Shown here one piece after another: positions 1 through 64,000 of a stretch of 64,000 nt of DNA. Position 1 is the stretch's first letter. Every line of letters starts with the position of its first letter. A program made the position numbers and the translations under genes. This DNA is from Evansella sp. LMS18. Lineage in GTDB: Bacteria > Bacillota > Bacilli > Bacillales > Salisediminibacteriaceae. The notes under the pieces were generated by a model, which was given only the letters and a program-made list of their open reading frames with translations, was not told the DNA's origin and searched no databases. The stretch lies in assembly GCF_024362785.1 (NCBI RefSeq), contig NZ_CP093301.1, forward strand, positions 2,480,001-2,544,000. Direction: 5' to 3'.

Positions 1-1
1 G

Positions 2-106
2 AACAGCGAGGACTGGGAGGCAATCCACCAGGCGGAAAATAAAGGCCTGGCATGGATGGCTCCTCCGATAGCAAATCAGCATTGGCGAAGCTCCAACTTT
101 GAGTAA
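2..106 (+). CDS. C-terminal end of an unidentified protein (partial)
   Basis: An open frame enters from the left edge and stops at TAA 104-106, giving the last 34 residues of a protein (start NSEDWEAIHQ, end NQHWRSSNFE). It is followed after 45 bp by a strong hairpin terminator, which supports it being the real end of a plus-strand gene. Too little is present to recognise a family. Confidence 0.5.
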   Translation, partial: NSEDWEAIHQAENKGLAWMAPPIANQHWRSSNFE

Positions 107-150
107 ACGTTGAAACAGTATCCAGACAGACAAAGGAGCCTGAAAATAAA

Positions 151-180
151 AGAAAGCCTGCCAGGATGGCGGGCTTTCTC
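151..180. terminator. Hairpin terminator between convergent genes
   Basis: Inverted repeat AGAAAGCC...GGCTTTCT with further pairing towards a short loop, between the end of the partial plus-strand gene and the end of the minus-strand DCC protein gene. A-rich on the left and T-rich on the right, so it may act in both directions. Confidence 0.75.
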
Positions 181-216
181 TATTTCTCACTGCAGACCGT
201 TATTTATCCGGCACGA

Positions 217-612
217 TTAGAGGAACCTTTTCCTAACTTCAGGAGATGGGAGGGCACAGCTCTCTTCTTTTTTTCCGAACCACTTATATCTGTTGTTTGC
301 AATAATATTATATACCGCGTTCCGGATCGGGGGCGGGACGATAATAAAGATATAAGAGAGCTTCCACAGTCCTTTAAGATGCCTTGCGATTCTCAGGGCA
401 GCTCCGGATTTATAATAAACTTTATCTCCATCGATCAGGACCATACTGTCAATATCAGAGGAGACATTATGTTTTTCCTGCAGCTCCTCGCCTGCCTTGC
501 TTTGTAAGGCGGTAAAATAGAATTTCTCCTCTTTATCACGCTTTAAAATAAATTGCACACTTGAGTCGCAAAAGTTGCAGTCACCATCAAATAAAACAAT
601 TGGGTTAGCCAT
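217..612 (-). CDS. yuxK: DCC family thiol-disulfide oxidoreductase (DUF393)
   Basis: A 131-residue protein of the DUF393/DCC family, to which Bacillus YuxK belongs. The family signature is visible at the N-terminus: VLFDGDCNFC at about residues 6-15, with the paired cysteines in a CxxC-like DCNFC motif typical of a thioredoxin-like redox site. The length is normal for the family. The ATG is preceded by AGGAGGGATTACA, an ideal ribosome binding site. No signal peptide is seen, so it is probably cytoplasmic. The exact physiological substrate of this family is unknown. It stands alone, facing the plus-strand gene across a shared terminator. Confidence 0.85.
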   Translation of the reverse strand: MANPIVLFDGDCNFCDSSVQFILKRDKEEKFYFTALQSKAGEELQEKHNVSSDIDSMVLIDGDKVYYKSGAALRIARHLKGLWKLSYIFIIVPPPIRNAVYNIIANNRYKWFGKKEESCALPSPEVRKRFL

Positions 613-905
613 TGTAATCCCTCCTGTTTTTCGCTAAAAACTTGTATTACTACTAAATTACCTTTTTTGAGCCATCTCAAACAACGAAGTCTGGTTAACT
701 GCTGCCCCTGCAGGATGTGTTTGGTTTAACCGTTCCAATTTTTTATCCGTATAAGCCCGGTTGAATAAACCAACAGAAAATCAGTATAAACCATCTTTCG
801 GAATAATCCCGTTCCTCTTTTGACAGAACATGGGTCAAGTTCATTTTATAATATTTTCCGGGTAATAATTTGAATTTTCGATAAATTATGAGGTTTTTCT
901 TTTGA

Positions 906-1153
906 ATGAATCAATTTCATAATTCATGATTTTCAACTCTAATACGAATATTGTCTTAAAAGGTTACTTTTGTTGTTCGATTTACGCTACAGACGGACGC
1001 GTTCTGCGGGCACGGCTTCAACTAATTTTTGACGGCTGAACGCCATCAAAAATGGATTTTCAGCTTTTCATGCTTTTCCCGCCAGAGTCGCCGGCTTACA
1101 CTGCAATCGAAAAGTAGTGTTCGTTTTTTTTATATCAAGTCTATATAAAATTC
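906..1153 (-). repeat. MITE-like intergenic repeat, copy 1 (inverted relative to copy 2)
   Basis: About 248 bp that match, in reverse complement, the segment 46427-46660, over the whole length with scattered differences and small indels. Inside is a dyad around TTTTTGACGGC...GCCATCAAAAA, plus flanking sequence such as GCCGTGCCCG. It fills most of the 595-bp gap between the DCC and PPOX genes and has no coding capacity. Confidence 0.8.
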
Positions 1154-1207
1154 AATCGGATGAATATAAATACGCCCTGGCAATGGACAGGGCGCAGAAA
1201 AGGAAAT

Positions 1208-1639
1208 CTACACTTTTTCAGAAGTTAAGACGGCCGGACCATCAAGCTGAGGATGGCTCATCAGACGAACCACAGCCGGCTCACAACGAATGACTATATA
1301 ATTCGGGTCATCGGGTCCATTAAGGTATTTGCGGAAATTTTCATGCCAGAATTTCTTCCTTAGACTCTCATCCTCATGGATGGTTGCTTCTGCTGTCATA
1401 TCAACGAAGGGTTTCCCAAAACCGGAAAAGCCAATCAGGATATGCACCTTGTTATTGTTAAGAATATCCCGAACTTTATCTGTATTCCTGCTTGATACTG
1501 CGTAAAGGGTGTACCCTTCATTTCGAAAAATCATATACCTGGAAAATGGCTGCCCGTCCTTTTTCATTGTAGTCAGGCTTCCTAATTTGCTTTCGTTTAA
1601 AATACGCTTTATTTCCTGATTGATTTCATGCTGTTCCAT
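1208..1639 (-). CDS. Pyridoxamine 5'-phosphate oxidase-fold protein (general stress protein 26 type)
   Basis: A 143-residue split-barrel protein of the PPOX-like family that includes Bacillus general stress protein 26 (YdaG). It shows the usual order: N-terminal helix, then SKLGSLTTMKKDGQPFSRYM, then YAVSSRNTDKVRDI, and a C-terminal strand ending LMSHPQLDGP. Such proteins bind flavin or haem-type cofactors; the substrate is usually unknown. The frame also opens at GTG 1648, but ATG 1639 is preferred because AAAGAGG sits 8-9 bases upstream of it. Monocistronic, cytoplasmic, likely stress-related by family. Confidence 0.82.
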   Translation of the reverse strand: MEQHEINQEIKRILNESKLGSLTTMKKDGQPFSRYMIFRNEGYTLYAVSSRNTDKVRDILNNNKVHILIGFSGFGKPFVDMTAEATIHEDESLRKKFWHENFRKYLNGPDDPNYIVIRCEPAVVRLMSHPQLDGPAVLTSEKV

Positions 1640-1771
1640 CTGCTGCACCTCTTTTTCATTCTTACTGCTACTCTCATTTTATAGGTTTTTTCAGCCAGAT
1701 GGTGTGCTTCGGGCGATATGATGAAAAATTGTCACAAACTGCGGGCTCGCAGTAGTGCCGGATAAGCAAAG

Positions 1772-3028
1772 CTAGATATTCAATGGAGTTAGTGCTTTTG
1801 TTTCGTCTGCATGGACGAACGCGTCATACCGCTCTGAAATCCGGGAAGGGACATAGTTTCCAAGGTGTTCCGCTTCAGGATGGTAAACGACACCAATTGC
1901 CCGGTGCCCGATAATATCTCTGAAATACTTCCGGTTTTCCTTATTAAAAATAATAAACTTATTAAAAGAACCTGCCTGGTGAAGGAGGTCTTCCCAGCTT
2001 CCTGCAACTCCTTTAGGAACTACCAGCTTTTCAGGGATAGCTCCCCACTTTGCGCCTGCGATGACCGTGCCTCTGTGGGTGCCGAAGCCTACCGCATAAA
2101 CTTCTTCCTCTCCATACATTTCCCGGGCCAGCTGCCCCACATTCACCATCCCTTCACTGGCCATGTCTGTAGCCCTGGCGTCTCCTATATGAGTGTTGTG
2201 CTCCCAGATGATCCCTTTTGTCCCTGTACCGTAGTGGTCGCTAATAATACGAAGAGCTTCCATCATATGCTTGTCACGGATATTCCATGATTCTGTATCC
2301 TGGCTTACCATGGCGTGGTAATATGCTTCAGCATTCGTCGCAGCAACTGCGTTTGCCTGCATGTTTAACGAGGCTTCCAGGTCATCGTCATACGTATTTT
2401 TGTTCTGCCTTAGTGTCCGCAGCATATCCAGCATTTCTTCCATACAGTCTTCGCCATAATATGCTGCAGATACGCCGTATTTTTCCGGCTTTTTGTTAAA
2501 TGGCTCAAAGCATTCAAAGGCATGTTTTGCCTTTTCCACATCAGGGGACTTAATTTTCTCCAGGTATTCTATTATCGCCTCCATGGATTCCCAGAGGCTG
2601 TATACATCGAGCCCGTAAAAGCCAGCCTGCTTTCCGGCGGGCTGTTTTTCATTAAACTCCTTCATCCACTCAATGAGGGAGATCATTTCCTCATTTGCCC
2701 ACATCCATTGAGGCCAGCGGTTAAATGAACGGAGCACATCACGGGCAGTGGAGTACTCCGGAGCCATGCCTTTAACGTAGCGATTTACTTCAAAGCAGGG
2801 GGGCCAGTCTCCTTCGACTGCTACAAAGGAAAAATCATGCTGTTCAATAAGATGCTTAGTAATTTCAGCCCTTATTGTATAAAATTCTGATGTTCCGTGG
2901 GACGCTTCTCCAAGGAGTACGTACCTTGCTTTTGACGCTTCCTTAATCAATGGTTCAAGATCTTCCGTGCGGGAAAAAGGAGCAGCATGCTTTTCAATAT
3001 ATGCAATTAAGTTATCAGTTTTTTGCAT
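1772..3028 (-). CDS. Erythromycin-esterase-like protein (PF05139 family)
   Basis: A 418-residue protein of the erythromycin esterase/succinoglycan biosynthesis family. Diagnostic stretches are visible: LLGEASHGTSEFY (about residues 38-50), FVAVEGDWP (about 68-76), and WEHNTHIGDARAT (about 275-287), which hold the conserved Glu and His residues of the proposed catalytic centre. The ATG is preceded by GAGGTG. Chromosomal members in Bacilli are common, and most have no proven role in macrolide resistance, so a hydrolase of unknown substrate is the safest call. No signal peptide. It lies upstream, in the same orientation, of the PPOX gene but is separated by about 130 bp. Confidence 0.85.
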   Translation of the reverse strand: MQKTDNLIAYIEKHAAPFSRTEDLEPLIKEASKARYVLLGEASHGTSEFYTIRAEITKHLIEQHDFSFVAVEGDWPPCFEVNRYVKGMAPEYSTARDVLRSFNRWPQWMWANEEMISLIEWMKEFNEKQPAGKQAGFYGLDVYSLWESMEAIIEYLEKIKSPDVEKAKHAFECFEPFNKKPEKYGVSAAYYGEDCMEEMLDMLRTLRQNKNTYDDDLEASLNMQANAVAATNAEAYYHAMVSQDTESWNIRDKHMMEALRIISDHYGTGTKGIIWEHNTHIGDARATDMASEGMVNVGQLAREMYGEEEVYAVGFGTHRGTVIAGAKWGAIPEKLVVPKGVAGSWEDLLHQAGSFNKFIIFNKENRKYFRDIIGHRAIGVVYHPEAEHLGNYVPSRISERYDAFVHADETKALTPLNI

Positions 3029-3102
3029 AGCTTATCACCTCACAATTAGTTCTTATTATGCTCAATAACCGATAATTTGTGTGATTATCCGTTATTTTGC
3101 TA

Positions 3103-3138
3103 AAAAAAAACTCCACCTGGAATATCAGGCAGAGTTTT
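3103..3138 (-). terminator. Terminator downstream of cypC
   Basis: Imperfect hairpin (AACTC/CCTG arms around GAATAT) whose minus-strand reading ends in a run of nine T. It lies 12 bp beyond the cypC stop codon and separates cypC from the erythromycin-esterase-like gene. Confidence 0.7.
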
Positions 3139-3149
3139 GAGTGTACTTA

Positions 3150-4460
3150 TTATTTCACTGTAATTGGATTGTGCATCATTTCCTGCATTTTTTCTCCTGA
3201 GTCGGATGCTTTTTTCACGTCGGTGATTACGAAGCCGCTCTTTGGGAATGTAGGCATCCTCTCTAGGCTGTAAGCAAGGTTTTGTTCAGGGACATGGTAA
3301 GTCATATTGTTAACAAAATATTTAAAGAATGAGCGCATTACCATAACCGTCAGCCATTCACCGGCACAGCGGTGGCCGATATGATGGTCTCCGCCTCCTT
3401 GGGGAATAAAGGAAAACGGGCTTCCTTTCCAGTCTTTAAACCTTTCAGGAATAAACTCATCCGCTTTTTCCCAATTGTCAGGATGGCGGTTTGTCCCGAA
3501 GATATCAAGCACTACAAGCGTGTCCTTCTTGAATTTATAATCGTGCCATACGAAGTCTTTCTTTACTTTAGCAGCCATGGCAGGAACAAACGGGTAGTAA
3601 CGCCTTACTTCCTGTGAGAACATATGGCTGTAATTTCCTTCATCTTTTTTGAGCTTTTCCATAGTTTCCGGGTGCTCATGCATGGCTACCGCTCCAAGAG
3701 TCAGGAAGTATGCAGTAGCGATAAGCGGGCGGAAGGAATTGCTCAGTTCAATCGCCGCCTGTCTGCTGTCCAGCCGTTTGCCGTTTAATTCTCTGTGGTG
3801 GGCGACAATGTATGCGGCAGTGTTTGCCGGAACTTCCATTTTCCCTTTGCGGATTTTCTTAATAATTCCCTCGAGCCATTCCTCATGGCTGTCACGAGCC
3901 TTTTTGCCGTTCCGCCATCTGGAGAGAGACCCTCCGAATGAGTCAATCATCTGGCCAACTTCCGCGGTCCGCTGTTCCACTTCTTCTTCCTTCAACGGCA
4001 CACCGGCCCATTCACATCCTGCACGGGTGAGAATTTCATGCATTTCATCAATTAAGATAACTTTATCCCGCTTTTGCCATTGATTAACTTTGTTATCAAG
4101 GTGCTTCAGGGCGATTCTGTTCATATCCTCGACTCTCTCAGGAGTGAACATGGAAAGGAACATCCGCTTTCTGTTTTTATGTGCTTCACCATCCAGGGCA
4201 TGGACACTGCCTGTTCCGAAAAGCGATAGTTGGAGCGGCTTTGGAAGAGCTCCTTTTCGTTTGAATTTATCGTTATCATAAAAGACTTCAGCTGCTTCTT
4301 CACCGCTCATACATACAGCTTTTTTCCCCATAAGTCTTGTTTCAAAAATATCAGATCCAAGCTCCTCACGTCTGTTAGGGAGAAAGTGGAATCCTTCCTT
4401 AATAAGGGACATAGAGTTGTCGATGCCCTTAGCTTTAGGAATCGGGGTTTTTACTTTCAT
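3150..4460 (-). CDS. cypC: Fatty-acid peroxygenase, cytochrome P450 CYP152 family
   Basis: A 436-residue P450 of the CYP152 type (Bacillus CypC/YbdT). The haem-binding loop reads FIPQGGGDHHIGHRCAGEW with the thiolate ligand at Cys365, and NSFRPLIA supplies the substrate-carboxylate-binding Arg244; both lie two residues from the B. subtilis positions (Cys363, Arg242). The ExxR-like helix is QEVRRYYPF (about 283-291). Members of this family use hydrogen peroxide directly to hydroxylate long-chain fatty acids at the alpha or beta carbon, without a redox partner, and no reductase gene is nearby. The ATG follows AAAGGAG. Soluble, cytoplasmic or membrane-associated, monocistronic. Confidence 0.95.
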   Translation of the reverse strand: MKVKTPIPKAKGIDNSMSLIKEGFHFLPNRREELGSDIFETRLMGKKAVCMSGEEAAEVFYDNDKFKRKGALPKPLQLSLFGTGSVHALDGEAHKNRKRMFLSMFTPERVEDMNRIALKHLDNKVNQWQKRDKVILIDEMHEILTRAGCEWAGVPLKEEEVEQRTAEVGQMIDSFGGSLSRWRNGKKARDSHEEWLEGIIKKIRKGKMEVPANTAAYIVAHHRELNGKRLDSRQAAIELSNSFRPLIATAYFLTLGAVAMHEHPETMEKLKKDEGNYSHMFSQEVRRYYPFVPAMAAKVKKDFVWHDYKFKKDTLVVLDIFGTNRHPDNWEKADEFIPERFKDWKGSPFSFIPQGGGDHHIGHRCAGEWLTVMVMRSFFKYFVNNMTYHVPEQNLAYSLERMPTFPKSGFVITDVKKASDSGEKMQEMMHNPITVK

Positions 4461-4874
4461 TAACTTCAGCTCCTTTGATTCAGATAGTAGTTTAGTCAGC
4501 TTGTGACTATGTAAAGTTCAGGCGGAGGATATATTTTTTCTTATATGTAGTAGTACCCTTGCAGAACGAACCTAAACGCTCGCCTGTTTAAGTTTCATGT
4601 GAAATTTTGTGTAATTTCACCTAAGTAAGAGCATAGGCCTGTCATACCGGGATCGGGCATATTAGAGGCATAAACTGAGGAGCGGTTCCGAAAGGGAAGG
4701 GATCCCTTGTAATGTTAGTTTTGTTTTCATGAAGAATTTTATGAGTGAGATAACGGAATGAGGATCCGATTAGCCAGCACTTACGGTTCCTCGTTCCGCT
4801 AAACGGATAAAAAGGTGGCCTTACGGAGGGGCAGGGGTTCCTCATTCCATAAAAACACTCACTATAAAACGAAC
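4461..4874. other. Gene-free gap containing a large imperfect dyad
   Basis: No convincing gene. Positions about 4755-4805 form an imperfect hairpin: a left arm around CGGAATGAGGATCCG and a right arm around CGGTTCCTCGTTCCG. A wider pairing may bring GTGAG near 4743 to CTCAC near 4857. The segment GGAATGAGGATCCGATT is repeated at about 18970. Confidence 0.5.
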
Positions 4875-4911
4875 AAAGAGGCTGGGACAAATCTAGCTAA
4901 TAATTAATTAT

Positions 4912-4954
4912 AAAAAGGTACCGAACATCAAAATTGATGTTCGGTACCTTTTTT
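4912..4954 (-). terminator. Palindromic terminator behind the transposase gene (IS copy 1)
   Basis: Perfect inverted repeat with arms AAAGGTACCGAACATCAA and its complement around AA, flanked by A-run and T-run. It lies about 30 bp past the transposase stop and can end transcription in either direction, shielding the transposase from read-through. Confidence 0.88.
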
Positions 4955-4982
4955 GTAGGATATTTCGTTATTTATTATCCCC

Positions 4983-6554
4983 TTATCTGTTCTTGGCGGT
5001 GTACTTTCTCAAGTTCACCGCCATGAATGCAAACCCTAATTCATTTTTTACCTTCTCTTTGCCTCTTACCGACATACGAGTGAAACCCAAATTAGCCTTC
5101 AAAAATCCGAAGACTGGTTCCACATCAATCTTACGTTTGCCGTAGATTTCGCCAGTTTTCTCATCTGAAAGCTTCTGTCTGATGTATTCTTTTTGTTGTT
5201 CCCATTTTTCGTTGTATTGTATTTTTCGGTTATGGCCTTCTTTCGCCTTGGTGCATTGGGAACGGAATGGGCAGTCTGAACAGTCCTCACATTGGTAGAC
5301 TTTAAATGTGCGTGTAAAACTGCCTTTATCTTTTCGATTCGATAGGTAACGGAACGTCAACTTTTGCCCGTTTGGGCATAAAAAAGAATCTGTTTCCTCG
5401 TCATACTCCCAATTGGCAGAGTTGAACTCGTTATTTTTATACCTCTTTTTCTTCTCTTTACGGTACATATTATATGTAATTAGTGGTGTGCACTCCCGAT
5501 GATTTATAACATCTTCGTAATTTTGTTCACTGCCATACCCTGCATCAGCGACTATGTACTGGGGCAGCTTGAAGAAACCTTCCTCAATCTTATCCAGAAA
5601 AGGAATAAGGGTGCGTGTATCTGTTGGATTGGCGAATACATCAAAAGCTAGTGTATATTGTCCTTCTGTCGCAATTTGCACATTATACCCTGCTTTAAGC
5701 TGGCCGTTCTTCATGTAATCATCTTTCATTCGCATAAAAGTGGCATCCTGATCGGTTTTGGAATAACTGTTTCGCTCTCCAAATATGGACATGTCGTTTT
5801 GGTATTTTTGTTTGCGTACCAGAAAATCTTTGTATTGTTTGAGGTACTGCTTTGGTCCTTTACGTTTTGAGCGAAGTTGTTTACGTTCCTTTCCTTCTGT
5901 ACTTTCTTCAATCTTTCTATCGAATTCCTCCACTTTCTCGTCAAGCTTTCCCACTACATCAAGGAGCTCTTTAGCAGATAGTTCCTCTAGATTTTCCCGT
6001 TCTATTTCCGGAATAATGTTCTTTTCCAGTAATTCTTCATACATTTGGTTGGACTTCTCCACCAAAGCTGCACTGTATTTTTCCGTCGCTTTACGCCAGA
6101 CAAAGGTAAACTTGTTGGCGTTCGCTTCGATTTTCGTTCCATCAATAAAAATCGCTTCTTCTTCAATGAGTTTTTCCTGCACAAGCTGGCAGCGAAACTG
6201 GACGAAGCACTGGCGTAGTAGTTCTTTTACGTCTTCGTGGACACGGAAGCGATTGATAGTACGGTAACTCGGTTCATATCCTTGAGCCAGCCACATCATA
6301 CGGATACTATCCTTTAATAACGCCTCGATCTTTCTTCCGGAGAAAACAGATTGTGTGTATGCACATAAAATTACTTTCATCATCATCCGCGGATGGTAAG
6401 CAGGACAGCCAGTTTCACGTAAAAAGCTAACGAATGCTTCATTTGGGATCTGTTCCACGAGGTCATGAACGGTGAAAGCTATATCATTTTCCTGGAGTTT
6501 TACTTCTAAATCTAACGGCAAAACCACTTGATTCATGTTATAATATTTAAACAT
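4983..6554 (-). CDS. IS1182-family DDE transposase (copy 1)
   Basis: A 523-residue transposase of the IS1182 type. The N-terminal DUF772-like region includes GCPAYHPRMMMKVILCAY (about 50-67). The DDE triad is visible as IFIDGTKIEANA (Asp near residue 139), YIVADAGYGSE (Asp near 338) and KIDVEPVFGFLK (Glu near 484). A short cysteine cluster CEDCSDCPFRSQC (about 424-436) probably binds zinc. Full length and intact, so likely active. It is identical in translation to the copy at 43202-44773. Confidence 0.95.
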   Translation of the reverse strand: MFKYYNMNQVVLPLDLEVKLQENDIAFTVHDLVEQIPNEAFVSFLRETGCPAYHPRMMMKVILCAYTQSVFSGRKIEALLKDSIRMMWLAQGYEPSYRTINRFRVHEDVKELLRQCFVQFRCQLVQEKLIEEEAIFIDGTKIEANANKFTFVWRKATEKYSAALVEKSNQMYEELLEKNIIPEIERENLEELSAKELLDVVGKLDEKVEEFDRKIEESTEGKERKQLRSKRKGPKQYLKQYKDFLVRKQKYQNDMSIFGERNSYSKTDQDATFMRMKDDYMKNGQLKAGYNVQIATEGQYTLAFDVFANPTDTRTLIPFLDKIEEGFFKLPQYIVADAGYGSEQNYEDVINHRECTPLITYNMYRKEKKKRYKNNEFNSANWEYDEETDSFLCPNGQKLTFRYLSNRKDKGSFTRTFKVYQCEDCSDCPFRSQCTKAKEGHNRKIQYNEKWEQQKEYIRQKLSDEKTGEIYGKRKIDVEPVFGFLKANLGFTRMSVRGKEKVKNELGFAFMAVNLRKYTAKNR

Positions 6555-6648
6555 AAGGACACCCCCGGTAATTTATTGTGTGGTAACTTTAATTTTATCA
6601 GAAGGTGTCCTTTTTTGTGTCCTGAAAATGATGAAGTTCTTAAATATA

Positions 6649-6775
6649 GTTGATTGTAGCGAAAAGTGCGAGACGCCTTCGGGAAAAGCATTCGGCGAAG
6701 ATCCCGCAGGGCGGTTTTCCCGAGGAAGCTGAGGCAATGCCCGAGGCAAGCGAGCGTCTTTTAGCGAAAATCAAC
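6649..6775. repeat. Palindromic intergenic repeat carried inside IS copy 1
   Basis: A 127-bp segment with outer arms GTTGATT/AATCAAC and inner segments CGGGAAAAGC, GAAGATCCCGCAGGG, CCCGAGGAAGCTGAGGC. It resembles the freestanding repeat at 14982-15259 and a type of palindromic repeat that, from memory, is abundant in Bacillaceae intergenic regions. Here it lies between the terminal repeats of the IS, so it is copied with it. Confidence 0.7.
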
Positions 6776-6914
6776 AACAAAGTTATAGAGCATAAAAAGA
6801 AAGAGAGACACCCATCCAAACTTTTTTGGAATGAGTGCCTCTCTATTTTTATTTACTGGGTTTTGTCCCAGCCTCTTTTGTTTGATATTATATTTTATTG
6901 CTCAATAACAAGTA

Positions 6915-8741
6915 TTACTCGTCTTCCTGCTGAATTTCACCAGCGCCTTCTTCTTCAGTTGCAATCTGCCATGCTCCGTCACGGCGAGGATCTCCTCCAC
7001 CGAACATGCGCTGGACATAGCCATGCTCGTCAAGCTCTAAACCAAGCCCCTGAATACCACCATAATAGAGTGGGGAGGTCTGGAGCCGGACTGCATACCC
7101 CATATTATTTAAGGCTTGTTCCGCAGATTGAGGCAGCTCTTCTTCAACATACATAACATCGCCATCTGCATAAAACCGTGGGCGGGTGATCGCTTCCTGG
7201 AGAGTTAACGGCTCTCCGGTGTTTTCATGAAGCCCGTATTCATATTGCATAATCGTCTGGAACAGCATCGCAGGTATTCTGGTACCACCAGGTGTACCAA
7301 TACCGAGAACTGCACGGCCTTCTTCCTCAAAAATTGTAGGTGAGACGAAGGAGCGTGGCCGTTTTCCTGCTTCCAGGAAGTTTGGTGATTCCGGATTACC
7401 GGAAAAGTTATTTTGCTGGTTATTTATGAAAAAGCCTTTTATATTCAACCCGGCGCCGAAGAACTCACCAAGTGAATTTGTCGCTGATGCCATCATCCCG
7501 TCTTTATCAACAACCACAAAGTGAGTTGTATGCCGGGAGTCATTAATTTCAGCCGGGCTGTCCCATAAATTTTCAACATCTATAGAATCAAAATCGATTT
7601 CATCCATCAGCCCTGCTGTGTATTCAGGAGTGGTTAGTGCTTCATAGTCCACGTCTTCAAACAGAGGATCACCTAATGTGTCCAGCCTGTCGGCGTACAC
7701 TGTTTTAGTAATTTCACTGATTAGATGCAAATACACATGCTGCCAGTCCTCATTGTCAATAATATCCCCGAGCTTCAGACCGTCATCAATCGGCAGTTCA
7801 GGATCAAGGATTTCGGACAAATCCATTGTTTCGGCAATCTGCAGTGCTTGCGCCAGTACTAAACCTGAAGTAGGAGGGGCACCACTATGGATTGTAAAGC
7901 CGTTGTACTCTGCGGTTGCAGGAGCTCTTGTTTCCGTTGTGTAAGCTGCTAAATCACTAACCTGGAATCCCGCATGAGCGGCAATAGCGTCTGCAATTTC
8001 TCCTTCATAAAAGCCAGCAGCCCCGTTGTCGCGGATTAACTCCAGTGTGCGGCCAAGTTCTTCCTGAACTAAGTTATCACGGAGTCCAATTGCCCGGCCT
8101 TCCGGATAGTAATGTTCTGAACCCCCGTCGGTAAATTCAAGCCAGCGTGCGGAATTTGCTATCCGCTGATGGAGGTTTTCGTCTACGAGAAAACCATCGT
8201 AAGCATGATCGATTGCCGGCTGAAGGAGGTCTTCCCAGGCTACTGTGCCATGATCCTGATGGAGTGTTTCCATCCCATCAACCATTCCGGGCACAGCAGC
8301 GGCACGAGTTCCCCATGCACCGCTTTCAGGGACTAATTCACGGTAATCGTAGTGGACAGCTCCCTGGTCTGGTTCGTGGACGATCATAGATCCGCCTCCG
8401 CCAATGCCTGAACCATATGGTTCTACTACGTTAAGAACAAATGAAACTGCGATTGCAGCGTCAACAGCGTTCCCGCCATATTCTTCCATGACTCTCATCC
8501 CTGCTTCCACTGCAAGAGGGTGGGCCGCACTGACACCGTATACGCCAACATGCTCCCGTTCTCCCTCAGATGCTGCCGGGTCCTGTGCAACCTCAACCGC
8601 GTCTTCCTGGCGTTCTGTAAACTCTCCACCGGAATAAGGCTGGCGGTTAGGGTCAAAGTGCTCATCCTCAAAATAGCTGTAAGCTACGAGGCCGAGAAAA
8701 ATGACAACTGCAAGTATGTTTGTGATTCTTAAGTAATTCAT
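6915..8741 (-). CDS. ggt: Gamma-glutamyltransferase, CapD/PgsD-like, membrane-anchored
   Basis: A 608-residue member of the gamma-glutamyltranspeptidase family. An N-terminal hydrophobic helix (about residues 7-22) anchors or exports it. The autoprocessing site is the TTHF motif at 405-408, where Thr405 would become the catalytic N-terminal nucleophile of the small subunit; GIGGGGSMIV (112-121) and GTPGGTRIPA further on are also typical. It is the last gene of the pgsBCA operon, starting 2 bp after the pgsA stop and probably translated by coupling, since its own Shine-Dalgarno is distant. By analogy with CapD of B. anthracis it could anchor, trim or release poly-gamma-glutamate; a general glutathione role is less likely in this setting. 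Confidence 0.9.
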   Translation of the reverse strand: MNYLRITNILAVVIFLGLVAYSYFEDEHFDPNRQPYSGGEFTERQEDAVEVAQDPAASEGEREHVGVYGVSAAHPLAVEAGMRVMEEYGGNAVDAAIAVSFVLNVVEPYGSGIGGGGSMIVHEPDQGAVHYDYRELVPESGAWGTRAAAVPGMVDGMETLHQDHGTVAWEDLLQPAIDHAYDGFLVDENLHQRIANSARWLEFTDGGSEHYYPEGRAIGLRDNLVQEELGRTLELIRDNGAAGFYEGEIADAIAAHAGFQVSDLAAYTTETRAPATAEYNGFTIHSGAPPTSGLVLAQALQIAETMDLSEILDPELPIDDGLKLGDIIDNEDWQHVYLHLISEITKTVYADRLDTLGDPLFEDVDYEALTTPEYTAGLMDEIDFDSIDVENLWDSPAEINDSRHTTHFVVVDKDGMMASATNSLGEFFGAGLNIKGFFINNQQNNFSGNPESPNFLEAGKRPRSFVSPTIFEEEGRAVLGIGTPGGTRIPAMLFQTIMQYEYGLHENTGEPLTLQEAITRPRFYADGDVMYVEEELPQSAEQALNNMGYAVRLQTSPLYYGGIQGLGLELDEHGYVQRMFGGGDPRRDGAWQIATEEEGAGEIQQEDE

Positions 8742-8743
8742 AG

Positions 8744-10153
8744 TTATAACTCAACCCCTTCCAGCACCCCAGCCGCGTCCAAGTCGATAATTAACCGGTC
8801 ATTTTCCACGCGCCATAGATTCTCATCCAGTTCTTTCCTGAGCGTGCGGAATATCCTGAAATTCCGGTAAGGTTTTGTAATTCCGCTCGTTTCCCGAGGC
8901 TGTGAATCTAATAGCCTGATAGGAACGAAAGATAATTCTTTGCTGCCGTCTTCAAGAAAGTCGAGCTGGGCTATCACAGTTTCTTTTGTTCTGGACCAGC
9001 CCTGGTCAAAAATAAAGTTTCCTAAACTGTTCATAACAACTGCTCTGTTGCCTTCAGTACCTTCAATAATTGTTACAGGCTCAAGGACGTGTGAGTGATG
9101 GCCGATAATGACGTCTGCACCGTAATTAACCATCAGCTGTGCCAGTCTTCTCTGGTCGTCATTGTAGCCTACCTGGTACTCGTCGCCCCAGTGTACATGG
9201 ACGAACACTACATCGGCGTTTTCGTTAGCTTCTGCCAGCCTGTCACGAAGGACAGCATCACCGCCGTCAAAGAAAGAAAATACGCCGCCTACATGGTCGT
9301 TGGCATCAAAACCTACAACCCTGACTTCAGTAAAACCAATTAATGCCCCTGTCAGGCCATCTCCCATTTCGAAGTAAGAAATTCTCGCTGCTTCGATTGG
9401 GTCTTCTAACTCCTGGTCTGTTAAATCAGTTTCGTCTTCGCCCGGAGATGCTTCTCCTGTACCTGAGTCTTCTTCCGCTGTATCTTCGCCGGCCGGAACG
9501 CCTTCCTCTGTAACACTTTCTTCTGACTCAGTACCCTCTTCACCCTGGAAACCTGAGTCCTCATCAGTATCTCCTAAAGCAGAACCAGCACCTCCGCGGA
9601 CTTCTCCAAGTCCTACAAAATCAACATTGGAATTTTTCACATGTTCTAATGTCTGCTCAAGGGAGAGATCGCCGTAATCCATCGTATGGTTATTTGCCAG
9701 ACTGATAGAATTAATCCCGGCTTCTTCCATGGCAGTTAATGTATCAGGCTTTGCATACAGGTGAATATCTTTATTTTCCAGCGCCCATTCATCAATTTCG
9801 TTCTCCACTACAGGGTCATCGGGGTCCATAATGGCTGCTTCGAAGTTGGCCGTAGTGTAATCAGAATCATGGAAATACGGATATACATAGTTAAATACAC
9901 GTGAGATTGGCTCCCCCTGATATCTCGCCGCATCCTGCACATGGCGACCCATCATAATATCGCCTATCATTGACATGCGATATTCCACATTGTCAGGACG
10001 GGTGGTTTCCGGAGCCTCCGGGTTTATTAGTAAACTGTCGACTGCAATGATTAAAATAACAACAGCTAATGCGATCAGAGAGTCTCTGGTTGCATTTTTA
10101 CGGTGTTTTTTTATCCAGTCCAGAACCTTTTCCTTAAAAGTATAATCTTCCAT
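8744..10153 (-). CDS. pgsA: Poly-gamma-glutamate synthesis protein PgsA/CapA, with acidic insert
   Basis: A 469-residue CapA-type protein with a calcineurin-like phosphoesterase fold. One membrane helix (about 24-43) leaves the body outside. Conserved pieces are SMIGDIMMGRH (61-71), TANFEAAIMDP (101-111), SLANNHTMDYGD (151-162), HVHWGDEYQVGYN and IGHHSHVLEP. B. subtilis PgsA has 380 residues; much of the extra length is an Asp/Glu-rich, low-complexity stretch at about 195-252, inserted where homologues have a short loop. Third gene of pgsB-pgsC-pgsA-ggt; a GAGGGAG site precedes the ATG. It is needed for polymer assembly or export with PgsBC. Confidence 0.95.
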   Translation of the reverse strand: MEDYTFKEKVLDWIKKHRKNATRDSLIALAVVILIIAVDSLLINPEAPETTRPDNVEYRMSMIGDIMMGRHVQDAARYQGEPISRVFNYVYPYFHDSDYTTANFEAAIMDPDDPVVENEIDEWALENKDIHLYAKPDTLTAMEEAGINSISLANNHTMDYGDLSLEQTLEHVKNSNVDFVGLGEVRGGAGSALGDTDEDSGFQGEEGTESEESVTEEGVPAGEDTAEEDSGTGEASPGEDETDLTDQELEDPIEAARISYFEMGDGLTGALIGFTEVRVVGFDANDHVGGVFSFFDGGDAVLRDRLAEANENADVVFVHVHWGDEYQVGYNDDQRRLAQLMVNYGADVIIGHHSHVLEPVTIIEGTEGNRAVVMNSLGNFIFDQGWSRTKETVIAQLDFLEDGSKELSFVPIRLLDSQPRETSGITKPYRNFRIFRTLRKELDENLWRVENDRLIIDLDAAGVLEGVEL

Positions 10154-10168
10154 CTAGGATCGCTCCCT

Positions 10169-10621
10169 CTAAAACAGGTGGTAAACTGTTATGATTACGA
10201 ATGTAAAAAATGAAATGACGAGTGTTGAACTAAATGTTGGAATGATTCCTTGTTTATGAATTGTATTAGCGATCAGCCCCGGCACAATTACACCGATACC
10301 CCGGAGCTCATATACCTCGAAGGGGACTTCGAAGCCTGTCAGAAAGTCAAAGCTCATTTTCAGAAGCACACCGACAGTGAGCATCGCCGCAAATTTCCGC
10401 CTTCCATACAAAACTGTTATTCTTCCAATTACTTGTGTAACAAATAAATAAGTTACGAGGCTGATCAGCGCCACAACTACAAGGAACATGAGCTGATCAA
10501 ATACAAGCCCCAAATAGCCGGGCACAATCAGCCCGGCTGGAACGATTCCTGTCTTTTCCACGTAAATCAGACTTAAAATAACACCAATAACTATTGCAAT
10601 ATATAAATCCGTACCAAACAC
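10169..10621 (-). CDS. pgsC: Poly-gamma-glutamate synthase subunit PgsC/CapC
   Basis: A 150-residue, very hydrophobic membrane protein, almost the same length as B. subtilis PgsC (149). Recognisable segments are EKTGIVPAGLIVPGYLGLVF (about 22-41), LYGRRKFAAMLTVGV, and RGIGVIVPGLIANTIHKQG (about 107-125). PgsC forms the membrane-bound ligase complex with PgsB. The start is GTG at 10621, preceded by GGAGG. It lies 73 bp after pgsB and 15 bp before pgsA, clearly in one operon. Confidence 0.97.
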   Translation of the reverse strand: MFGTDLYIAIVIGVILSLIYVEKTGIVPAGLIVPGYLGLVFDQLMFLVVVALISLVTYLFVTQVIGRITVLYGRRKFAAMLTVGVLLKMSFDFLTGFEVPFEVYELRGIGVIVPGLIANTIHKQGIIPTFSSTLVISFFTFVIITVYHLF

Positions 10622-10694
10622 GAGGGTTCCTCCCTTTTTATAGAAATTACTGTGTATACTTCAGGGATCTATGAAGCTCTTAAAATAGCTGTAT

Positions 10695-11954
10695 TTAGTT
10701 TCCCTGATAGGATGTGCGGTAGCCTTTGTTAGAATCTGCTTCTTTAATGGAGGTAAGCTCTTCTTCGTCCGTCATATGAGTTTCGGCCAGCAGGGCCATT
10801 TCATCAGCCAGTTTATCGCCTCCGCCATGGATGTTGCCGATTCCGTAAATGACCGTTTCTCGTGGCAGGTCTTTCAGCTGCTGGACTACTTCTTCCGTTT
10901 CATAACCTTCCAGGTTGATGAAATTATCGGCTTGAATTTTGCCTTCTTCGTATGCATTTTTGACCGGCCAGACATCTTTTCCGATAACGATGAGATTCTT
11001 CATCTCAATGTACGGGATGACATCCTCTGCGAACTGAATTGTCCTTTCCACACGGTCGTCACGGCAGTTCATCACAATTGTTGCGTTGTGGACCGGGTAA
11101 CCGAGCTGTTTAATCCGCTCCCAGATATTCAGCGTGGAGGTGGCGTCGTTTGCGGCAAAGCCATTGAAGAAAAACTTCTGGTCAGCTGGTTCGCCAATCT
11201 GGTGGACTCTCATCGCTCCCGGGTCTACCGGTGCGTTCAGCATTCCCTGAAGGGCGACTTCCCTGTCAATTTCAAGTATGTCAGCCACAGCAAGTGCCAG
11301 CGCGGCATTCTGTGGAAATACCATAAATGGAAATTTCTTTAAGTATTCTTCATCGACAGCTTCCTCGTCACAAATGACAAGCTTCGTATTTTTCTGCTCG
11401 GCAAGTTTTTGGAAGTATCTCCGGTATGGTGTATCAGGCATAACGAGATGGCCGTTTTCCGGGATAGTGGAACTGAAAGCTTCAGCAATATGGTCGAGGG
11501 AAGGCCCCATCACTTCCATATGGTCCTCCAGAATATTAGCGATAACCGTAATATTGGCTTTTACAAACCTCTCCTGAAACACTGCCTGGTATTCCGGGTT
11601 TACCGCCATACACTCAGAAACGATAGCTTCGGCGTTCCTTTTAACGGCTTTCCGGTTGAAGTTCTTCTGTTCACTTATGTTTGGACCTTGAAGCGCACGG
11701 ACAATCGGTTCTTCTTCATCCTTGTCCCAATAAATAATCCGGGCGGATGTCCCGGTAGTTTTGCCGACAACCCGGCGTTCGTCCTCTTTTAAAATCCCTG
11801 TAATCAGTCTCGTAACTGTTGACTTTCCCCGAATCCCGTTTACAAGAATTCTCAAAGGGACCTTCTCCACACGACTGTCAACACGCCTTTTTTCCATGAT
11901 GCCAATAATAAGTACAATTGCTGCAAAAATACTCATGTACGCTAATTCATGCAC
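10695..11954 (-). CDS. pgsB: Poly-gamma-glutamate synthase ATP-dependent ligase PgsB/CapB
   Basis: A Mur-ligase-like amide ligase that polymerises glutamate through its gamma-carboxyl. An N-terminal membrane helix is followed by the P-loop NGIRGKSTVTR, then VVGKTTGTSARIIYWD, EQKNFNRKAVKRNAEAIVSECMAVNPEYQ, NILEDHMEVMGP and NGFAANDATSTLNIW, all close to B. subtilis PgsB. The frame opens at 11999, but GTG 11954 (protein start HELAYMS after the initiator) is preferred because AAGGGAG lies 8 bases upstream; this gives 419 residues, slightly longer than the 393 of B. subtilis. First gene of the pgs operon. Confidence 0.95.
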   Translation of the reverse strand: MHELAYMSIFAAIVLIIGIMEKRRVDSRVEKVPLRILVNGIRGKSTVTRLITGILKEDERRVVGKTTGTSARIIYWDKDEEEPIVRALQGPNISEQKNFNRKAVKRNAEAIVSECMAVNPEYQAVFQERFVKANITVIANILEDHMEVMGPSLDHIAEAFSSTIPENGHLVMPDTPYRRYFQKLAEQKNTKLVICDEEAVDEEYLKKFPFMVFPQNAALALAVADILEIDREVALQGMLNAPVDPGAMRVHQIGEPADQKFFFNGFAANDATSTLNIWERIKQLGYPVHNATIVMNCRDDRVERTIQFAEDVIPYIEMKNLIVIGKDVWPVKNAYEEGKIQADNFINLEGYETEEVVQQLKDLPRETVIYGIGNIHGGGDKLADEMALLAETHMTDEEELTSIKEADSNKGYRTSYQGN

Positions 11955-11999
11955 AAAAACAACTCCCTTCAAGTAGATGCAATGCAAAAAACAAATCAC

Positions 12000-12516
12000 T
12001 TTTGATATAAAATTATTTGGTATTAAAATTAATTAAGGCGCATGCGGAGAAGATGGGAGTCTTCTATATACTTTACTCACCATTCCTCTGTAAAGGTAAA
12101 ATTCTGTATTCTTTTATACAAATAAATAGAATTCCACAAAAAAATGTATCATATTGGCATAGCTTAAACAACTAAATCAGGGGAAAGTTTTGAAGATTCC
12201 TCAGGAAGAAGACCCACATTATGGTTATTTTCCCGTCCTCCTCGCCTGCTCTATCTATTTCTATACCCTATAATCAAAGAATGAAATCGTAAAATATGAA
12301 ACTTTTGCACTGTATTTGGCGTCTTCTCACCTTTTTTCAGAAGTTACTAAGTTGTGGATGCCATCCATGATGGAAGAAGTTAGATGTCTGATTCCCTTTG
12401 ATTTATAATGAAAGAAATAAATTGAATCACTCTGTCGTCTGTCCCGGGCATGTGAATGTTCTGAAACGGGGGAATTAAGGACATGCCTGCAATTAAAACC
12501 AAGGAGGCTCGATAAA
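12000..12516. other. Intergenic region between divergent pgs operon and pterin dehydratase gene
   Basis: AT-rich, no gene seen. It must contain the promoters of the leftward pgs operon and of the rightward 12517 gene, but I cannot pick -35/-10 pairs with confidence. No large repeat was recognised here. Confidence 0.4.
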
Positions 12517-12813
12517 ATGGAAAGACTTACTGGCCAGGAAATTGAAGCCTTGCTGAACGAACACAAGGATTGGAAGCTTACAGAAGAAAAATGGCTCGAA
12601 AGGAAATACCGTTTTACCGATTATTTAACAGGGGTGGAGTTTGTCCAGAGGATAGCCCGCCTTTCAGAAGATGCGAACCATCACCCGTTTATCTCTATTG
12701 ACTATAAGCTCGTCAAGGTGAAGATTACCTCCTGGCGTGCCAGAGGATTAACAAAGCTGGACTTTCAATTAGCGGAAAAATATGACGGAATATATAACGA
12801 ACATAAAATGTAA
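12517..12813 (+). CDS. Pterin-4a-carbinolamine dehydratase
   Basis: A 98-residue protein with the family signature [20 protein letters not shown] (about residues 50-69), which holds the two catalytic histidines. It dehydrates 4a-hydroxytetrahydropterin during recycling of tetrahydrobiopterin-type cofactors. The usual partner, phenylalanine hydroxylase, is not in this window, so its role here may concern another pterin. The ATG is preceded by AAGGAGG. It lies 23 bp upstream of the ABC transporter gene and may be cotranscribed. Confidence 0.93.
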
Positions 12814-12836
12814 CGATACGAAATCAGGTGATCTGT

Positions 12837-13481
12837 ATGTTTATGCTAAAAAATGTGACATATGAGGGTATTCTGGAGGTACAGGAGCTTTATATCCCGC
12901 CTGGAAAAGTTACCTGTATTACAGGTGAAAGCGGCAGTGGTAAAAGCACGCTCGTAAAACTGCTTAATAATATCATATCTGCTGAAGGGGGAACACTTAC
13001 TTACCAGGGCACACCTATTGAACACACTGATCCGGTGGAACTCAGAAGGAAAGTTGTCATGGTGCCGCAAACTCCCCCCATATTCGGGGGGACGGTGAAA
13101 GATAACCTGATTGCCGGTCTGGAGTTTTCCGGACAGCCTCCAGCAGAAGATAGCCGTCTTACTGATGTTTTAAGGACAGTGTGCCTGGAGAAAAAATTGG
13201 ATGAGGGTGCCGACCAGCTGTCAGGCGGGGAAAAACAAAGGCTTGCTCTCGGAGTGGCTTTACTTCTTGACCCTGAAGTATACATTCTTGACGAGCCAAC
13301 CTCAGGCCTGGATGAAACAACAGAAAGGAAAGTCATAGACAATATATACCGGTATATCTCAGGAAGAGATAAAACGCTGCTCATGATCACACATTCAAAA
13401 GCTGTTGCCGAAGAGTACGGAGAGTTAATCGTGGAGATGGCCGATGGGAAAGTGGCCGGCGTAAAGGAGCGGCGCAAATGA
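12837..13481 (+). CDS. ABC transporter ATP-binding protein (FetA/YjkB type)
   Basis: A 214-residue ATPase with Walker A GESGSGKST (about 31-39), signature [14 protein letters not shown], Walker B VYILDEPTSGLD and the H-loop MITHS. The frame opens at GTG 12828, but ATG 12837 is preferred because AGGTG lies 6-7 bases upstream. Its stop overlaps the start of the UPF0014 permease by 4 bp (ATGA), so the two are translationally coupled. The pairing with a UPF0014 protein matches B. subtilis YjkB-YjkA and E. coli FetA-FetB, the latter described as an iron exporter. The transported substrate here is inferred, not shown. Confidence 0.9.
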   Translation: MFMLKNVTYEGILEVQELYIPPGKVTCITGESGSGKSTLVKLLNNIISAEGGTLTYQGTPIEHTDPVELRRKVVMVPQTPPIFGGTVKDNLIAGLEFSGQPPAEDSRLTDVLRTVCLEKKLDEGADQLSGGEKQRLALGVALLLDPEVYILDEPTSGLDETTERKVIDNIYRYISGRDKTLLMITHSKAVAEEYGELIVEMADGKVAGVKERRK

Positions 13482-14290
13482 ATGATATAATTGAACTTGG
13501 ATTCTGGCAGATGGCCGCCGCTTATGTATTTATCGTACTGCTTTTTCTTATTATAAAAGCGAGGGGTATAAACAGAGAAAAGGAATTGTTTATTGGAACA
13601 GTGCGAATGACTCTGCAGCTCGTTCTTGCCGGGTATATACTTGCGTATCTATTTGAAGCGAACAATGTGTGGCTTGTAATTCTCGTTGTGATTTTTATGC
13701 AGGTTTTCGCAGTACGCAACATATTCAGGAGGGTCAAATACAGGCTCAGTAAAAGGATAAAACAAATGATTATGTTTTCCATGGCTGCCGGGACCTTGAC
13801 GAGTATCTTCTATTTTATAATTGTCGTTGTCCAGGTTTCCCCGTGGTTTGAGGCAAGGTATTTTATCCCGATTGCCGGTATGTTGATTGGAAACTCCATG
13901 ACAGGAATATCTTTAGGCGTACAGCGGCTGGTGGAAGGGATGTATGACCAGCGTGCACATATAGAATCAGCCCTGATGCTTGGCGCCCATCCTAAAAAAG
14001 CGTCCGAGAGAATAGTGAATCAGGCTTTTGATGCAGCGATCCTTCCGACCATTAACTCTATGGTAGGTATGGGAATTGTATTTTTGCCAGGGATGATGAC
14101 AGGGCAGATCTTAGCAGGATTGTCTCCTGTTACGGCTATCCAGTATCAGATCGCTATTATGCTTGGCATTGTGGGCTGTGTGTCGCTTACAGTCATCTTA
14201 TTTGTCCAGCTTGGATATAAAGCTTTTTTTACTGACAGAGCCCAGCTTGATAAAAAGGAACTGCTGCTGATCTCTTCAAAGGAGAAGTAA
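13478..14290 (+). CDS. UPF0014 family ABC permease (FetB/YjkA type)
   Basis: A 270-residue integral membrane protein with about seven hydrophobic segments. Family hallmarks are IPIAGMLIGNSMTGISLGVQR (about 130-150), EGMYDQRAHIESALMLGA and GIVFLPGMMTGQILAG. It forms the membrane part of the transporter with the ATPase just upstream, with which it overlaps by 4 bp. FetB homologues are linked to iron export and oxidative-stress tolerance in E. coli; that role is only an inference here. The gene ends 4 bp before the LuxR-type regulator, suggesting the three are one transcription unit. Confidence 0.92.
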   Translation: MNDIIELGFWQMAAAYVFIVLLFLIIKARGINREKELFIGTVRMTLQLVLAGYILAYLFEANNVWLVILVVIFMQVFAVRNIFRRVKYRLSKRIKQMIMFSMAAGTLTSIFYFIIVVVQVSPWFEARYFIPIAGMLIGNSMTGISLGVQRLVEGMYDQRAHIESALMLGAHPKKASERIVNQAFDAAILPTINSMVGMGIVFLPGMMTGQILAGLSPVTAIQYQIAIMLGIVGCVSLTVILFVQLGYKAFFTDRAQLDKKELLLISSKEK

Positions 14291-14294
14291 TTAT

Positions 14295-14912
14295 ATGAAG
14301 GTTTTGATTGGTATAGAGCATGAACTGCTTCGTTATGGCCTGATTCAGCTGTTGAAAGACATTCAGCCTGTTGAGTATATGGTGGAAGCTTCAGATACGG
14401 AGCAATTTATGGATTCCCTGAGAAAATATGAATTTGACCTGACTGTCGCCAATACCACACTTCCAGGGGCAGGCGGCCTTCCTGTTCTGCTCTCTGAACT
14501 AAAGGATCTGCCGGCTGGTACGAAACGGGTGATCATGCTGGGTAATCCGGGAGACTCACCTGAAAGTTTTTCAGAAAACAGTGGGATGGATGGTGTGTTT
14601 TACCATGGGGCAACTTTAGATGAGCTAATGGATTTCTTCCAGAAGATTCTAAAGGGGGAAACCGCTTTTCTGCATGTAGGGGAAAGCAGGCATCAGCCTG
14701 GTCATGATAACCAGGAAAGCCATTTGTTATCTGACAGGGAAAAAGAGATTTTCCATATGAAGGTGAGAGGATTCTCGGTAAAGGATACAGCTTCCATACT
14801 GAAGATTTCCCCGAAAACGGTAGAGAACCACCGCCGGAATATTCGCCGGAAACTTAGCATCGGCAGAAACAGTGAATGGTATGAATGGGGAAAGAAGCTT
14901 GGGGTGTTATGA
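14295..14912 (+). CDS. LuxR/NarL-type regulator with degenerate receiver domain
   Basis: A 205-residue protein shaped like a NarL-family response regulator: an N-terminal receiver-like domain (1-125) and a C-terminal LuxR helix-turn-helix (about 142-205; LLSDREKEIF, FSVKDTASILKISPKTVENHRRNI). The receiver lacks the key residues: the phosphorylatable Asp is Asn53 in VANTTLPGAGG, the acidic pair is reduced to Glu in GIEHEL, the switch Thr/Ser is Gly in VIMLGNPGD, and the conserved Lys is His in VFYHGATLDEL. It is therefore probably phosphorylation-independent. No kinase gene is adjacent. It starts 4 bp after the ABC permease gene with a GGAG site inside that gene, which suggests it regulates or is coregulated with the transporter. 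Confidence 0.88.
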   Translation: MKVLIGIEHELLRYGLIQLLKDIQPVEYMVEASDTEQFMDSLRKYEFDLTVANTTLPGAGGLPVLLSELKDLPAGTKRVIMLGNPGDSPESFSENSGMDGVFYHGATLDELMDFFQKILKGETAFLHVGESRHQPGHDNQESHLLSDREKEIFHMKVRGFSVKDTASILKISPKTVENHRRNIRRKLSIGRNSEWYEWGKKLGVL

Positions 14913-14981
14913 GTTGTTTCTTAGTTAATTGAGTATGTGGTTAGCTCAGAATGATTGAATAATTCATGTTATACAAGAGTT

Positions 14982-15259
14982 GTTGAGGAGAGCGGAACGA
15001 ATGAGACTGTCTCTTCCTCTTCCAGATTAGCTCCGCAGAATATCCGTCGAGACAAATCGAAGCATTTGCGGAGAAGCGATGCTCTTTCCGGTCGGGAAAA
15101 GCAACTGCCGAAGACCCCGCAGGGACGAGCGACACGTCATGAATCCGTTGCGAGTTGTCTCGACGTATACACTTCGAAAAATTTGCACACAGAGGAAGAG
15201 ACTCCCGAGGAGGCTGAGGCGTTGCCCGAGGAAAGCGAATTCGTGGAGTTCTCCTCAAC
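14982..15259. repeat. MITE-like palindromic repeat upstream of cydDC
   Basis: A 278-bp element with perfect 10-bp terminal inverted repeats GTTGAGGAGA/TCTCCTCAAC and further internal inverted pairs (for example CGTCGAGACA/TGTCTCGACG). Its core GGGAAAAGC, GAAGACCCCGCAGGG, CCCGAGGAGGCTGAGGC matches the repeat inside the two IS copies. No coding capacity. It occupies most of the 414-bp gap before cydD, so it sits in the 5' region of that operon. Confidence 0.75.
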
Positions 15260-15326
15260 ACACTTTTTAAGTAACAACCATAATTCATATTTTATTATTA
15301 TTTTTTCAGACAGGAGATAGATACCT

Positions 15327-17060
15327 ATGAAGCAGCTGAAGGAAATCGCGCGAAATAAAAAAAAGCAAAAGTATCTGCTCCTTCTTCTTTCTGTATTAAC
15401 GGGGGCTGCTGTCATCGCCCAGGCGTATTATATAGTTGCTATTGTGGATTTGATTTTTCTCCAGGGAGCCCCTTTTCAGAGTATCGTTTCTTTAATGGGT
15501 GTTCTTGCAGCTGTTCTTGCGGCCAGAGCGCTATTCAGCTACCTGAACGGGCGGACAGGCATAAAGCTTGCTTCTGAAGTGAAGGCGGATTTCCGTCAGT
15601 CTCTTCTTGCGAAATACCGAAGAAACCCAGTGCAGGCTTCCATGAAAGGACAGTCGGGGAAGAAGGTTAGTGTCCTCCTCGACTCTGTAGATGAGATCGA
15701 CAGCTATTTCAGCCAGTATTATCCACAGATGATCCAGACAAGCGTCGTTCCACTGATGATTTTAGGTGCGGTTTTTTACTATAACTGGGTGTCCGGGCTG
15801 ATCATGCTGATCACTGCGCCGTTCATTCCGCTCTTTTTCATCATTTTCGGAAGTGCCGCACAGAAAAAGTCCGAGGAACAGCTTGAGAAGCTCGCGGCGT
15901 TCTCAGGAAAGTTCCTTGATATACTGCAGGGGCTTTCAACGCTGAAGCTTTTTGGACGGGCTAAGGCACAGCGGGAAACGATCCGAAACAGCAGCCTTGA
16001 ATACCGGGATGCCACGATGACTGTCCTTAAAACGGCGTTTTTATCCTCGCTGATGCTTGAATTTATCTCGATGCTCAGCATCGCGCTTATCGCTCTTGAA
16101 GTAGGCCTCCGGCTCGTTTTATATGACCAGCTTACTTTTTTCACTGCCTTCTTTGTGCTGATTCTCGCTCCTGAGTTTTACAACTCATTGAAAGAGCTTG
16201 GTACAGCATTCCACACAGGCAGAGGAAGCACAGGAGCGGCAGCTAAAGTGATCGAGGAGCTGGAAGAAAAAGAGAAGCCGGTAAAATGGGGAAACAAGCG
16301 GATTGAAAAGAGGGGAACACCTCCTGAAATCCAGCTTCGTAATGTGAGTTTCAGTTATGGAGAAGGGGCATTCGCCTTAAAACAGGTGACTGGTACTATC
16401 AAGCCATTGACTGAAACAGCGGTCGTTGGAAGAAGCGGTTCAGGCAAAACAACCCTTCTCCATCTGCTATCAGGCCTTGCAGCACCTGGAGAAGGAGATA
16501 TTGTAGTGAACGGAGCGGCGCTCAGTGAACATGAAGAAAAAAGCTGGTTTAACGAACTGAGCTATATTTCACAAAATCCTTATCTCTTTTCAGGCACAAT
16601 CGCGGAAAATATAGCGGTTGGCGTCAATGAGGCAGTAACGAGGGAAGAAATTGAAAGAGCTGCTGAAAAAGCGGGAATCTCCGAGATGGTTGCCGGCCTC
16701 GAAAAAGGCTATGATACACCGGTTGGTGAAGGGGGAAGAGGCCTCTCCGGCGGGGAAAAACAGCGGGTTGCGCTGGCTCGTGCCTTTTTGAAGAAGCCAT
16801 CTGTCATTTTATTCGACGAGCCTACGGCAGGGCTGGATTTGAGGACGGAGCAAATTCTTCAGCGGTCCATGAAGGAGCTCGGAGAAACTTCTACGGTAAT
16901 TACTGTGGCTCACAGGCTTCATACGATTCGAAGGGCTGACCAGATCCTCTTCCTGGATAACGGTATACTTGCAGGCAGGGGAACACATGATGAGCTGCTG
17001 GAGTCTGTGCCTGAATACCGGAACATGGTTGCTGTTCAGCAGGGAGGCGATGCAGGATGA
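15327..17060 (+). CDS. cydD: Thiol reductant ABC exporter subunit CydD
   Basis: A 577-residue half-transporter: six-helix membrane domain (about 1-310) followed by an ATPase domain with Walker [10 protein letters not shown] (near 370), signature [17 protein letters not shown] and Walker [13 protein letters not shown]. With CydC it exports glutathione or cysteine, which is needed to assemble the bd oxidase. ATG 15327 follows CAGGAG. It overlaps the next gene by 4 bp (ATGA), so the two subunits are cotranslated. In B. subtilis the cyd genes form one operon; here cydAB is 7 kb away on the other strand. Confidence 0.92.
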
Positions 17061-18778
17061 AGGATTTAAAAATTGTCATTAAACTATTAATGAAAGAAAG
17101 AAAGGATGTCTTCCTTTCCATTCTGTTTGGTTTTCTCGCAGGAGCAGGGGCTGTTGCCCTGTTCGCCAACAGCGGCTATTTAATTTCACAAGCTGCCATC
17201 GCCTCGACACTTGTAGTGCTTACGATGAGTATTGCTCTGATGAAAATTTTCAGTGTGACAAGGGCGGTGAGCCGCTACGGGGAACGTTATTTTTCCCACC
17301 GGGCTACTTTTACGAAGCTGAGCAGCCTCAGAGTGTATTTCTTTGAAAGGCTGGAGCCACTCGCCCCAAGAGTGTTTAACCGGTACAGGAGCGGGGACAT
17401 TCTTGCGAGAATTGTCGGGGATGTGGAGAGCCTTCAGAACTTTTTCCTTAGGGTATACTATCCGCCGATTGTTATGGTAATTGTTTTTCTCGCGACGATT
17501 ACTTTCACGCTGTTCTTTTCTGTTTATATTGCTCTGATTCTTGCAGCAGGCCTTTTCATTACCGGTTTTCTCGTCCCGCTCCTGTTTGCGTTAAAACAGC
17601 GGAAAATCCAGAATGAGCTGAGAGAAATGAGGGGGAACTTATCTGCGGAAGCGGCTGAGTTTTTCTATGGCTTCCGGGATCTGAAGCTGTATCAGAAGCT
17701 GGATGAGCAGGAACAGCAGCTTGGTGCTGTTTCAAATGCTTATATCAGCGAGCAGGAAAAAAACAGTCTTCAGGCGCTGTTCAGCCAGTCAGTAAACCAG
17801 ATGATTGCCCTGATTATTTCCTGGTTCGTTTTGGGTGCCGGAGCTTATTTAATAGCAGGTGGAGAACTGGCCGGGATATTTCTGGCGATGCTCGTGATGA
17901 TTTCGCTCACCGTTTTTGATACGTCTACTCCGATGGCCGCCTTTCCGGTACACTTTGAAGACAGCCGAAGAGCAGCTTCGAGGCTCTTTTCGGTTGTGGA
18001 AGAAGGGGAGTCTCCTGATGAAGAACCTGGCGGAAGGATGGAGAAGCATAATCTGCGGGAAGCACCGGCGGTTGAAATGAATCATGTGTCTTTTTCTTTC
18101 CCGGGTGAAGAAAGGGAGACACTCAAAGACATTAACCTTCATTTGCCTGCCGGGTCAAAAACCGCAATAGTAGGGCCAAGCGGGAGCGGCAAGTCAACAC
18201 TGCTGCAGCTGCTGTTTAAGATGTACCCTGAATACGCAGGGGAAGTGCGCCTGAATGGCCGGCTTCTGGAAGAACTGGAAGATGAGAGTGTCTGGGCGGG
18301 TATCAATCCAGTGCTGCAGAACAATCACTTCTTTTACGGCACGGTGAAAGAAAACTTGCTTCTGGCAAAAGATGATTTAAGTGATGAGGCGATGAATGAT
18401 GTATTGGGGAAAGTAAAGCTGAGTTTTTCCCTCGACAAACAGATACTTGAAAAGGGAGAGAATCTTTCAGGAGGAGAAAAGCAGAGGCTGGCAATCGCAA
18501 GAGCGATGCTTAAAGGGGCAAAGCTCTGGCTTCTTGATGAACCAACCTCCTCTGTTGATGTGCTGACGGAACGGGTGATTTTTGACCATCTTCTTGAGCA
18601 GGGAAAAGAAGATACACTGGTTCTTATAAGCCACCGTCTTACCGGCCTTGAAAAAATGGATAAAATTATTGTCATGGAGCAAGGGAGAATTATTGAATCT
18701 GGAAGCTTAGATGACCTCATGTCACGAAAAGGTTACTTCTATGAAATGAAACAAATTGAAAAAAGTGTTTTCGCTTAA
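17057..18778 (+). CDS. cydC: Thiol reductant ABC exporter subunit CydC
   Basis: A 573-residue half-transporter paired with CydD. The N-terminal membrane domain begins [12 protein letters not shown] and contains SRYGERYFSHRATFTKLSSL, typical of CydC. The ATPase domain has GPSGSGKSTLLQLL (Walker A), [19 protein letters not shown] (signature) and LWLLDEPTSSVD (Walker B), then the H-loop ISHRL. A GGGAGG site lies inside the end of cydD. A strong terminator follows about 80 bp downstream, ending the two-gene operon. Confidence 0.92.
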   Translation: MKDLKIVIKLLMKERKDVFLSILFGFLAGAGAVALFANSGYLISQAAIASTLVVLTMSIALMKIFSVTRAVSRYGERYFSHRATFTKLSSLRVYFFERLEPLAPRVFNRYRSGDILARIVGDVESLQNFFLRVYYPPIVMVIVFLATITFTLFFSVYIALILAAGLFITGFLVPLLFALKQRKIQNELREMRGNLSAEAAEFFYGFRDLKLYQKLDEQEQQLGAVSNAYISEQEKNSLQALFSQSVNQMIALIISWFVLGAGAYLIAGGELAGIFLAMLVMISLTVFDTSTPMAAFPVHFEDSRRAASRLFSVVEEGESPDEEPGGRMEKHNLREAPAVEMNHVSFSFPGEERETLKDINLHLPAGSKTAIVGPSGSGKSTLLQLLFKMYPEYAGEVRLNGRLLEELEDESVWAGINPVLQNNHFFYGTVKENLLLAKDDLSDEAMNDVLGKVKLSFSLDKQILEKGENLSGGEKQRLAIARAMLKGAKLWLLDEPTSSVDVLTERVIFDHLLEQGKEDTLVLISHRLTGLEKMDKIIVMEQGRIIESGSLDDLMSRKGYFYEMKQIEKSVFA

Positions 18779-18854
18779 TAGGTAGGTTTGGGAAAATACT
18801 TGTGGGAACTGTTTAAGTAGTTCCATTTCCGTGGAGAAATATATGAAAAGTTAA

Positions 18855-18888
18855 TAAAAAGACCAGATCCCGGGATTTGGTCTTTTTG
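18855..18888 (+). terminator. Terminator after cydDC
   Basis: Hairpin AAAAGACC-A-GATCC...GGGAT-T-GGTCTTTTT with a T-run, about 80 bp after the cydC stop. Confidence 0.85.
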
Positions 18889-18964
18889 TTTTTCTCACAT
18901 CATGGATATTGGGAGAATAGTGTAACCAGGAACTGAAAACCTGCCTGAAACCCAGGGGCATTGC

Positions 18965-19005
18965 GAATTAGCGGAATGAGGATCCGATTCGCCAGTAAGT
19001 ACAGC
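18965..19005 (+). repeat. Second copy of the GGATCCGATT intergenic motif
   Basis: Contains GGAATGAGGATCCGATT followed by CGCCAGTAAGTAC, close to 4755-4785 (GGAATGAGGATCCGATT, AGCCAGCACTTAC). Only one arm of the dyad seen at 4.75 kb is clearly kept. Confidence 0.5.
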
Positions 19006-19105
19006 ACAAACGCATCGTCGAAATAAGTGCATCACCTGTTTTATGTTTCTCAGCCAGCCTTTTAAGGAAAACTGTAAAATACAGGAACCAAAAGGAGTGG
19101 TAACA

Positions 19106-19525
19106 GTGATCCCTGCAATTTTAATGGCAATTACAATTCTCTTTATCCTTGTTAATTTGTATCACTTTTTTACTAATAGAACATTTAAGAAAAGCTACTT
19201 CAGTTCTGCTATGTTTTATAAGCTTTTTTATACGATGCTCGGACTCACCATTGGTTTTGCCGTCTTATATTATGCTTTATCCTATTATGGAACAGTACTG
19301 GTCATTAATGATCCGACTGGTGAGCCTGCCGATCGTGATTTTCTTGAATATCTTTATTTCAGTGGAGTAACAATGCTGTCGGTAGGATATGGAGATTTTG
19401 TTCCAGTAGGAAGTGCAAGGTTATTTGCCTTAATTCAGGCCGCATTAGGAGTTTTACTGCCAACAGCCTGCTTCATGAAAGCTTTAACAAGCTCAGGTGA
19501 AAAGGGGAGCGGAAGTAACAGCTGA
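19106..19525 (+). CDS. Two-TM potassium channel family protein
   Basis: A 139-residue ion-channel protein: an N-terminal helix (starting IPAILMAITILF), a second helix near LGLTIGFAVLYYAL, a pore loop with selectivity filter SVGYGD (TMLSVGYGDFVPVG), and a final helix (LFALIQAALGVLLPTACFM). There is no cytoplasmic RCK domain. The frame extends upstream to an ATG at 19043, but GTG 19106 is preferred because AAAGGAG lies 8 bases before it. Likely moves K+ or another monovalent cation. Monocistronic, with a hairpin behind it. Confidence 0.87.
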   Translation: MIPAILMAITILFILVNLYHFFTNRTFKKSYFSSAMFYKLFYTMLGLTIGFAVLYYALSYYGTVLVINDPTGEPADRDFLEYLYFSGVTMLSVGYGDFVPVGSARLFALIQAALGVLLPTACFMKALTSSGEKGSGSNS

Positions 19526-19541
19526 TAATAGTCTATAATAC

Positions 19542-19586
19542 AGGCAGAGGGGTTTATCAGGATACAGGATCCCTGTCTGCCTTTTG
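19542..19586 (+). terminator. Terminator after the channel gene
   Basis: Imperfect hairpin GGCAGAGGG...CCCTGTCTGCC followed by TTTTG, about 17 bp after the stop. Confidence 0.65.
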
Positions 19587-19628
19587 TTTTGGTGGCGGCA
19601 GATGCCTGAGTGAAAAACCGCTCTTTTG

Positions 19629-19660
19629 TTCATCTTATATTCATATTAGTATGCTATAAA
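19629..19660 (+). promoter_or_regulatory. OmpR-type direct-repeat operator and promoter of the two-component operon
   Basis: TTCAT (19629) and TTCATATTA (19640) are separated by 6 bases, so the boxes repeat every 11 bp as expected for OmpR-family regulators. Six bases after the second box is TATAAA (19655-19660), a good -10. The same arrangement recurs upstream of the MMPL gene at 21836. There is no standard -35, which fits an activated promoter. Confidence 0.65.
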
Positions 19661-19692
19661 TTGAAGGGGACTTAGGGAAAGGGGGCTTCCGA

Positions 19693-20391
19693 ATGAACAA
19701 TCCGCTGAAAGTCCTCATTATTGAGGATGATCCAAGTATCATTGACCTCATTCAGATGTACATAGAAAAACAAGGTTTTACAGCTATCACTGCGTCCCGG
19801 GGAGACGAAGGCATACAAAAGTTTTATGATGGGAATCCGGATTTTGTCATTCTTGATATTATGCTTCCGGAGATGGACGGCTGGGAAGTATGTAAAATGA
19901 TTCGCCTTGAAGATCAAAAAGTGCCAGTAATCATGCTTACTGGCAAAGGTGAGAGCTATGACAAAATTAAAGGCCTTGAAATAGGGGCTGATGATTATAT
20001 CGTTAAGCCGTTTGATCCAAACGAATTAGTTGCGAGAGTGAAGGCCGTATTGCGAAGAAGTAATGTTTTTTACGATACACAGAAGATGATCGAGCTTCCT
20101 CGTCTATCGATTGATATGAACGAGCATAAAGTGTTCGTTGATACTAAAGAGGTTTTAATGCCGCCGAAAGAGCTGGAGCTCCTTTGTTTTTTTGCTAATC
20201 ATCCAAACAGAGTCTTTACACGGCAGCAGCTCCTTGACCAGATCTGGGGATACGATTATGAGGGAGATCCCCGGACGATAGATGTTCATGTAAAAAGGCT
20301 CCGGGAAAAGCTGAAAGACCATTCTCCGGACTGGTCCCTTAAAACCATAAGAGGAGTTGGATATAAATTTGAAGTTATTTCCTTCCGGTAA
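19693..20391 (+). CDS. OmpR-family response regulator
   Basis: A 232-residue regulator. The receiver has the acidic pair IEDDPS (about 9-14), phosphorylated Asp in FVILDIMLPEMDGWE (Asp near 55), Thr in VIMLTGKGE and Lys in DYIVKPFDP. The winged-helix DNA-binding domain (about 130-230) shows LTPxExxLL-like PKELELLCFFANHP, RQQLLDQIWGYDYEGDPRTIDVHVKRLREKL and TIRGVGYKF. AGGGGGC precedes the ATG. Overlaps the histidine kinase gene and probably autoregulates from the TTCAT boxes upstream. The repeated boxes before the MMPL gene suggest that exporter is a target. Confidence 0.95.
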   Translation: MNNPLKVLIIEDDPSIIDLIQMYIEKQGFTAITASRGDEGIQKFYDGNPDFVILDIMLPEMDGWEVCKMIRLEDQKVPVIMLTGKGESYDKIKGLEIGADDYIVKPFDPNELVARVKAVLRRSNVFYDTQKMIELPRLSIDMNEHKVFVDTKEVLMPPKELELLCFFANHPNRVFTRQQLLDQIWGYDYEGDPRTIDVHVKRLREKLKDHSPDWSLKTIRGVGYKFEVISFR

Positions 20392-21781
20392 AAAGAAAGG
20401 GATATTCCTTAAACTGTTTCTCACATACTTAGTGACGTTCTTCGTATCCCTGTTTTTATTCGGTTCTGTTTACCTCTATATGTTCCATCTGAATCTTTAT
20501 GAGGATTACCAGGATTCTTTTGGGAATTCCCGGCAGCAGATAGAGAGCCATTTGCAGGATGCTGAAGAAAATAACTGGGACAGTGCTATGGTCGCGTCTT
20601 CCCTGCAGATTCTCCTGAGGCAGGATAACAGAAGCATTTATTTATATGACTCTGCTGGTGAGCTTCTCTATCAGCCTTCTCCTGGTGATGGAGCTTTTAT
20701 CGGCATAAACAGCAGTGTTGTGGAGGAAGTGCTGGCAGGGGAAGAAATTGCACAGGGAATGAGGATTAATGGAGATTTAATGTACTTAATTGCGGCTCCT
20801 TTCCAGGCTGGTCCCGAGCAGGCTTCCGAAGATGTGATGATAATGGTCTTCCATGAGCTGGACCATGAAATCCGGCAGGCTGTACTTATGATTCTTTTTG
20901 CAATTTTCATTACGATACTTTGCGCAGGAGTCATTCTGTGGTTTATTTCAAGAAGGCTCACTTTACCGCTTCGGGAAATGAACAAAATTGCTATGAAACT
21001 GGCAAAGGGGGATTTTTCCCAGCGAGTAAAAATCCGCTCTAAGGATGAAATTGGCCAGTTAGGCGAAACGTTTAATACAATGGCGGAGGATCTGGACAGT
21101 CTCGAACAAATGCGTAAGGACTTTCTCGCCAATGTATCCCATGACTTGAGGTCTCCCCTTACCTCAATTAATGGTTTTCTTACCGCTTTGCTGGACGGCA
21201 CCATCCCTGACAGCCGCAAAGGCCATTACTATAAGCTGATGAAAGACGAGACAGACAGGCTGATCAAGCTGGTGAACGATTTACTTCATGTAAACCAGCT
21301 GGAGGCGGGAAAGATTGTTATACAGCCCGCTGACTACAATTTATCGGAACAGCTGAGGATTACTGCGGCAAAAATGGAGCCTCAGTTAAGTAAAAAGCAG
21401 ATCGAACTCGAATTGATTGGCACAGAGGTAGATATAATGGTGAATGCGGACCAGAACAGGATGGAACAGGTATTCATAAATCTGCTCCAGAATGCGGTGA
21501 ATTTCTCAACAACAGGCAGTAAAGTATTGATAAAACTGAAGAAAGAAAATGACAGGGTGAAGATATCCATAAAAGATCACGGCATTGGAATGGATGAAGA
21601 AGAGCTGAACCATATTTGGGACAGGTTTTATAAAGCGGATTCGGCCCGCTCCAGGAAATCAGGCACAGGGCTTGGGTTATCCATTGTAAAATCGATCCTC
21701 GAGCTGCACGGTGTTTCCATTAAAGCCGAAAGTAAACGAGGCGCGGGAACAGTATTCTCGTTTAAACTTCCACTGGCTTAA
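20357..21781 (+). CDS. Membrane sensor histidine kinase
   Basis: A kinase of about 474 residues: first TM (about 17-38), extracellular sensor region, second TM (about 172-195), HAMP (FISRRLTLPLREMNKIAMKLAKGDF), HisKA with FLANVSHDLRSPLTSINGF (phosphorylated His), and HATPase with NLLQNAVNFS (N box), DHGIGMDEEELNHIWDRF (G1) and GTGLGLSIVKSILELHG (G2). The true start is uncertain: the frame opens at TTG 20357, and TTG 20369 is also possible; both overlap the regulator gene, with AGAGGAG just upstream. Signal unknown. Forms a two-component system with the preceding gene. Confidence 0.93.
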   Translation: MDINLKLFPSGKKKGIFLKLFLTYLVTFFVSLFLFGSVYLYMFHLNLYEDYQDSFGNSRQQIESHLQDAEENNWDSAMVASSLQILLRQDNRSIYLYDSAGELLYQPSPGDGAFIGINSSVVEEVLAGEEIAQGMRINGDLMYLIAAPFQAGPEQASEDVMIMVFHELDHEIRQAVLMILFAIFITILCAGVILWFISRRLTLPLREMNKIAMKLAKGDFSQRVKIRSKDEIGQLGETFNTMAEDLDSLEQMRKDFLANVSHDLRSPLTSINGFLTALLDGTIPDSRKGHYYKLMKDETDRLIKLVNDLLHVNQLEAGKIVIQPADYNLSEQLRITAAKMEPQLSKKQIELELIGTEVDIMVNADQNRMEQVFINLLQNAVNFSTTGSKVLIKLKKENDRVKISIKDHGIGMDEEELNHIWDRFYKADSARSRKSGTGLGLSIVKSILELHGVSIKAESKRGAGTVFSFKLPLA

Positions 21782-21804
21782 CTGTAATTATATATTGAAG
21801 TAAT

Positions 21805-21835
21805 GGACGATGGCTGAAGCTGTCGTCCTTTTTTG
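21805..21835 (+). terminator. Terminator after the histidine kinase
   Basis: Hairpin GGACGA-TG-GC...GC-TG-TCGTCC followed by six T. Its T-run abuts the TTCAT boxes of the next promoter. Confidence 0.8.
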
Positions 21836-21867
21836 TTCATAAGACGTTCATATTAACTTGGTATGCT
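21836..21867 (+). promoter_or_regulatory. OmpR-type direct-repeat operator and promoter of the MMPL gene
   Basis: TTCAT (21836) and TTCATATTA (21847) with the same 6-base gap as upstream of the regulator gene, then 6 bases and TATGCT (21862-21867) as -10. Two independent matches in box sequence, gap and -10 distance make a shared regulator likely. Confidence 0.65.
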
Positions 21868-21916
21868 GTTATTGCACTTTAAAGCAATGTGTAAATCGGA
21901 AGGGAAGAGGAGTAGC

Positions 21917-24124
21917 ATGAATATTTTTGCGAAATTTGTTTCAAATCGAAAATGGGTCTGGCTGATCCTGGGTATCTGGGTGATTGCGGCGGGAGCACTG
22001 AGTGCGGCGCCGTCTGCAAATGATTATACGATTAATACAGGGGAGAATGATCTCCCGGAGGATGCCAGGTCATTTATCGCTTCTGAAAAATTACAGGAGC
22101 ATTTTCCCGATGAAGACGGCCTGCTGGCGCTGTTAGTATTCCGGGAAGAATCTGGCTGGGATGCAGCTGGGTATGAGCCGGTGGATAATGTCAGTGAATG
22201 GATGACAGAAGAGGCTGATCTTCCGGCACTGGAGGGAGTCGTCCCTTTTCACCAGTTTCCTGACCATGCAAAGGAAGCGTTCCTTTCAGAGGATGGAACC
22301 ACACTGGTTTTGCCAGCCATGTTGCAGGATGGTCTGGAGATGTCAGAGGTAAATGATACGGTTACGAGTATCCAGGAGTACGGAGACGGGGCAATGGAAA
22401 GGGGAACCTTGCTGATAACAGGCCCTGCGGGAATTGCCTCAGATACAATTGCTATTTTTACAAACGCTGATCTGGTTCTGTTATTCAGTACTATTTTACT
22501 CGTCCTTGTTTTGTTAATAGTTATTTATCGTTCTCCTTTACTGGCGATTATCCCACTTGTAGCGGCAGTGTTTGTATACCAGGTGACAGACCGGGTATTA
22601 GGGCTTCTGGGTGCGAATGGAGTTTTCACCATTGAATCACAATCTCTGTCTATCGTTATGATACTTCTGTTCGGGGCGACGACAGATTACAGTCTTTTCA
22701 TATTCTCCAGGTACAGGGAAGAGCTGCGAAAAATAGAATTGAAGTATGAAGCTATGGAAGGGGCAGTGAAGGAAGTAGCCTCTCCTATATTTTACAGCGG
22801 GGGGACAGTCCTTGCTGCTATGCTGGTGCTTTTCGTAGCGGACTACGGACCATACCAGAACTTCGCGCCGATTTTTTCCATTACTATTTTAATTGTTCTT
22901 CTGGCGGGACTTACGTTAATTCCTGCTTTGTTTACCATTGTGGGGAGACGTTCCTTCTGGCCATCCGTACCAAAGGTTGGGGAAAATACTCTGGAAAAAA
23001 ACAGGTTCTGGGGGTCTGCAGGTTCCTTTGTTACGAAAAAACCTTTAGTTGCAGGAGGAGCAGTCCTTATATTTCTTATTATTAACGGGTTAAATGTTCC
23101 AACTATCCAGTACTCTTTCAATTTGATAAATTCTTTTCCGGAAGATATGGCTTCCAGAGAAGGGTTCGAGCAGCTGGAAGAGAGTTTTCCGGCTGGGGAA
23201 TTGGCTCCTGTTACTGTCATCCTGGAGAGGGAAGGCGGATTTGTCTATGAAAGTGAAGAATTTGCAGGAGTAGAAGCTTTAAACGCAATTTTCCAGGAAA
23301 CAGATGGTATCAGCACAACAACTATGCCTGAAGAGGTTGAGGCAGCAGCAGAGGGGGAAACGCAGGGGACGAGCTTTTTTGCTGAAAACGATCAGGCTCT
23401 TAAATTTGATGTAGTACTCTCCGGCCATCCTTATGACCATGAATCTCTTGATACGCTGGACCTTCTTAATGAAAACCGGGAGGAGATCCTTTCAGAGAGC
23501 GGGCTAAGCCCGGATGTATATTCCCTTTATTTTGCAGGTGAGACTGCAAAACAGGCTGATATCAGGGGACTGAACGAAAGGGATACAGCCCTGGTAGTAA
23601 TATTAGTAACAATTGTGATATTTGCAATGCTGATCTTCCATACTCGTTCTCTTGTCGCACCTGTATATATGATGTCGACGATATTACTCTCCTACTTGTC
23701 GGCAATGGGGCTTAGCTGGTTCATTTTCGAGAACTTTTTCGGTTTTGAAGGTATGAGTTACCGGATACCTCTCTATGCATTTGTCTTCCTTGTAGCCCTG
23801 GGGGTTGACTACAATATTATGCTCATCTCCAGGATTAAAGAGGAGGCAGGAGCCTTTTCTCTGTCACAGGCAGTGAGGAGAGGCGTTGCATTAACTGGTG
23901 GCGTGATATCCTCAGCGGGACTGATTTTAGCCGCCACGTTTGGGGTACTAATGACACAGCCAATATTAGAACTGTTTATGTTTGGGTTTATTGTCAGCAT
24001 TGGAATTTTAATGGATGCCTTTCTTGTGAGAGGGATACTTGTTCCTTCCATTGTTACTCTGTGTGGAAAATGGAACTGGTGGCCATGGGGGAAGGCTGCG
24101 TTAAAAAATAAAGAACGTGCTTAG
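21917..24124 (+). CDS. MMPL/RND-family transporter (YdfJ-like)
   Basis: A 735-residue transporter with two MMPL halves. It has an N-terminal TM helix, a large extracytoplasmic loop, then five clustered TM helices (from about residue 180) including FGATTDYSLFIFSRYREEL; the second half repeats the pattern with VALGVDYNIMLISRIKEE and ends in a TM pair. The Asp-Tyr in these two TM motifs matches the proton-relay position of MMPL proteins. The frame opens at 21863, but ATG 21917 with AAGAGG upstream is preferred. Exports lipids or drugs by family; substrate unknown. Likely controlled by the adjacent two-component system. Confidence 0.92.
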   Translation: MNIFAKFVSNRKWVWLILGIWVIAAGALSAAPSANDYTINTGENDLPEDARSFIASEKLQEHFPDEDGLLALLVFREESGWDAAGYEPVDNVSEWMTEEADLPALEGVVPFHQFPDHAKEAFLSEDGTTLVLPAMLQDGLEMSEVNDTVTSIQEYGDGAMERGTLLITGPAGIASDTIAIFTNADLVLLFSTILLVLVLLIVIYRSPLLAIIPLVAAVFVYQVTDRVLGLLGANGVFTIESQSLSIVMILLFGATTDYSLFIFSRYREELRKIELKYEAMEGAVKEVASPIFYSGGTVLAAMLVLFVADYGPYQNFAPIFSITILIVLLAGLTLIPALFTIVGRRSFWPSVPKVGENTLEKNRFWGSAGSFVTKKPLVAGGAVLIFLIINGLNVPTIQYSFNLINSFPEDMASREGFEQLEESFPAGELAPVTVILEREGGFVYESEEFAGVEALNAIFQETDGISTTTMPEEVEAAAEGETQGTSFFAENDQALKFDVVLSGHPYDHESLDTLDLLNENREEILSESGLSPDVYSLYFAGETAKQADIRGLNERDTALVVILVTIVIFAMLIFHTRSLVAPVYMMSTILLSYLSAMGLSWFIFENFFGFEGMSYRIPLYAFVFLVALGVDYNIMLISRIKEEAGAFSLSQAVRRGVALTGGVISSAGLILAATFGVLMTQPILELFMFGFIVSIGILMDAFLVRGILVPSIVTLCGKWNWWPWGKAALKNKERA

Positions 24125-24127
24125 GAA

Positions 24128-24172
24128 GACAGGGAGGGGGAAGCCTTAACTTTCCCCTGTCCTGTCGGTTTT
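24128..24172 (+). terminator. Terminator after the MMPL gene
   Basis: Hairpin GACAGG-G-AGGGGGAA...TTTCCCCT-GT-CCTGTC followed by a short T-rich run. Confidence 0.75.
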
Positions 24173-24208
24173 AGTTAATATAATTTTTAAGTGAAAGGGC
24201 GGAACAGT

Positions 24209-24667
24209 ATGTATTCAATTTCATATATTTTGCATATAGTCGGCATTGCTTTGTGGATCGGATCTTTTGCAGCATTTGGTTTTCTGCTGAGGTCTTTAGT
24301 TAAGAAGGGAGAAGGACTTGATAATCATTCTTTTATTCTTGAAAAAATAAGACGCTGGGTTAATTTAGGGATATTACCTGGATTGTTTATCGTTCTCATT
24401 ACAGGCGTATTCATGATTTTACAGTTTGAGCGGGAGAGCATGCCTTTTTATCTCAGTTTTATGGAGCAGGCAGGAACAATGGTAATCTTATTAACCATTG
24501 TCTTTGTTTCGATATACAGCAGGAAGATGGGGAAAAAGCTGAACGGGGCTGTCTTGAAGAAAGATAAGCCGCTTGAATCTCTCGCTCTGATGTATACTAA
24601 CTTTATGTTTTTATCCGCGGCTCTTTCAGTAATGGTAATCGTAGTTGTAGGGCTGCGGATAATTTAG
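24209..24667 (+). CDS. Four-TM membrane protein, CopD-like superfamily (uncertain)
   Basis: A 152-residue protein with four predicted membrane helices. The first, ISYILHIVGIALWIGSFAAFG, has the His and Trp-Ile-Gly pattern seen in CopD-like/DUF2269-type haem or copper membrane proteins, so that superfamily is my best guess. The frame opens at GTG 24191, but ATG 24209 is preferred, with GGGCGG upstream. It follows the MMPL gene by about 85 bp and a terminator, so it probably has its own promoter. Function unknown. Confidence 0.7.
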   Translation: MYSISYILHIVGIALWIGSFAAFGFLLRSLVKKGEGLDNHSFILEKIRRWVNLGILPGLFIVLITGVFMILQFERESMPFYLSFMEQAGTMVILLTIVFVSIYSRKMGKKLNGAVLKKDKPLESLALMYTNFMFLSAALSVMVIVVVGLRII

Positions 24668-24671
24668 GGCC

Positions 24672-24746
24672 GGAAGCATTTCTTTTAAGGGATGCTTTCC
24701 CTCTAAAGGAGACAAATTGACGTATGAATTGGCATACGTCTTTTTT
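24672..24746 (+). terminator. Two successive hairpins after the CopD-like gene
   Basis: First GGAAGCAT...ATGCTTTCC (24672-24700), directly after the stop; second GACGTATG...CATACGTC followed by six T (24719-24746). The second is the more convincing rho-independent terminator. Confidence 0.8.
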
Positions 24747-24830
24747 CTTTATCGTTCATCCAGGATAAAGAGGGTTGGCAATTACTTACCGGTTGGTCGG
24801 CTGGGGGGATGGCCATACAACCGATGTAAT

Positions 24831-25025
24831 AAATAGACGGAAAAATTCCGCTTAATACGTAAATGACTATTAAATACGCTTAAATAGGCGGAGGTATTCC
24901 GCCTATTACTTAAAAAAAGTCGAAAATGGGAGGTTTTGCACTGCATAACCGGAAAACTTCCCCTTATATCGCCCCGAAACGAGCCCCAATCTGCAGATAA
25001 CCGGAAAATCTCCGGTTATTTTACA
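24831..25025. repeat. Degenerate array of hairpins spaced about 52 bp
   Basis: Four hairpins begin at about 24833, 24884, 24945 and 24997 (spacings 51, 61 and 52 bp). Each starts ATA(G/A)(A/G/C)CGG and pairs with a nearby CCG. Two are strong: AATAGGCGGA/TTCCGCCTATT and ATAACCGG/CCGGTTAT, that is, different stem bases but preserved pairing. Non-coding, between convergent genes. Confidence 0.6.
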
Positions 25026-25079
25026 CCTTTTTACGGTGGAAGTGGATTCAACTCAGTGAATGAATGCTCCCGCATATAA

Positions 25080-25112
25080 AAAAGCTCCTCTTCAATTGAA
25101 GAAGGAGCTTGC
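25080..25112. terminator. Bidirectional terminator downstream of cydS
   Basis: Hairpin AAGCTCCTCTTCAA/TTGAAGAAGGAGCTT with one bulge, flanked by A-run on the left. It ends the leftward cydABS operon about 45 bp after cydS. Confidence 0.8.
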
Positions 25113-25158
25113 TCTATATCAAAGCAAAGCGCAATGGGCTTCGCTGTTAAACTTGTAT

Positions 25159-25317
25159 CTATTTTTTTGCTTTGCCTGATTTCCGGCCCGTCTTCTCGTG
25201 TTCCCCCTCTTCTGTGAAAACTGGTTTAGCTTTCGCTCCCCAGAAGAAGACGATAAACACACACAGGAACAGTGTAAGGGGCGGGGCATATGTTAACATG
25301 AAATGTGTTAAATCCAT
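25159..25317 (-). CDS. cydS: Cytochrome bd oxidase small subunit CydS
   Basis: A 52-residue protein encoded just after cydB. It starts MDLTHFMLTYAPPLTLFLCV, forms one membrane helix (about 8-27) and ends in a charged Lys/Glu-rich tail. The YAP motif at the start of the helix and the gene position match CydS, the single-helix third subunit of Bacillaceae bd oxidases. The ATG has an excellent site, AAAGGAGG, 8 bases upstream. The tail (about 25 residues after the helix) is longer than in the 33-residue Geobacillus protein. Followed by a terminator. Confidence 0.85.
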   Translation of the reverse strand: MDLTHFMLTYAPPLTLFLCVFIVFFWGAKAKPVFTEEGEHEKTGRKSGKAKK

Positions 25318-25373
25318 TGCTTAAGCCTCCTTTAGTCTGGTTAGAGTATTGTTTTCGCTCAACAGATTAATGC

Positions 25374-26387
25374 TTATTTTTTACCCTGTACATAATCTGC
25401 GTCAAACAGGAACAGTTTCATCAGGAAATAGAGTGATGGAATAAGCATCAGCAGGCCGCCGATGAAGGCACTGATTAACGCGATAGCCATCGTTTCATTA
25501 GTAAATCCATCGTAAATTGTTAAATAAGGATACAGCAAGTATGGGAAATGTGAGACTCCGTAGCCGAAGAAGGCTGCGAAATATTGTAGCATAACCAGAA
25601 TAAATGCTGTTCCGTAATTCCTTCGCTTCCAGATTAAATAGGTTGCAGCTGCGAAGGCCAGGAATGAGATGGCAAACATCCACCACAGGTCAACCATATT
25701 AGAGAAGTGTTCGGGATTTCTTCCTCCGAGAAGGAAGAATACGATGACTCCCATGATAATTGAAGGGAATGACCAGATTAACGCATATTTCCTGAGCAAA
25801 TCGAGAGCTCCCTTATCCTGCGCCCGTGAGGCATAGTATGTGAGGAAGCTGGCTGAGATGAACAGCACACTCACAATTGCGAGGATGACAACTCCCCAGG
25901 AATAAAGGCTGCCGAACAGCTCACCGTACAGGAGCTGGACGTGGCCGTCTTCGTAACTGATATACCCTCCCTCTGAAATCGTCAGCACCGTGGTGAGGGA
26001 GGCGGGGATCAGCAGCCCCGTAGCCCCGTATAAAAAGGTGAAGAATCTGCTTTCCTTTGCGCCATAAGTTGCAAATGCATAATAAGAACCCCTGATTGCA
26101 ATAAGAATAATTGCGACACTCCCGGGAATAAGGAGGGCACTGCCGTAATAAAAGGCAGTCTGCGGGAAGAAACCGACGATTCCAATGAAGAAAAATACAA
26201 GGAATACGTTCGTCACTTCCCACACGGGGGACAGGTAGCGCTGAATGATGTTGTGAATAATATGGTTTTTGTTTGTCCGCTTCGTATAGTAACTGAAGAA
26301 TCCTGCACCGAAGTCCACCGATGCCACAATAAGATATCCATAGAGAAATACCCACAGCACCGTAATCCCAATAACTTCATAGCTCAT
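25374..26387 (-). CDS. cydB: Cytochrome bd ubiquinol oxidase subunit II
   Basis: A 337-residue integral membrane protein with about nine helices. The N-terminus (TVLWVFLYGYLIVASVDFGAGFFSYY) has the Asp-Phe-Gly signature of CydB, and WEVTNVFLVFFFIGIVGFFPQ is also typical. With CydA it makes the terminal quinol oxidase that reduces oxygen to water under low oxygen. AAAGGAGGG precedes the ATG; the gene starts 14 bp after cydA. Second gene of cydA-cydB-cydS. Confidence 0.96.
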   Translation of the reverse strand: MSYEVIGITVLWVFLYGYLIVASVDFGAGFFSYYTKRTNKNHIIHNIIQRYLSPVWEVTNVFLVFFFIGIVGFFPQTAFYYGSALLIPGSVAIILIAIRGSYYAFATYGAKESRFFTFLYGATGLLIPASLTTVLTISEGGYISYEDGHVQLLYGELFGSLYSWGVVILAIVSVLFISASFLTYYASRAQDKGALDLLRKYALIWSFPSIIMGVIVFFLLGGRNPEHFSNMVDLWWMFAISFLAFAAATYLIWKRRNYGTAFILVMLQYFAAFFGYGVSHFPYLLYPYLTIYDGFTNETMAIALISAFIGGLLMLIPSLYFLMKLFLFDADYVQGKK

Positions 26388-26401
26388 GCCTATCCCTCCT
26401 T

Positions 26402-27757
26402 TTAATTAACATTTTGCTCTTTCGTGTGGGCAATTCCCCGCTCTTCCAGTTCATGCTCAGCAGGGTTGGATTTAAACATTCTTCTCAGTACCGCAATACA
26501 TGTCGCTCCAAGTACTGCATACAGCACGATAAACACATACAGCATAATATCAACGTGCGGAGATGCGGTAGCACCCTCTGCAACTGTCATTACCCCATTA
26601 ATAATCCATGGCTGGCGCCCAACCTCAGCAAAAATCCAGCCTGCTTCAATAGCGACTACTGAAAGTGGACCACCTGCGACAACCGCCCATAACAGGGGAC
26701 GCCTGAAGGCATTCCATTTTTTCATCCAGTTCATAAATACGAACAAGGCAGAAATTGCTGCAAGATACATGCCGATAAATACCATTAAGTCAAACATGTA
26801 ATGCACCCATAACGGTGGATGGAGCTCCTCAGGAAAGTCATTCAGGCCGGTAACGACTGTATCCGGAGTGTTACCTGCAAGGATACTTAAAGCATAAGGG
26901 ATTTCCAGAGCATACCTTACTTCATTATCCTCGGTGAGTATCCCCCCAAGAATCAGCGGTGCTTCACTTTCCGTCTCGAAATGCCATTCCGCGGCAGCTA
27001 ATTTTTCAGGCTGGTACTCATGAAGGTATTTTCCGGAAAAATCGCCGATAACTGCAGTACCAATGGCAAAAATAGCGGCCGAAACCATCGTTAAGTGAAG
27101 TGCTTTTTTATGGTAAACATGGTTTCTTCCTTTTAACAGGTTGAAGGCTGCGATAGCCCCTAAGACAAATGCTGCTGTTAAGTAGCAGGTAATAATAACG
27201 TGCGATATTTTTGTCGGCGTGGCAGGGTTGAACATCGCTGCAAGCGGGCTTACATCCCTGATTGCTCCGTCAATGATCTCAAAGCCCTGAGGCACGTTCA
27301 TGAATGAATTTACTGTTGTAATGAAAAATGCACTGGCTGTAGCCCCAATGACGATAGGGATAATCAGCAGGAAGTGCTTCATTTTACTCTTAAACCGATC
27401 CCACGTATATAAATAAATTCCTAAGAAGATAGCTTCAAAGAAGAAGGCGAAAACTTCCATGAACATAGGCAAGCCGATTGTATGCCCGGCAGCCTGCATA
27501 AAGTTTGGCCATAAAAGGCTCAGCTGAAGGCCGATTGCTGTCCCGGTTACAACACCGACAGCAACTATTACTACGAAGCCGCGGGCCCAGCGTCTGGCCA
27601 TTAACGTATAGTGAGGATCATTGCGTTTTATCCCCATCCATTCGGCAATTGCTATCATCAGTGGAATCCCCACGCCCAGGGTAGCGAAAATCGCATGAAA
27701 TCCCAGAGTCAATGACGTCAGCAGCCGGCTGTACAGGACCGGATCATATTCAAACAT
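26402..27757 (-). CDS. cydA: Cytochrome bd ubiquinol oxidase subunit I
   Basis: A 451-residue membrane protein with the CydA layout: SRLLTSLTLGFHAIFATLGVG holds the haem b595-side His (His21), followed by WARGFVVIVAVGVVTGTAIGLQLSLLWPNF and MEVFAFFFEAIFLGIYLY (conserved Glu pair). The quinol-binding Q loop is short, as in other Bacilli (the protein is about 450 rather than 520 residues). First gene of the operon; the upstream region carries TGTGAA-type sites compatible with redox control. Confidence 0.96.
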   Translation of the reverse strand: MFEYDPVLYSRLLTSLTLGFHAIFATLGVGIPLMIAIAEWMGIKRNDPHYTLMARRWARGFVVIVAVGVVTGTAIGLQLSLLWPNFMQAAGHTIGLPMFMEVFAFFFEAIFLGIYLYTWDRFKSKMKHFLLIIPIVIGATASAFFITTVNSFMNVPQGFEIIDGAIRDVSPLAAMFNPATPTKISHVIITCYLTAAFVLGAIAAFNLLKGRNHVYHKKALHLTMVSAAIFAIGTAVIGDFSGKYLHEYQPEKLAAAEWHFETESEAPLILGGILTEDNEVRYALEIPYALSILAGNTPDTVVTGLNDFPEELHPPLWVHYMFDLMVFIGMYLAAISALFVFMNWMKKWNAFRRPLLWAVVAGGPLSVVAIEAGWIFAEVGRQPWIINGVMTVAEGATASPHVDIMLYVFIVLYAVLGATCIAVLRRMFKSNPAEHELEERGIAHTKEQNVN

Positions 27758-28203
27758 ACTGGCTCTCTCCCATCTTTGTATAATAATTATCTGAAATTTA
27801 ATGACGACTTTGTGAATGAATTAACACTATCTATATAGTAATAATTTCTGCTGCGTTCGTTTATAGGGGATAACCCCTATTTTTGTGAAATTGTGAGCAA
27901 AAAATGAACAGAGTGTGATAATTTTGTGAAGGATATTATTTAGGTCAAAATAAGGAACCAATTAGCTATTCCCTTATTTAAAAGATGAAAAACTATCGGA
28001 TGCGAAGGGGAAGAATCGATTAACTGGGGATCTGGTTTGTCGGGGCCCGGCAGATAAGCTGAAGGTTATGATGTGGACAGGCGGTATTGCTTCATTTTAG
28101 TGGGTTTTAGCCATGAGTTACAAATTCGCAAATATTTTTGTCATAAATTCAAGAGTCGTTAATAAGATATGGTGGTACATCAAAAAATTAACGGAGGAAA
28201 AAG
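27758..28203. other. Regulatory region between cydABS and a 47-residue peptide gene
   Basis: No gene. Holds the divergent start regions of cydA (left) and the 28204 peptide (right). For the peptide a plausible sigma-A promoter is TTGTCA (28138) with a 16-base spacer to TAATAA (28160). Several TTGTGAA-type half sites occur near cydA (27810, about 27890 and 27920). Confidence 0.45.
27810..27827 (-). promoter_or_regulatory. Possible Rex or ResD-type site upstream of cydA
   Basis: TTGTGAATGAATTAACAC is an imperfect palindrome (TGTGAA against TTAACA, 5 of 6) about 55 bp upstream of cydA. In Bacillus, Rex binds TTGTGAA-N6-TTCACAA at cyd. The match is partial, so this is tentative. Confidence 0.35.
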
Positions 28204-28347
28204 ATGAAGAGACTACTGCTGCCCTTATTTTTACTAGTTTCATGGATACTTATATTTATGGGATGGGAAAATTTCGTTGACGCAAAACATACCATAAAGG
28301 ACAGAGAAGAAATGAGCCAGTCGGGATGGGAATATGAAGGTTACTAA
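28204..28347 (+). CDS. 47-residue membrane-anchored peptide of unknown function
   Basis: Starts MKRLLLPLFLLVSWILIFMG, a hydrophobic helix or signal peptide, then a charged outside segment ending MSQSGWEYEGY. It has a good ribosome site (ACGGAGG, 6 bases before ATG), a plausible promoter at 28138-28165, and a perfect terminator 4 bp after the stop, so it is very likely a real single-gene unit. I do not recognise a family. The start, a short hydrophobic stretch with no Cys lipobox, suggests a membrane anchor rather than a lipoprotein. Confidence 0.7.
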   Translation: MKRLLLPLFLLVSWILIFMGWENFVDAKHTIKDREEMSQSGWEYEGY

Positions 28348-28351
28348 AATT

Positions 28352-28382
28352 AAGAGGCGCATCCTTGGATGCGCCTCTTTTA
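28352..28382 (+). terminator. Terminator after the 47-residue peptide gene
   Basis: Perfect 13-bp arms AAGAGGCGCATCC/GGATGCGCCTCTT around TT, followed by TTT. Confidence 0.9.
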
Positions 28383-28394
28383 ACTTTATAGGTG

Positions 28395-28500
28395 TTTTAT
28401 TGGCTAATCTGGATTTTTATTGGCGAAAAATAAGTTTTATTGGCGAAATCACAGGTTTTATTGGCGAAAATCACGATTTATTGGCGACCCGCCAATAATA
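28395..28500. repeat. Short tandem repeat with 20-21 bp period (TTTTATTGGCGAAA)
   Basis: TATTGGC recurs at tight spacing: TGGC begins at 28401, 28421, 28441, 28462 and 28482 (20, 20, 21, 20 bp). Units read TTTTATTGGCGAAA plus a variable 6-base part. The last unit is followed by its complement (CGCCAATA), forming a hairpin. Non-coding, between the peptide terminator and the end of the cysteine desulfurase gene. Confidence 0.75.
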
Positions 28501-28564
28501 AAGGCCACCCACCAAAAAAACAGGCCAATTTCCTTCTGTTAAACAGCGTCTTCCACAATATACC

Positions 28565-29677
28565 TCAGAGCCTGCTCTTCAATAAATCCAGAGCATTATC
28601 AATATCCTCTTTCGTTGTATATCTTCCAAGGCTGAAGCGCACCGCTCCTTTCCCTGTTTCTTCACTAACTTTCATCGCTTTGAGCACAGGGGATAATTCA
28701 ACATTCCCTGAATGGCAGGCGGAACCAGTGGAAGCGGCGATTTCAGGAACAGAGGATAGAACCTCATCCCCGGTTCGCCCTGTGAAATTAACACTCAGTG
28801 TATTAGGCAAGGTGCCTGAGAGCTGTCCATTGAGGACCAGCCCATCTCCAAATTGAGCTTGCAGGGATTCCCAGAAATAATCACGGAGCTGCTGGACTTT
28901 CAGATTGTCAGTTTCTGAGACAAGTTCGGCCGCTTTCCCGAGAGCGCCTATAAGCGGGAGACTCTCCGTTCCAGCTCTCAATCCGTGCTCGTGGCCTGCT
29001 CCGTGAATCAAGGGCTCAAGAGGAGTCCCTTTCTTCACATACAAAGCTCCAGCTCCCTTAGGCGCGTAAAATTTGTGGCCCGCCATAGTCAACAGGTCAA
29101 CCCCAAGGCTGTCTGCCTGGACAGGGACTTTACCTATGGACTGAGCTGTATCGGAATGGAAAAGCACCTCGTGTTTCCTGGCAATTCGTGAAATCTCTTC
29201 AATTGGCTGAATGGTGCCGACCTCGTTATTAGCATGCATGACAGTGATGAGAATCGTTTTGTCTGTAATTGCCTTCTCTATTTCGAGAGGGTCAACCCGG
29301 CAGTTTTCATCCACATCTACATAAGTAACTTCGACCCCGAGCTGTTTAAGGAATTCCAGCGGCTTCATAATCGCGGGATGCTCTATTTTACTCGTGATAA
29401 TGTGGTTTCCTTTTTCTCGTAAGGCAAAATATACGCCTTTTAATGCCAGATTATTAGCTTCACTCCCGCCGCTCGTGAAGATAATTTCGTCAGGATGGCA
29501 ATTCAGCATTCTTGCAACCTGGTTCCGGGCATGTTCGATTGCTTCTTTTGCTTCCCGTCCTGCCCAGTGGGTTGTGGAAGGATTGCCGAAATGCCTTGTT
29601 AAGTAATAGGTCATCACTTCTGTCACCTGCGGATCTACAGGTGTACTGGCATTGTAATCCAGATATATTTTTTCCAT
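28565..29677 (-). CDS. Cysteine desulfurase (NifS/IscS family)
   Basis: A 370-residue PLP enzyme that takes sulfur from cysteine for iron-sulfur clusters or thio-modification. It begins IYLDYNASTPVDP, has the PLP Lys in TMAGHKFYAPKGAG, HANNEVGTIQP, and the mobile-loop active Cys in ASTGSACHSG. This loop is of the long, class I (IscS-like) type. Position and gene order do not show a dedicated acceptor (no iscU, nifU or mnmA alongside), so its specific partner is unknown. AGGAG lies 9 bases before the ATG. Confidence 0.93.
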   Translation of the reverse strand: MEKIYLDYNASTPVDPQVTEVMTYYLTRHFGNPSTTHWAGREAKEAIEHARNQVARMLNCHPDEIIFTSGGSEANNLALKGVYFALREKGNHIITSKIEHPAIMKPLEFLKQLGVEVTYVDVDENCRVDPLEIEKAITDKTILITVMHANNEVGTIQPIEEISRIARKHEVLFHSDTAQSIGKVPVQADSLGVDLLTMAGHKFYAPKGAGALYVKKGTPLEPLIHGAGHEHGLRAGTESLPLIGALGKAAELVSETDNLKVQQLRDYFWESLQAQFGDGLVLNGQLSGTLPNTLSVNFTGRTGDEVLSSVPEIAASTGSACHSGNVELSPVLKAMKVSEETGKGAVRFSLGRYTTKEDIDNALDLLKSRL

Positions 29678-29721
29678 GCATAAACACTCCTGTTAGTGGG
29701 CTATTGTCAGTATCCGGTTAT

Positions 29722-30138
29722 TTACTGTGGGTTTTGAATAAAGAAACCGGCAATTTCTTTCTCTTCATTAAAAGAAATCTGGAAAACCATTTCAGAAGCT
29801 TCAAACAATCCGTCCAGGAGAACGACCTGATAATTGCCTGCTTCTGTATTTCTGTCTATCACTCTGTTGTAATTGTGGTCAATGAAACCGCCCAGCTGGG
29901 CAGCGGCAGTTTCCCAGACTTCCTCCAATACATCCGGCTGCAGTTCTGCTGCCATTGTTTCATCGAAGTATTCATATGCCTCTTCATAATTGCCAGCGTC
30001 GAGATGGTCGATAAAACTTTCCGCAGTTTCAACCAGCTCTTCAGTCTCTTCATTTACATCACTAGTGTTTTCATTATTACAGCCAGCAGCAATTAAACTA
30101 AGCATTAAAATAAAGAAGATGGCCAAATATTTTTTCAT
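29722..30138 (-). CDS. Lipoprotein with DUF3887-like domain
   Basis: A 138-residue lipoprotein: signal peptide MKKYLAIFFILMLSLIAAGC with the lipobox Cys at about 20, then an acidic linker and a domain AESFIDHLDAGNYEEAYEYFD...LEEVWETAAAQLGGF that matches the pattern of DUF3887. The frame opens at 30216, but ATG 30138 gives the signal peptide and has GGAGGGAG upstream. It lies 50 bp after the alpha/beta hydrolase gene, whose own N-terminal part has the same domain type, so the two are probably cotranscribed and related by duplication. Function unknown. Confidence 0.8.
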   Translation of the reverse strand: MKKYLAIFFILMLSLIAAGCNNENTSDVNEETEELVETAESFIDHLDAGNYEEAYEYFDETMAAELQPDVLEEVWETAAAQLGGFIDHNYNRVIDRNTEAGNYQVVLLDGLFEASEMVFQISFNEEKEIAGFFIQNPQ

Positions 30139-30188
30139 AGGATACTGTCTCCCTCCGTAATATACACACATATCCACAATCCCTAAAC

Positions 30189-31562
30189 TTAATTTCCTGA
30201 TGTTTCTTCCATCCATTCTGCAAGATCAGCAATCACCTGTTTCTCAACAGTGGCTGGCCTTTCGTACTCCCCGGCCGTACCTGACTCAGGACCTTCTGAA
30301 GGGACAAAAAAGTGGTTCAGCTGCGGGTAGGTAATGAAAGTCACATTATCATCGGTTTCTTCAAGGTAATCATGCCATGCGGAAAAATCCTCTTCCACTG
30401 ATACCTGGAAATCCTCTTCTCCCTGGGCTATAAACAGTGGTTTGTCCATCTCTGCTGCAATTTCCCCAGGGTTATACTGGTCCATTTCTTTAAAATAATA
30501 TGCAGGCAGGCCGAACAGGGTGGACTGGGCAGCTTCCTCATCAGTCATATCCTCAAGTCTTCTTGCCTTCTGCATCTCTGCTTCCACGAGGTGCAGAAAT
30601 TCTGTCCTTTCCTGATCGGACATCTCCGTGGAGTCATTTTCAAGCATATTCATATTCTGGTCATAGATTATTTCCCAGAGAGGGCGTGGTGAACCGGCAA
30701 GAATGGCGATGCCGGAAAAATCTCCCCCATCCTGATCGATTCTTGGGGCGAGCATCCCTCCAAGGCTGTGCCCGATTAAATAAATGTTTTCTTCGTTAAA
30801 ACGTTCATCTGATTTTAGCAGGTCTGCTGCACGGACAGCGTCTTCAATTGTTTCTTCATTAACGGTAAACCTGTTCATACTGTCAGGGTCCATGGAAGCT
30901 GAGTGGGTATAAGTTCTTTTATCGTACCTTAGTACTGCCACTCCACTTTCCGCAAGGCCCCAGGCTATATCGCGAAATGGCTTATAGGCGAAAGCACTTC
31001 CGTCTCTGTCTATCGGACCGGAACCGTGAACAAGAATAACTGCCGGAGCCCCTTCAAGTGGTTCTGCCGGAATGGTCAGTGTGCCCCCAAGCTCATAGTC
31101 TGTACCTTCCCCGATGGTGACCTCTTCTTCAACCGCCCCTTCAGGCAGTTCATTACTGGCATAAACCCCGGTGATATTAAACCCGTCGAGCTGTTCCTCA
31201 CTGTTAATCGTCATCCTTACTTCCACAGTACTTTCGGTGTAAGCAAGGCTTGCCTCAGCTACTGAGTGGGTGTCATTCCAGTCTGCAGAAGTAATCGATG
31301 CGATTTCCACAAAGTCTCCAGCGTCTTCTGTACGCCTTTTCCAGTTGTCCCCGAAGTCATCTGCAGACAATGAAGCCTGCAAATTAGCTGTAAAGTAGTC
31401 GGAGTATATATCCTCGTATTCTTCATTGATAAGTTTAGAGATTATCTCTTCTCCTGTTTGTTCAGCTGATTCAGGGTCAGTATCGCCTTCACCTGAACAT
31501 GCGCTGAGCACCAGTCCGGCTCCCAGAGCCACGGTCAATATTTTCCCAGTAAATTTATTCAT
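30189..31562 (-). CDS. Secreted lipoprotein alpha/beta hydrolase with N-terminal DUF3887-like domain
   Basis: A 457-residue lipoprotein: signal peptide with lipobox VLSACSG (Cys near 22), a DUF3887-like domain (about 35-135), then an alpha/beta hydrolase fold. The hydrolase shows VILVHGSGPIDRDG (oxyanion region), IYLIGHSLGGMLAP (nucleophile Ser), FIAQGEEDFQV (acid) and QLNHFFVPSEG (His), a complete triad. Such proteins are esterases or acyl hydrolases on the outer face of the membrane; the substrate is unknown. AAGGAG precedes the ATG. First gene of a two-gene unit with the lipoprotein downstream. Confidence 0.87.
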   Translation of the reverse strand: MNKFTGKILTVALGAGLVLSACSGEGDTDPESAEQTGEEIISKLINEEYEDIYSDYFTANLQASLSADDFGDNWKRRTEDAGDFVEIASITSADWNDTHSVAEASLAYTESTVEVRMTINSEEQLDGFNITGVYASNELPEGAVEEEVTIGEGTDYELGGTLTIPAEPLEGAPAVILVHGSGPIDRDGSAFAYKPFRDIAWGLAESGVAVLRYDKRTYTHSASMDPDSMNRFTVNEETIEDAVRAADLLKSDERFNEENIYLIGHSLGGMLAPRIDQDGGDFSGIAILAGSPRPLWEIIYDQNMNMLENDSTEMSDQERTEFLHLVEAEMQKARRLEDMTDEEAAQSTLFGLPAYYFKEMDQYNPGEIAAEMDKPLFIAQGEEDFQVSVEEDFSAWHDYLEETDDNVTFITYPQLNHFFVPSEGPESGTAGEYERPATVEKQVIADLAEWMEETSGN

Positions 31563-31769
31563 TTTTTCTTCTCCTTATTACTTTCTTAGTATCAGTTGTA
31601 TTTACGGCTTCCTGTCAGAAGGGTTTCAGGGTTTGGAAACAGGGACAATATTTTTGAAAAATCATCCCCCTCTGCAGTAAGCTATGAATATGTTTGGCTT
31701 CATTATTAACTGTCAGGAACGTTTTTTTCCGGACAGAACTATTATACAGTTTAATGCAGGTGATGGTGG

Positions 31770-32702
31770 ATGGGGAAAAGAAAAAGGTACCAAAACTATG
31801 ATAACGTAAAAAATGAACAGTCTTTTTCAGATATGCTCAGGTGGGCGAAAGAACGCAGGCAGAAGAAAAAAGAACTCTCTGTTCATCTGCCCCACTCAGA
31901 ACAGAAACAAGCTGAGGAACTGCGGGAAAATAAAGAGGCTTTCTCTCTTACATGGATTGGCCATGCGACCTTTTTGATTCAAATGGACGGGCTCAATATC
32001 TTGACTGACCCGGTCTGGGCGAAGCGCATGGGCGTACAGAAGAGACTGACAGAGCCAGGGCTGGCACAGGAAGAGCTGCCGGAAATAGATATAGTTGTTA
32101 TTTCACACGGCCATTACGACCATCTGGATTTCAGGTCAATAAGGAAATTGAAGGGAGAGCCTACTTTTTATGTCCCTGAAGGTTTGAAGTCTGCCTTTAC
32201 GAGAAGAGGCTACAAAAAGGTAACCGAAGCGAATTGGTGGGACACTTTTGAAGCAGGGGGCATAAAGCTTTCCTTTGTTCCCGCCCAGCACTGGACAAAA
32301 CGGACGATAACAGACACGAATACTTCCCACTGGGGAGGGTGGATTTTCGAGGACAGCAGCGGCCAATCTGTATATTTTGTGGGCGACACAGGCTACTTCC
32401 GCGGTTTTCAGGACATTGGTGAAAAATTTGAAACGGATATTGTTTTAATGCCGATTGGCGCCTATGAACCGGAGTGGTTCATGAAAGTTTCCCATATTAA
32501 CCCGGAAGATGCTGTAAAAGCTTTTCTGGAGTTGAAGGGGAAAAAATTTGTGCCCATGCATTATGGAGCATACCGGCTTGCTGATGACACAGGGCCGGAA
32601 GCGCTAGACAGGCTGCTAAAAGAGTGGAGCCGTATGGATTTAGATGAAAGTATGCTGAAGGTTTTAAAGCTTGGAGAGACATACTGGGGCGAGGGTGTGT
32701 GA
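31770..32702 (+). CDS. MBL-fold metallo-hydrolase (NAPE-PLD/UlaG-like)
   Basis: A 310-residue beta-lactamase-fold hydrolase. The metal motif is SHGHYDHLD (112-120; His113, His115, Asp117, His118), preceded by WIGHATFLI (62-70) and NILTDPVWAKR (77-87), and followed by PAQHWTKR, VYFVGDTGYF and FVPMHYGAY. This pattern matches the NAPE-phospholipase-D-like branch of the family. The N-terminal 50 residues are basic and probably unstructured. No signal peptide. The substrate is unknown. It directly precedes repeat array A. Confidence 0.87.
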   Translation: MGKRKRYQNYDNVKNEQSFSDMLRWAKERRQKKKELSVHLPHSEQKQAEELRENKEAFSLTWIGHATFLIQMDGLNILTDPVWAKRMGVQKRLTEPGLAQEELPEIDIVVISHGHYDHLDFRSIRKLKGEPTFYVPEGLKSAFTRRGYKKVTEANWWDTFEAGGIKLSFVPAQHWTKRTITDTNTSHWGGWIFEDSSGQSVYFVGDTGYFRGFQDIGEKFETDIVLMPIGAYEPEWFMKVSHINPEDAVKAFLELKGKKFVPMHYGAYRLADDTGPEALDRLLKEWSRMDLDESMLKVLKLGETYWGEGV

Positions 32703-32747
32703 GAAAGGGAGATTTCTTGCATCCTGAGTGGGACCGCCGCTGATAAT

Positions 32748-33410
32748 TAGGGAGGTGAAGGTTCTTGCATGCGTGGATTTCTGGGGGAATTATGAGAAAG
32801 GTAATGCTGGAGCGTCCATCATGCCCGATCTTGGGAAGAATCGAATAGAAAGGTAACGCTGGAGCGTCCATCGTGCCCGAACAGTTGGGGAATCGAGTGG
32901 AAAGGTAACGCTGGAGCGTCCATTGTGCCCGAACAGTTGGGGAATCGAGTGGAAAGGTAACGTTGGAGCGTCCATTGTGCCCGAACAGTTGGAGAATCGA
33001 GTAGAAAGGTAATGCTGGAGCGTCCATCGTGCCCGCTCGGAGAAAAAAACAAAGCAAGCGGTAACGCGAGAGCGTGTCACATACCCGCTTGAGGAAAAAA
33101 TTAAAGCAAGCGGTAACGTGAGAGCGTCTCACATACCCGCTCGAGGAAAAAAACAAAGCAAGCGGTAACGCAAGAGGTTCTCGCATGCCCGCTCGCAGAA
33201 AAAATCGAAGCCAGCGGTAACGCAAGAGGGTCTTGCATGCCCGCTCGAGGAAAAAAACAAAGCAAGCGGTAACGCGAGAGGTTCTCGCATACCCGCTTGA
33301 GGGAAAAAACGAAGCAAGCGGTAACGCAAGAGGGTCTTGCATGCCCGCTCGAGGAAAAAAACAAAGCAAGCGGTAACGCGAGAAGACCTCGCGCTCCTCG
33401 AAAAAGGGCA
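32748..33410. repeat. 52-bp tandem repeat array A (12 units, two sequence classes)
   Basis: Repeats of GGTAACG or GGTAATG start at 32800, 32852, 32904, 32956, 33008, 33060, 33112, 33164, 33216, 33268, 33320 and 33372, exactly 52 bp apart. A worn partial unit precedes them. The first five units read GGTAACGCTGGAGCGTCCAT with a CCGAACAGTTGG linker; the rest read AAGCGGTAACGC plus CTTGCAT/CTCGCAT with a CCGCTCGAGG linker. Each unit has an inverted repeat, and the linkers pair with the next unit (for example CCGCTTG 33085 with CAAGCGG 33107). Non-coding, between convergent genes. Confidence 0.92.
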
Positions 33411-33464
33411 ATCCTACTACCCAAGTAATGAATGAACCCAATCATTCATTAGTACTAAAAGACC

Positions 33465-33503
33465 AATAAAGACAGCCTGGAATTATCAGGCTGTCTCTTT
33501 ATT
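33465..33503. terminator. Terminator between array A and the YusW-like gene
   Basis: Hairpin AAAGACAGCCTG/CAGGCTGTCTCTTT with AT-rich flanks, about 70 bp beyond the stop of the leftward YusW-like gene. Confidence 0.8.
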
Positions 33504-33570
33504 AAATGAAAATTTTACCGCTTTTTCCTCGATATCCCCTTACCCGGAAGATAAACTCCACAAAATCTAA

Positions 33571-34239
33571 TTAATACGAACGTTCTATTTCAAGCTCATC
33601 TCCGTTTTGATATTCAATCTCCAGTTCAAATTCTGTTAGTTCATCTTCGGTGATTTCAAGATAAGAGAGAACCTGATCAATTGCATCATCTTCTGAAGTG
33701 TCAGGGAAGATTTGAAGCTCCTGGAGCATTGCTTCCATTTCATCAATTGCCTCAGAGCCTTCACGCTCAGATTCATCTCCATTTTCTTTTTCAATTTCAG
33801 CTTCTGTTTCCCCGTTGTCATCTTCGTATTCAAATTCCCACTGGCTTCCGTCCTGAAAATCAATCTCCAATTCAAATTCTCTTACACCGAATGCGAGTGT
33901 GCTTGATGTGTCCTCGCCTCCGTTGTTTTCTGCTGTACTATCTTCATCGGCATCATTATTATCAGCGGATCCGTTATCAGCAGCATCATTATCGACCTCG
34001 TCAGTATTGGTATCAGCATTTGTATCTGTATCATCATCTAAATTATTATTCTCCACAGCTTCGTCTGCATTGTTGTCAGCCGGGGAGTTATCGTTTGTAT
34101 CATTTACTTCTGTTCCCTGGTTTGTATCACCATTCTGGTTAGTTGTATTGTCTGTTGTATCGTTACCTTCACCGCAGGCAGTCACCAACATTGCGGCTGA
34201 AAGTGCTGCGGTGCTCAGTAAGTATTTTTGTTTGCGCAT
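33571..34239 (-). CDS. YusW-like lipoprotein with Asp/Asn-rich linker
   Basis: A 222-residue lipoprotein. The signal peptide ends in the lipobox LVTACGE (Cys near 22). Residues 25-110 are a low-complexity stretch rich in Asp, Asn, Glu and Thr. The C-terminal part (about 115-222) begins FGVREFELEIDFQDGSQWEFEYED and ends EFELEIEYQNGDELEIERSY, the paired pattern of the YusW-like domain. Surface anchored; function unknown. Very acidic, which suits a high-salt or alkaline exterior. The linker is encoded by degenerate ATC/TCG-rich runs, so its length probably varies among strains. Confidence 0.85.
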   Translation of the reverse strand: MRKQKYLLSTAALSAAMLVTACGEGNDTTDNTTNQNGDTNQGTEVNDTNDNSPADNNADEAVENNNLDDDTDTNADTNTDEVDNDAADNGSADNNDADEDSTAENNGGEDTSSTLAFGVREFELEIDFQDGSQWEFEYEDDNGETEAEIEKENGDESEREGSEAIDEMEAMLQELQIFPDTSEDDAIDQVLSYLEITEDELTEFELEIEYQNGDELEIERSY

Positions 34240-34539
34240 AATAACAACTTCCTTTCTGCGTTAAAAATGATTAGTTCCAGAGTGTACATTACCCGATTTT
34301 GTTCCATGTAATCATATCCCCTGTATGGGGAAATTCAGTGTTGTTAATTGCTTTAGAAAAGGAGGGCCGCAAAGTCTCCACCAGGACGCAATGAAGTAAA
34401 CAACCGCAATACCAGAAAAAACGAGGCTGGTTTAAATATTTGGAAATCAAGGAAAAGTGGTTTTAAGAATAAGGCAATAAAAGAAATTTACAGAGATTAA
34501 CAGAAAATATGAATGACCAATGAAAGGAGGCTGTGTTCA

Positions 34540-34632
34540 TTGGAAGGTGTTTCAATGGTACTCATACTGTTCCTTCTGCTAGGGGCCATATTCGGACTAG
34601 TTGCATGGGCAGCTATGAGAAAGAGAAAATAA
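34540..34632 (+). CDS. 30-residue single-TM peptide, unknown
   Basis: TTG start with AAAGGAGG 9 bases upstream. The product begins with a short polar head, forms one hydrophobic helix (LILFLLLGAIFGLVAWAAM) and ends in a basic RKRK tail. A strong terminator follows at 34713. The perfect ribosome site argues that it is real. No family recognised; it could be a small regulator of a membrane protein. Confidence 0.55.
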   Translation: MEGVSMVLILFLLLGAIFGLVAWAAMRKRK

Positions 34633-34712
34633 AAAGCAGCGATAATGAGAGGAGAGGTGGATGATGCGGATAAATCCTGCAGAAACCATCTGCTGCTACC
34701 CTGTTTAAACTT

Positions 34713-34750
34713 AAAAAATACGATGCTCCTGGAAGGGGCATCGTATTTTT
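34713..34750. terminator. Bidirectional terminator
   Basis: AAAATACGATGC-T-CC...GG-G-GCATCGTATTTTT, serving the 30-residue peptide gene on the plus strand and the BrkB-type gene on the minus strand. Confidence 0.88.
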
Positions 34751-34823
34751 CATATTTTCACACAAAATTGTGCGGGGTCTGGCCCCCGAACTTTTGGTCG
34801 CCCGAACACTTGGCTCCAAATTT

Positions 34824-35609
34824 TTAGTCTTCTTTCAGGGCTGCATTGATTTCTCCGCCGAGAAGGACGATGATCGAGGAGAAGTGGAACCAGACCATCA
34901 GGGCGATGACTGTTCCTATGGCTCCGTACGTTGCTGTGTAGTCTGCAAAATTATTTAAATAATAGGTGAATCCTAAGGATGTCAGCTGCCAGCCGATCGT
35001 GGCAAATACAGCCCCAATATAAACATCTTTCAGGGCGAGGCGCAGACTTGGCCCGGTGACATATAACACGGTAAAAACAATAAAGAGTATTAGTGAACTT
35101 ATACCCCAACGCAGGAGGTCAAACTCAAAAAACGTAAATCCAACTGCCAGAAATTCTTTCAATGCCCCTCCGATAACCTGAAGTACAAGAGCTACCAGCA
35201 CAACTGCAAACATGCTGATTGTGAGAAGAATAGAGATAACCCTTGATTTAATCATGCCTCTTTCTTCTGTAACATTGTATGCAAGGTTAAGGGAGCGAAG
35301 GATGGAGTTGAGGGCAAGCGAGGCTGTCCATAAAGTAAATAAAATACCAAAGGACATTAGCCCTGTATGCTGAGCTTCTGTTATTACGTCCCACTGGTTC
35401 TCCACTACCAGAAGCACACCTGACGGGATAATATCATCGCTGATAAGTCCCAGGTCGTCTTCAAAAGTAAAAGGCAGGAAAGACATCAAGGTAATGATAA
35501 ATATGAGAAAAGGAAACAAAGACAGGATTAAGTAATAAGAACACTGGGCTCCCAGGTCAATTAAGCCATGCTCCTTAAACCGTATATATAAAGACCGCAG
35601 AAACTTCAT
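34824..35609 (-). CDS. YihY/BrkB-family membrane protein
   Basis: A 261-residue protein with about six membrane helices. It starts MKFLRSLYIRFKEHGLIDLGAQCSYYLILSLFPF, the hallmark of YihY family proteins, and has FGILFTLWTASLALNSILRSLNLAYN in the middle and WFHFSSIIVLLGGEINA near the end. AGGGAGGA precedes the ATG. Though once annotated as ribonuclease BN, the family is a membrane transporter-like group of unknown substrate. Monocistronic. Confidence 0.93.
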   Translation of the reverse strand: MKFLRSLYIRFKEHGLIDLGAQCSYYLILSLFPFLIFIITLMSFLPFTFEDDLGLISDDIIPSGVLLVVENQWDVITEAQHTGLMSFGILFTLWTASLALNSILRSLNLAYNVTEERGMIKSRVISILLTISMFAVVLVALVLQVIGGALKEFLAVGFTFFEFDLLRWGISSLILFIVFTVLYVTGPSLRLALKDVYIGAVFATIGWQLTSLGFTYYLNNFADYTATYGAIGTVIALMVWFHFSSIIVLLGGEINAALKED

Positions 35610-35689
35610 GTGTGATTTCCTCCCTATGGTGCTGCCGGTTAATATCAGCTATTTAATAAATTCTTCATTCTGTTTATCCCGATGTAACC

Positions 35690-35816
35690 GTCCGTAAAAC
35701 TCCCTCCCCAACACAGGGGGAGAAGCGAAGATGTTCAGGCGGGTGATAACGGACGCTAACATCCCGATTGGTTCAACTAACAATCAGTGGGGGATAAATA
35801 AAATCCCCACTGATTG
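35690..35816 (+). ncRNA. Candidate structured RNA or transposon-end structure with four helices
   Basis: Consecutive inverted repeats: H1 CTCCCTCCCC (35700) with GGGGGAG (35716); H2 GATGTT (35730) with AACATC (35758); H3 CAATCAGTGGGG (35781) with CCCCACTGATTG (35805). GTCCGT (35690) also pairs with ACGGAC (35749), which would make a pseudoknot with H2. The segment TTGGTTCAACTAAC lies between H2 and H3. No open frame. The orientation is chosen by H3 acting as a 3' stem. It could equally be an orphan transposon end. Confidence 0.5.
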
Positions 35817-35820
35817 AAGG

Positions 35821-36285
35821 TTCACTTTATCGGAAAAGCCTGGCAGCCTTTTTAAATATATAGAAAATACCTAAGTGATTAATAACCCTGTACGTAAATA
35901 TTCCTCCTGATTGGAGAAGTTTATGTAATTAATTTGTTATTGGGTTAAAAAGGCGGCAGCACTGGACTTCGAGAACGTTTATCCTAATTCTTTATAATGA
36001 AACTTCCTGAATAAATAGTCACACTTTTTTCTTGAACAGGTGCCCTATTGTCTAAATATTCCTGTAAAAGCAGAGTCTGCATTCCTTATATTACCAGAAA
36101 AAACATTCTTTTTAAATGTGTATAAAACTCCCAACGACCGATATATCTAACAAAATTCTACCGTTAAAATAGTAGTTACAACAGGATTCTCCATACATAT
36201 ACTCACATTCTGACAAAACAGGAGGTGTCTTTTTTTAGGTAATTGTTTCGCCTTACTAAAAAAATCTTAGAAGGGAATGGTTTTT
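35821..36285. other. AT-rich leader region before the M14 peptidase gene
   Basis: No gene and no strong repeat. It contains CAGGAGGTGTC at about 36219 without a sensible start after it. The promoter of the peptidase gene must lie here, but I cannot place it with confidence. Confidence 0.35.
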
Positions 36286-37314
36286 TTGAAAAAGACTATT
36301 ACACTGATCTTGGCTGCTTTGCTTATTATGTCATTGTTGCCTATTCAAGCGGGAGCAGTAGGAGAGGGACCTAATTACAATGGAAATGAAACAATTAAAA
36401 ATGAAAGACTGACTAGTAATGAAGACCTTGTGAAGCAACTGGAGCGTGCGGACAGCCGTTCAGAAAATATAGACCTGGAAGTGATAGGACAATCTGTACA
36501 AGGGCGTGACCTTCACTTAGTTAAGTTTGGGAACAATCCTGAAAACCCTACAATTCTTTTCCTTACACAGCAGCACGGAAATGAAGCTCTTATTACAGAA
36601 GGGGCATTAAATGTTATTAAAACTCTGTCCGGTAACAGCAGACAAGTGCGTGAGCTGGCCGACGAGGTAAACGTATTTTTTGTACCTCGTTTAAACCCTG
36701 ATGGGGCTATTGGAGATGTTAATTTTGATATTTCCCATTACCATGGTGGAGGACAGTCTACCAGGTTTAACGCTAATGGCGTTGACTTAAACCGTGACCA
36801 TATGGACCGGAATGAACCAGAAACAGCGGCACTTCATTATAATGTGCTTCAGCAATATGACATTGATTATCTTGTGGATTTCCACCACCAGGGAACTCAG
36901 TCCGCGGTGGATGACAGATATGTTTCCGGATCTATCCTGTATCCAACTAATTCTCAGGTAGACCCTCAGGTAGTGGAAATGTCCAAGCAGCTTGGCGCAG
37001 TAATGTATGATGCGGTTGAAGACAGAGGGTGGGGCCACCTGGGTAAATATAATGGTGGATCAGCTACAACAATCTCCCGTAACGGGTTAGCGTACGAGTA
37101 CGATATAGCAACTCTTCTTTTTGAAATGAGAGGTATGTCGGACCATGAAGGTTCATGGGCGATCCTTGGACAAAAGAGCAACGGCTACTTAATCCAGCAA
37201 GCGGTTGTTTCTATGGAAGCTGCAATTGAAGCAATTGCTGACCGTTCTATTGCAGAAGCTGACATCAGCTTCTGGGATACCCTCCCATTCCAGAGAAACA
37301 GAGGAGAAGAATAA
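36286..37314 (+). CDS. Secreted M14-family zinc carboxypeptidase
   Basis: A 342-residue exported metallopeptidase. The signal peptide is MKKTITLILAALLIMSLLPIQAGA. The zinc site reads QQHGNEALITEGA (HxxE, near residue 96-99), with FVPRLNPDGA, NGVDLNRDHM, LVDFHHQGT (third zinc His) and the catalytic Glu in LLFEMRGMSDHEGS. The frame opens at ATG 36277, but TTG 36286 is preferred because AAGGGA lies 8 bases before it, while it is one base from the ATG. It trims amino acids from peptides or cell-wall material outside the cell. Followed by a strong terminator. Confidence 0.9.
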   Translation: MKKTITLILAALLIMSLLPIQAGAVGEGPNYNGNETIKNERLTSNEDLVKQLERADSRSENIDLEVIGQSVQGRDLHLVKFGNNPENPTILFLTQQHGNEALITEGALNVIKTLSGNSRQVRELADEVNVFFVPRLNPDGAIGDVNFDISHYHGGGQSTRFNANGVDLNRDHMDRNEPETAALHYNVLQQYDIDYLVDFHHQGTQSAVDDRYVSGSILYPTNSQVDPQVVEMSKQLGAVMYDAVEDRGWGHLGKYNGGSATTISRNGLAYEYDIATLLFEMRGMSDHEGSWAILGQKSNGYLIQQAVVSMEAAIEAIADRSIAEADISFWDTLPFQRNRGEE

Positions 37315-37321
37315 TCTCCAG

Positions 37322-37355
37322 AAAGAGCAGAAGCGTGCAGCTTCTGCTCTTTTTA
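37322..37355 (+). terminator. Terminator after the M14 peptidase
   Basis: Perfect 13-bp stem AAAGAGCAGAAGC/GCTTCTGCTCTTT with T-run. Confidence 0.9.
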
Positions 37356-37437
37356 TTCGAGGAATATGCGGGGACGATGTTAATTCTAATTATACGGGGG
37401 AATAATTACTCTAAAAGAAAAGGGAGAGTATTCCAAA

Positions 37438-38301
37438 ATGAGTCAGGACATTGATTTCCAATTCACAGAACCAAACGGCATTACACTTCACACCGCTGTT
37501 GCAGGGCCTGAAGATGGCCCCCTTGTTATCTTGCTTCACGGTTTTCCGGAGTTTTGGTACGGCTGGAGAAACCAGATTGAACCTCTTGCCCGTGCTGGAT
37601 ACAGAGTAATCGTCCCGGACCAGCGCGGTTACAATTTGAGCGACAAGCCGACGGGAATCGAAAACTATACGATTGATAAATTAAGAGATGACATTATTGG
37701 AATAATCGATGCCATGGGAAGAGAGAAAGCAGCCATCATCGGCCATGACTGGGGGGGGGCTGTTGCCTGGTACTTAGCTGCAACAAGGCCTGAACTTGTG
37801 GAAAGGCTGATCGCCATAAATATCCCTCACCCTGAAGCTATGAAAAAAATCATGTTAAGATACCCGCCGCAATGGCTTAAAAGCTCCTATATGGCGTTTT
37901 TCCAGCTGCCGCAATTACCTGAAGCGGTTTTAGCAGGGAATAACTACCGGCTTATGAAACAAGCACTTCTTAAAACTTCAAAAACAGAAGTTTTTTCCGA
38001 CTCTGATCTGGAAAAGTATGAAGAAGCATGGTCACAGGAAGGTAGTATAACCGCGATGCTTAATTGGTACAGGGCAATCAGGTATGGAGGCCTAAGCGCT
38101 TTTGACGGGGAAAAAATTGATGTCCCTGTAAGGATTATCTGGGGTATGGGGGACCAATTCCTGAGCATGAAGTCTGCGAAAGCCAGTCTTGAATACTGCG
38201 AAAATGGGGAGCTTATTTTTGCAGGCGAAGCAACCCACTGGGTGAATCATGAACAACCATCTCTCGTTAACAAACAAATTATCAATTTTTTAAGCAAATA
38301 A
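37438..38301 (+). CDS. Alpha/beta hydrolase, epoxide-hydrolase/dehalogenase-like
   Basis: A 287-residue cytoplasmic hydrolase. HGFPEFWYGWRNQI gives the oxyanion loop, AAIIGHDWGGAVAWY the nucleophile Asp (rather than Ser), RIIWGMGDQFLS the acid, and EATHWVNHEQP the catalytic His. An Asp nucleophile with HGxP is typical of epoxide hydrolases and haloalkane or fluoroacetate dehalogenases, so that subgroup is favoured; the real substrate is unknown. AAAGGGAG precedes the ATG. Not clearly in an operon. Confidence 0.88.
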   Translation: MSQDIDFQFTEPNGITLHTAVAGPEDGPLVILLHGFPEFWYGWRNQIEPLARAGYRVIVPDQRGYNLSDKPTGIENYTIDKLRDDIIGIIDAMGREKAAIIGHDWGGAVAWYLAATRPELVERLIAINIPHPEAMKKIMLRYPPQWLKSSYMAFFQLPQLPEAVLAGNNYRLMKQALLKTSKTEVFSDSDLEKYEEAWSQEGSITAMLNWYRAIRYGGLSAFDGEKIDVPVRIIWGMGDQFLSMKSAKASLEYCENGELIFAGEATHWVNHEQPSLVNKQIINFLSK

Positions 38302-38424
38302 AATAACCAGAGGCCGCTCTAACCCATTATTCGATGTTCCGTTCCAGGTTAGAAACCAGAGAGTACCTGCCCTTCCTGTTGAAAAAGTCACACCCTCTCC
38401 TGCCCGGAAAAGGGGGGTATAAAC

Positions 38425-39090
38425 TTGCGTCTAATTGCTCACCACTATGTAACAGAGCGAGGCAGGATTCCTGGCATATCAACATTGGAGAGGACGCTGA
38501 AATTGGAACTGACACCCAGGCTGTATCATAATTTAATAAGACCTAAATGGATTACGAAAAGATACATACATGACTTACTTAATGACCATATTCAGTTTCA
38601 AAACAGAATAATCCTTGATTTCGGCTGTGGCACGGGGGCAAACTGCTGTCTCTGTGATGCAGAACATTATCTTGGGGTGGACCCGGACAAACATCGTGTG
38701 GAATATGCAAAAACTATGTACCCTGAATACAAGTTTGAAACAAGTGATGGAAACATAATTCCGGCAGAAGCAGGTTCTGTTGATCTTGTGCTTATCATCG
38801 CAGTGCTCCATCATATTCCCACTGCTGACATTCCGGCCTTTGTAAAAGAATTCAGGAGAGTTTTAAAGGCTGAAGGGGGCCAGGTGGCCGTAATTGAACC
38901 ATGTCTGTTTGATAATACCCGGCTGAGCAACTGGTTTATGAAGAAATACGACAAGGGCAAATATATACAGGGTGAAAAAAGCTATCTCGATTTTTTCCAG
39001 GATGGAGGGTTTGCGTGTAAGGTGATTAAGAAGTATTCAAAATGCTTTATGTATAATGAACTTTTTTTCGTCGCAAGCACTGCTGATTAA
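38425..39090 (+). CDS. Class I SAM-dependent methyltransferase
   Basis: A 221-residue protein. Motif I is ILDFGCGTGANC (about 68-79), followed by YLGVDPDKHRVEYA (acidic motif II) and SVDLVLIIAVLHHIPTADI (motif IV). The C-terminal part has RRVLKAEGGQVAVIEP, typical of methyltransferase type 11. The start is TTG 38425, with AAGGGGGG 7 bases upstream. The methyl acceptor cannot be read from the sequence. It begins a run of four closely spaced plus-strand genes with weak starts. Confidence 0.83.
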   Translation: MRLIAHHYVTERGRIPGISTLERTLKLELTPRLYHNLIRPKWITKRYIHDLLNDHIQFQNRIILDFGCGTGANCCLCDAEHYLGVDPDKHRVEYAKTMYPEYKFETSDGNIIPAEAGSVDLVLIIAVLHHIPTADIPAFVKEFRRVLKAEGGQVAVIEPCLFDNTRLSNWFMKKYDKGKYIQGEKSYLDFFQDGGFACKVIKKYSKCFMYNELFFVASTAD

Positions 39091-39115
39091 GCTGTAAAAC
39101 CGGGAGGGGAATTAA

Positions 39116-39496
39116 TTGGATAAGAAAAAAATTACTGAACTCGTTACCCCTGAGACGGAAGAGAAAATAGAAGAATTAGTACAGGGCCTGTCTTTTACAA
39201 AGAATTTCCGGTCCGCTACTGCGGAGGAATGGTATGTTTTCCTGCCTGGATATGAGGATCCAAAAACAGGGGGAGCAGCTGGAAAGGCCATTATTCATTA
39301 TAATTTAATGGGGAACAGAGATGTGTTTATCAACATCACGGTTATCATTGATGACCCCGCTCTCCACGACAGCCAGGCTTATCCACTCCTGTATGCCGCA
39401 TGTGATGAGCTTGTAAACCGGCTTGTTGGTTACGCGGACACCCTCCTTTCAGTACATGCGGGAGAAAATAGTTATGATGCGGAGTATAAACGGTAA
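39116..39496 (+). CDS. Hypothetical 126-residue protein
   Basis: TTG start with GGGAGGGG 6 bases upstream, 25 bp after the methyltransferase gene, so probably cotranscribed. It is a mixed alpha/beta protein (IEELVQGLSFTKNFRSATAEEWYVFLPGYED; AIIHYNLMGNRDVFINITVIIDD) with no signal peptide, no membrane helix and no metal motif. I do not recognise the family. Its good ribosome site and length argue that it is real. Confidence 0.65.
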   Translation: MDKKKITELVTPETEEKIEELVQGLSFTKNFRSATAEEWYVFLPGYEDPKTGGAAGKAIIHYNLMGNRDVFINITVIIDDPALHDSQAYPLLYAACDELVNRLVGYADTLLSVHAGENSYDAEYKR

Positions 39497-39532
39497 ACAT
39501 AAAAAAGCGCAAACTGAAAGGAGGAGTTTTCA

Positions 39533-39766
39533 TTGGCAAAAAAACAAAAGAAGGAAAGCTTTGCTGCTAATAAAATTACATTAACCAATACACCTGTTGA
39601 TGAAGAAATTACGGTAAGTACCGAGACAAGTTCCAGAGATCCCTTTAATACCAATAAATATTATCCAGGGGACTCCGTTAACGAGCATAAAGAAATAGAA
39701 GAAATGAACTTGGACCTGGCAAAAGAAGAGCTTAAGCAGCAAAACGAAAATAACGCGCTTGATTAA
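39533..39766 (+). CDS. Hypothetical 77-residue hydrophilic protein
   Basis: TTG start with GAAAGGAGG 8 bases upstream. It is charged and low in hydrophobics (FAANKITLTNTPVDEEITVS...KEELKQQNENNALD), likely disordered. It follows the 126-residue gene by 36 bp. No family recognised. It is near sporulation-type genes, so a spore-related role is possible, but this is inference. Confidence 0.6.
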   Translation: MAKKQKKESFAANKITLTNTPVDEEITVSTETSSRDPFNTNKYYPGDSVNEHKEIEEMNLDLAKEELKQQNENNALD

Positions 39767-39890
39767 CCGTACAAAAGCAGCTGAGCTGTCATCGCGATGG
39801 TAATTAAATGGATAATCGTCACAGATACAACCCGTATGAGAATAAGGTAGATGTGTAGTTCTAATATTTTTCTATAAGGAGTTGTATTGA

Positions 39891-40388
39891 ATGAACGAGA
39901 AACATTTAGCCTGGCACGAGACACTTGAAATCCACGAACTGACAGCCATGCAGTCCATTGGTTTAATGAAACTGAAAAAAGCTCTTCCGGAAATAAAGGA
40001 GAGAGAACTGCAGCAAATTTACCGGACAGGTATTCAGGGGTTAACTGCCAATCTGAATGAACTTCTTGAATTCTTCCCGAATATGCCAAGGGATACTGAG
40101 GAGGAAGAGGAACGGGCTGATAGCAATGTTTCACCTGCTTTTTATGCTGGTGACCTGCTAGCCCTTGCTAAGACATCTGTAAGGAACTATGCGATTGCGA
40201 TTACGGAAACTGCGACACCTTCCGTGAGGCAGGTTTTAAGAAAGCAGCTGAACAGGCATATGGACCTTCATGCTGCTGTGTTCAATTATATGTACAAAAA
40301 TAGCTATTACCCAGCCTATAATTTAGAAAAACTCCTGGACGGCGATGTGCGGCTTGCCCGGAAGGCGTTGTCTATGCGTGACGAGTAA
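39891..40388 (+). CDS. CotF-family spore coat-like protein (fused two-half form)
   Basis: A 165-residue protein of the CotF family (YhcQ-like). The N-terminal half ([30 protein letters not shown]) resembles the separate 45857 gene; the C-terminal half ([36 protein letters not shown]...[11 protein letters not shown]) resembles the 46064 gene. The two halves are joined by an acidic linker. AAGGAG precedes the ATG. Such proteins are made in sporulating cells and sit in the coat. Monocistronic with a terminator behind. Confidence 0.85.
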
Positions 40389-40426
40389 TCAGAAGGACCT
40401 TGCTTCAAATATAAATGCTGTCTTGC

Positions 40427-40460
40427 AATCACTGTCTCTTTTGAGATGGTGATTTTCCTT
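40427..40460 (+). terminator. Terminator after the fused CotF-like gene
   Basis: Hairpin AATCAC-TG-TCTC...GAGA-TG-GTGATT followed by TTCCTTTTC. Confidence 0.75.
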
Positions 40461-40555
40461 TTCGCAGAGGTTTAGTAATTTTGATTTTTGTGTATTAGCA
40501 AACTAACCATATTTTTTACACACGATGATAAGATTGCAGAAATGGAGGAATACCA

Positions 40556-41266
40556 TTGCTTACACAAGATCAGATAAATACATTGAGGGACAGGCTCCTG
40601 GAGCTTAAAAAGGAGCACGAAGAACGTCTTGCGCCGGAAGAAAATGAAACTGGCAACGAAAGAAGAGCGGAAGATACTGGTGAAATTTCCCGTTACGATA
40701 ACCATCCTGCAGATGAGGCAACCGAGTTATTTGAACGGGAGAAGGATACAGCATTAAATAATCATTCGCGGCAGCGGCTTGAGGAAGTGGAAAAAGCACT
40801 TCAGGCCATGGATGATGGAGAATACGGGAAATGTGAAGTTTGTGGAGAGGAAATACCATATGAACGCCTTGAGATTGTACCGGAAACTTTAAAGTGTGTG
40901 AAACATGCACAAGAGGAAGGCCGTGAGAGATACCGGCCAGTTGAGGAAGAGGTACAAAAAGCCTCTCTTGAAGACGATTCTGAAGCAAAGGAAAGGGTCG
41001 CCTTTGATCGAAAGGACGCATGGGAGACGGTCAGTGACTATGGCACTTCCCAGTCACCGTCAGATTACACAGACTCAGACAGGCAGTATAACAATCAGCA
41101 GGAGGACTCAGAAAATAATACTGGAATTACTGAAGACGTGGAGGAAGTTCCGGTTTCAGATATTGAAGGGAATGATACTGGGGTAACCTCAGACAGGAAA
41201 GAGCATGAAGGCGGGTCAGGCAGCCGTTCTGACCTCGATGACGATCCTAAAAATCATGAAAGGTAA
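40556..41266 (+). CDS. yteA: YteA-family (DksA/TraR-type zinc finger) sporulation protein, paralogue 1
   Basis: A 236-residue protein. An N-terminal coiled segment (DQINTLRDRLLELKKEHEERL) leads into SRYDNHPADEATELFEREKD, then the zinc site CEVCGEEIPYERLE...CVKH (about 98-122; Cys-Cys-Cys-His). The rest is acidic and disordered, with SPSDYTDSD. This matches Bacillus YteA, which is made late in sporulation. The start is TTG, with GGAGG 7 bases before. A paralogue lies at 42371, with tandem array B between them. Confidence 0.88.
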   Translation: MLTQDQINTLRDRLLELKKEHEERLAPEENETGNERRAEDTGEISRYDNHPADEATELFEREKDTALNNHSRQRLEEVEKALQAMDDGEYGKCEVCGEEIPYERLEIVPETLKCVKHAQEEGRERYRPVEEEVQKASLEDDSEAKERVAFDRKDAWETVSDYGTSQSPSDYTDSDRQYNNQQEDSENNTGITEDVEEVPVSDIEGNDTGVTSDRKEHEGGSGSRSDLDDDPKNHER

Positions 41267-41278
41267 TATATTACCGTG

Positions 41279-41308
41279 AAAAACCGCTGCATAGCGGTTT
41301 TTCTTTTT
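41279..41308 (+). terminator. Terminator after yteA paralogue 1
   Basis: GAAAAACCGCT/AGCGGTTTTTC hairpin around GCAT with a T-run, directly after the stop. Confidence 0.9.
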
Positions 41309-41400
41309 GTCTGAAGGCGCTTGCGGTTTTCTTCAAAAGATAAGAAAGTATATAATTTTTCTCGTCTACACATCTGTGAGGTGTGGTATTTTTTAACCGT

Positions 41401-42283
41401 GAGCAATCCTATAGCTCAAGGGACGCAAGAAGGCCTTGCATCCCTTGAACAGTAGCAATTCTACAACTCAAGGGACGCAAGAGGTCCTTGCATCCCTTGA
41501 ACAGTAGCAATTCTACAACTCAAGGGACGCAAGAGGTCCTTGCATCCCTTGAGCAGGGGCGATCCTGCAACTGAAGGGACGCAAGAAGGCCTTGCATCCC
41601 TTGAACAGGAGTAAATCTACAACTGAAGGGACGCAAGAGGTCCTTGCATCCCTTGAGCAAGTGCAATCCTGCAACTGAAGGGACGCAAGAAGGTCTTGCA
41701 TTCCTTGAGCAGGTGCAATCCTGCAACTGAAGGGACGCAAGAAGGTCTTGCATCCCTTGAGCAGGGGCGATCCTGCAACTCAAGGGACGCAAGAAGGCCT
41801 TGCATCCCTTGAACAGGAGTAAATCTACAACTGAAGGGACGCAAGAAGGCCTTGCATCCCTTGAGCAGGGGCGATCCTGCAACTCAAGGGACGCAAGAAG
41901 GCCTTGCATCCCTTGAACAGGAGTAAATCTACAACTGAAGGGACGCAAGAGGTCCTTGCATCCCTTGAGCAAGTGCAATCCTGCAACTGAAGGGACGTAA
42001 GAAGGCCTTGCATCCCTTGAACAGGAGTAAATCTACAACTCAAGGGACGCAAGAGGTCCTTGCAACCCTTGAGCAGGGGCGATCCTGCAACTCAAGGGAC
42101 GCAAGAAGGCCTTGCAACCCTTGAGCAGGGGCGATCCTGCAACTCAAGGGACGCAAGAAGGCCTTGCATCCCTTGAACAGGAGTAAATCTACAACTGAAG
42201 GGACGCAAGAAGGCCTTGCATCCCTTGAGCAGGGGCGGTCCTATAATTCAAGGGACACAAGAGGTTTTTGCATCCCTTGTTAC
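41401..42283. repeat. 52-bp tandem repeat array B (17 units)
   Basis: GGGACGCAAG (or close variants) starts at 41420 and recurs every 52 bp to 42252, seventeen units without one slip. Each unit has arms CAAGGGACGCAAG and CTTGCATCCCTTG around a 4-6 base loop, and a linker with a second small stem that differs between units but stays paired (GTAG/CTAC, GCAGG/CCTGC). The constant C in the left arm faces A in the right arm: a mismatch in plus-strand RNA, a G.U pair in minus-strand RNA. It lies between the two yteA paralogues. No plus-strand open frame. Confidence 0.95.
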
Positions 42284-42370
42284 TTCCATAAAATCCTAGC
42301 AAATTCCCGCCGTATCTGCCGCATACTAGAACAGAGCAGAATTTTGTGATGCTTGAGGAGGTGCGGAGTT

Positions 42371-43087
42371 TTGCTAAGCGAAGAGCAAATACAGACATTG
42401 CGGCAAGTGCTTACTGAAGAAAAAGAAAGCCTGGAAAAAAGGCTTAAAGATCATCATTACGGACTTGATCTGGAACATGCCACAGAATCCATGGATGAGC
42501 TTTCAAGGTACGATAACCACCCTGGGGACCTTGGCACAGAGCTATATGAGCGGGAAAAGGACCTGGCTCTCGATGAGCATTCCGAGTATACGTTAAAGGA
42601 AATTGATCTTGCACTGAACGCCATTGCGGAAGAAACGTACGGGAAATGCGAAAAGTGCGGTGACCCTATTCCATACGAGCGGCTGGAAGCTGTGCCAACC
42701 ACCCGGAGATGCGTAAAGCATGCGGAAGATAACACTGTATCAAATACAAGACCAGTGGAAGAGGATGTATTAAAGCCTCCTTTTGGAAAATTTGAATACG
42801 ATGAAAGCAACGAGCAGCAAACGTTCTTTGACGCCGAGGACTCATGGCAGACAGTTGCCAAATTTGGAACTTCGGAGACACCCTCTGATTTTTCCGATAC
42901 AGACAAAGACTATAACGCCATGTATGTGGAAGGGGAAGAGGACACAGAAGTGCCTGAGGAAATTGAAGATATTCTCACTGCAGACATTGAAGGGAAATTC
43001 AGCGGTGTCAGCGTGGACCACCATAAGTATGAAAAATACCTGGATGAAAATGACGTTGATACAATTATGGACAGAGATGAAAGTTAA
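42371..43087 (+). CDS. yteA: YteA-family (DksA/TraR-type zinc finger) sporulation protein, paralogue 2
   Basis: A 238-residue paralogue of the 40556 gene: LSEEQIQTLRQVLTEEK, ELSRYDNHPGDLGTELYEREKD, zinc site CEKCGDPIPYERLE...CVKH, and the tail TPSDFSDTDKDYN. The frame opens at 42353, but TTG 42371 is preferred, since GGAGGTG lies 7 bases before it and the product aligns with the start of paralogue 1. Its end abuts the second IS copy, only 6 bp after the stop, so it lost its own terminator or it uses the IS palindrome. Confidence 0.87.
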   Translation: MLSEEQIQTLRQVLTEEKESLEKRLKDHHYGLDLEHATESMDELSRYDNHPGDLGTELYEREKDLALDEHSEYTLKEIDLALNAIAEETYGKCEKCGDPIPYERLEAVPTTRRCVKHAEDNTVSNTRPVEEDVLKPPFGKFEYDESNEQQTFFDAEDSWQTVAKFGTSETPSDFSDTDKDYNAMYVEGEEDTEVPEEIEDILTADIEGKFSGVSVDHHKYEKYLDENDVDTIMDRDES

Positions 43088-43201
43088 GGATGGAAAGAGG
43101 CTGGGACAAATCTAGCTAATAATTAATTATAAAAAGGTACCGAACATCAAAATTGATGTTCGGTACCTTTTTTGTAGGATATTTCGTTATTTATTATCCC
43201 C

Positions 43202-44773
43202 TTATCTGTTCTTGGCGGTGTACTTTCTCAAGTTCACCGCCATGAATGCAAACCCTAATTCATTTTTTACCTTCTCTTTGCCTCTTACCGACATACGAGT
43301 GAAACCCAAATTAGCCTTCAAAAATCCGAAGACTGGTTCCACATCAATCTTACGTTTGCCGTAGATTTCGCCAGTTTTCTCATCTGAAAGCTTCTGTCTG
43401 ATGTATTCTTTTTGTTGTTCCCATTTTTCGTTGTATTGTATTTTTCGGTTATGGCCTTCTTTCGCCTTGGTGCATTGGGAACGGAATGGGCAGTCTGAAC
43501 AGTCCTCACATTGGTAGACTTTAAATGTGCGTGTAAAACTGCCTTTATCTTTTCGATTCGATAGGTAACGGAACGTCAACTTTTGCCCGTTTGGGCATAA
43601 AAAAGAATCTGTTTCCTCGTCATACTCCCAATTGGCAGAGTTGAACTCGTTATTTTTATACCTCTTTTTCTTCTCTTTACGGTACATATTATATGTAATT
43701 AGTGGTGTGCACTCCCGATGATTTATAACATCTTCGTAATTTTGTTCACTGCCATACCCTGCATCAGCGACTATGTACTGGGGCAGCTTGAAGAAACCTT
43801 CCTCAATCTTATCCAGAAAAGGAATAAGGGTGCGTGTATCTGTTGGATTGGCGAATACATCAAAAGCTAGTGTATATTGTCCTTCTGTCGCAATTTGCAC
43901 ATTATACCCTGCTTTAAGCTGGCCGTTCTTCATGTAATCATCTTTCATTCGCATAAAAGTGGCATCCTGATCGGTTTTGGAATAACTGTTTCGCTCTCCA
44001 AATATGGACATGTCGTTTTGGTATTTTTGTTTGCGTACCAGAAAATCTTTGTATTGTTTGAGGTACTGCTTTGGTCCTTTACGTTTTGAGCGAAGTTGTT
44101 TACGTTCCTTTCCTTCTGTACTTTCTTCAATCTTTCTATCGAATTCCTCCACTTTCTCGTCAAGCTTTCCCACTACATCAAGGAGCTCTTTAGCAGATAG
44201 TTCCTCTAGATTTTCCCGTTCTATTTCCGGAATAATGTTCTTTTCCAGTAATTCTTCATACATTTGGTTGGACTTCTCCACCAAAGCTGCACTGTATTTT
44301 TCCGTCGCTTTACGCCAGACAAAGGTAAACTTGTTGGCGTTCGCTTCGATTTTCGTTCCATCAATAAAAATCGCTTCTTCTTCAATGAGTTTTTCCTGCA
44401 CAAGCTGGCAGCGAAACTGGACGAAGCACTGGCGTAGTAGTTCTTTTACGTCTTCGTGGACACGGAAGCGATTGATAGTACGGTAACTCGGTTCATATCC
44501 TTGAGCCAGCCACATCATACGGATACTATCCTTTAATAACGCCTCGATCTTTCTTCCGGAGAAAACAGATTGTGTGTATGCACATAAAATTACTTTCATC
44601 ATCATCCGCGGATGGTAAGCAGGACAGCCAGTTTCACGTAAAAAGCTAACGAATGCTTCATTTGGGATCTGTTCCACGAGGTCATGAACGGTGAAAGCTA
44701 TATCATTTTCCTGGAGTTTTACTTCTAAATCTAACGGCAAAACCACTTGATTCATGTTATAATATTTAAACAT
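43202..44773 (-). CDS. IS1182-family DDE transposase (copy 2)
   Basis: Translation identical over 523 residues to the transposase at 4983-6554, with the same DDE residues and cysteine cluster. Intact. The palindromic terminator at 43131-43173 follows it, shared by yteA paralogue 2 from the other side. Confidence 0.95.
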   Translation of the reverse strand: MFKYYNMNQVVLPLDLEVKLQENDIAFTVHDLVEQIPNEAFVSFLRETGCPAYHPRMMMKVILCAYTQSVFSGRKIEALLKDSIRMMWLAQGYEPSYRTINRFRVHEDVKELLRQCFVQFRCQLVQEKLIEEEAIFIDGTKIEANANKFTFVWRKATEKYSAALVEKSNQMYEELLEKNIIPEIERENLEELSAKELLDVVGKLDEKVEEFDRKIEESTEGKERKQLRSKRKGPKQYLKQYKDFLVRKQKYQNDMSIFGERNSYSKTDQDATFMRMKDDYMKNGQLKAGYNVQIATEGQYTLAFDVFANPTDTRTLIPFLDKIEEGFFKLPQYIVADAGYGSEQNYEDVINHRECTPLITYNMYRKEKKKRYKNNEFNSANWEYDEETDSFLCPNGQKLTFRYLSNRKDKGSFTRTFKVYQCEDCSDCPFRSQCTKAKEGHNRKIQYNEKWEQQKEYIRQKLSDEKTGEIYGKRKIDVEPVFGFLKANLGFTRMSVRGKEKVKNELGFAFMAVNLRKYTAKNR

Positions 44774-44867
44774 AAGGACACCCCCGGTAATTTATTGTGT
44801 GGTAACTTTAATTTTATCAGAAGGTGTCCTTTTTTGTGTCCTGAAAATGATGAAGTTCTTAAATATA

Positions 44868-44994
44868 GTTGATTGTAGCGAAAAGTGCGAGACGCCTTCG
44901 GGAAAAGCATTCGGCGAAGATCCCGCAGGGCGGTTTTCCCGAGGAAGCTGAGGCAATGCCCGAGGCAAGCGAGCGTCTTTTAGCGAAAATCAAC
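44868..44994. repeat. Palindromic repeat carried inside IS copy 2
   Basis: Same 127-bp segment as 6649-6775, with GTTGATT/AATCAAC outer arms, part of the duplicated element. Confidence 0.7.
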
Positions 44995-45331
44995 AACAAA
45001 GTTATAGAGCATAAAAAGAAAGAGAGACACCCATCCAAACTTTTTTGGAATGAGTGCCTCTCTATTTTTATTTACTGGGTTTTGTCCCAGCCTCTTTCCT
45101 GAAAATCTTCCTGAGTTCTCCCGGCACACCTTTGTAATAGATGGCCGCTATTAACTGCGGGACGCATTCAGGGTATAAAAACCATGGGCACGGGACTGGC
45201 TGAAATTACCTTGCGAAGTTTCTATAAAAAATGTTGATTAAACAAAAGATATTAATGCTGAAGTTTTACTGCCGGTATTTTGGAAAACACCCATAAGCTC
45301 TGGCAAAGCAATAATTTAAAGGAGTGATCAA

Positions 45332-45703
45332 TTGAAGCATTTAAGGGCGTTAGTAATTAAATCATTAATGATTACGTTAGTGCTGGTCATCCTCCTTACA
45401 ATGTTTAATGGCTACCCGTTGCTGAACACCATTTTCCTGTCTTTGCTGATCACAGGGCTTGCTTATGTTATCGGTGATCTCCTGATACTTCAGCGGGCTA
45501 ATAATACGGTATCAACAGTAGCTGATATAGGGCTTTGTACTTTAAAAATTTGGGTGTTAGCTCCATTCATTCTTGGAGCGGCCGTACCATTCAGCCTTGC
45601 CTTTATTTCAGCATTGTTAATTGGCGGCGGCGAATGGTTCTTCCATAAATATATGGCAGGAACCGTTCTGGATGAGGAAGATGATCTTGTAGGCGGGCAT
45701 TAA
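45332..45703 (+). CDS. DUF2512 membrane protein (YndM-like)
   Basis: A 123-residue protein with four membrane helices. It starts MKHLRALVIKSLMITLVLV, then TIFLSLLITGLAYVIGDLLILQRANNTVSTVADIGL, and ends in a short acidic tail; this is the DUF2512/YndM pattern found in Bacilli. The start is TTG, with AAAGGAG 7 bases before. Function unknown; often found with sporulation genes. It is the first gene after the second IS. Confidence 0.85.
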   Translation: MKHLRALVIKSLMITLVLVILLTMFNGYPLLNTIFLSLLITGLAYVIGDLLILQRANNTVSTVADIGLCTLKIWVLAPFILGAAVPFSLAFISALLIGGGEWFFHKYMAGTVLDEEDDLVGGH

Positions 45704-45827
45704 ATATAAACGCCTGAAGGTTTTCGTGTGCGAAATCAATGGTTTAATGAACGAAAACGGTGATGCAATGTGCGGAATCAGCTGTTCAATGAACGTAAAC
45801 CACGCTTGAATGCACGAAACATTGATC

Positions 45828-45853
45828 TTGGAGGTTGATCTTGGAGGTGAATT
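45828..45853 (+). promoter_or_regulatory. Tandemly duplicated ribosome binding region
   Basis: TTGATCTTGGAGG occurs twice head to tail just upstream of the 45857 TTG start. Only the second GGAGG is correctly spaced (7-8 bases). The duplication is a sign of recent slippage. Confidence 0.6.
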
Positions 45854-45856
45854 GAT

Positions 45857-46048
45857 TTGGCTCAGGATTATTTGGCAGTACATGAAAAAGCAGAGCTGCA
45901 TGAAATGTTAATGTTTAAAACTAACTGCCTGCAGAAGTCCCAGGCGATGCAGAGCCTGGTTCAGGACCAGGAGCTGAAAACCCTTTTGCAGCAGGATGTT
46001 AAAGCGTCTCAGACTAATATTAAGGCTTTACAGCAATTACTTAGCTAA
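45857..46048 (+). CDS. CotF-family N-terminal half (YraE-like)
   Basis: A 63-residue protein with the CotF N-half pattern (YLAVHEKAELHEMLMFKTNCLQKSQAM...LLQQDVKASQTNIKALQQLL). The start is TTG, with GGAGGTG upstream. It is followed 15 bp later by the C-terminal half. B. subtilis has the same split arrangement (yraE and yraD). Spore coat or coat-associated by family. Confidence 0.82.
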   Translation: MAQDYLAVHEKAELHEMLMFKTNCLQKSQAMQSLVQDQELKTLLQQDVKASQTNIKALQQLLS

Positions 46049-46063
46049 TAGGGGTGAAAACTT

Positions 46064-46366
46064 ATGTATCAAATGCAGAACCCGATGAATGACCAGGCTG
46101 TTGCCGCGGATTTGCTTCTTTCAGCAAAGGCAGGAGTGAAAAATTGTGCTGCGGCTCTTACGGAAGCCCATTCTGTTAATGTACGTAAAGCGTTGAACCA
46201 GCAGCTGCAGCAGGCAGTGATGTTTCAGCAGCAGGTTGCTGACTACATGGTAAGCAAAGGCTATTATGAGCCGTATAACCTTGAAGAGCAAATCGCAATG
46301 GATCAGCAGGCTACCGACATGGCACTGCAAAACAGCCAGGATACTCCTGGCAGCCAGCTTCAGTAA
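46064..46366 (+). CDS. CotF-family C-terminal half (YraD-like)
   Basis: A 100-residue Gln-rich protein: AADLLLSAKAGVKNCAAALTEAHSVNVRKALNQQLQQAV and SKGYYEPYNLEEQI, the same as the C-half of the fused 39891 protein. GGGGTG precedes the ATG. It forms a two-gene unit with the N-half, and a strong terminator follows. Probably sporulation-specific. Confidence 0.85.
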   Translation: MYQMQNPMNDQAVAADLLLSAKAGVKNCAAALTEAHSVNVRKALNQQLQQAVMFQQQVADYMVSKGYYEPYNLEEQIAMDQQATDMALQNSQDTPGSQLQ

Positions 46367-46386
46367 AGATGTCATAAGTTTATGAG

Positions 46387-46420
46387 CACACTACCCTTTT
46401 GTGAGGGTGGTGTGTTTTTT
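46387..46420 (+). terminator. Terminator after the split CotF-like genes
   Basis: Hairpin CACACTACCCT/AGGGTGGTGTG around TTTGTG, followed by six T. Confidence 0.85.
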
Positions 46421-46426
46421 ATATGA

Positions 46427-46660
46427 GAATTTCATATATAGACTTTGCATAAAAAAAGACGAATTACTTTTCGGTTGCAGGGTAAGACGGCGACTCTGGC
46501 AGGAAAAGCATGAAAAGCTGAAAATCCATTTTTGACGGCATTCAGCCGTCAAAAATTAGTTGAAGCCGTGCCCGAAGAACTTCCCTCTGTAGCGTAAATC
46601 GAACAGCAAAGTAACATTGTTCGTATTAATGATGAATCTTGAATTATGAAATTGATTCAT
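46427..46660 (+). repeat. MITE-like intergenic repeat, copy 2
   Basis: Matches 906-1153 in reverse complement. It has the same inner dyad (GCATTCAGCCGTCAAAAA) and ends in GAATTATGAAATTGATTCAT. It occupies the space between the split CotF genes and the ars operator. Confidence 0.8.
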
Positions 46661-46708
46661 ATATGACCTGAAAGGTATCTTTACAAAACCTTAACATATA
46701 AACGGTTG

Positions 46709-46734
46709 ATTATATAAATATTCACTTATATAAT
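46709..46734 (+). promoter_or_regulatory. Likely ArsR operator of the arsR-acr3 operon
   Basis: Inverted repeat ATTATATAA-N8-TTATATAAT, ending 25 bp before the GTG start of arsR. Its position over the likely -10 region suits autorepression by ArsR, released by arsenite. Confidence 0.6.
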
Positions 46735-46759
46735 GGACGATGAATGGAGGGTGGAAAAA

Positions 46760-47107
46760 GTGAAAACCATAAAACCTGTACAGATAGAAGAGGCTTCCAG
46801 CTTGTTGAAGCTCCTTGGGGATAAAACAAGGTTAACAATTATCTCCTTGCTTTTAAAAGATGAATTGTGTGTGTGTGAACTTGTGGAAATACTAAAAATG
46901 AGCCAGCCTGGCATCAGCCAGCATATAAAGAAGCTGAAAGCGATGGAACTGGTGAAAGAAAGGCGGCAAGGCCAGTGGATTTTCTACAGGCTTAATACAG
47001 ATGCGGAACTCTATCCCCTGCTTGAATCTGTCGCAGCCCATCTTCCTGATCAGGGGGATAAGCTGAAAGATCTTGAAAATAACGGGCTGAGAGTCTGTTG
47101 CAAATAA
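46760..47107 (+). CDS. arsR: ArsR arsenic-responsive repressor (first arsenic operon)
   Basis: A 115-residue winged-helix repressor. ELCVCELVEILKMSQPGISQHIKKLKAMELV gives the metal-binding CVC motif in the recognition helix region and the DNA-binding helix. The frame opens at ATG 46733, but that lies inside the operator, and GTG 46760 has GGAGGG 8-9 bases upstream, so the GTG is preferred. The protein also ends in CCK. It leads the operon arsR-acr3-arsC-arsD-arsA. Confidence 0.94.
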   Translation: MKTIKPVQIEEASSLLKLLGDKTRLTIISLLLKDELCVCELVEILKMSQPGISQHIKKLKAMELVKERRQGQWIFYRLNTDAELYPLLESVAAHLPDQGDKLKDLENNGLRVCCK

Positions 47108-47127
47108 TTAGTCTGGGGGAGTGACAT

Positions 47128-48219
47128 GTGGATAAAGAACAGGAATTACTCGAAGAAAAGGAAGGTAAAGGAATAAGTTTTTTTGAAAGATACTTAACAG
47201 TTTGGGTGGCCCTTTGTATTATTATCGGTATTTCTGTAGGCCAGTGGCTCCCAGTGGTGCCTGAAACCCTGAGCCAGTTTGAATACGCCCAGGTTTCCAT
47301 TCCGGTGGCAATCCTCATCTGGCTGATGATCTATCCGATGATGGCCCAAATCGATTTTACGAGTATTGTAAATGCCGGGAAAAAACCAAAAGGACTGGCT
47401 GTCACTTTAGTTGTAAACTGGCTGATTAAACCGTTTACGATGCTGTTTTTCGCCTGGCTGTTTTTCCGGGTCATTTTCGGTCCGTTTATTCCCGATGAAC
47501 TTGCAGTACAGTATATCGCCGGGGCTGTGCTGCTCGGAGCGGCGCCTTGTACCGCGATGGTTTTCGTATGGAGTTATCTTACAAAGGGTGATGCAGGATA
47601 TACCCTCGTACAGGTTTCTGTAAATGATATCATTCTGATTTTTGCCTACGGGCCGATTGTAATGCTCCTTCTGCGCCTGAATAATGTGGTTGTCCCGCTG
47701 GACACAGTATTGTTCTCCGTGCTCGCCTTCGTAGTCATCCCACTGGCGGCAGGCTGGCTGTCACGAGTGTACTTCATCAGGAAAAAGGGCCGGGACTGGT
47801 TCGAGAACGTATATCTGAAAAAAGCAGGTAAATTTACGATTGTGGGATTACTGCTTACGCTCATAATCATTTTCTCTTTCCAGGGAGAAGTCATTTTAAA
47901 TAATCCTTTCCATATAGGGCTTATCGCAGTTCCATTGATCATCCAGACGCTGTTTATTTTCGCCATCGCATACTGGTGGGCGAAAAAATGGCGGCTCGAG
48001 CACAGTGTTGCCGCACCTGCCGCAATGATCGGCACAAGCAACTTCTTTGAACTGTCAGTAGCGGTTGCTATCGCTTTGTTCGGACTTAATTCCGGAGCAA
48101 CATTGGTGACAGTTGTTGGTGTGCTTGTGGAAGTCCCGCTTATGCTTCTCCTTGTAAGAATTGCCAATAACACAAGACACTGGTTTCCTGTGGAAATACA
48201 GCTTCCGGAGAAAAATTAA
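47128..48219 (+). CDS. acr3: Arsenite efflux transporter Acr3
   Basis: A 363-residue permease with ten membrane helices. RYLTVWVALCIIIGISVGQWLPVVP opens it, with VLLGAAPCTAMVFVWSYLTKGDAGYT (conserved Cys near residue 140) and VAAPAAMIGTSNFFELSVAVAIALFG. This is the Acr3 family rather than the unrelated ArsB. It pumps arsenite out, alone or driven by ArsA. GTG start with GGGGGAG upstream. Second gene of the operon. Confidence 0.96.
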   Translation: MDKEQELLEEKEGKGISFFERYLTVWVALCIIIGISVGQWLPVVPETLSQFEYAQVSIPVAILIWLMIYPMMAQIDFTSIVNAGKKPKGLAVTLVVNWLIKPFTMLFFAWLFFRVIFGPFIPDELAVQYIAGAVLLGAAPCTAMVFVWSYLTKGDAGYTLVQVSVNDIILIFAYGPIVMLLLRLNNVVVPLDTVLFSVLAFVVIPLAAGWLSRVYFIRKKGRDWFENVYLKKAGKFTIVGLLLTLIIIFSFQGEVILNNPFHIGLIAVPLIIQTLFIFAIAYWWAKKWRLEHSVAAPAAMIGTSNFFELSVAVAIALFGLNSGATLVTVVGVLVEVPLMLLLVRIANNTRHWFPVEIQLPEKN

Positions 48220-48255
48220 CGATAACTAAACCAATAAGTAAAGGGGAAAACCGAA

Positions 48256-48675
48256 ATGTCAAAACCAATCATTTACTTTTTATGCACAGGAAATTCCTGC
48301 CGAAGCCAGATGGCGGAAGCGTGGGGGAAAAAATATTTAGGCGATAAGTATGATGTCTATTCCGCCGGTATCGAAGCACACGGAGTGAACCCGAAAGCCG
48401 TGGAAGCGATGAAGGAAGCTGGCATCGACATTACTGACCAGACGTCAGATACGATCGATCAGGATCTTTTGCAGAAAGCAAATCTTGTGGTCACTTTGTG
48501 CGGGCATGCGAATGACGTCTGTCCGGCAACACCTCCTGACAGAGACCGTGTCCACTGGGGTTTTGACGACCCGGCAAAAGCGGAAGGAACCGACGAAGAA
48601 AAGTGGGAAGTGTTCCGCCGTGTCCGTGACGAAATAGGCGAGAGAATTAAAAGATACGCCGAGACTGGAAAATAA
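48256..48675 (+). CDS. arsC: Thioredoxin-coupled arsenate reductase
   Basis: A 139-residue low-molecular-weight-phosphatase-fold reductase. Cys10, Cys82 and Cys89 ([16 protein letters not shown] and [17 protein letters not shown]) match the catalytic triad of B. subtilis ArsC exactly. It turns arsenate into arsenite for Acr3/ArsA to export. A site AAAGGGG precedes the ATG. Third gene of the operon. Confidence 0.97.
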
Positions 48676-48697
48676 TTTTCAAAGAGGAGATGTTAAT

Positions 48698-49051
48698 ATG
48701 GCAAAAATAGAAGTGTTTGATCCTGCGCTGTGCTGCCCTACAGGAGTATGCGGTCCGAGTGTGGACCCGGAATTGACGAGAGTGGCAACAGCTCTGTTTC
48801 TCCTTGAAAAAAAGGGTGTTGATGTAAACCGCTATAATCTGGCTACGGAACCGGACGCATTCATTATAAATGAAAAAGTAGAAGTGCTGCTCACGGAACG
48901 TGAAACAGAGGCGCTTCCTTTAACTCTTGTTGACGGGGAAGTTAAAAAGATTGGCGGATACCCGACTAACGAAGAGTTCGCTGAGTGGAGCGGTGTCCCG
49001 GCTGGAGAGCTGAATAAAAAAGACGAAAAAACTAAACTGAACTTGTTATAG
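48698..49051 (+). CDS. arsD: Arsenic metallochaperone ArsD
   Basis: A 117-residue thioredoxin-fold chaperone. FDPALCCPTGVCGPSVDPEL holds Cys12, Cys13 and Cys18, the arsenite-binding triad. It passes arsenite to ArsA. It lies 22 bp after arsC and 15 bp before arsA. The extra C-terminal vicinal Cys pairs of the E. coli plasmid protein are absent, as in many chromosomal ArsDs. Confidence 0.96.
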   Translation: MAKIEVFDPALCCPTGVCGPSVDPELTRVATALFLLEKKGVDVNRYNLATEPDAFIINEKVEVLLTERETEALPLTLVDGEVKKIGGYPTNEEFAEWSGVPAGELNKKDEKTKLNLL

Positions 49052-49066
49052 AGAGAAGGAATAAAT

Positions 49067-50842
49067 ATGTTTCAAGAATTCTCACCTGAACAAATCCCGA
49101 AAACCCCTTACTTATTTTTCACCGGTAAGGGAGGCACCGGGAAAACTTCTGCAGCTAGTGCTTCAGCGGTTGCTCTGGCAGACCAGGGAAAAAAAGTCTT
49201 AATCGTAAGCACGGACCCTGCCTCAAATCTTCAGGACGTTTTTGATATGGAAATCGGTGAAAATATTACGGCTATTCCAGCTGTGTCAGGATTATCAGCC
49301 GTTAATCTTGATCCTGAAGCCGCTGCTGCAGCATACAGGGACAAGATCGTGGGCCCTTACCGTGACAGGTTTCCCGCAGCAATAGTTTCCCAGATGGAGG
49401 AACAGCTTTCCGGGGCATGTACGGTAGAAATTGCCGCTTTTGATGAGTTTACAACCATTCTCACAAAGGAAGAATTGACCTCCCAGTATGACACCATTAT
49501 TTTTGACACAGCACCAACAGGTCATACACTGAGGCTTCTGCAGCTGCCGAATGCCTGGACAGACTTTCTTGAAGAGAGCACCCAGGGGGCATCCTGTTTA
49601 GGCCCCCTCTCCGGTCTCGATGAGAAAAAATCATTATACGAGTCTGCGGTGAATGCTCTGGCCGATGAAAAGAAAACGACTCTTCTCCTTGTTGTGCGCC
49701 CGGATGAGTCATCTATAAGAGAAGGGGGGCGTGCAGCGGCGGAACTGGCTGAAACAGGGTTAAAAAATCAGATGGCTTTAATGAATGGGGTGTTCCAGCC
49801 TGTTGATGATGTCGACGAAAGTGCAGCGGCATTGTTTTCCAAACAGCAGGCGGCAATCAGTAAAATGGAGCATCTGTTAGAGGGGGTGCCTGTTCACCAG
49901 CTTCCATATGTTCCATATCCTCTGACTGGAATTGGTGCTCTGCGAAGTTTTCTCCAGGGGGATGTTTCAGAAGTCGCCGGAGACGCGGCTGAACAGGAAA
50001 AGCCTGATCTGCCCGGGCTTGGAGCGCTCGTAGAAAAGCTCGCTGAAAAAACAAAAGGTGTAATCATGACAATGGGAAAAGGCGGCGTTGGCAAAACAAC
50101 GATCGCATCTGCAGTCGCAGCCGGCCTTGCCGCAAAAGGAAAAAAGGTCCATTTGACAACGACCGACCCGGCAGCCCATATAGAACATGTCATTAAAGGC
50201 GGGAATATACCGGGGGAGATTTCCGTAAGCCGAATCGACCCGGAAAAAGAAATAGAGCATTACAAACAGGAGGTGCTCTCTAAAGCACGGGAAGAGCTTG
50301 ACGAGGAAGGCCTTGCTTATTTAGAGGAGGATTTGAGTTCTCCATGTACGGAAGAAATAGCAGTTTTCCGTTCTTTTGCAAATGCTGTGGAGAAAGCGGA
50401 CTCTGAATTTGTGGTGATTGACACAGCGCCAACAGGACATACGCTGTTGCTTCTTGATGCGTCCCAGTCTTATCACAAGGAAATTGAACGTTCCTCCGGA
50501 GAAGTGCCTGATTCTGTTGTGAAACTCCTCCCTCGTCTTCGTAACAAAGAGGAAACAGATGTAATTGTTGTAACACTCCCGGAAGCAACCCCTGTGCTGG
50601 AAGCATCCCGGCTTGAAGAAGACCTGGAACGGGCAGAGATAACTCCAAGCTGGTGGGTGATTAACCAAAGCCTTGCAGCAGCTGACACAACCGATCCAAT
50701 TCTTAAAGCGAGAGGCAATCATGAAGTCCGTTGGATCAGAGAGGTATGGAGCCGGGCGGAAAATACAGTGCTGATCCCCTGGATTAAGGATGAAATCCAG
50801 GGAGCAGACGCATTGCGGAAACTGGCTTCCTCGAGAATTTAA
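49067..50842 (+). CDS. arsA: Arsenite efflux ATPase ArsA
   Basis: A 591-residue protein made of two homologous ATPase halves. P-loops are GKGGTGKT (20-27) and GKGGVGKT (near residue 338); each half has DTAPTGHTL. The three arsenite cysteines are kept: SGACTVEIA (Cys118), GASCLGPLSG and SSPCTEEIA. With Acr3 it forms an ATP-driven pump. AGAAGGA precedes the ATG. Last gene of the operon; no terminator follows, only tandem array C starting within a few bases of the stop. Confidence 0.96.
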   Translation: MFQEFSPEQIPKTPYLFFTGKGGTGKTSAASASAVALADQGKKVLIVSTDPASNLQDVFDMEIGENITAIPAVSGLSAVNLDPEAAAAAYRDKIVGPYRDRFPAAIVSQMEEQLSGACTVEIAAFDEFTTILTKEELTSQYDTIIFDTAPTGHTLRLLQLPNAWTDFLEESTQGASCLGPLSGLDEKKSLYESAVNALADEKKTTLLLVVRPDESSIREGGRAAAELAETGLKNQMALMNGVFQPVDDVDESAAALFSKQQAAISKMEHLLEGVPVHQLPYVPYPLTGIGALRSFLQGDVSEVAGDAAEQEKPDLPGLGALVEKLAEKTKGVIMTMGKGGVGKTTIASAVAAGLAAKGKKVHLTTTDPAAHIEHVIKGGNIPGEISVSRIDPEKEIEHYKQEVLSKAREELDEEGLAYLEEDLSSPCTEEIAVFRSFANAVEKADSEFVVIDTAPTGHTLLLLDASQSYHKEIERSSGEVPDSVVKLLPRLRNKEETDVIVVTLPEATPVLEASRLEEDLERAEITPSWWVINQSLAAADTTDPILKARGNHEVRWIREVWSRAENTVLIPWIKDEIQGADALRKLASSRI

Positions 50843-50846
50843 TTGG

Positions 50847-51535
50847 GGGCGTCTCGCATACCCGCTCGGGGGAAAATGATTGCCGAGCGATAACGCTGGA
50901 GCGTCTCGCATACCCGCTCGCGGGGAAAATGATTGCCGAGCGGTAACGCGAGAGCGTCTTGCATGCCCGCTCGCGGGGAAATGGTAGGCAAGCGGTAACG
51001 CGAGAGCGTCTTGCATGCCCGCTCGGGGGGAAATGGTAGGCAAGCGGTAACGCGAGAACGTCTTGCATGCCCGCTCGGGGGAAAATACTGGCCGAGCGGT
51101 AACGTGAGAGCGTCTCGCATGCCCGCTCGGGGGGAAATGGTAGGCAAGCGGTAACGCGAGAGCGTCTTGCATGCCCGCTCGCGGGGAAATAATAGGCAAG
51201 TGGTAACGCTGGAGCGTCTTCCATACCCGCTCGGGGAAAATACTGGCCGAGCGGTAACGTGAGAGCGTCTTGCATGCCCGAACTTCGGAAAACCCGCATA
51301 GAAAGGTAACGCTGGAGCGTCCATCATGCCCGAACTTCGGAAAATCCGCATAGAAAGGTAACGCTGGAGCGTCCATCATGCCCGAATTTCGGAAAACCCG
51401 CATAGAAAGGTAACGCTGGAGCGTCCATCATGCCCGAACTTCGGAAAATCCGCATAGAAAGGTAACGCTGGAGCGTCCATCATGCCCGAACATCGGAAAA
51501 CCCGCATAGAAAGGTAACGCTGGAGCGTCCATCAT
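50847..51535. repeat. 52-bp tandem repeat array C (13 units, two sequence classes)
   Basis: Thirteen GGTAACG-type units start at 50889, 50942, 50994, 51046, 51098, 51150, 51202, 51253, 51305, 51357, 51409, 51461 and 51513, spaced 52 bp with only one 53 and one 51. A partial unit precedes. Units 1-8 have CCGCTCG linkers that pair with CGAGCGG or CAAGCGG of the next unit; units 9-13 have GAGCGTCCATCATGCCCGA with a CCGAACTTCGG hairpin. These are the same two classes as in array A, in the reverse order. Starts 5 bp after arsA. Confidence 0.93.
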
Positions 51536-51595
51536 CCCATCCCGCCGACTAATGATGGAGAAAATCTTGCCCCTGCCCCAAAACCTCTGCATAGA

Positions 51596-51630
51596 AAAAG
51601 GGTATCTCAGCAACTTGAGATACCCTTACT
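51596..51630 (+). terminator. Terminator after array C
   Basis: AAGGGTATCTC/GAGATACCCTT hairpin around AGCAACTT. It is the first conventional terminator behind the ars operon, so ars read-through would include the whole array. Confidence 0.8.
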
Positions 51631-52043
51631 TATTTATTATGATTTTAAAGTAAATGCCGCGGTACATGTCCTGTACTGCTCCTGTAATTACTTAAAATAC
51701 CTATCCTGGAAGGATAACGACCCCTTCCTGGATAATGAAAGCCCTACCTCTCTTTCATCCAACGGCTCCGAGACCGCGCCAGTGTAAATAAGCTCGCTCA
51801 GAGTATTAACAGGATGCCAGATAATAATCGTAAAACATCGTTTACGTGAGATTTTTAATATATAATAATTCTTTACGAATTGAAAAGTCTAAAACCATAA
51901 TACAGCATGAAAATTGGCGAAGTATAAACACACCATTGAATATCATACCATCAACATTAAAATAATGCAACATTTATTTTTAGCAGTTTGCCGGCAGGAC
52001 CATTGGAAAGATACATAAACAGCAAAATAAGGGAGCAGATAAA
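51631..52043. other. Gene-free region before the GNAT gene
   Basis: AT-rich, with no convincing open frame or repeat. It must contain the promoter of the GNAT gene. Confidence 0.4.
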
Positions 52044-52541
52044 ATGGAGATTAGGACTCTAACGGTAAAGGACACAGAGATATACCGGGATTACCGGCTG
52101 GAGGCATTGAAACAAAATCCGGAAGCCTTCGCCTCTACTTATGAGGAAACCGTATCAAATACAGCACTGGAGAATATACGTGCAAACCTGGCTTCAGAGG
52201 AATCAGTCACACTGGGGATCTTTCAGGAAGGCAGGCTTGCTGCTTCAGCAGCACTCAGGTTTTACACGCTAGAAAAGCTGAAGCATAAGGCTCATCTGCT
52301 GGCGATGTCTGTTTCACCTCCAGCCAGAAATAAAGGGTACGGAAGAAAACTTGTAGAAGCTGCTCTTGAAATAGCTAAGGAGAGACAGGTTGAGCAGGTA
52401 CAGCTTGCTGTTGTCACCAGGAACAAACCGGCAATCAGTTTTTATGAATCTTTAGGCTTCATCACATATGGAGTTGAGAAACGGGCTCTTAAATATAATG
52501 ATCAGTACTGGGATGAAAACCATATGGTGCTGTTTCTTTAA
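52044..52541 (+). CDS. GNAT-family N-acetyltransferase
   Basis: A 165-residue acetyltransferase. Acetyl-CoA-binding motif A is LLAMSVSPPARNKGYGRKLVEAALEIA (about 92-118, with the Q/RxxGxG/A-like KGYGRK), followed by QLAVVTRNKPAISFYESLGFITYG. It starts MEIRTLTVKDTEIYRDYRLEALKQNPEAFASTYEE, as in many Bacillus GNATs acting on small molecules or proteins. The substrate is unknown. AGGGAG precedes the ATG. Monocistronic. Confidence 0.87.
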   Translation: MEIRTLTVKDTEIYRDYRLEALKQNPEAFASTYEETVSNTALENIRANLASEESVTLGIFQEGRLAASAALRFYTLEKLKHKAHLLAMSVSPPARNKGYGRKLVEAALEIAKERQVEQVQLAVVTRNKPAISFYESLGFITYGVEKRALKYNDQYWDENHMVLFL

Positions 52542-52652
52542 ATCTTAAGCAGCCCACACCAATAAACTAAATTCCCGCCTAAAAAATTGTCACGAGAACA
52601 TGCCATAGTGAATTAGCTGATATAGAAAAAATTGCTAAGGAGTTGTGGCGTA

Positions 52653-53513
52653 ATGTTCTATCATATAAAAGAGCTTCAATACCATGCGAAACCGGACCGT
52701 CCGGATCCAATATTTGCGAGACAGCTTCAGGAAATTCTGGGTGGGCAGTTCGGTGAAATTTCGGTGGCAATTCAGTACTTATTTCAGGGATGGAATTTCC
52801 GTGGAACAGATAAATATCGTGACTTACTAATGGATGTAGGTACAGAGGAACTGGCTCATATAGAGATGCTTGCTACGATGATTGCGCGCCTGCTTGATGG
52901 AGCGCCTGTTGGGGATCAGGAAACGGCTGCGAAAAATCCAGTCATTGGGGCTGTATTAGGTGGAATGAATCCTCAGCATGCGATCGTTTCCGGATTAGGA
53001 GCTATGCCTGCCGATGCAGTTGGAAACCGCTGGACGGCAAGTTATGTTATTGCAAGCGGAAACCTCCTCGCAGACTTCCGGGCAAACCTGAATGCGGAGT
53101 CCCAGGGGCGTCTTCAGGCTGTCCGGCTTTATGAAGCGACGAATGACCGTGGAGTGAAGGATATGCTTTCCTGGTTAATTGCACGTGACAGAATGCATCA
53201 GAATATGTGGAAAGCAGCGATTGCCGAACTCGAGGCCCAGGAGAATATAGTGGTTCCAAGCACATTCCCTACGGAACTGGAGAAATTCCAGGCCGCGTAT
53301 GACTTTTATAATCTGTCTGAAGGAGAGCAAAGTAAAGCAGGACGCTGGGCTAAAGGGAGAAGTATGGATGGACTCGATAACTTCAAGTATTACCCTCAGG
53401 CACCTGCTTATGGTGACAGGCCTGTACTTAAACCGGCACCGGCATATATCCATGATACTCACCCGATGATCAGGGAAGAGGGACAAAATCACGAACCTCC
53501 TAATAAAGCATGA
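52653..53513 (+). CDS. Manganese catalase (YdbD-like)
   Basis: A 286-residue dimanganese catalase. MFYHIKELQYHAKPDRPDP opens it, QFGEISVAIQYLFQGWN gives the first Glu, GTEELAHIEMLATMI the ExxH pair, and NLLADFRANLNAESQGRLQAVRLYE and DRMHQNMWKAAIAELE the second half. It breaks down hydrogen peroxide. The frame opens at 52632, but ATG 52653 with AAGGAG about 10 bases upstream is preferred. Similar to YdbD (general stress) and CotJC (spore). It is followed by a terminator and then by dps. Confidence 0.92.
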   Translation: MFYHIKELQYHAKPDRPDPIFARQLQEILGGQFGEISVAIQYLFQGWNFRGTDKYRDLLMDVGTEELAHIEMLATMIARLLDGAPVGDQETAAKNPVIGAVLGGMNPQHAIVSGLGAMPADAVGNRWTASYVIASGNLLADFRANLNAESQGRLQAVRLYEATNDRGVKDMLSWLIARDRMHQNMWKAAIAELEAQENIVVPSTFPTELEKFQAAYDFYNLSEGEQSKAGRWAKGRSMDGLDNFKYYPQAPAYGDRPVLKPAPAYIHDTHPMIREEGQNHEPPNKA

Positions 53514-53577
53514 ATAAAAAGAAAATGTGATCTTTTTATGGACTCATTTTGCAGACTCTGACGAAAGTAATTGCTCT

Positions 53578-53614
53578 AAAGCAGCTTCTCTTTTTCAAGA
53601 GGAGCTGTCTTTTC
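53578..53614 (+). terminator. Terminator after the Mn catalase gene
   Basis: Imperfect hairpin AGCAGCTTCTCTT/AAGAGGAGCTGT with T-run. Confidence 0.75.
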
Positions 53615-53696
53615 AATACATAGAATATCGAATTATGAAAAAAGATATGTTTAATGAGTAGTAAATTGAGGTACATAATTTATAGTTCTTACTACT

Positions 53697-53711
53697 TGAT
53701 AATTATTATAA
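53697..53711 (+). promoter_or_regulatory. PerR box upstream of dps
   Basis: TGATAATTATTATAA differs at one of fifteen positions from the B. subtilis Per box TTATAATTATTATAA. It lies about 45 bp upstream of the dps start, where the promoter must be. Confidence 0.7.
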
Positions 53712-53756
53712 TTAAATATATAATCTAATTAAGAAAAATATTAGGAGTTGATACAC

Positions 53757-54194
53757 ATGAATAACGATCTTACCCAAGCAATGAACAAGCAATTAGCGAA
53801 TTGGCAGGTACTTTATACTAAGCTTCATAACTATCATTGGTTTGTGAAAGGTCCTGACTTTTTCTCCCTTCATGAAAAGTTTGAGGAAATGTATTCAGGT
53901 GCTGCGGCAAATATCGATGAGATTGCAGAAAGGATCCTTACAATCGGAGGAGAGCCAGCTGCTTCTATAAAAGAATATCTGGAACTGGCGTCTATAGAAG
54001 AAGCTCGCGGTGGCGAATCAGCGAAAGAAATGGTTTCTGCCCTCTCCGAAGATCTTGGTGAATTAAGCAGAGGATTTGAAGAAATAATCGAATTAGCGGA
54101 AAAGCAGGAAGATGAGCCAACCGCTGACATGTTTATTGGAATGAAAACAGCGATCGAGAAAGATAAATGGATGATGGACGCATACCTGGGGTAA
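53757..54194 (+). CDS. Dps/MrgA-type ferritin-like DNA-protection protein
   Basis: A 145-residue Dps protein. The ferroxidase residues lie in KLHNYHWFVKGPDFFSLHEKFEEMY (about 28-52). The frame opens at TTG 53748, but ATG 53757 is preferred with AGGAG 9 bases upstream. It stores iron in ferric form using hydrogen peroxide and shields DNA. The Per box upstream fits PerR control, as for B. subtilis mrgA. Confidence 0.92.
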   Translation: MNNDLTQAMNKQLANWQVLYTKLHNYHWFVKGPDFFSLHEKFEEMYSGAAANIDEIAERILTIGGEPAASIKEYLELASIEEARGGESAKEMVSALSEDLGELSRGFEEIIELAEKQEDEPTADMFIGMKTAIEKDKWMMDAYLG

Positions 54195-54214
54195 TTGTTA
54201 ATACAAATATTCTT

Positions 54215-54250
54215 AAGAGAGAAGCCTGTTTTATTGGCTTTTCTTTTTTT
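54215..54250 (+). terminator. Terminator after dps
   Basis: AGAGAAGCC/GGCTTTTCT hairpin around TGTTTTATT, followed by a long T-run. Confidence 0.85.
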
Positions 54251-54336
54251 TACACTATAAGAAAGTATAAAATTTTAGCAGGGAAGTTGATTCGGCGCAG
54301 AGAAAATTTTTAGGGCTATAGTATAAGTGCAACTAC

Positions 54337-54377
54337 GCCTCTGTCTTCGCCTCTGTCTTCGCCTCTGTCTTCGCCTT
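54337..54377 (+). repeat. 12-bp microsatellite-like tandem repeat
   Basis: GCCTCTGTCTTC is repeated three times in a row, with a partial fourth copy (GCCTTA), just before a GGCTCGCCAATCGGCGAG hairpin. Non-coding. Confidence 0.8.
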
Positions 54378-54491
54378 AAGGCTCGCCAATCGGCGAGTTT
54401 TCTTTATGGAATTAGCTTTTCTCCAGCCGTTATCAGACTGATAAAAAAATTAGGACACTAAGCAATTATCTCGATTACCGAAATATTTCTA

Positions 54492-54521
54492 TTGAGTTAA
54501 AACAGGAATCTGTGTTATATT
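54492..54521 (+). promoter_or_regulatory. Sigma-A promoter of the marR-MATE operon
   Basis: TTGAGT (54492-54497), 18-base spacer, TATATT (54516-54521), then 34 bases to the ATG with AGGGAG between. A MarR operator probably overlaps it, but I cannot single one out. Confidence 0.6.
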
Positions 54522-54555
54522 AGTCAGGACATTTTATTTAGGGAGCTAATAAATT

Positions 54556-55005
54556 ATGGCTAAAAAGAAAATGGATGAATTAGTGGGCTACCATCTTGGT
54601 ATGGCTGCTCATCTGATCCAGAACCATTATAATAAAAAGCTTGCAGAACATGGCTTAACGGCTGCTCAGTCAAGAGTGTTATACATCTTGAACCAGCATG
54701 AAAAACTCATGCAGGCAGAACTTCAGAAACGTTTGTATATCCAGGCCTCCACAATGAATGGAATTATTGACACACTGCTGAAAAAAGAACTGATAACGAA
54801 AGATGACAGTAAGGAAGACAGAAGATCTAAAGTGATCAGTATTACTGCTGCTGGTCAATCCCTTGAGGAAAAACTTTCAAATGAAGTTTACGAGATTGAA
54901 GAAAGCTTGTTAAAAGGATTCTCTCCGGAAGAACAGCAGCTTTTTGTTTCCTGGATAAAACGAATGAGGGAAAATCTGCAGGACATGAAATTATCAGCAC
55001 GATGA
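54556..55005 (+). CDS. MarR-family transcriptional regulator
   Basis: A 149-residue winged-helix protein: YHLGMAAHLIQNHYNKKLAEHGLTAAQSRVLYILNQHE, LQKRLYIQASTMNGIIDTLLKKELITKDDSKEDRRSKVISIT. The DRR motif in the wing is present. It lies 22 bp upstream of a MATE exporter gene and most likely represses that operon in response to a compound the pump removes. AGGGAG precedes the ATG. Confidence 0.93.
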   Translation: MAKKKMDELVGYHLGMAAHLIQNHYNKKLAEHGLTAAQSRVLYILNQHEKLMQAELQKRLYIQASTMNGIIDTLLKKELITKDDSKEDRRSKVISITAAGQSLEEKLSNEVYEIEESLLKGFSPEEQQLFVSWIKRMRENLQDMKLSAR

Positions 55006-55027
55006 CTGATTGAAAGAAGGAATTACA

Positions 55028-56419
55028 ATGCAAAAAGAACAAAGTACAAGGCTTGGGACGGAACCTATTCCTAAGCTGTTAAGGAACTTATCCATACCGG
55101 CAATGGTCGGTATGTTTGTAATGGCTTTATATAATGTAGTTGATACAATCTTCATTTCCCATTTCGTAGGGATTCAGGGAGTCGCAGGTGTAACAATCGC
55201 TTTTCCACTGATGATGATCATGATGGCGGTAGCCGCGGCTGTAGGTATCGGAGGAGCTTCCGTCATATCTCGAAGGCTGGGGGAAAAGCGGGAAGGGGAT
55301 GCGAACAAAGTTTTTGGGAACATACTTACTATGATTTTCGCAGTGAGCATCGCTGGTTTTTTAAGCGCCTTTTTGTTTTTAGATGAGATGCTGTACTTGT
55401 TCGGTGCAACAGCGGAGATTCTCCCTTACGCAAGGGATTACTTGTTTCCTATTTTAATTGGTACTTTCTTTTTCTCCTTTGCCTTTACTACAAACGCTAT
55501 TATTCGCTCAGAGGGAAATGCACGTTTTGCGATGATGACGATGATTATTCCTTCTGTCCTGAATATACTGCTTGACCCTGTCTTTATCATTTATCTTGAT
55601 ATGGGTGTACAGGGAGCGGCAATAGCCACAGTTATTGCTCAGGCTTCTGTCAGTATTGTAATTGTACGTTACTTTATGACTGGGAAAAGCACGTTATTTT
55701 TCTCCCTTGCTGATATGAAACCACGCTTCGATCTGATCAAGGAAGTCATTGTTATTGGAATGCCTGCATTTTTCCGGCAAGTGGCAGGAAGTGTGATGAT
55801 GATTGCCATTAATACCATGCTTATAAGGTTTGGAAGCGAATTTTATGTCGGGGTGTTCGGAATTGTACAGCGTGTACTCATGTTCACATTAATGCCAATG
55901 ATGGGGATACTGCAGGGAATGCAGCCTATGATAGGATATAATTACGGAGCGAAAGAATATGACAGGCTGAGGGATACAGTCTGGCTCGGGCTTAAAGTGG
56001 TTACTGTTTATTCGGCTGCTATCTTCCTGATTGTGATGTTGTTCCCTGAAGTATTTATGAGAATCTTCACTGCTGATCCGGAAGTAATCAGTACAGGGGC
56101 AGAAGGTATGAGAGTCATATTTGCTGCTGCTATTCTGATTGGAGTGCAGGTGGTAAGCGGCGGCTTATACCAGGCATTAGGGAAAGCGAAGCCGGCGCTT
56201 ATTTTATCAATGGCGCGCCAGGTATTGTTCCTGATCCCTCTCGTACTGATACTGCCCCATTATTTTGGAGTGATGGGTGTGTGGCTCGCATTTCCAATCG
56301 CTGATGTGCTTGCGTTTATTCTGTCTGCCGCATTACTCTACAGAGACCGGAAACTATTTTTAGTAAAGCCGGATAAAGTAAAAATGGAGGATGAGACACC
56401 GCCTGTATCCTCCTCTTAA
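55028..56419 (+). CDS. MATE-family multidrug/Na+ efflux transporter
   Basis: A 463-residue transporter with twelve membrane helices. PKLLRNLSIPAMVGMFVMALYNVVDTIFISHFVG opens it, with the MATE repeats NAIIRSEGNARFAMMTMIIPSVLNILLDPVFI and GLYQALGKAKPALILSMARQVLFLIPLVLILP. The frame opens at 55010, but ATG 55028 has GAAGGA upstream. It exports cationic drugs or other compounds in exchange for Na+ or H+. Operon with the MarR gene. Confidence 0.93.
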   Translation: MQKEQSTRLGTEPIPKLLRNLSIPAMVGMFVMALYNVVDTIFISHFVGIQGVAGVTIAFPLMMIMMAVAAAVGIGGASVISRRLGEKREGDANKVFGNILTMIFAVSIAGFLSAFLFLDEMLYLFGATAEILPYARDYLFPILIGTFFFSFAFTTNAIIRSEGNARFAMMTMIIPSVLNILLDPVFIIYLDMGVQGAAIATVIAQASVSIVIVRYFMTGKSTLFFSLADMKPRFDLIKEVIVIGMPAFFRQVAGSVMMIAINTMLIRFGSEFYVGVFGIVQRVLMFTLMPMMGILQGMQPMIGYNYGAKEYDRLRDTVWLGLKVVTVYSAAIFLIVMLFPEVFMRIFTADPEVISTGAEGMRVIFAAAILIGVQVVSGGLYQALGKAKPALILSMARQVLFLIPLVLILPHYFGVMGVWLAFPIADVLAFILSAALLYRDRKLFLVKPDKVKMEDETPPVSSS

Positions 56420-56433
56420 AAGACAGCCTCCAT

Positions 56434-56562
56434 TTAAAGGAAGCCGTCTGTGTTGCCGCTTTTTCCAAGCTGTGAAAAGAAATCCAACGAGAGTCCAATG
56501 ACAAACAAAATTGCACCGATTAAAAGTATACCGCTGACAAGCAGACTAACATCTTGTTCCAT
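56434..56562 (-). CDS. 42-residue single-TM peptide, unknown
   Basis: The gene starts at ATG 56562 with AGAGGGGG 8 bases upstream and ends 14 bp beyond the MATE stop, facing it. The product begins MEQDVSLLVSGILLIG, has one hydrophobic helix (about 6-28) and a short polar tail with Gly and Asn. No family recognised. The perfect ribosome site favours a real gene; convergent position with the MATE gene is noted. Confidence 0.55.
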   Translation of the reverse strand: MEQDVSLLVSGILLIGAILFVIGLSLDFFSQLGKSGNTDGFL

Positions 56563-57113
56563 AGTTTCAGCCCCCTCTTGCTGGTTTATTTAATGATTAT
56601 CGTTATATTTTTAAAAGCAGAGATACTTCATTTTATGAGTCAAAGCAGCACTAAGTGATTAGGGAGGTTACACAATAAAAGCGGCAGTGTAAAAAGGAAT
56701 TATTTAGAGTGCTGCTTCAGCTTCTGGAAAAAATATCCTGTCTTCACCCTTTAGGCTCTCATTCTTCTTCATGGAAGGAATGGGGGCTTTTTTCAATAGC
56801 AGAACAGCAAAGTCTCCTAAAAGCCTGGAAACTCTACATGGATTATCCCGGAATCTGGGATAAATACATTTCCCCCGCCAATTCCTCACGAGTATATATA
56901 AGCTGATTTTCCTATCCCGGAGGGGGACTATGTTCCTTCCATCCAGCAGATAAAATAGTGTGCGGCAAGGACTTTATTATCGCCTTTTGGTAAAAACACA
57001 TTACGTTACTTAATCTTCTGAATTTTTAATATATGATAACTTTGTAATCTCAAAAATGAAGGAGGGAAGTGTTTTTTAGGAAGATGAGAATCAGTTAAAA
57101 AAAGGAGGCAGTT
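56563..57113. other. Gene-free region between the 42-residue peptide gene and the PepX-like gene
   Basis: Two short opposite open frames at about 56704-56906 lack ribosome sites and family features, so I do not call them. No repeat of the window's other types is seen. Confidence 0.4.
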
Positions 57114-58961
57114 ATGCTGAGGAAAAAAGTATCGTTTTCTTTATTGAGTTTTACATTAGCTTTTTCATTGTTCTCTGTGCCTGGAAGTCCGGACGCTGCA
57201 ACTGAGAGTCTGCCGCTGAACGGAACGATTCCGGAAACTGGAACAGAAGTAACGAATATTGAATTGGATAACGACGGTGTCACTAAACCTATTTACACAA
57301 CGGAAGATGCGATTGTGGAAGAATTAATGGTGGAAACCACGGTAGACAGTGACGGAGACGGTGAACTGGACCAGGTGGCTATTCGTATCATGCGTCCTGA
57401 TACGCCTGAAGGGATCCAGGTGCCGGTTATTTATGAAATGAGTCCGTACCGTGCAGGGCTGGACTGGTCCTACCCGTTTTTTGATGTAGATGTAGAACTT
57501 AATGCTGTTTCCCATCCAGGTAAAGGACTTGGCCGTGGCGGAGGGCCGAATGCAGGACCGCAAAACCTTGGGACTCTCGGGAACTATTTTGTACCAAGAG
57601 GCTATGCGGTCATTCTTGGGGAAAGCATTGGTACTGGTAAATCAACTGGCTGTGCCACAATAGGGGATTACCAGGAAATTGCAGGTACGAAAGCTGTTAT
57701 CGACTGGCTTAACGGCAATGCACGTGCGTTCAATTCCGATGGAGAAGAGGTCTTTGCTGACTGGACGACAGGAAATGTAGGAATGATTGGCGCTTCTTAT
57801 AATGGTACTTTGCCAAATGGTGTAGCTACTACAGGGGTGGAAGGACTAAAAACAATCGTTCCTATCGTGGCAATCAGCAGCTGGTACGATTACTTCCGTG
57901 CTAACGGAGCTGTTGTTGCGCCAGGGGGATACCAGGGTGAAGATGCAAGTGTTCTTCTTGGTTTTGTGAACACCCGGGCTAACTCTGAAATATGCCAGCC
58001 TGTTATAGACCAGATGATTGAAGATGAAGACAGAATTACAGGGGACTATAATGATTTTTGGGATGCGAGAAATTACTTAAATGATGTTGATAATATCGAA
58101 GCAAGTGTACTTGTAGCCCATGGCCTCAACGACTGGAACGTAAAAACAAAGCAGTTTGCCCAATGGTGGGAAGCTCTTGGGGAAAATGATGTGGACCGTA
58201 AGCTCTGGCTCCATCAGGGAGGACACGGTGCTCCGCCGGCATCTCTCTGGAATGTGGAGCGGCACCGCTGGTTCGATTACTGGCTGTATGGTATTGAAAA
58301 TGGGATTATGGATGAAGACATGGTAAACATTCAGCGTGAGGACCGCAGCTGGGTACAGCAGGAAAACTGGCCTCATGTGGATGCGGAAACAACAAGTTTA
58401 TACTTAAGAGGTGAAGGAGATGGTACAGGGTCAATCCACAGCAAGCCTGTTCCGAACCGTCCTCACGATAAACAAACGCTTATTGACGCTCCGCAGACAA
58501 GAGCAAACACTCTTGCCGCTGACCCTGATAACACAAATGATAACCGCCTCGTTTACTTAACAGACGTTTTAACGGAAGATGTGCATATGAGCGGCACACC
58601 TGAGGTAAGTATTCGCGCGAGCATCGACCGTCCGGTTGCTAACTTGACCGCTCTGCTTGTGGAGTATGACGAAAATAATAATGCGAATATCATTACAAGA
58701 GGCTGGATGGACCCGCAAAATATTCATTCTGCGGACCGCTCCATCAGCATTGTTCCTGGAAGGGAATATACATTCGAATGGGACATGCAGCCTGACGATT
58801 ATATTTTTGAAGCGGGGAATCGAATTGGTGTCGTCCTCCTTGCAAGTGATTACGAATATACTCTCCGTCCATCCGGAGGGACTGAAATCACTGTGACACC
58901 GACACGCAGTAAAGTCATCCTGCCGGTTACAGGTGGCAGAAGTGTTTTAGAAGGTAAGTAG
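57114..58961 (+). CDS. Secreted Xaa-Pro dipeptidyl-peptidase-like hydrolase (S15/CocE type)
   Basis: A 615-residue exported protein. The signal peptide is about 28 residues (SLLSFTLAFSLFSVPGSPDAA). The catalytic Ser is Ser228 in MIGASYNGTLPNG; the acid is in LVAHGLNDWNVKTKQ (about 345) and the His in LHQGGHGAPPAS (about 378). The C-terminal jelly-roll domain (from about 440) contains SIRASIDRPVANLTALLVEYDE. This is the X-Pro peptidase/CocE fold; release of Xaa-Pro dipeptides from peptides outside the cell is likely, though esterase activity is possible. AAAGGAGG precedes the ATG. Confidence 0.87.
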   Translation: MLRKKVSFSLLSFTLAFSLFSVPGSPDAATESLPLNGTIPETGTEVTNIELDNDGVTKPIYTTEDAIVEELMVETTVDSDGDGELDQVAIRIMRPDTPEGIQVPVIYEMSPYRAGLDWSYPFFDVDVELNAVSHPGKGLGRGGGPNAGPQNLGTLGNYFVPRGYAVILGESIGTGKSTGCATIGDYQEIAGTKAVIDWLNGNARAFNSDGEEVFADWTTGNVGMIGASYNGTLPNGVATTGVEGLKTIVPIVAISSWYDYFRANGAVVAPGGYQGEDASVLLGFVNTRANSEICQPVIDQMIEDEDRITGDYNDFWDARNYLNDVDNIEASVLVAHGLNDWNVKTKQFAQWWEALGENDVDRKLWLHQGGHGAPPASLWNVERHRWFDYWLYGIENGIMDEDMVNIQREDRSWVQQENWPHVDAETTSLYLRGEGDGTGSIHSKPVPNRPHDKQTLIDAPQTRANTLAADPDNTNDNRLVYLTDVLTEDVHMSGTPEVSIRASIDRPVANLTALLVEYDENNNANIITRGWMDPQNIHSADRSISIVPGREYTFEWDMQPDDYIFEAGNRIGVVLLASDYEYTLRPSGGTEITVTPTRSKVILPVTGGRSVLEGK

Positions 58962-59007
58962 ATTAATTGAATTGTCACCTGAAGAAAAAGGTATAAATGG
59001 GTAAAAC

Positions 59008-59043
59008 AAAAACTGCTGGGAGCGAGTGCTCCCAGCAGTTTTT
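59008..59043. terminator. Bidirectional terminator between the PepX-like and Usp genes
   Basis: Perfect 16-bp stem AAAAACTGCTGGGAGC/GCTCCCAGCAGTTTTT around GAGT; A- and T-runs suit both directions. Confidence 0.93.
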
Positions 59044-59047
59044 CAGA

Positions 59048-59467
59048 TTATTTGACCATCACAACCGGTGATTTTACATGTTTCATTACTTTATGGCTTA
59101 CGCTTCCCAGAATCATTGTCTGGACAGTGCTGCGGCCCCGGCTGCCTATAACGAGGCAGTCGTATTTCCCTTCATTTGCATGTTTAATAATTGTCTCTGC
59201 CGGAGTACCATGCAAAATCGTGGTTTTGCAGCTGAGCCCGGACTCGCTGATCAGATTTTCATATCTGCTCAGCATTTCCTTTCTTTTTAAAGAAGCGGTG
59301 TCAGAATCGCCGTATTTTAAAACATCTGATTTTGACTTGCTTCCGTCAAGCACATAAAGAATTTCTATAATAGCTCCATCAGTTAACTTTCCAAGCCCGA
59401 TTGCTTTTTCGGCAGCTCTAAAAGAGTGAGGAGATCCATCAGCGGCGAGCAAAATATTTTTAAACAT
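59048..59467 (-). CDS. Universal stress protein (UspA family)
   Basis: A 139-residue Usp fold protein. MFKNILLAADGSPHSFRAAEKAIGL opens it, and the ATP-binding motif is visible as VIGSRGRSTVQTMILGSVSHKVMKHVKSPVVMV (GxxGRS/T-like). The frame opens at 59482, but the ATG at 59467 has GGGGG 8 bases before it and fits the family start. It lies 58 bp after the SulP gene in the same direction, so it is probably cotranscribed; Usp proteins often accompany SulP transporters. Confidence 0.9.
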   Translation of the reverse strand: MFKNILLAADGSPHSFRAAEKAIGLGKLTDGAIIEILYVLDGSKSKSDVLKYGDSDTASLKRKEMLSRYENLISESGLSCKTTILHGTPAETIIKHANEGKYDCLVIGSRGRSTVQTMILGSVSHKVMKHVKSPVVMVK

Positions 59468-59525
59468 CATTACGGCCCCCATTTTCTGTTTTAACCATAA
59501 GATTAAGGCAACAGATTCCTTTGAA

Positions 59526-60989
59526 TTAGTGTCCCGAGGCTTTGCTTAAACCGCCGATTTTTTCCATAAGCTGCGAGCTTTCCTTGTTAAGGCCCCTTAT
59601 CTCCACTTCCACGCCTTTTTGTTCGTATTTATATTCAATCTTATCGATGGCACCAACGGCGGAATCATCCCATAAATGAGCTTGAGTTACATCAATTATA
59701 ACTTTTTCCACCGTGTCATTATAGTTAATTTGTGCGACAAAATCTGTAACTGAAGCAAAGAAAAGCTGCCCGTTAACAAAGTAAGTCTTTTCTGTTTTAT
59801 CTTCTGAGAGCATCGTCTCCACCTTAACTCTTGAAATCTTCCAGGCGAAGAAAATGGCACTTAGAATTACCCCTGCAAATACTCCCTTAGCAAGATCATG
59901 TGTGTATACTACAGTTCCCACTGTAACTACCATGACGATTGCGTCGGTACGAGGGATTTTATGAATGTTTATTAAGGAATTCCAGTCAAAAGTTCCGATA
60001 GATACCATAATCATAACTCCGGCAAGTGCAGCCATAGGAATCTGTACAACCACATTACCGAGAAGAAGGATCAGAACTATAAGGAACACCCCGGCAACTA
60101 AGCAGGAAAGACGTCCTCTGCCGCCTGATTTGACGTTAATAACAGACTGTCCAATCATGGCGCAGCCGGCCATGCCGCCGAAGCAGCCAGTTACCATATT
60201 AGCAATACCCTGTCCACGGCTTTCCTTATTTTTATCGCTGTCAGTGTCAGTCATGTCATCAACGATGGACGCAGTCAATAACGATTCAAGCAAACCTACT
60301 ATCGCCAGTGCGAGAGAGTAAGGAAAAATGATCATTAACGTTTCTAAATTCAATGGTATGTTCGGCAGTGCGAAAAGCGGCAATGTTGCAGGTAATGCCC
60401 CCATGTCGCCGACTGTACGGACGCCGAAGTTCATTGTAATCGCAATAGCAGTAACTACAACAATTGCAACTAGTGTAGAAGGGACCGCCTTCGTAATTTT
60501 GGGCAGACCATAAATAATTAATAATGTTAATGCCACAAGTGCGTACATAACCCATGTTTCATTCACGAAATGCTGGAGCTGCGCAGTGAAAATCAGAATT
60601 GCTAATGCATTAACAAAGCCGATCATCACAGAGCGGGGAACAAACTTCATAAAGCTTGCAAGTTTAAACACTCCAAACAGCACCTGCAGGACACCGGTTA
60701 AAATTGTAGCTGCAAGTAGATACTCGAGACCATGGTCGGCGACAAGGTTTATCATCAGTAACGCCATCGCGCCTGTAGCGGCGGAAATCATTCCTGGTCT
60801 CCCTCCAACAAAAGCAATGACAATTGCAATACAGAATGACGCATACAGACCCACCATTGGATCCACACCCGCAATAATGGAGAAGGCAATTGCCTCCGGT
60901 ATAAGAGCAAGAGCGACAACGATCCCCGCAAGGACGTCACCTCTGACATTTCCTAACCATTCTTTTTTCAGTTTTTCAGTAAAATTCAC
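59526..60989 (-). CDS. SulP-family anion transporter with STAS domain
   Basis: A 487-residue transporter. The membrane core of ten or more helices begins [37 protein letters not shown], with [28 protein letters not shown] as another signature. The C-terminal STAS domain is about residues 400-487 ([42 protein letters not shown]). The family carries sulfate, bicarbonate or other anions; which one is unclear. The frame opens at 61067, but GTG 60989 is preferred, with AAGAGGT upstream. Operon with the Usp gene. Confidence 0.9.
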
Positions 60990-61067
60990 TACTGCACCTC
61001 TTTCTGATGTTAAATTATTTTTTATTAGTTGAGCCTCTCCGTAAGAAGCTCGATCCGGCAAGAACAT

Positions 61068-61326
61068 GGAGAGTTTAACAGAAAATCAGAAAAACACAAA
61101 ATATCATGTAAGCGCAAACATTGTGTATTTATCTACTAATTGCTTTGATTTTCTCCTGAAATCTATTTTTGTTCAATAATTTGTAAAAAATCTGCTGAGG
61201 ATTTTTATAAGAACTTCAGATTTCCATGTATTAGGAAAGAAAATTCACTAGGGAGGATCCAATCAGTGGAGACAGGCAGCCACAGAAGGGTAAATCGCAT
61301 ACGAAAGAAAAATAGGCTTACATAAT
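61068..61326. other. Region between SulP and the second ars locus
   Basis: No gene. Both divergent promoters must lie here or in 61327-61414. No repeat recognised. Confidence 0.35.
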
Positions 61327-61342
61327 ATCAAAAATATTTGAT
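61327..61342 (+). promoter_or_regulatory. ArsR2 operator copy 1 (ATCAA-N6-TTGAT)
   Basis: ATCAA, six bases, TTGAT, 72 bp upstream of arsR2. One of four identical half-site pairs around this locus. Confidence 0.65.
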
Positions 61343-61381
61343 TTAATACTTGCATTTGGTCTTCTGGTGGGATATTATTAA

Positions 61382-61397
61382 ATCAAATAAAATTGAT
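61382..61397 (+). promoter_or_regulatory. ArsR2 operator copy 2, extended to a 9-bp dyad
   Basis: ATCAA-N6-TTGAT, extended to TTAAATCAA-N6-TTGATTTAA (61378-61401). It ends 13 bp before the ATG of arsR2, so binding would block transcription or its start. Confidence 0.75.
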
Positions 61398-61414
61398 TTA
61401 ACGGAGGCGATTAT

Positions 61415-61741
61415 ATGAAATTCACCATCCCTTTACAGCCAGCTGGGGAAACAGTTGATTTCTCATTTTACGAAAAGCGTTTTAAGGCGCTTGCCGATGA
61501 GAAACGGCTCCACTTACTTTCGATTCTTTGTAAGGAAGGATCCGCTTGTGTATGTGATTTAACGGAAATGCTTAACCTGCAGCAGTCAAAATTATCTTAT
61601 CATCTGAAAATTCTGCTGGATGCAGATATTATATTAAAAGAAAAAAAGGGGACCTGGAATTATTACAGAATAAACAGTGAAGTGATTGACCATCTTCTTT
61701 CTGAGGAACTATGCTGCCTTTTCCGCCCGGCAAGTAATTGA
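61415..61741 (+). CDS. arsR: ArsR-family repressor (second arsenic locus)
   Basis: A 108-residue winged-helix repressor. FYEKRFKALADEKRLHLLSILCKEGSACVCDLTEMLNLQQSKLSYHLKILLDADIIL holds the CVC metal motif at the recognition helix, and the C-terminus carries a second Cys pair (EELCCLFRP). It differs clearly from the first ArsR. It probably controls itself and the permease downstream through the ATCAA-N6-TTGAT sites. CGGAGG precedes the ATG. The inducer may be an organoarsenical, judging by the neighbour. Confidence 0.9.
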   Translation: MKFTIPLQPAGETVDFSFYEKRFKALADEKRLHLLSILCKEGSACVCDLTEMLNLQQSKLSYHLKILLDADIILKEKKGTWNYYRINSEVIDHLLSEELCCLFRPASN

Positions 61742-61769
61742 TTAGCCGGGCCATTATTCAGGAGATAAT

Positions 61770-61785
61770 ATCAAAAAAAATTGAT
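61770..61785 (+). promoter_or_regulatory. ArsR2 operator copy 3 (ATCAA-N6-TTGAT)
   Basis: ATCAA-AAAAAA-TTGAT, in the 104-bp gap between arsR2 and the permease gene. Confidence 0.65.
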
Positions 61786-61805
61786 TCATCTCCTGTGTGT
61801 TATAT

Positions 61806-61821
61806 ATCAAATTAATTTGAT
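61806..61821 (+). promoter_or_regulatory. ArsR2 operator copy 4, perfect palindrome
   Basis: ATCAAATTAATTTGAT is a perfect 16-bp palindrome and fits the ATCAA-N6-TTGAT rule, 24 bp upstream of the permease ATG. Confidence 0.7.
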
Positions 61822-61845
61822 GTTCTTTCCGGGAGGATGAGTTAA

Positions 61846-62712
61846 ATGATAACTGAAACGATTGTTAGTTTTGTCTCGCTGGCTGTTAAGCTGACAGTAT
61901 TGTTTATAGGAATTTCTTTTTTACTTAATCTCTTACAGGCATTTATCCCCTACGGGAAGGCTGAAGCAAAATTAAAAAACACTAATCCTTTTTTTGCCAG
62001 TCTGATTGCCCTTTTCTTTGCATTCATTACACCATTTTGCTCCTGCTCCACTATTCCTGTGGTAGTTAACCTCCTGCAGAATAAAGTCCGTTTCGGCATT
62101 GTAATGGTGTTTCTGTTCGCTTCGCCTGTTCTTGATCCGACAATACTTACAATTATGGCTGTAATTATGGGGTGGGAAGTCGCATTGATTTATACCTTAA
62201 CAACCGCGGTTTTATCCCTTTTCATCGGGCTCCTTCTTGAAAGGCTGGGATTTGAAAGATCGGTTAAGCAGGTGGTGATGAATGGGTTTCAGCCAGCAGA
62301 CAAAAAGTTTTCTCTTAAAAGTTCCCTCCTTGAAACATGGGCCCTTATGAAATCTGTATATCCATACTTAATGATCGGAGCGGCAATAGGGGCGGTTATT
62401 CATGGGGTTGTACCGGCAGAATTTATTAGTTCTTATTTTGGTGGGGACGCATGGTGGCTGATTCCGGTAGCCGCTCTCGCTGGAATACCTCTGTATATAA
62501 GACTGTCAAGTATGATACCAATCTCCCAGGTTTTAATTGTGAACGGGATGGCTCTTGGTCCCGTAATGGCAATGATGATCAGTTCCGCCGGAGCGAGTCT
62601 GCCGGAGCTTGTATTAATGAGGTCGATTTTCAGAAAGCAATTAATTGCTGTTTTTGTTTTATCTGTGCTGACAATGTCCACTATATCCGGTTTTATTTTC
62701 TACTTAATTTAA
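61846..62712 (+). CDS. arsP: ArsP-type permease (probable organoarsenical efflux)
   Basis: A 288-residue membrane protein of the ArsP/DUF318 permease family, about eight helices. ALFFAFITPFCSCSTIPVVVNLLQNKV contains the paired cysteines (FCSCS) linked to trivalent methylarsenical transport; LFASPVLDPTILTIMAVIMGWEV and LAGIPLYIRLSSMIPISQVLIVNG are also typical. GGGAGG precedes the ATG. ArsP proteins export methylarsenite and aromatic arsenicals; that is the likely role here, given the ArsR gene upstream. Two operators lie in its leader. Confidence 0.9.
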   Translation: MITETIVSFVSLAVKLTVLFIGISFLLNLLQAFIPYGKAEAKLKNTNPFFASLIALFFAFITPFCSCSTIPVVVNLLQNKVRFGIVMVFLFASPVLDPTILTIMAVIMGWEVALIYTLTTAVLSLFIGLLLERLGFERSVKQVVMNGFQPADKKFSLKSSLLETWALMKSVYPYLMIGAAIGAVIHGVVPAEFISSYFGGDAWWLIPVAALAGIPLYIRLSSMIPISQVLIVNGMALGPVMAMMISSAGASLPELVLMRSIFRKQLIAVFVLSVLTMSTISGFIFYLI

Positions 62713-62728
62713 AAATGAGGTGAATAAT

Positions 62729-62860
62729 ATGATTAAAAGATTCATAAAGGTCCTTGGAGAAAAGAAAAAGGAGAACTCAAATAAATCCTGCTGTGAAAGT
62801 GAAATAAAAGAAGCGGTGGCAGAACAAAAGTGCTGCACTCAGGCTGGAGATAAGAAATAA
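62729..62860 (+). CDS. 43-residue Cys-pair peptide of the arsP unit, unknown
   Basis: The gene lies 16 bp after arsP with an AGGTG ribosome site. The product begins MIKRFIKVLGEKKKENSN, is highly charged, and has two vicinal cysteine pairs (KSCCES near residue 21 and QKCCTQ near 35) but no membrane helix. A terminator follows. The CC pairs and location suggest that it binds arsenic or passes it to ArsP, in the manner of a small metallochaperone; this is inference. I do not recognise a named family. Confidence 0.65.
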   Translation: MIKRFIKVLGEKKKENSNKSCCESEIKEAVAEQKCCTQAGDKK

Positions 62861-62869
62861 GTGTGATGT

Positions 62870-62907
62870 TGAAAAATCTGAAGGATAATTATTCTTCAGG
62901 TTTTTCA
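62870..62907. terminator. Terminator after the arsP unit
   Basis: TGAAAAATCTGAAG/CTTCAGGTTTTTCA hairpin with one G.T pair, 10 bp after the Cys-pair peptide stop. Confidence 0.85.
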
Positions 62908-63019
62908 AATGCCTTTCTTAATCTCATTGATTTTCGCTTCAGGAGGCTCGATACCTTGAGCATGTTCCGCCTGCTGAAAATTTTGTCTCACTCCGAAGTA
63001 TTTTGACGGAAGTTTTCCA

Positions 63020-63048
63020 TTGAGTGTTGGAATACCAGTATTTATACT
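63020..63048 (+). promoter_or_regulatory. Sigma-A promoter of the phosphoglucomutase gene
   Basis: TTGAGT (63020-63025), 17-base spacer, TATACT (63043-63048), 78 bp before the ATG. Close to the sigma-A consensus. Confidence 0.65.
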
Positions 63049-63125
63049 TATAAGGAGGAAATTGTTAGTGTATATTGAAAAGGTATACATATTGCTATCA
63101 AAAAATGTAAATAAGGAGCGAACCA

Positions 63126-64000
63126 TATGAAATGGGAAGAACAATACCAGCGCTGGCTGCTGCATAAAGAGCTTGATGAGGATTTAAAGGTTGAACTGGA
63201 AGAATTGCGCGGGCACCAGGGTTTCCTGGAGGATGCATTCTATAAGTCTCTTGAATTCGGCACTGGCGGAATGCGCGGGGAACTGGGGCCGGGTACAAAC
63301 CGGATGAATAAGTACACAGTAAGAAAGGCTGCAAAGGGTCTTGCACAATTGATAAGTGAAAAGGGCGATGAAGCAAAACAAAAAGGGGTTGCTATTTCGT
63401 ACGATAACCGCCGTTATTCAAAAGAGTTCGCACTGGAATCTGCCCGTGTACTTGGAACAGATGGAATCCGTGTATATGTTTTTGAGGAACTCCGGCCGAC
63501 TCCGCAGCTTTCTTTTGCAGTAAGGAAGCTGGATACTTCAGCAGGTATAATGATTACCGCAAGCCACAACCCTCCTGAATATAACGGCTTTAAAGTTTAT
63601 GGGGAAGATGGGGCTCAGCTTGCAGGAGCTGATTCTGATGAACTTCTGAGAAGAGTGAACGACATTGAAGATGAACTTTCCATCGAAATCAAGGAAGTGA
63701 ATGAACTGGAAGAAGAGGGGCTTCTCTCCTATCTCGGAGCTGAAATGGATGAAGCTTACGAGGAAGAGCTGCTGGCTGTCATACAGGATCAGGATCTTGT
63801 AAAAAACAATGGGGGAGACTTATCCATTGTGTTCACACCACTCCACGGAGCTTCAAAAGTTCCTGTAGTAAACAGCTTTAATAAAGCAGGCTATACAAAA
63901 CTGCATGTCGTTGCGTCTCAGGGGGAACCGGATCCTTCTTTTTCCAACGTATCTTCTGCTAACCCGGAAGAGCATGTAGCCTTTGACCTTGCCATAAAAG
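63126..64000 (+). CDS. pgcA: Phosphoglucomutase/phospho-sugar mutase (partial)
   Basis: The first 291 codons of an alpha-D-phosphohexomutase, cut by the window edge. MKWEEQYQRWLLHKELDEDL opens it, then FGTGGMRGELGPGTNRMN (phosphate-binding region), AISYDNRRYSKEFA, and the phosphoserine loop IMITASHNPPEYNGFKVYGEDGAQL (active Ser in TASHNP). This matches Bacillus PgcA (YhxB), which turns glucose-6-phosphate into glucose-1-phosphate for cell-wall glycolipids and UDP-glucose. AAGGAG lies 8 bases before the ATG. Confidence 0.93.

Follow-up and report, generated by a model that had tools for sequence, protein, structure and literature searches.

Constant-period 52-bp satellite arrays in Evansella sp. 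LMS18 and the insertion of an IS256 clade into arrays of this kind

In this analysis we find that the three tandem arrays A, B and C of Evansella sp. LMS18, which lie in a 64,000-nt stretch of the chromosome (the window), are 52-bp satellites of the class described by Subirana and Messeguer, and that a clade of IS256 elements inserts into such arrays, which is new as far as published papers show. All six IS256 copies of the LMS18 genome lie inside arrays, and elsewhere in the order the same repeat flanks the element on both sides at 33 of 66 usable sites. On balance we think it probable that the arrays are helically phased satellites, most likely coated by protein or of a regular DNA structure, which the IS256 transposase reads as a landing pad.

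TRF assigned a period of 52 to all three arrays (Table 1). In anchor scans every spacing is 52 in arrays A and B (a 13th match for array A at 32730, 70 bp off, was left out), and array C, which grows from 13 to 14 units under a chain search, departs from this period only by one 53 and one 51. The first-pass annotation had reported the same period in spite of differing sequences, the same 12, 17 and 13 units with the same two exceptions, and a plus-strand order of class 1 then class 2 units in array A and the reverse in array C, all of which the scans bear out. Its statement that array B has no more than a core in common with the other two arrays understates the likeness: 63 units picked from the A and B types align without gaps over 52 columns.

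Table 1. Positions of the arrays and of representative units in the window
Feature	Position	Strand	Description
Array A	32787..33410 (TRF 32795-33383)	-	12 units x 52 bp
Array A, class 2 units	~33030-33410	-	first in the minus-strand reading
Array A, class 1 units	~32787-33035	-	after class 2 in the minus-strand reading
Best-scoring single class 2 unit	33307..33358	-	model R1, 67.1 bits
Array B	41406..42289 (TRF 41401-42279)	-	17 units x 52 bp
Array B unit		-	near-palindromic hairpin: CTCAAGGGATGCAAG + 5-nt loop + CTTGCGTCCCTTGAG
Typical array B unit	41770..41821	-	RNA fold on both strands: -32.1 minus, -25.3 plus
Array C	50824..51551 (TRF 50849-51535)	-	13-14 units
Array C, class 2 units	~50849-51280		
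Array C, class 1 units	~51253-51535		
Class 1 unit	51357..51408	-	one unit; fold no better than shuffles on either strand

The annotation knew of no named element with these properties, yet the class is already in print: Subirana and Messeguer described in 2021 constant-size tandem repeats of 52 nt and of 20-21 nt in Bacillus, and the text of their paper gives the function of the 52-nt repeats as unknown (PMC8161180). The likeness covers the period of 51-53 nt, here constant over four or more repeats, the short arrays, the host group, and the presence of several families per genome with one period and differing sequence, in LMS18 A1, A2, B and the CAGGGAACGAA family. As 52 is not a multiple of three, the arrays code for no peptide repeat. 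Open frames do overlap them, and seven frames compared with Pfam gave no match apart from one weak DUF2415 score, for an array B frame (25.1 bits, with no single stretch passing). One descriptive trait differs. The authors call their repeat sequences species specific with few exceptions (PMC8161180), whereas one sequence pattern is here common to Evansella, Anaerobacillus, Fredinandcohnia and Lederbergia. The main text of the same paper makes no mention of palindromes, hairpins, orientation, the leading strand, transposons or IS256, which the present analysis supplies. CRISPR arrays resemble the satellites in their regular short, partly palindromic repeats, but we reject this identity, as the annotation did, since unique spacers are absent and the whole 52-bp unit is repeated. 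A curated Rfam RNA family was likewise rejected: covariance models at the gathering score found only BsrC in the whole window, outside the arrays, and array A alone had no match at E<=0.1.

The three arrays are members of a set of at least about 60 in this Evansella chromosome, and such arrays at dozens of places in one genome are far beyond chance. The figure is a lower bound, since arrays were collected from stretches around DNA-search matches, and the count misses the arrays into which the IS copies at 2404246 and 2616106 are set. A model search of the same genome scored the best 150 of 1733 candidates. The filtered set holds 56 arrays with 611 units, whose spacings are 52 in 473 cases, 51 in 75, 53 in six and 54 in one, and together the detected arrays occupy 0.67% of the genome.

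The period of 52 recurs in arrays of E. clarkii, Anaerobacillus and Fredinandcohnia, and a further genome, presumably that of E. cellulosilytica, carries arrays of the same period whose sequence is unrelated. This agrees with the earlier suggestion that length and fold are kept while the sequence drifts. According to the annotation, variable periods or a lack of arrays in related genomes, together with absent expression, would have made these ordinary satellite-like repeats. The period stays at 51-53 wherever arrays exist, but the LMS18 sequence family itself was matched in at least two of nine genus genomes, with the best 150 candidates scored per genome, as was also done in the family-level search. 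A viral contig scan matched one stretch. Arrays of E. clarkii sit at loci homologous to those of LMS18, where copy number is 12 in LMS18 against about one unit in E. clarkii at one locus and 21 against about 1.5 at another. Such fast copy-number change at fixed loci and the patchy spread would suit neutral or selfish satellites, which grow and shrink by slippage at hairpins, take their period from the amplification process and are simply recognised by IS256 as DNA structure. We consider this explanation unlikely, as slippage alone does not account for one period of 51-53 in unrelated sequences and different genera.

Each A2 or B unit forms an imperfect dyad of a 15-nt arm, a 5-nt loop and a second 15-nt arm, followed by a 17-nt linker. 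The stem pairs in 91.9% of cases against 80.0% in shuffles, and its covariation score is 0.411 against 0.213 (0 of 500 shuffles), in a set of units preselected for all five inner pairs, with the outer stem unselected. The largest published family, B. coagulans 1_52_139, has the same 15-5-15 + 17 geometry, and 19 of 27 published consensuses contain a significant inverted repeat (p<0.05). As far as published papers show, a measured dyad geometry with covariation is new for the 52-nt class.

Covariation of this kind raises the question whether transcription turns the arrays into chains of RNA hairpins, which act as sponges or are processed into small RNAs, with the fold kept as RNA. The minus strand of the class 2 unit 33307..33358 folds far better as RNA (-21.5 kcal/mol, z -4.33) than the plus strand (-14.1, z -0.93), and a U.G pair occupies columns 18-34 in 106 of 149 A2 units. 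Published RNA-seq moreover has such repeats transcribed in B. coagulans, and the texts of the two papers depict folded RNAs and consider a role as sponges (PMC8161180, PMC8625621). This reading is opposed by the missing Rfam matches and by the mismatches outside the U.G column, where A.C exceeds G.U in A1 (49 vs 29) and occurs with some frequency both in A2 (77 vs 166) and in B (104 vs 141). As an indicator of the folding strand, the G.U and A.C comparison is equivocal. With the arrays masked before ORF picking, the upstream neighbour gene lies on the sense strand of the array in only 29 of 60 cases, a result which also led us to set aside a reading as 3'-UTR hairpins. An RNA hairpin string would not need an invariant linker length, and the IS256 elements also occupy 20-21-bp arrays, in which one unit could not hold a 15-5-15 hairpin. 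An RNA role seems improbable to us.

The orientation of the arrays differs between families. A-type arrays have one orientation to replication in 26 of 30 cases (p=5.9e-5), an observation that is new relative to the published account of 52-nt repeats, as far as published papers show, whereas B-type arrays have no such bias (14 of 25).

The association with IS256 was surveyed at 75 loci, of which three with a flank below 200 bp were left out. The same repeat lies on both sides at 39 of the 72 usable loci (32 of the 52 type, six of the 20 type and one other), or at 37 if L232 and L276, both weak cases, are excluded, and an array lies on at least one side at 57. Of 66 empty sites restored by joining the flanks, 40 have the array running across the junction. 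The host arrays have units of 51-53 bp or 20-21 bp and unrelated sequences. None of 30 IS1182 control loci has an array on either side; with 1.5-kb flanks an array is near in one of the 30 and the element is inside in none. Of 450 random positions, 11 are flanked by one and the same repeat and 40 have an array on at least one side. In array-rich genomes 23 of 30 IS256 elements but only two of 30 rve-type elements are inside arrays (p=3.5e-8); these genomes were selected because their IS256 sites had shown arrays, a choice that inflates the IS256 count, and the rve control shares the genomes but not this bias. Twenty of these 30 IS256 places repeat the main survey, and seven of the ten new ones are inside arrays.

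Family membership is clear from three proteins above the profile cut-off (NCBIfam NF033543; 406.9 bits for the transposase, where the cut-off is 150), from inverted terminal sequences and from target duplications, which are exact and 8-9 bp long at 66 of 75 loci. The trait probably does not extend to the whole IS256 family, as homologues of 46-52% identity are in arrays at none of 21 sites (two of 27 sites had a flank below 200 bp and were left out). Two loci of this homologue survey, L371 and L372, show periods of 64 and 61. A search of the open-licence literature found no report of array targeting by an IS256 clade. The nearest case is ISRm5, also of the IS256 family, associated with REPs in five of seven copies, a type 2 association (Tobes and Pareja 2006, PMC1525189). 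REPs are likewise intergenic palindromes serving as insertion sites, but according to the text of that paper the target is the REP sequence, whereas here it is a fixed-period tandem array of unrelated sequence.

So tight an association could also arise if IS256 elements built the arrays as by-products of transposition. This we regard as very unlikely and already disfavoured. E. clarkii is rich in arrays and has no IS256-family match at E<=1e-10, and LMS18 has only six IS copies for its at least about 60 arrays. These copies look recent, as their six proteins match the query at 100% identity, and the exact target duplications also speak against this origin, although none was found for the LMS18 copy L202.

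Within the arrays the insertions seem to be phased with the unit axes, although a stricter rank test was not significant. The target lies within 1 bp of a dyad axis at 14 of 32 sites (KS p=1.7e-4), a p-value that is partly post hoc, since this test was made after the rank test, on seeing the offsets cluster. Two of its sites, L222 and L262, fit the period poorly (identity 0.28 and 0.26). In the clean-period subset, from which nine weak-period sites were dropped, 11 of 23 sites are within 1 bp. The rank test, which scored symmetry precisely at the centre of the target, gave KS p=0.43 for the 32 sites of the 52 type, with six in the top tenth; it was also not significant for 26 sites without an array across the junction, and gave KS p=0.02 for the eight sites of the 20 type, a small sample. 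The sites are not fully independent, as there are several per genome and some come from one array family.

We suggest that a need for the dyads to share one face of the double helix maintains the period. The annotation's remark that one unit makes about five turns of B-DNA still offers a good reason for the period: 52 bp would be five helical turns and 20.5 bp two. Most likely this lets a putative DNA-binding protein coat the array, an idea of Subirana and Messeguer (PMC8161180), or lets the dyads adopt a regular DNA structure. Either structure could then serve the transposase as a landing pad, the 8-bp target tending to fall either midway along the linker or a few bp away from a hairpin axis. 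Observations that point the other way include the lack of orientation bias in B-type arrays, the rank test and the strand-biased RNA fold of the A2 (class 2) unit, a feature that would not be required if the arrays acted purely as double-stranded DNA.

Papers describing the 52-bp and 20-21-bp repeats leave open why length is kept while sequence drifts. The IS256 clade links these two repeat classes, and its presence in both irrespective of sequence suggests that the cell recognises geometry. The clade also supplies a tool, as a transposition assay could vary period, symmetry and sequence separately, and its landing in arrays offers a route to the putative host factor. A bolder and more tentative proposal is that both kinds of Bacillales satellite are one thing, helically phased platforms of five and two turns that carry a chromatin-like fibre built by a putative host protein. 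At least some platforms would have a single orientation relative to the replication fork, and the IS256 clade would have adapted to insert into the exposed linkers. If this were true, the IS256 insertion sites would be a natural in vivo footprint of the fibre.

The three period-52 arrays that the first-pass annotation had described in the window (A, B and C) were borne out by TRF and by anchor scans, and in the latter the only departures from a spacing of 52 were indeed one 53 and one 51, both in array C. In the 4.90 Mb genome, a single contig, DNA queries with arrays A and B gave 94 and 65 matches, respectively. These merge into 62 clusters, 3 in the window and 59 in stretches examined outside it. 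Of 64 TRF regions, those with 3 units or more and a mean score over 15 were kept, and stretches L088, L095 and L121 were dropped; this left 56 arrays with 611 units, whose spacings are 52 in 473 cases, 51 in 75, 53 in 6 and 54 in one; some arrays keep 51 throughout (L102, L124). Totals of 60 or 61 arrays count those with at least 2 units and retain L088 and L121. A further family, GTCAGGGAACGAAT...ATTCGTTCCCTGAC, likewise has a period of 51-52. Also present in the genome is another array class, whose period is near 20.5 bp (21, 41, 61, 82, 103) and whose cores are CGAAA/GCGATA-like; it is found at window 28415-28487, in L099, L105, L106 and L123 and elsewhere.

The arrays combine a fixed period with a dyad anatomy. 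A gap-free alignment over 52 columns accommodates 63 units from four genera, of both the A type and the B type, with the layout 15-nt arm, 5-nt loop, 15-nt arm and 17-nt linker. Within the arms, an outer stem of 6 bp and an inner stem of 7 bp are separated by a 2x2 internal loop, and the stem pairs covary. The outer stem is mostly lost in class 1 units, one of the two classes of the A type, and the single class 1 unit folded did no better than its shuffles. Repeats of this class are already known: PMC8161180 describes Bacillus repeats of 51-53 nt and 20-21 nt that keep their size while their sequence varies, remarks on short sequences occurring with their reverse within one repeat, proposes roles in protein polymerisation on DNA or as small RNAs, and reports transcription of such repeats in B. 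coagulans. Among 27 of its consensuses that we tested, an inverted repeat was found at p<0.05 in 19 (p<0.01 in 12), with 8 above 0.05, and the largest family there has the same geometry as our units, arms of 15 and a loop of 5.

An exact-pattern search of genome contigs found the family in 32 stretches of four species: Evansella clarkii (21), Anaerobacillus arseniciselenatis (9), Fredinandcohnia quinoae (1) and Lederbergia citrisecunda (1). TRF gave period 52 in stretches of the first three and found no array in the L. citrisecunda stretch. When 150 candidates per genome were scored, model matches at E<=1e-4 occurred in 2/9 genus genomes and 2/35 family genomes, the same two. Periods in 400 kb samples include 51-52, 40-42, 82 and 156 in E. 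clarkii; 52, 155-156 (three units) and 42, besides 15, 24, 89 and 91, in genome G003; and mostly 20-21 and multiples in genome G021, with a separate family of 32-57 bp. The G003 array sequences are unrelated to our family, and one is the published B. cellulosilyticus family 37_52_10. The separate G021 family is built on TGCTCCTGCGGTTACTCGTCGCAG with a variable period (32, 40, 54, 56, 57; L162, L163, L166, L174, L175, L177), and E. clarkii carries arrays with long periods, 185 and 193 bp (L183, L191, L192). Array flanks are about 90% identical between our genome and E. clarkii, and both flanks of 22 of our 61 arrays are present in the E. clarkii stretches compared. Four of these loci have little sequence between the E. 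clarkii flanks; roughly one to three units remain there, which makes the loci old and their copy number fluid.

By GC skew of the examined stretches, the origin lies at 1.67 to 2.14 Mb, with the terminus at about 4.5-4.6 Mb. The GCGTTACC strand runs against replication in 26/30 A-type arrays; orientation counts are 14/25 for B-type arrays, which show no bias, 3/3 for CAGGGAACGAA-type and 1/3 for unclassed arrays. The leading strand is purine-rich in 56/61 arrays of all types versus 184/258 non-ORF segments (p=4.7e-4), so part of the array bias is general. Of six listed exceptions, three are close to the terminus, where the replication boundary is uncertain. The E. clarkii arrays, as orthologues, would give no independent evidence on orientation.

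One transposon clade is enriched in both satellite classes, whatever their sequence. One identical ORF, flanked by four array pairs, encodes an IS256-family transposase, and all 6 IS256 copies of this genome lie inside 51/52-bp arrays. A search of 397 genomes of the order found homologues (E<=1e-60) in 45. We collected 75 loci (6 from this genome, 29 one per genome and 40 hand-picked from the list of homologues before flanks of any locus were inspected), 72 of them with both flanks. An array lies on at least one side (near) in 57/72 and is absent at 15; the same repeat lies on both sides (inside) in 39/72, namely 6/6 of our own, 12/26 of the one-per-genome and 21/40 of the picked loci. Some genomes have no copy inside an array, for example G100 (0/4), G149 (0/4) and G281 (0/3). 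In the same pipeline the IS1182 control gave 0/30 near and 0/30 inside, and random positions in three genomes gave 40/450 and 11/450. In array-rich genomes, 30 of 57 IS256 matches were compared with 30 of 73 rve matches: 29/30 near and 23/30 inside for IS256 (20 of these 30 places already belonging to the 72-locus set) versus 7/30 and 2/30 for rve. In genome G203, 21-bp arrays hold two of the rve-type transposases (L316, L331), so the short class may be used by another IS too. Among 25 usable IS256 loci class-wide, 3/4 at >=53% identity are in arrays versus 0/21 at <=52%, and for this reason array targeting looks like the mark of an IS256 clade, a caveat being that arrays may be lacking in the distant hosts. 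One class-wide locus (among L370-L372) has a 61-bp unit with a strong-hairpin look.

Features in the window and at class-wide IS256 loci
Feature	Location	Remark
IS1182-family transposase gene	window 4983-6554	100% identical to query
IS1182-family transposase gene	window 43202-44773	100% identical to query
yteA (DksA-like) family gene	window 40556-41266	array B lies between the two yteA genes
yteA (DksA-like) family gene	window 42353-43087	
Rfam BsrC match	window 51724-51806	43.6 bits; adjoins array C
IS256 homologues elsewhere in the class	L370-L372	arrays of period 21, 64, 61 bp

Exact 8-9 bp duplications bound the element at 66/75 loci. After removal of the element and joining of the flanks at the target, an array spans the junction in 40 of these 66 sites; at 8 the array is no more than 60 bp away, and 18 have none. 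The spanning arrays have periods of 51-53 (24), 103-106 (8) and 20/21/41/60/82 (8). At 14 of the 32 52-type sites, no more than 1 bp separates the target centre from a dyad axis (the linker midpoint in 11, and in 3 the axis assigned as that of the hairpin); of the remaining 18, 13 are 2.5-6.5 bp away from the hairpin axis. A target phase in 52-type arrays is likely, though not proven, and a strict rank test on these sites was not significant.

A literature search, largely of papers outside subscription, found none that connects these satellites with IS256 elements. The nearest published case, as far as the accessible text of PMC1525189 goes, is the targeting of REP sequences, with ISRm5 of the IS256 family. 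We infer that the property read by the element would be helical phasing, and that the arrays may be coated by a host protein.
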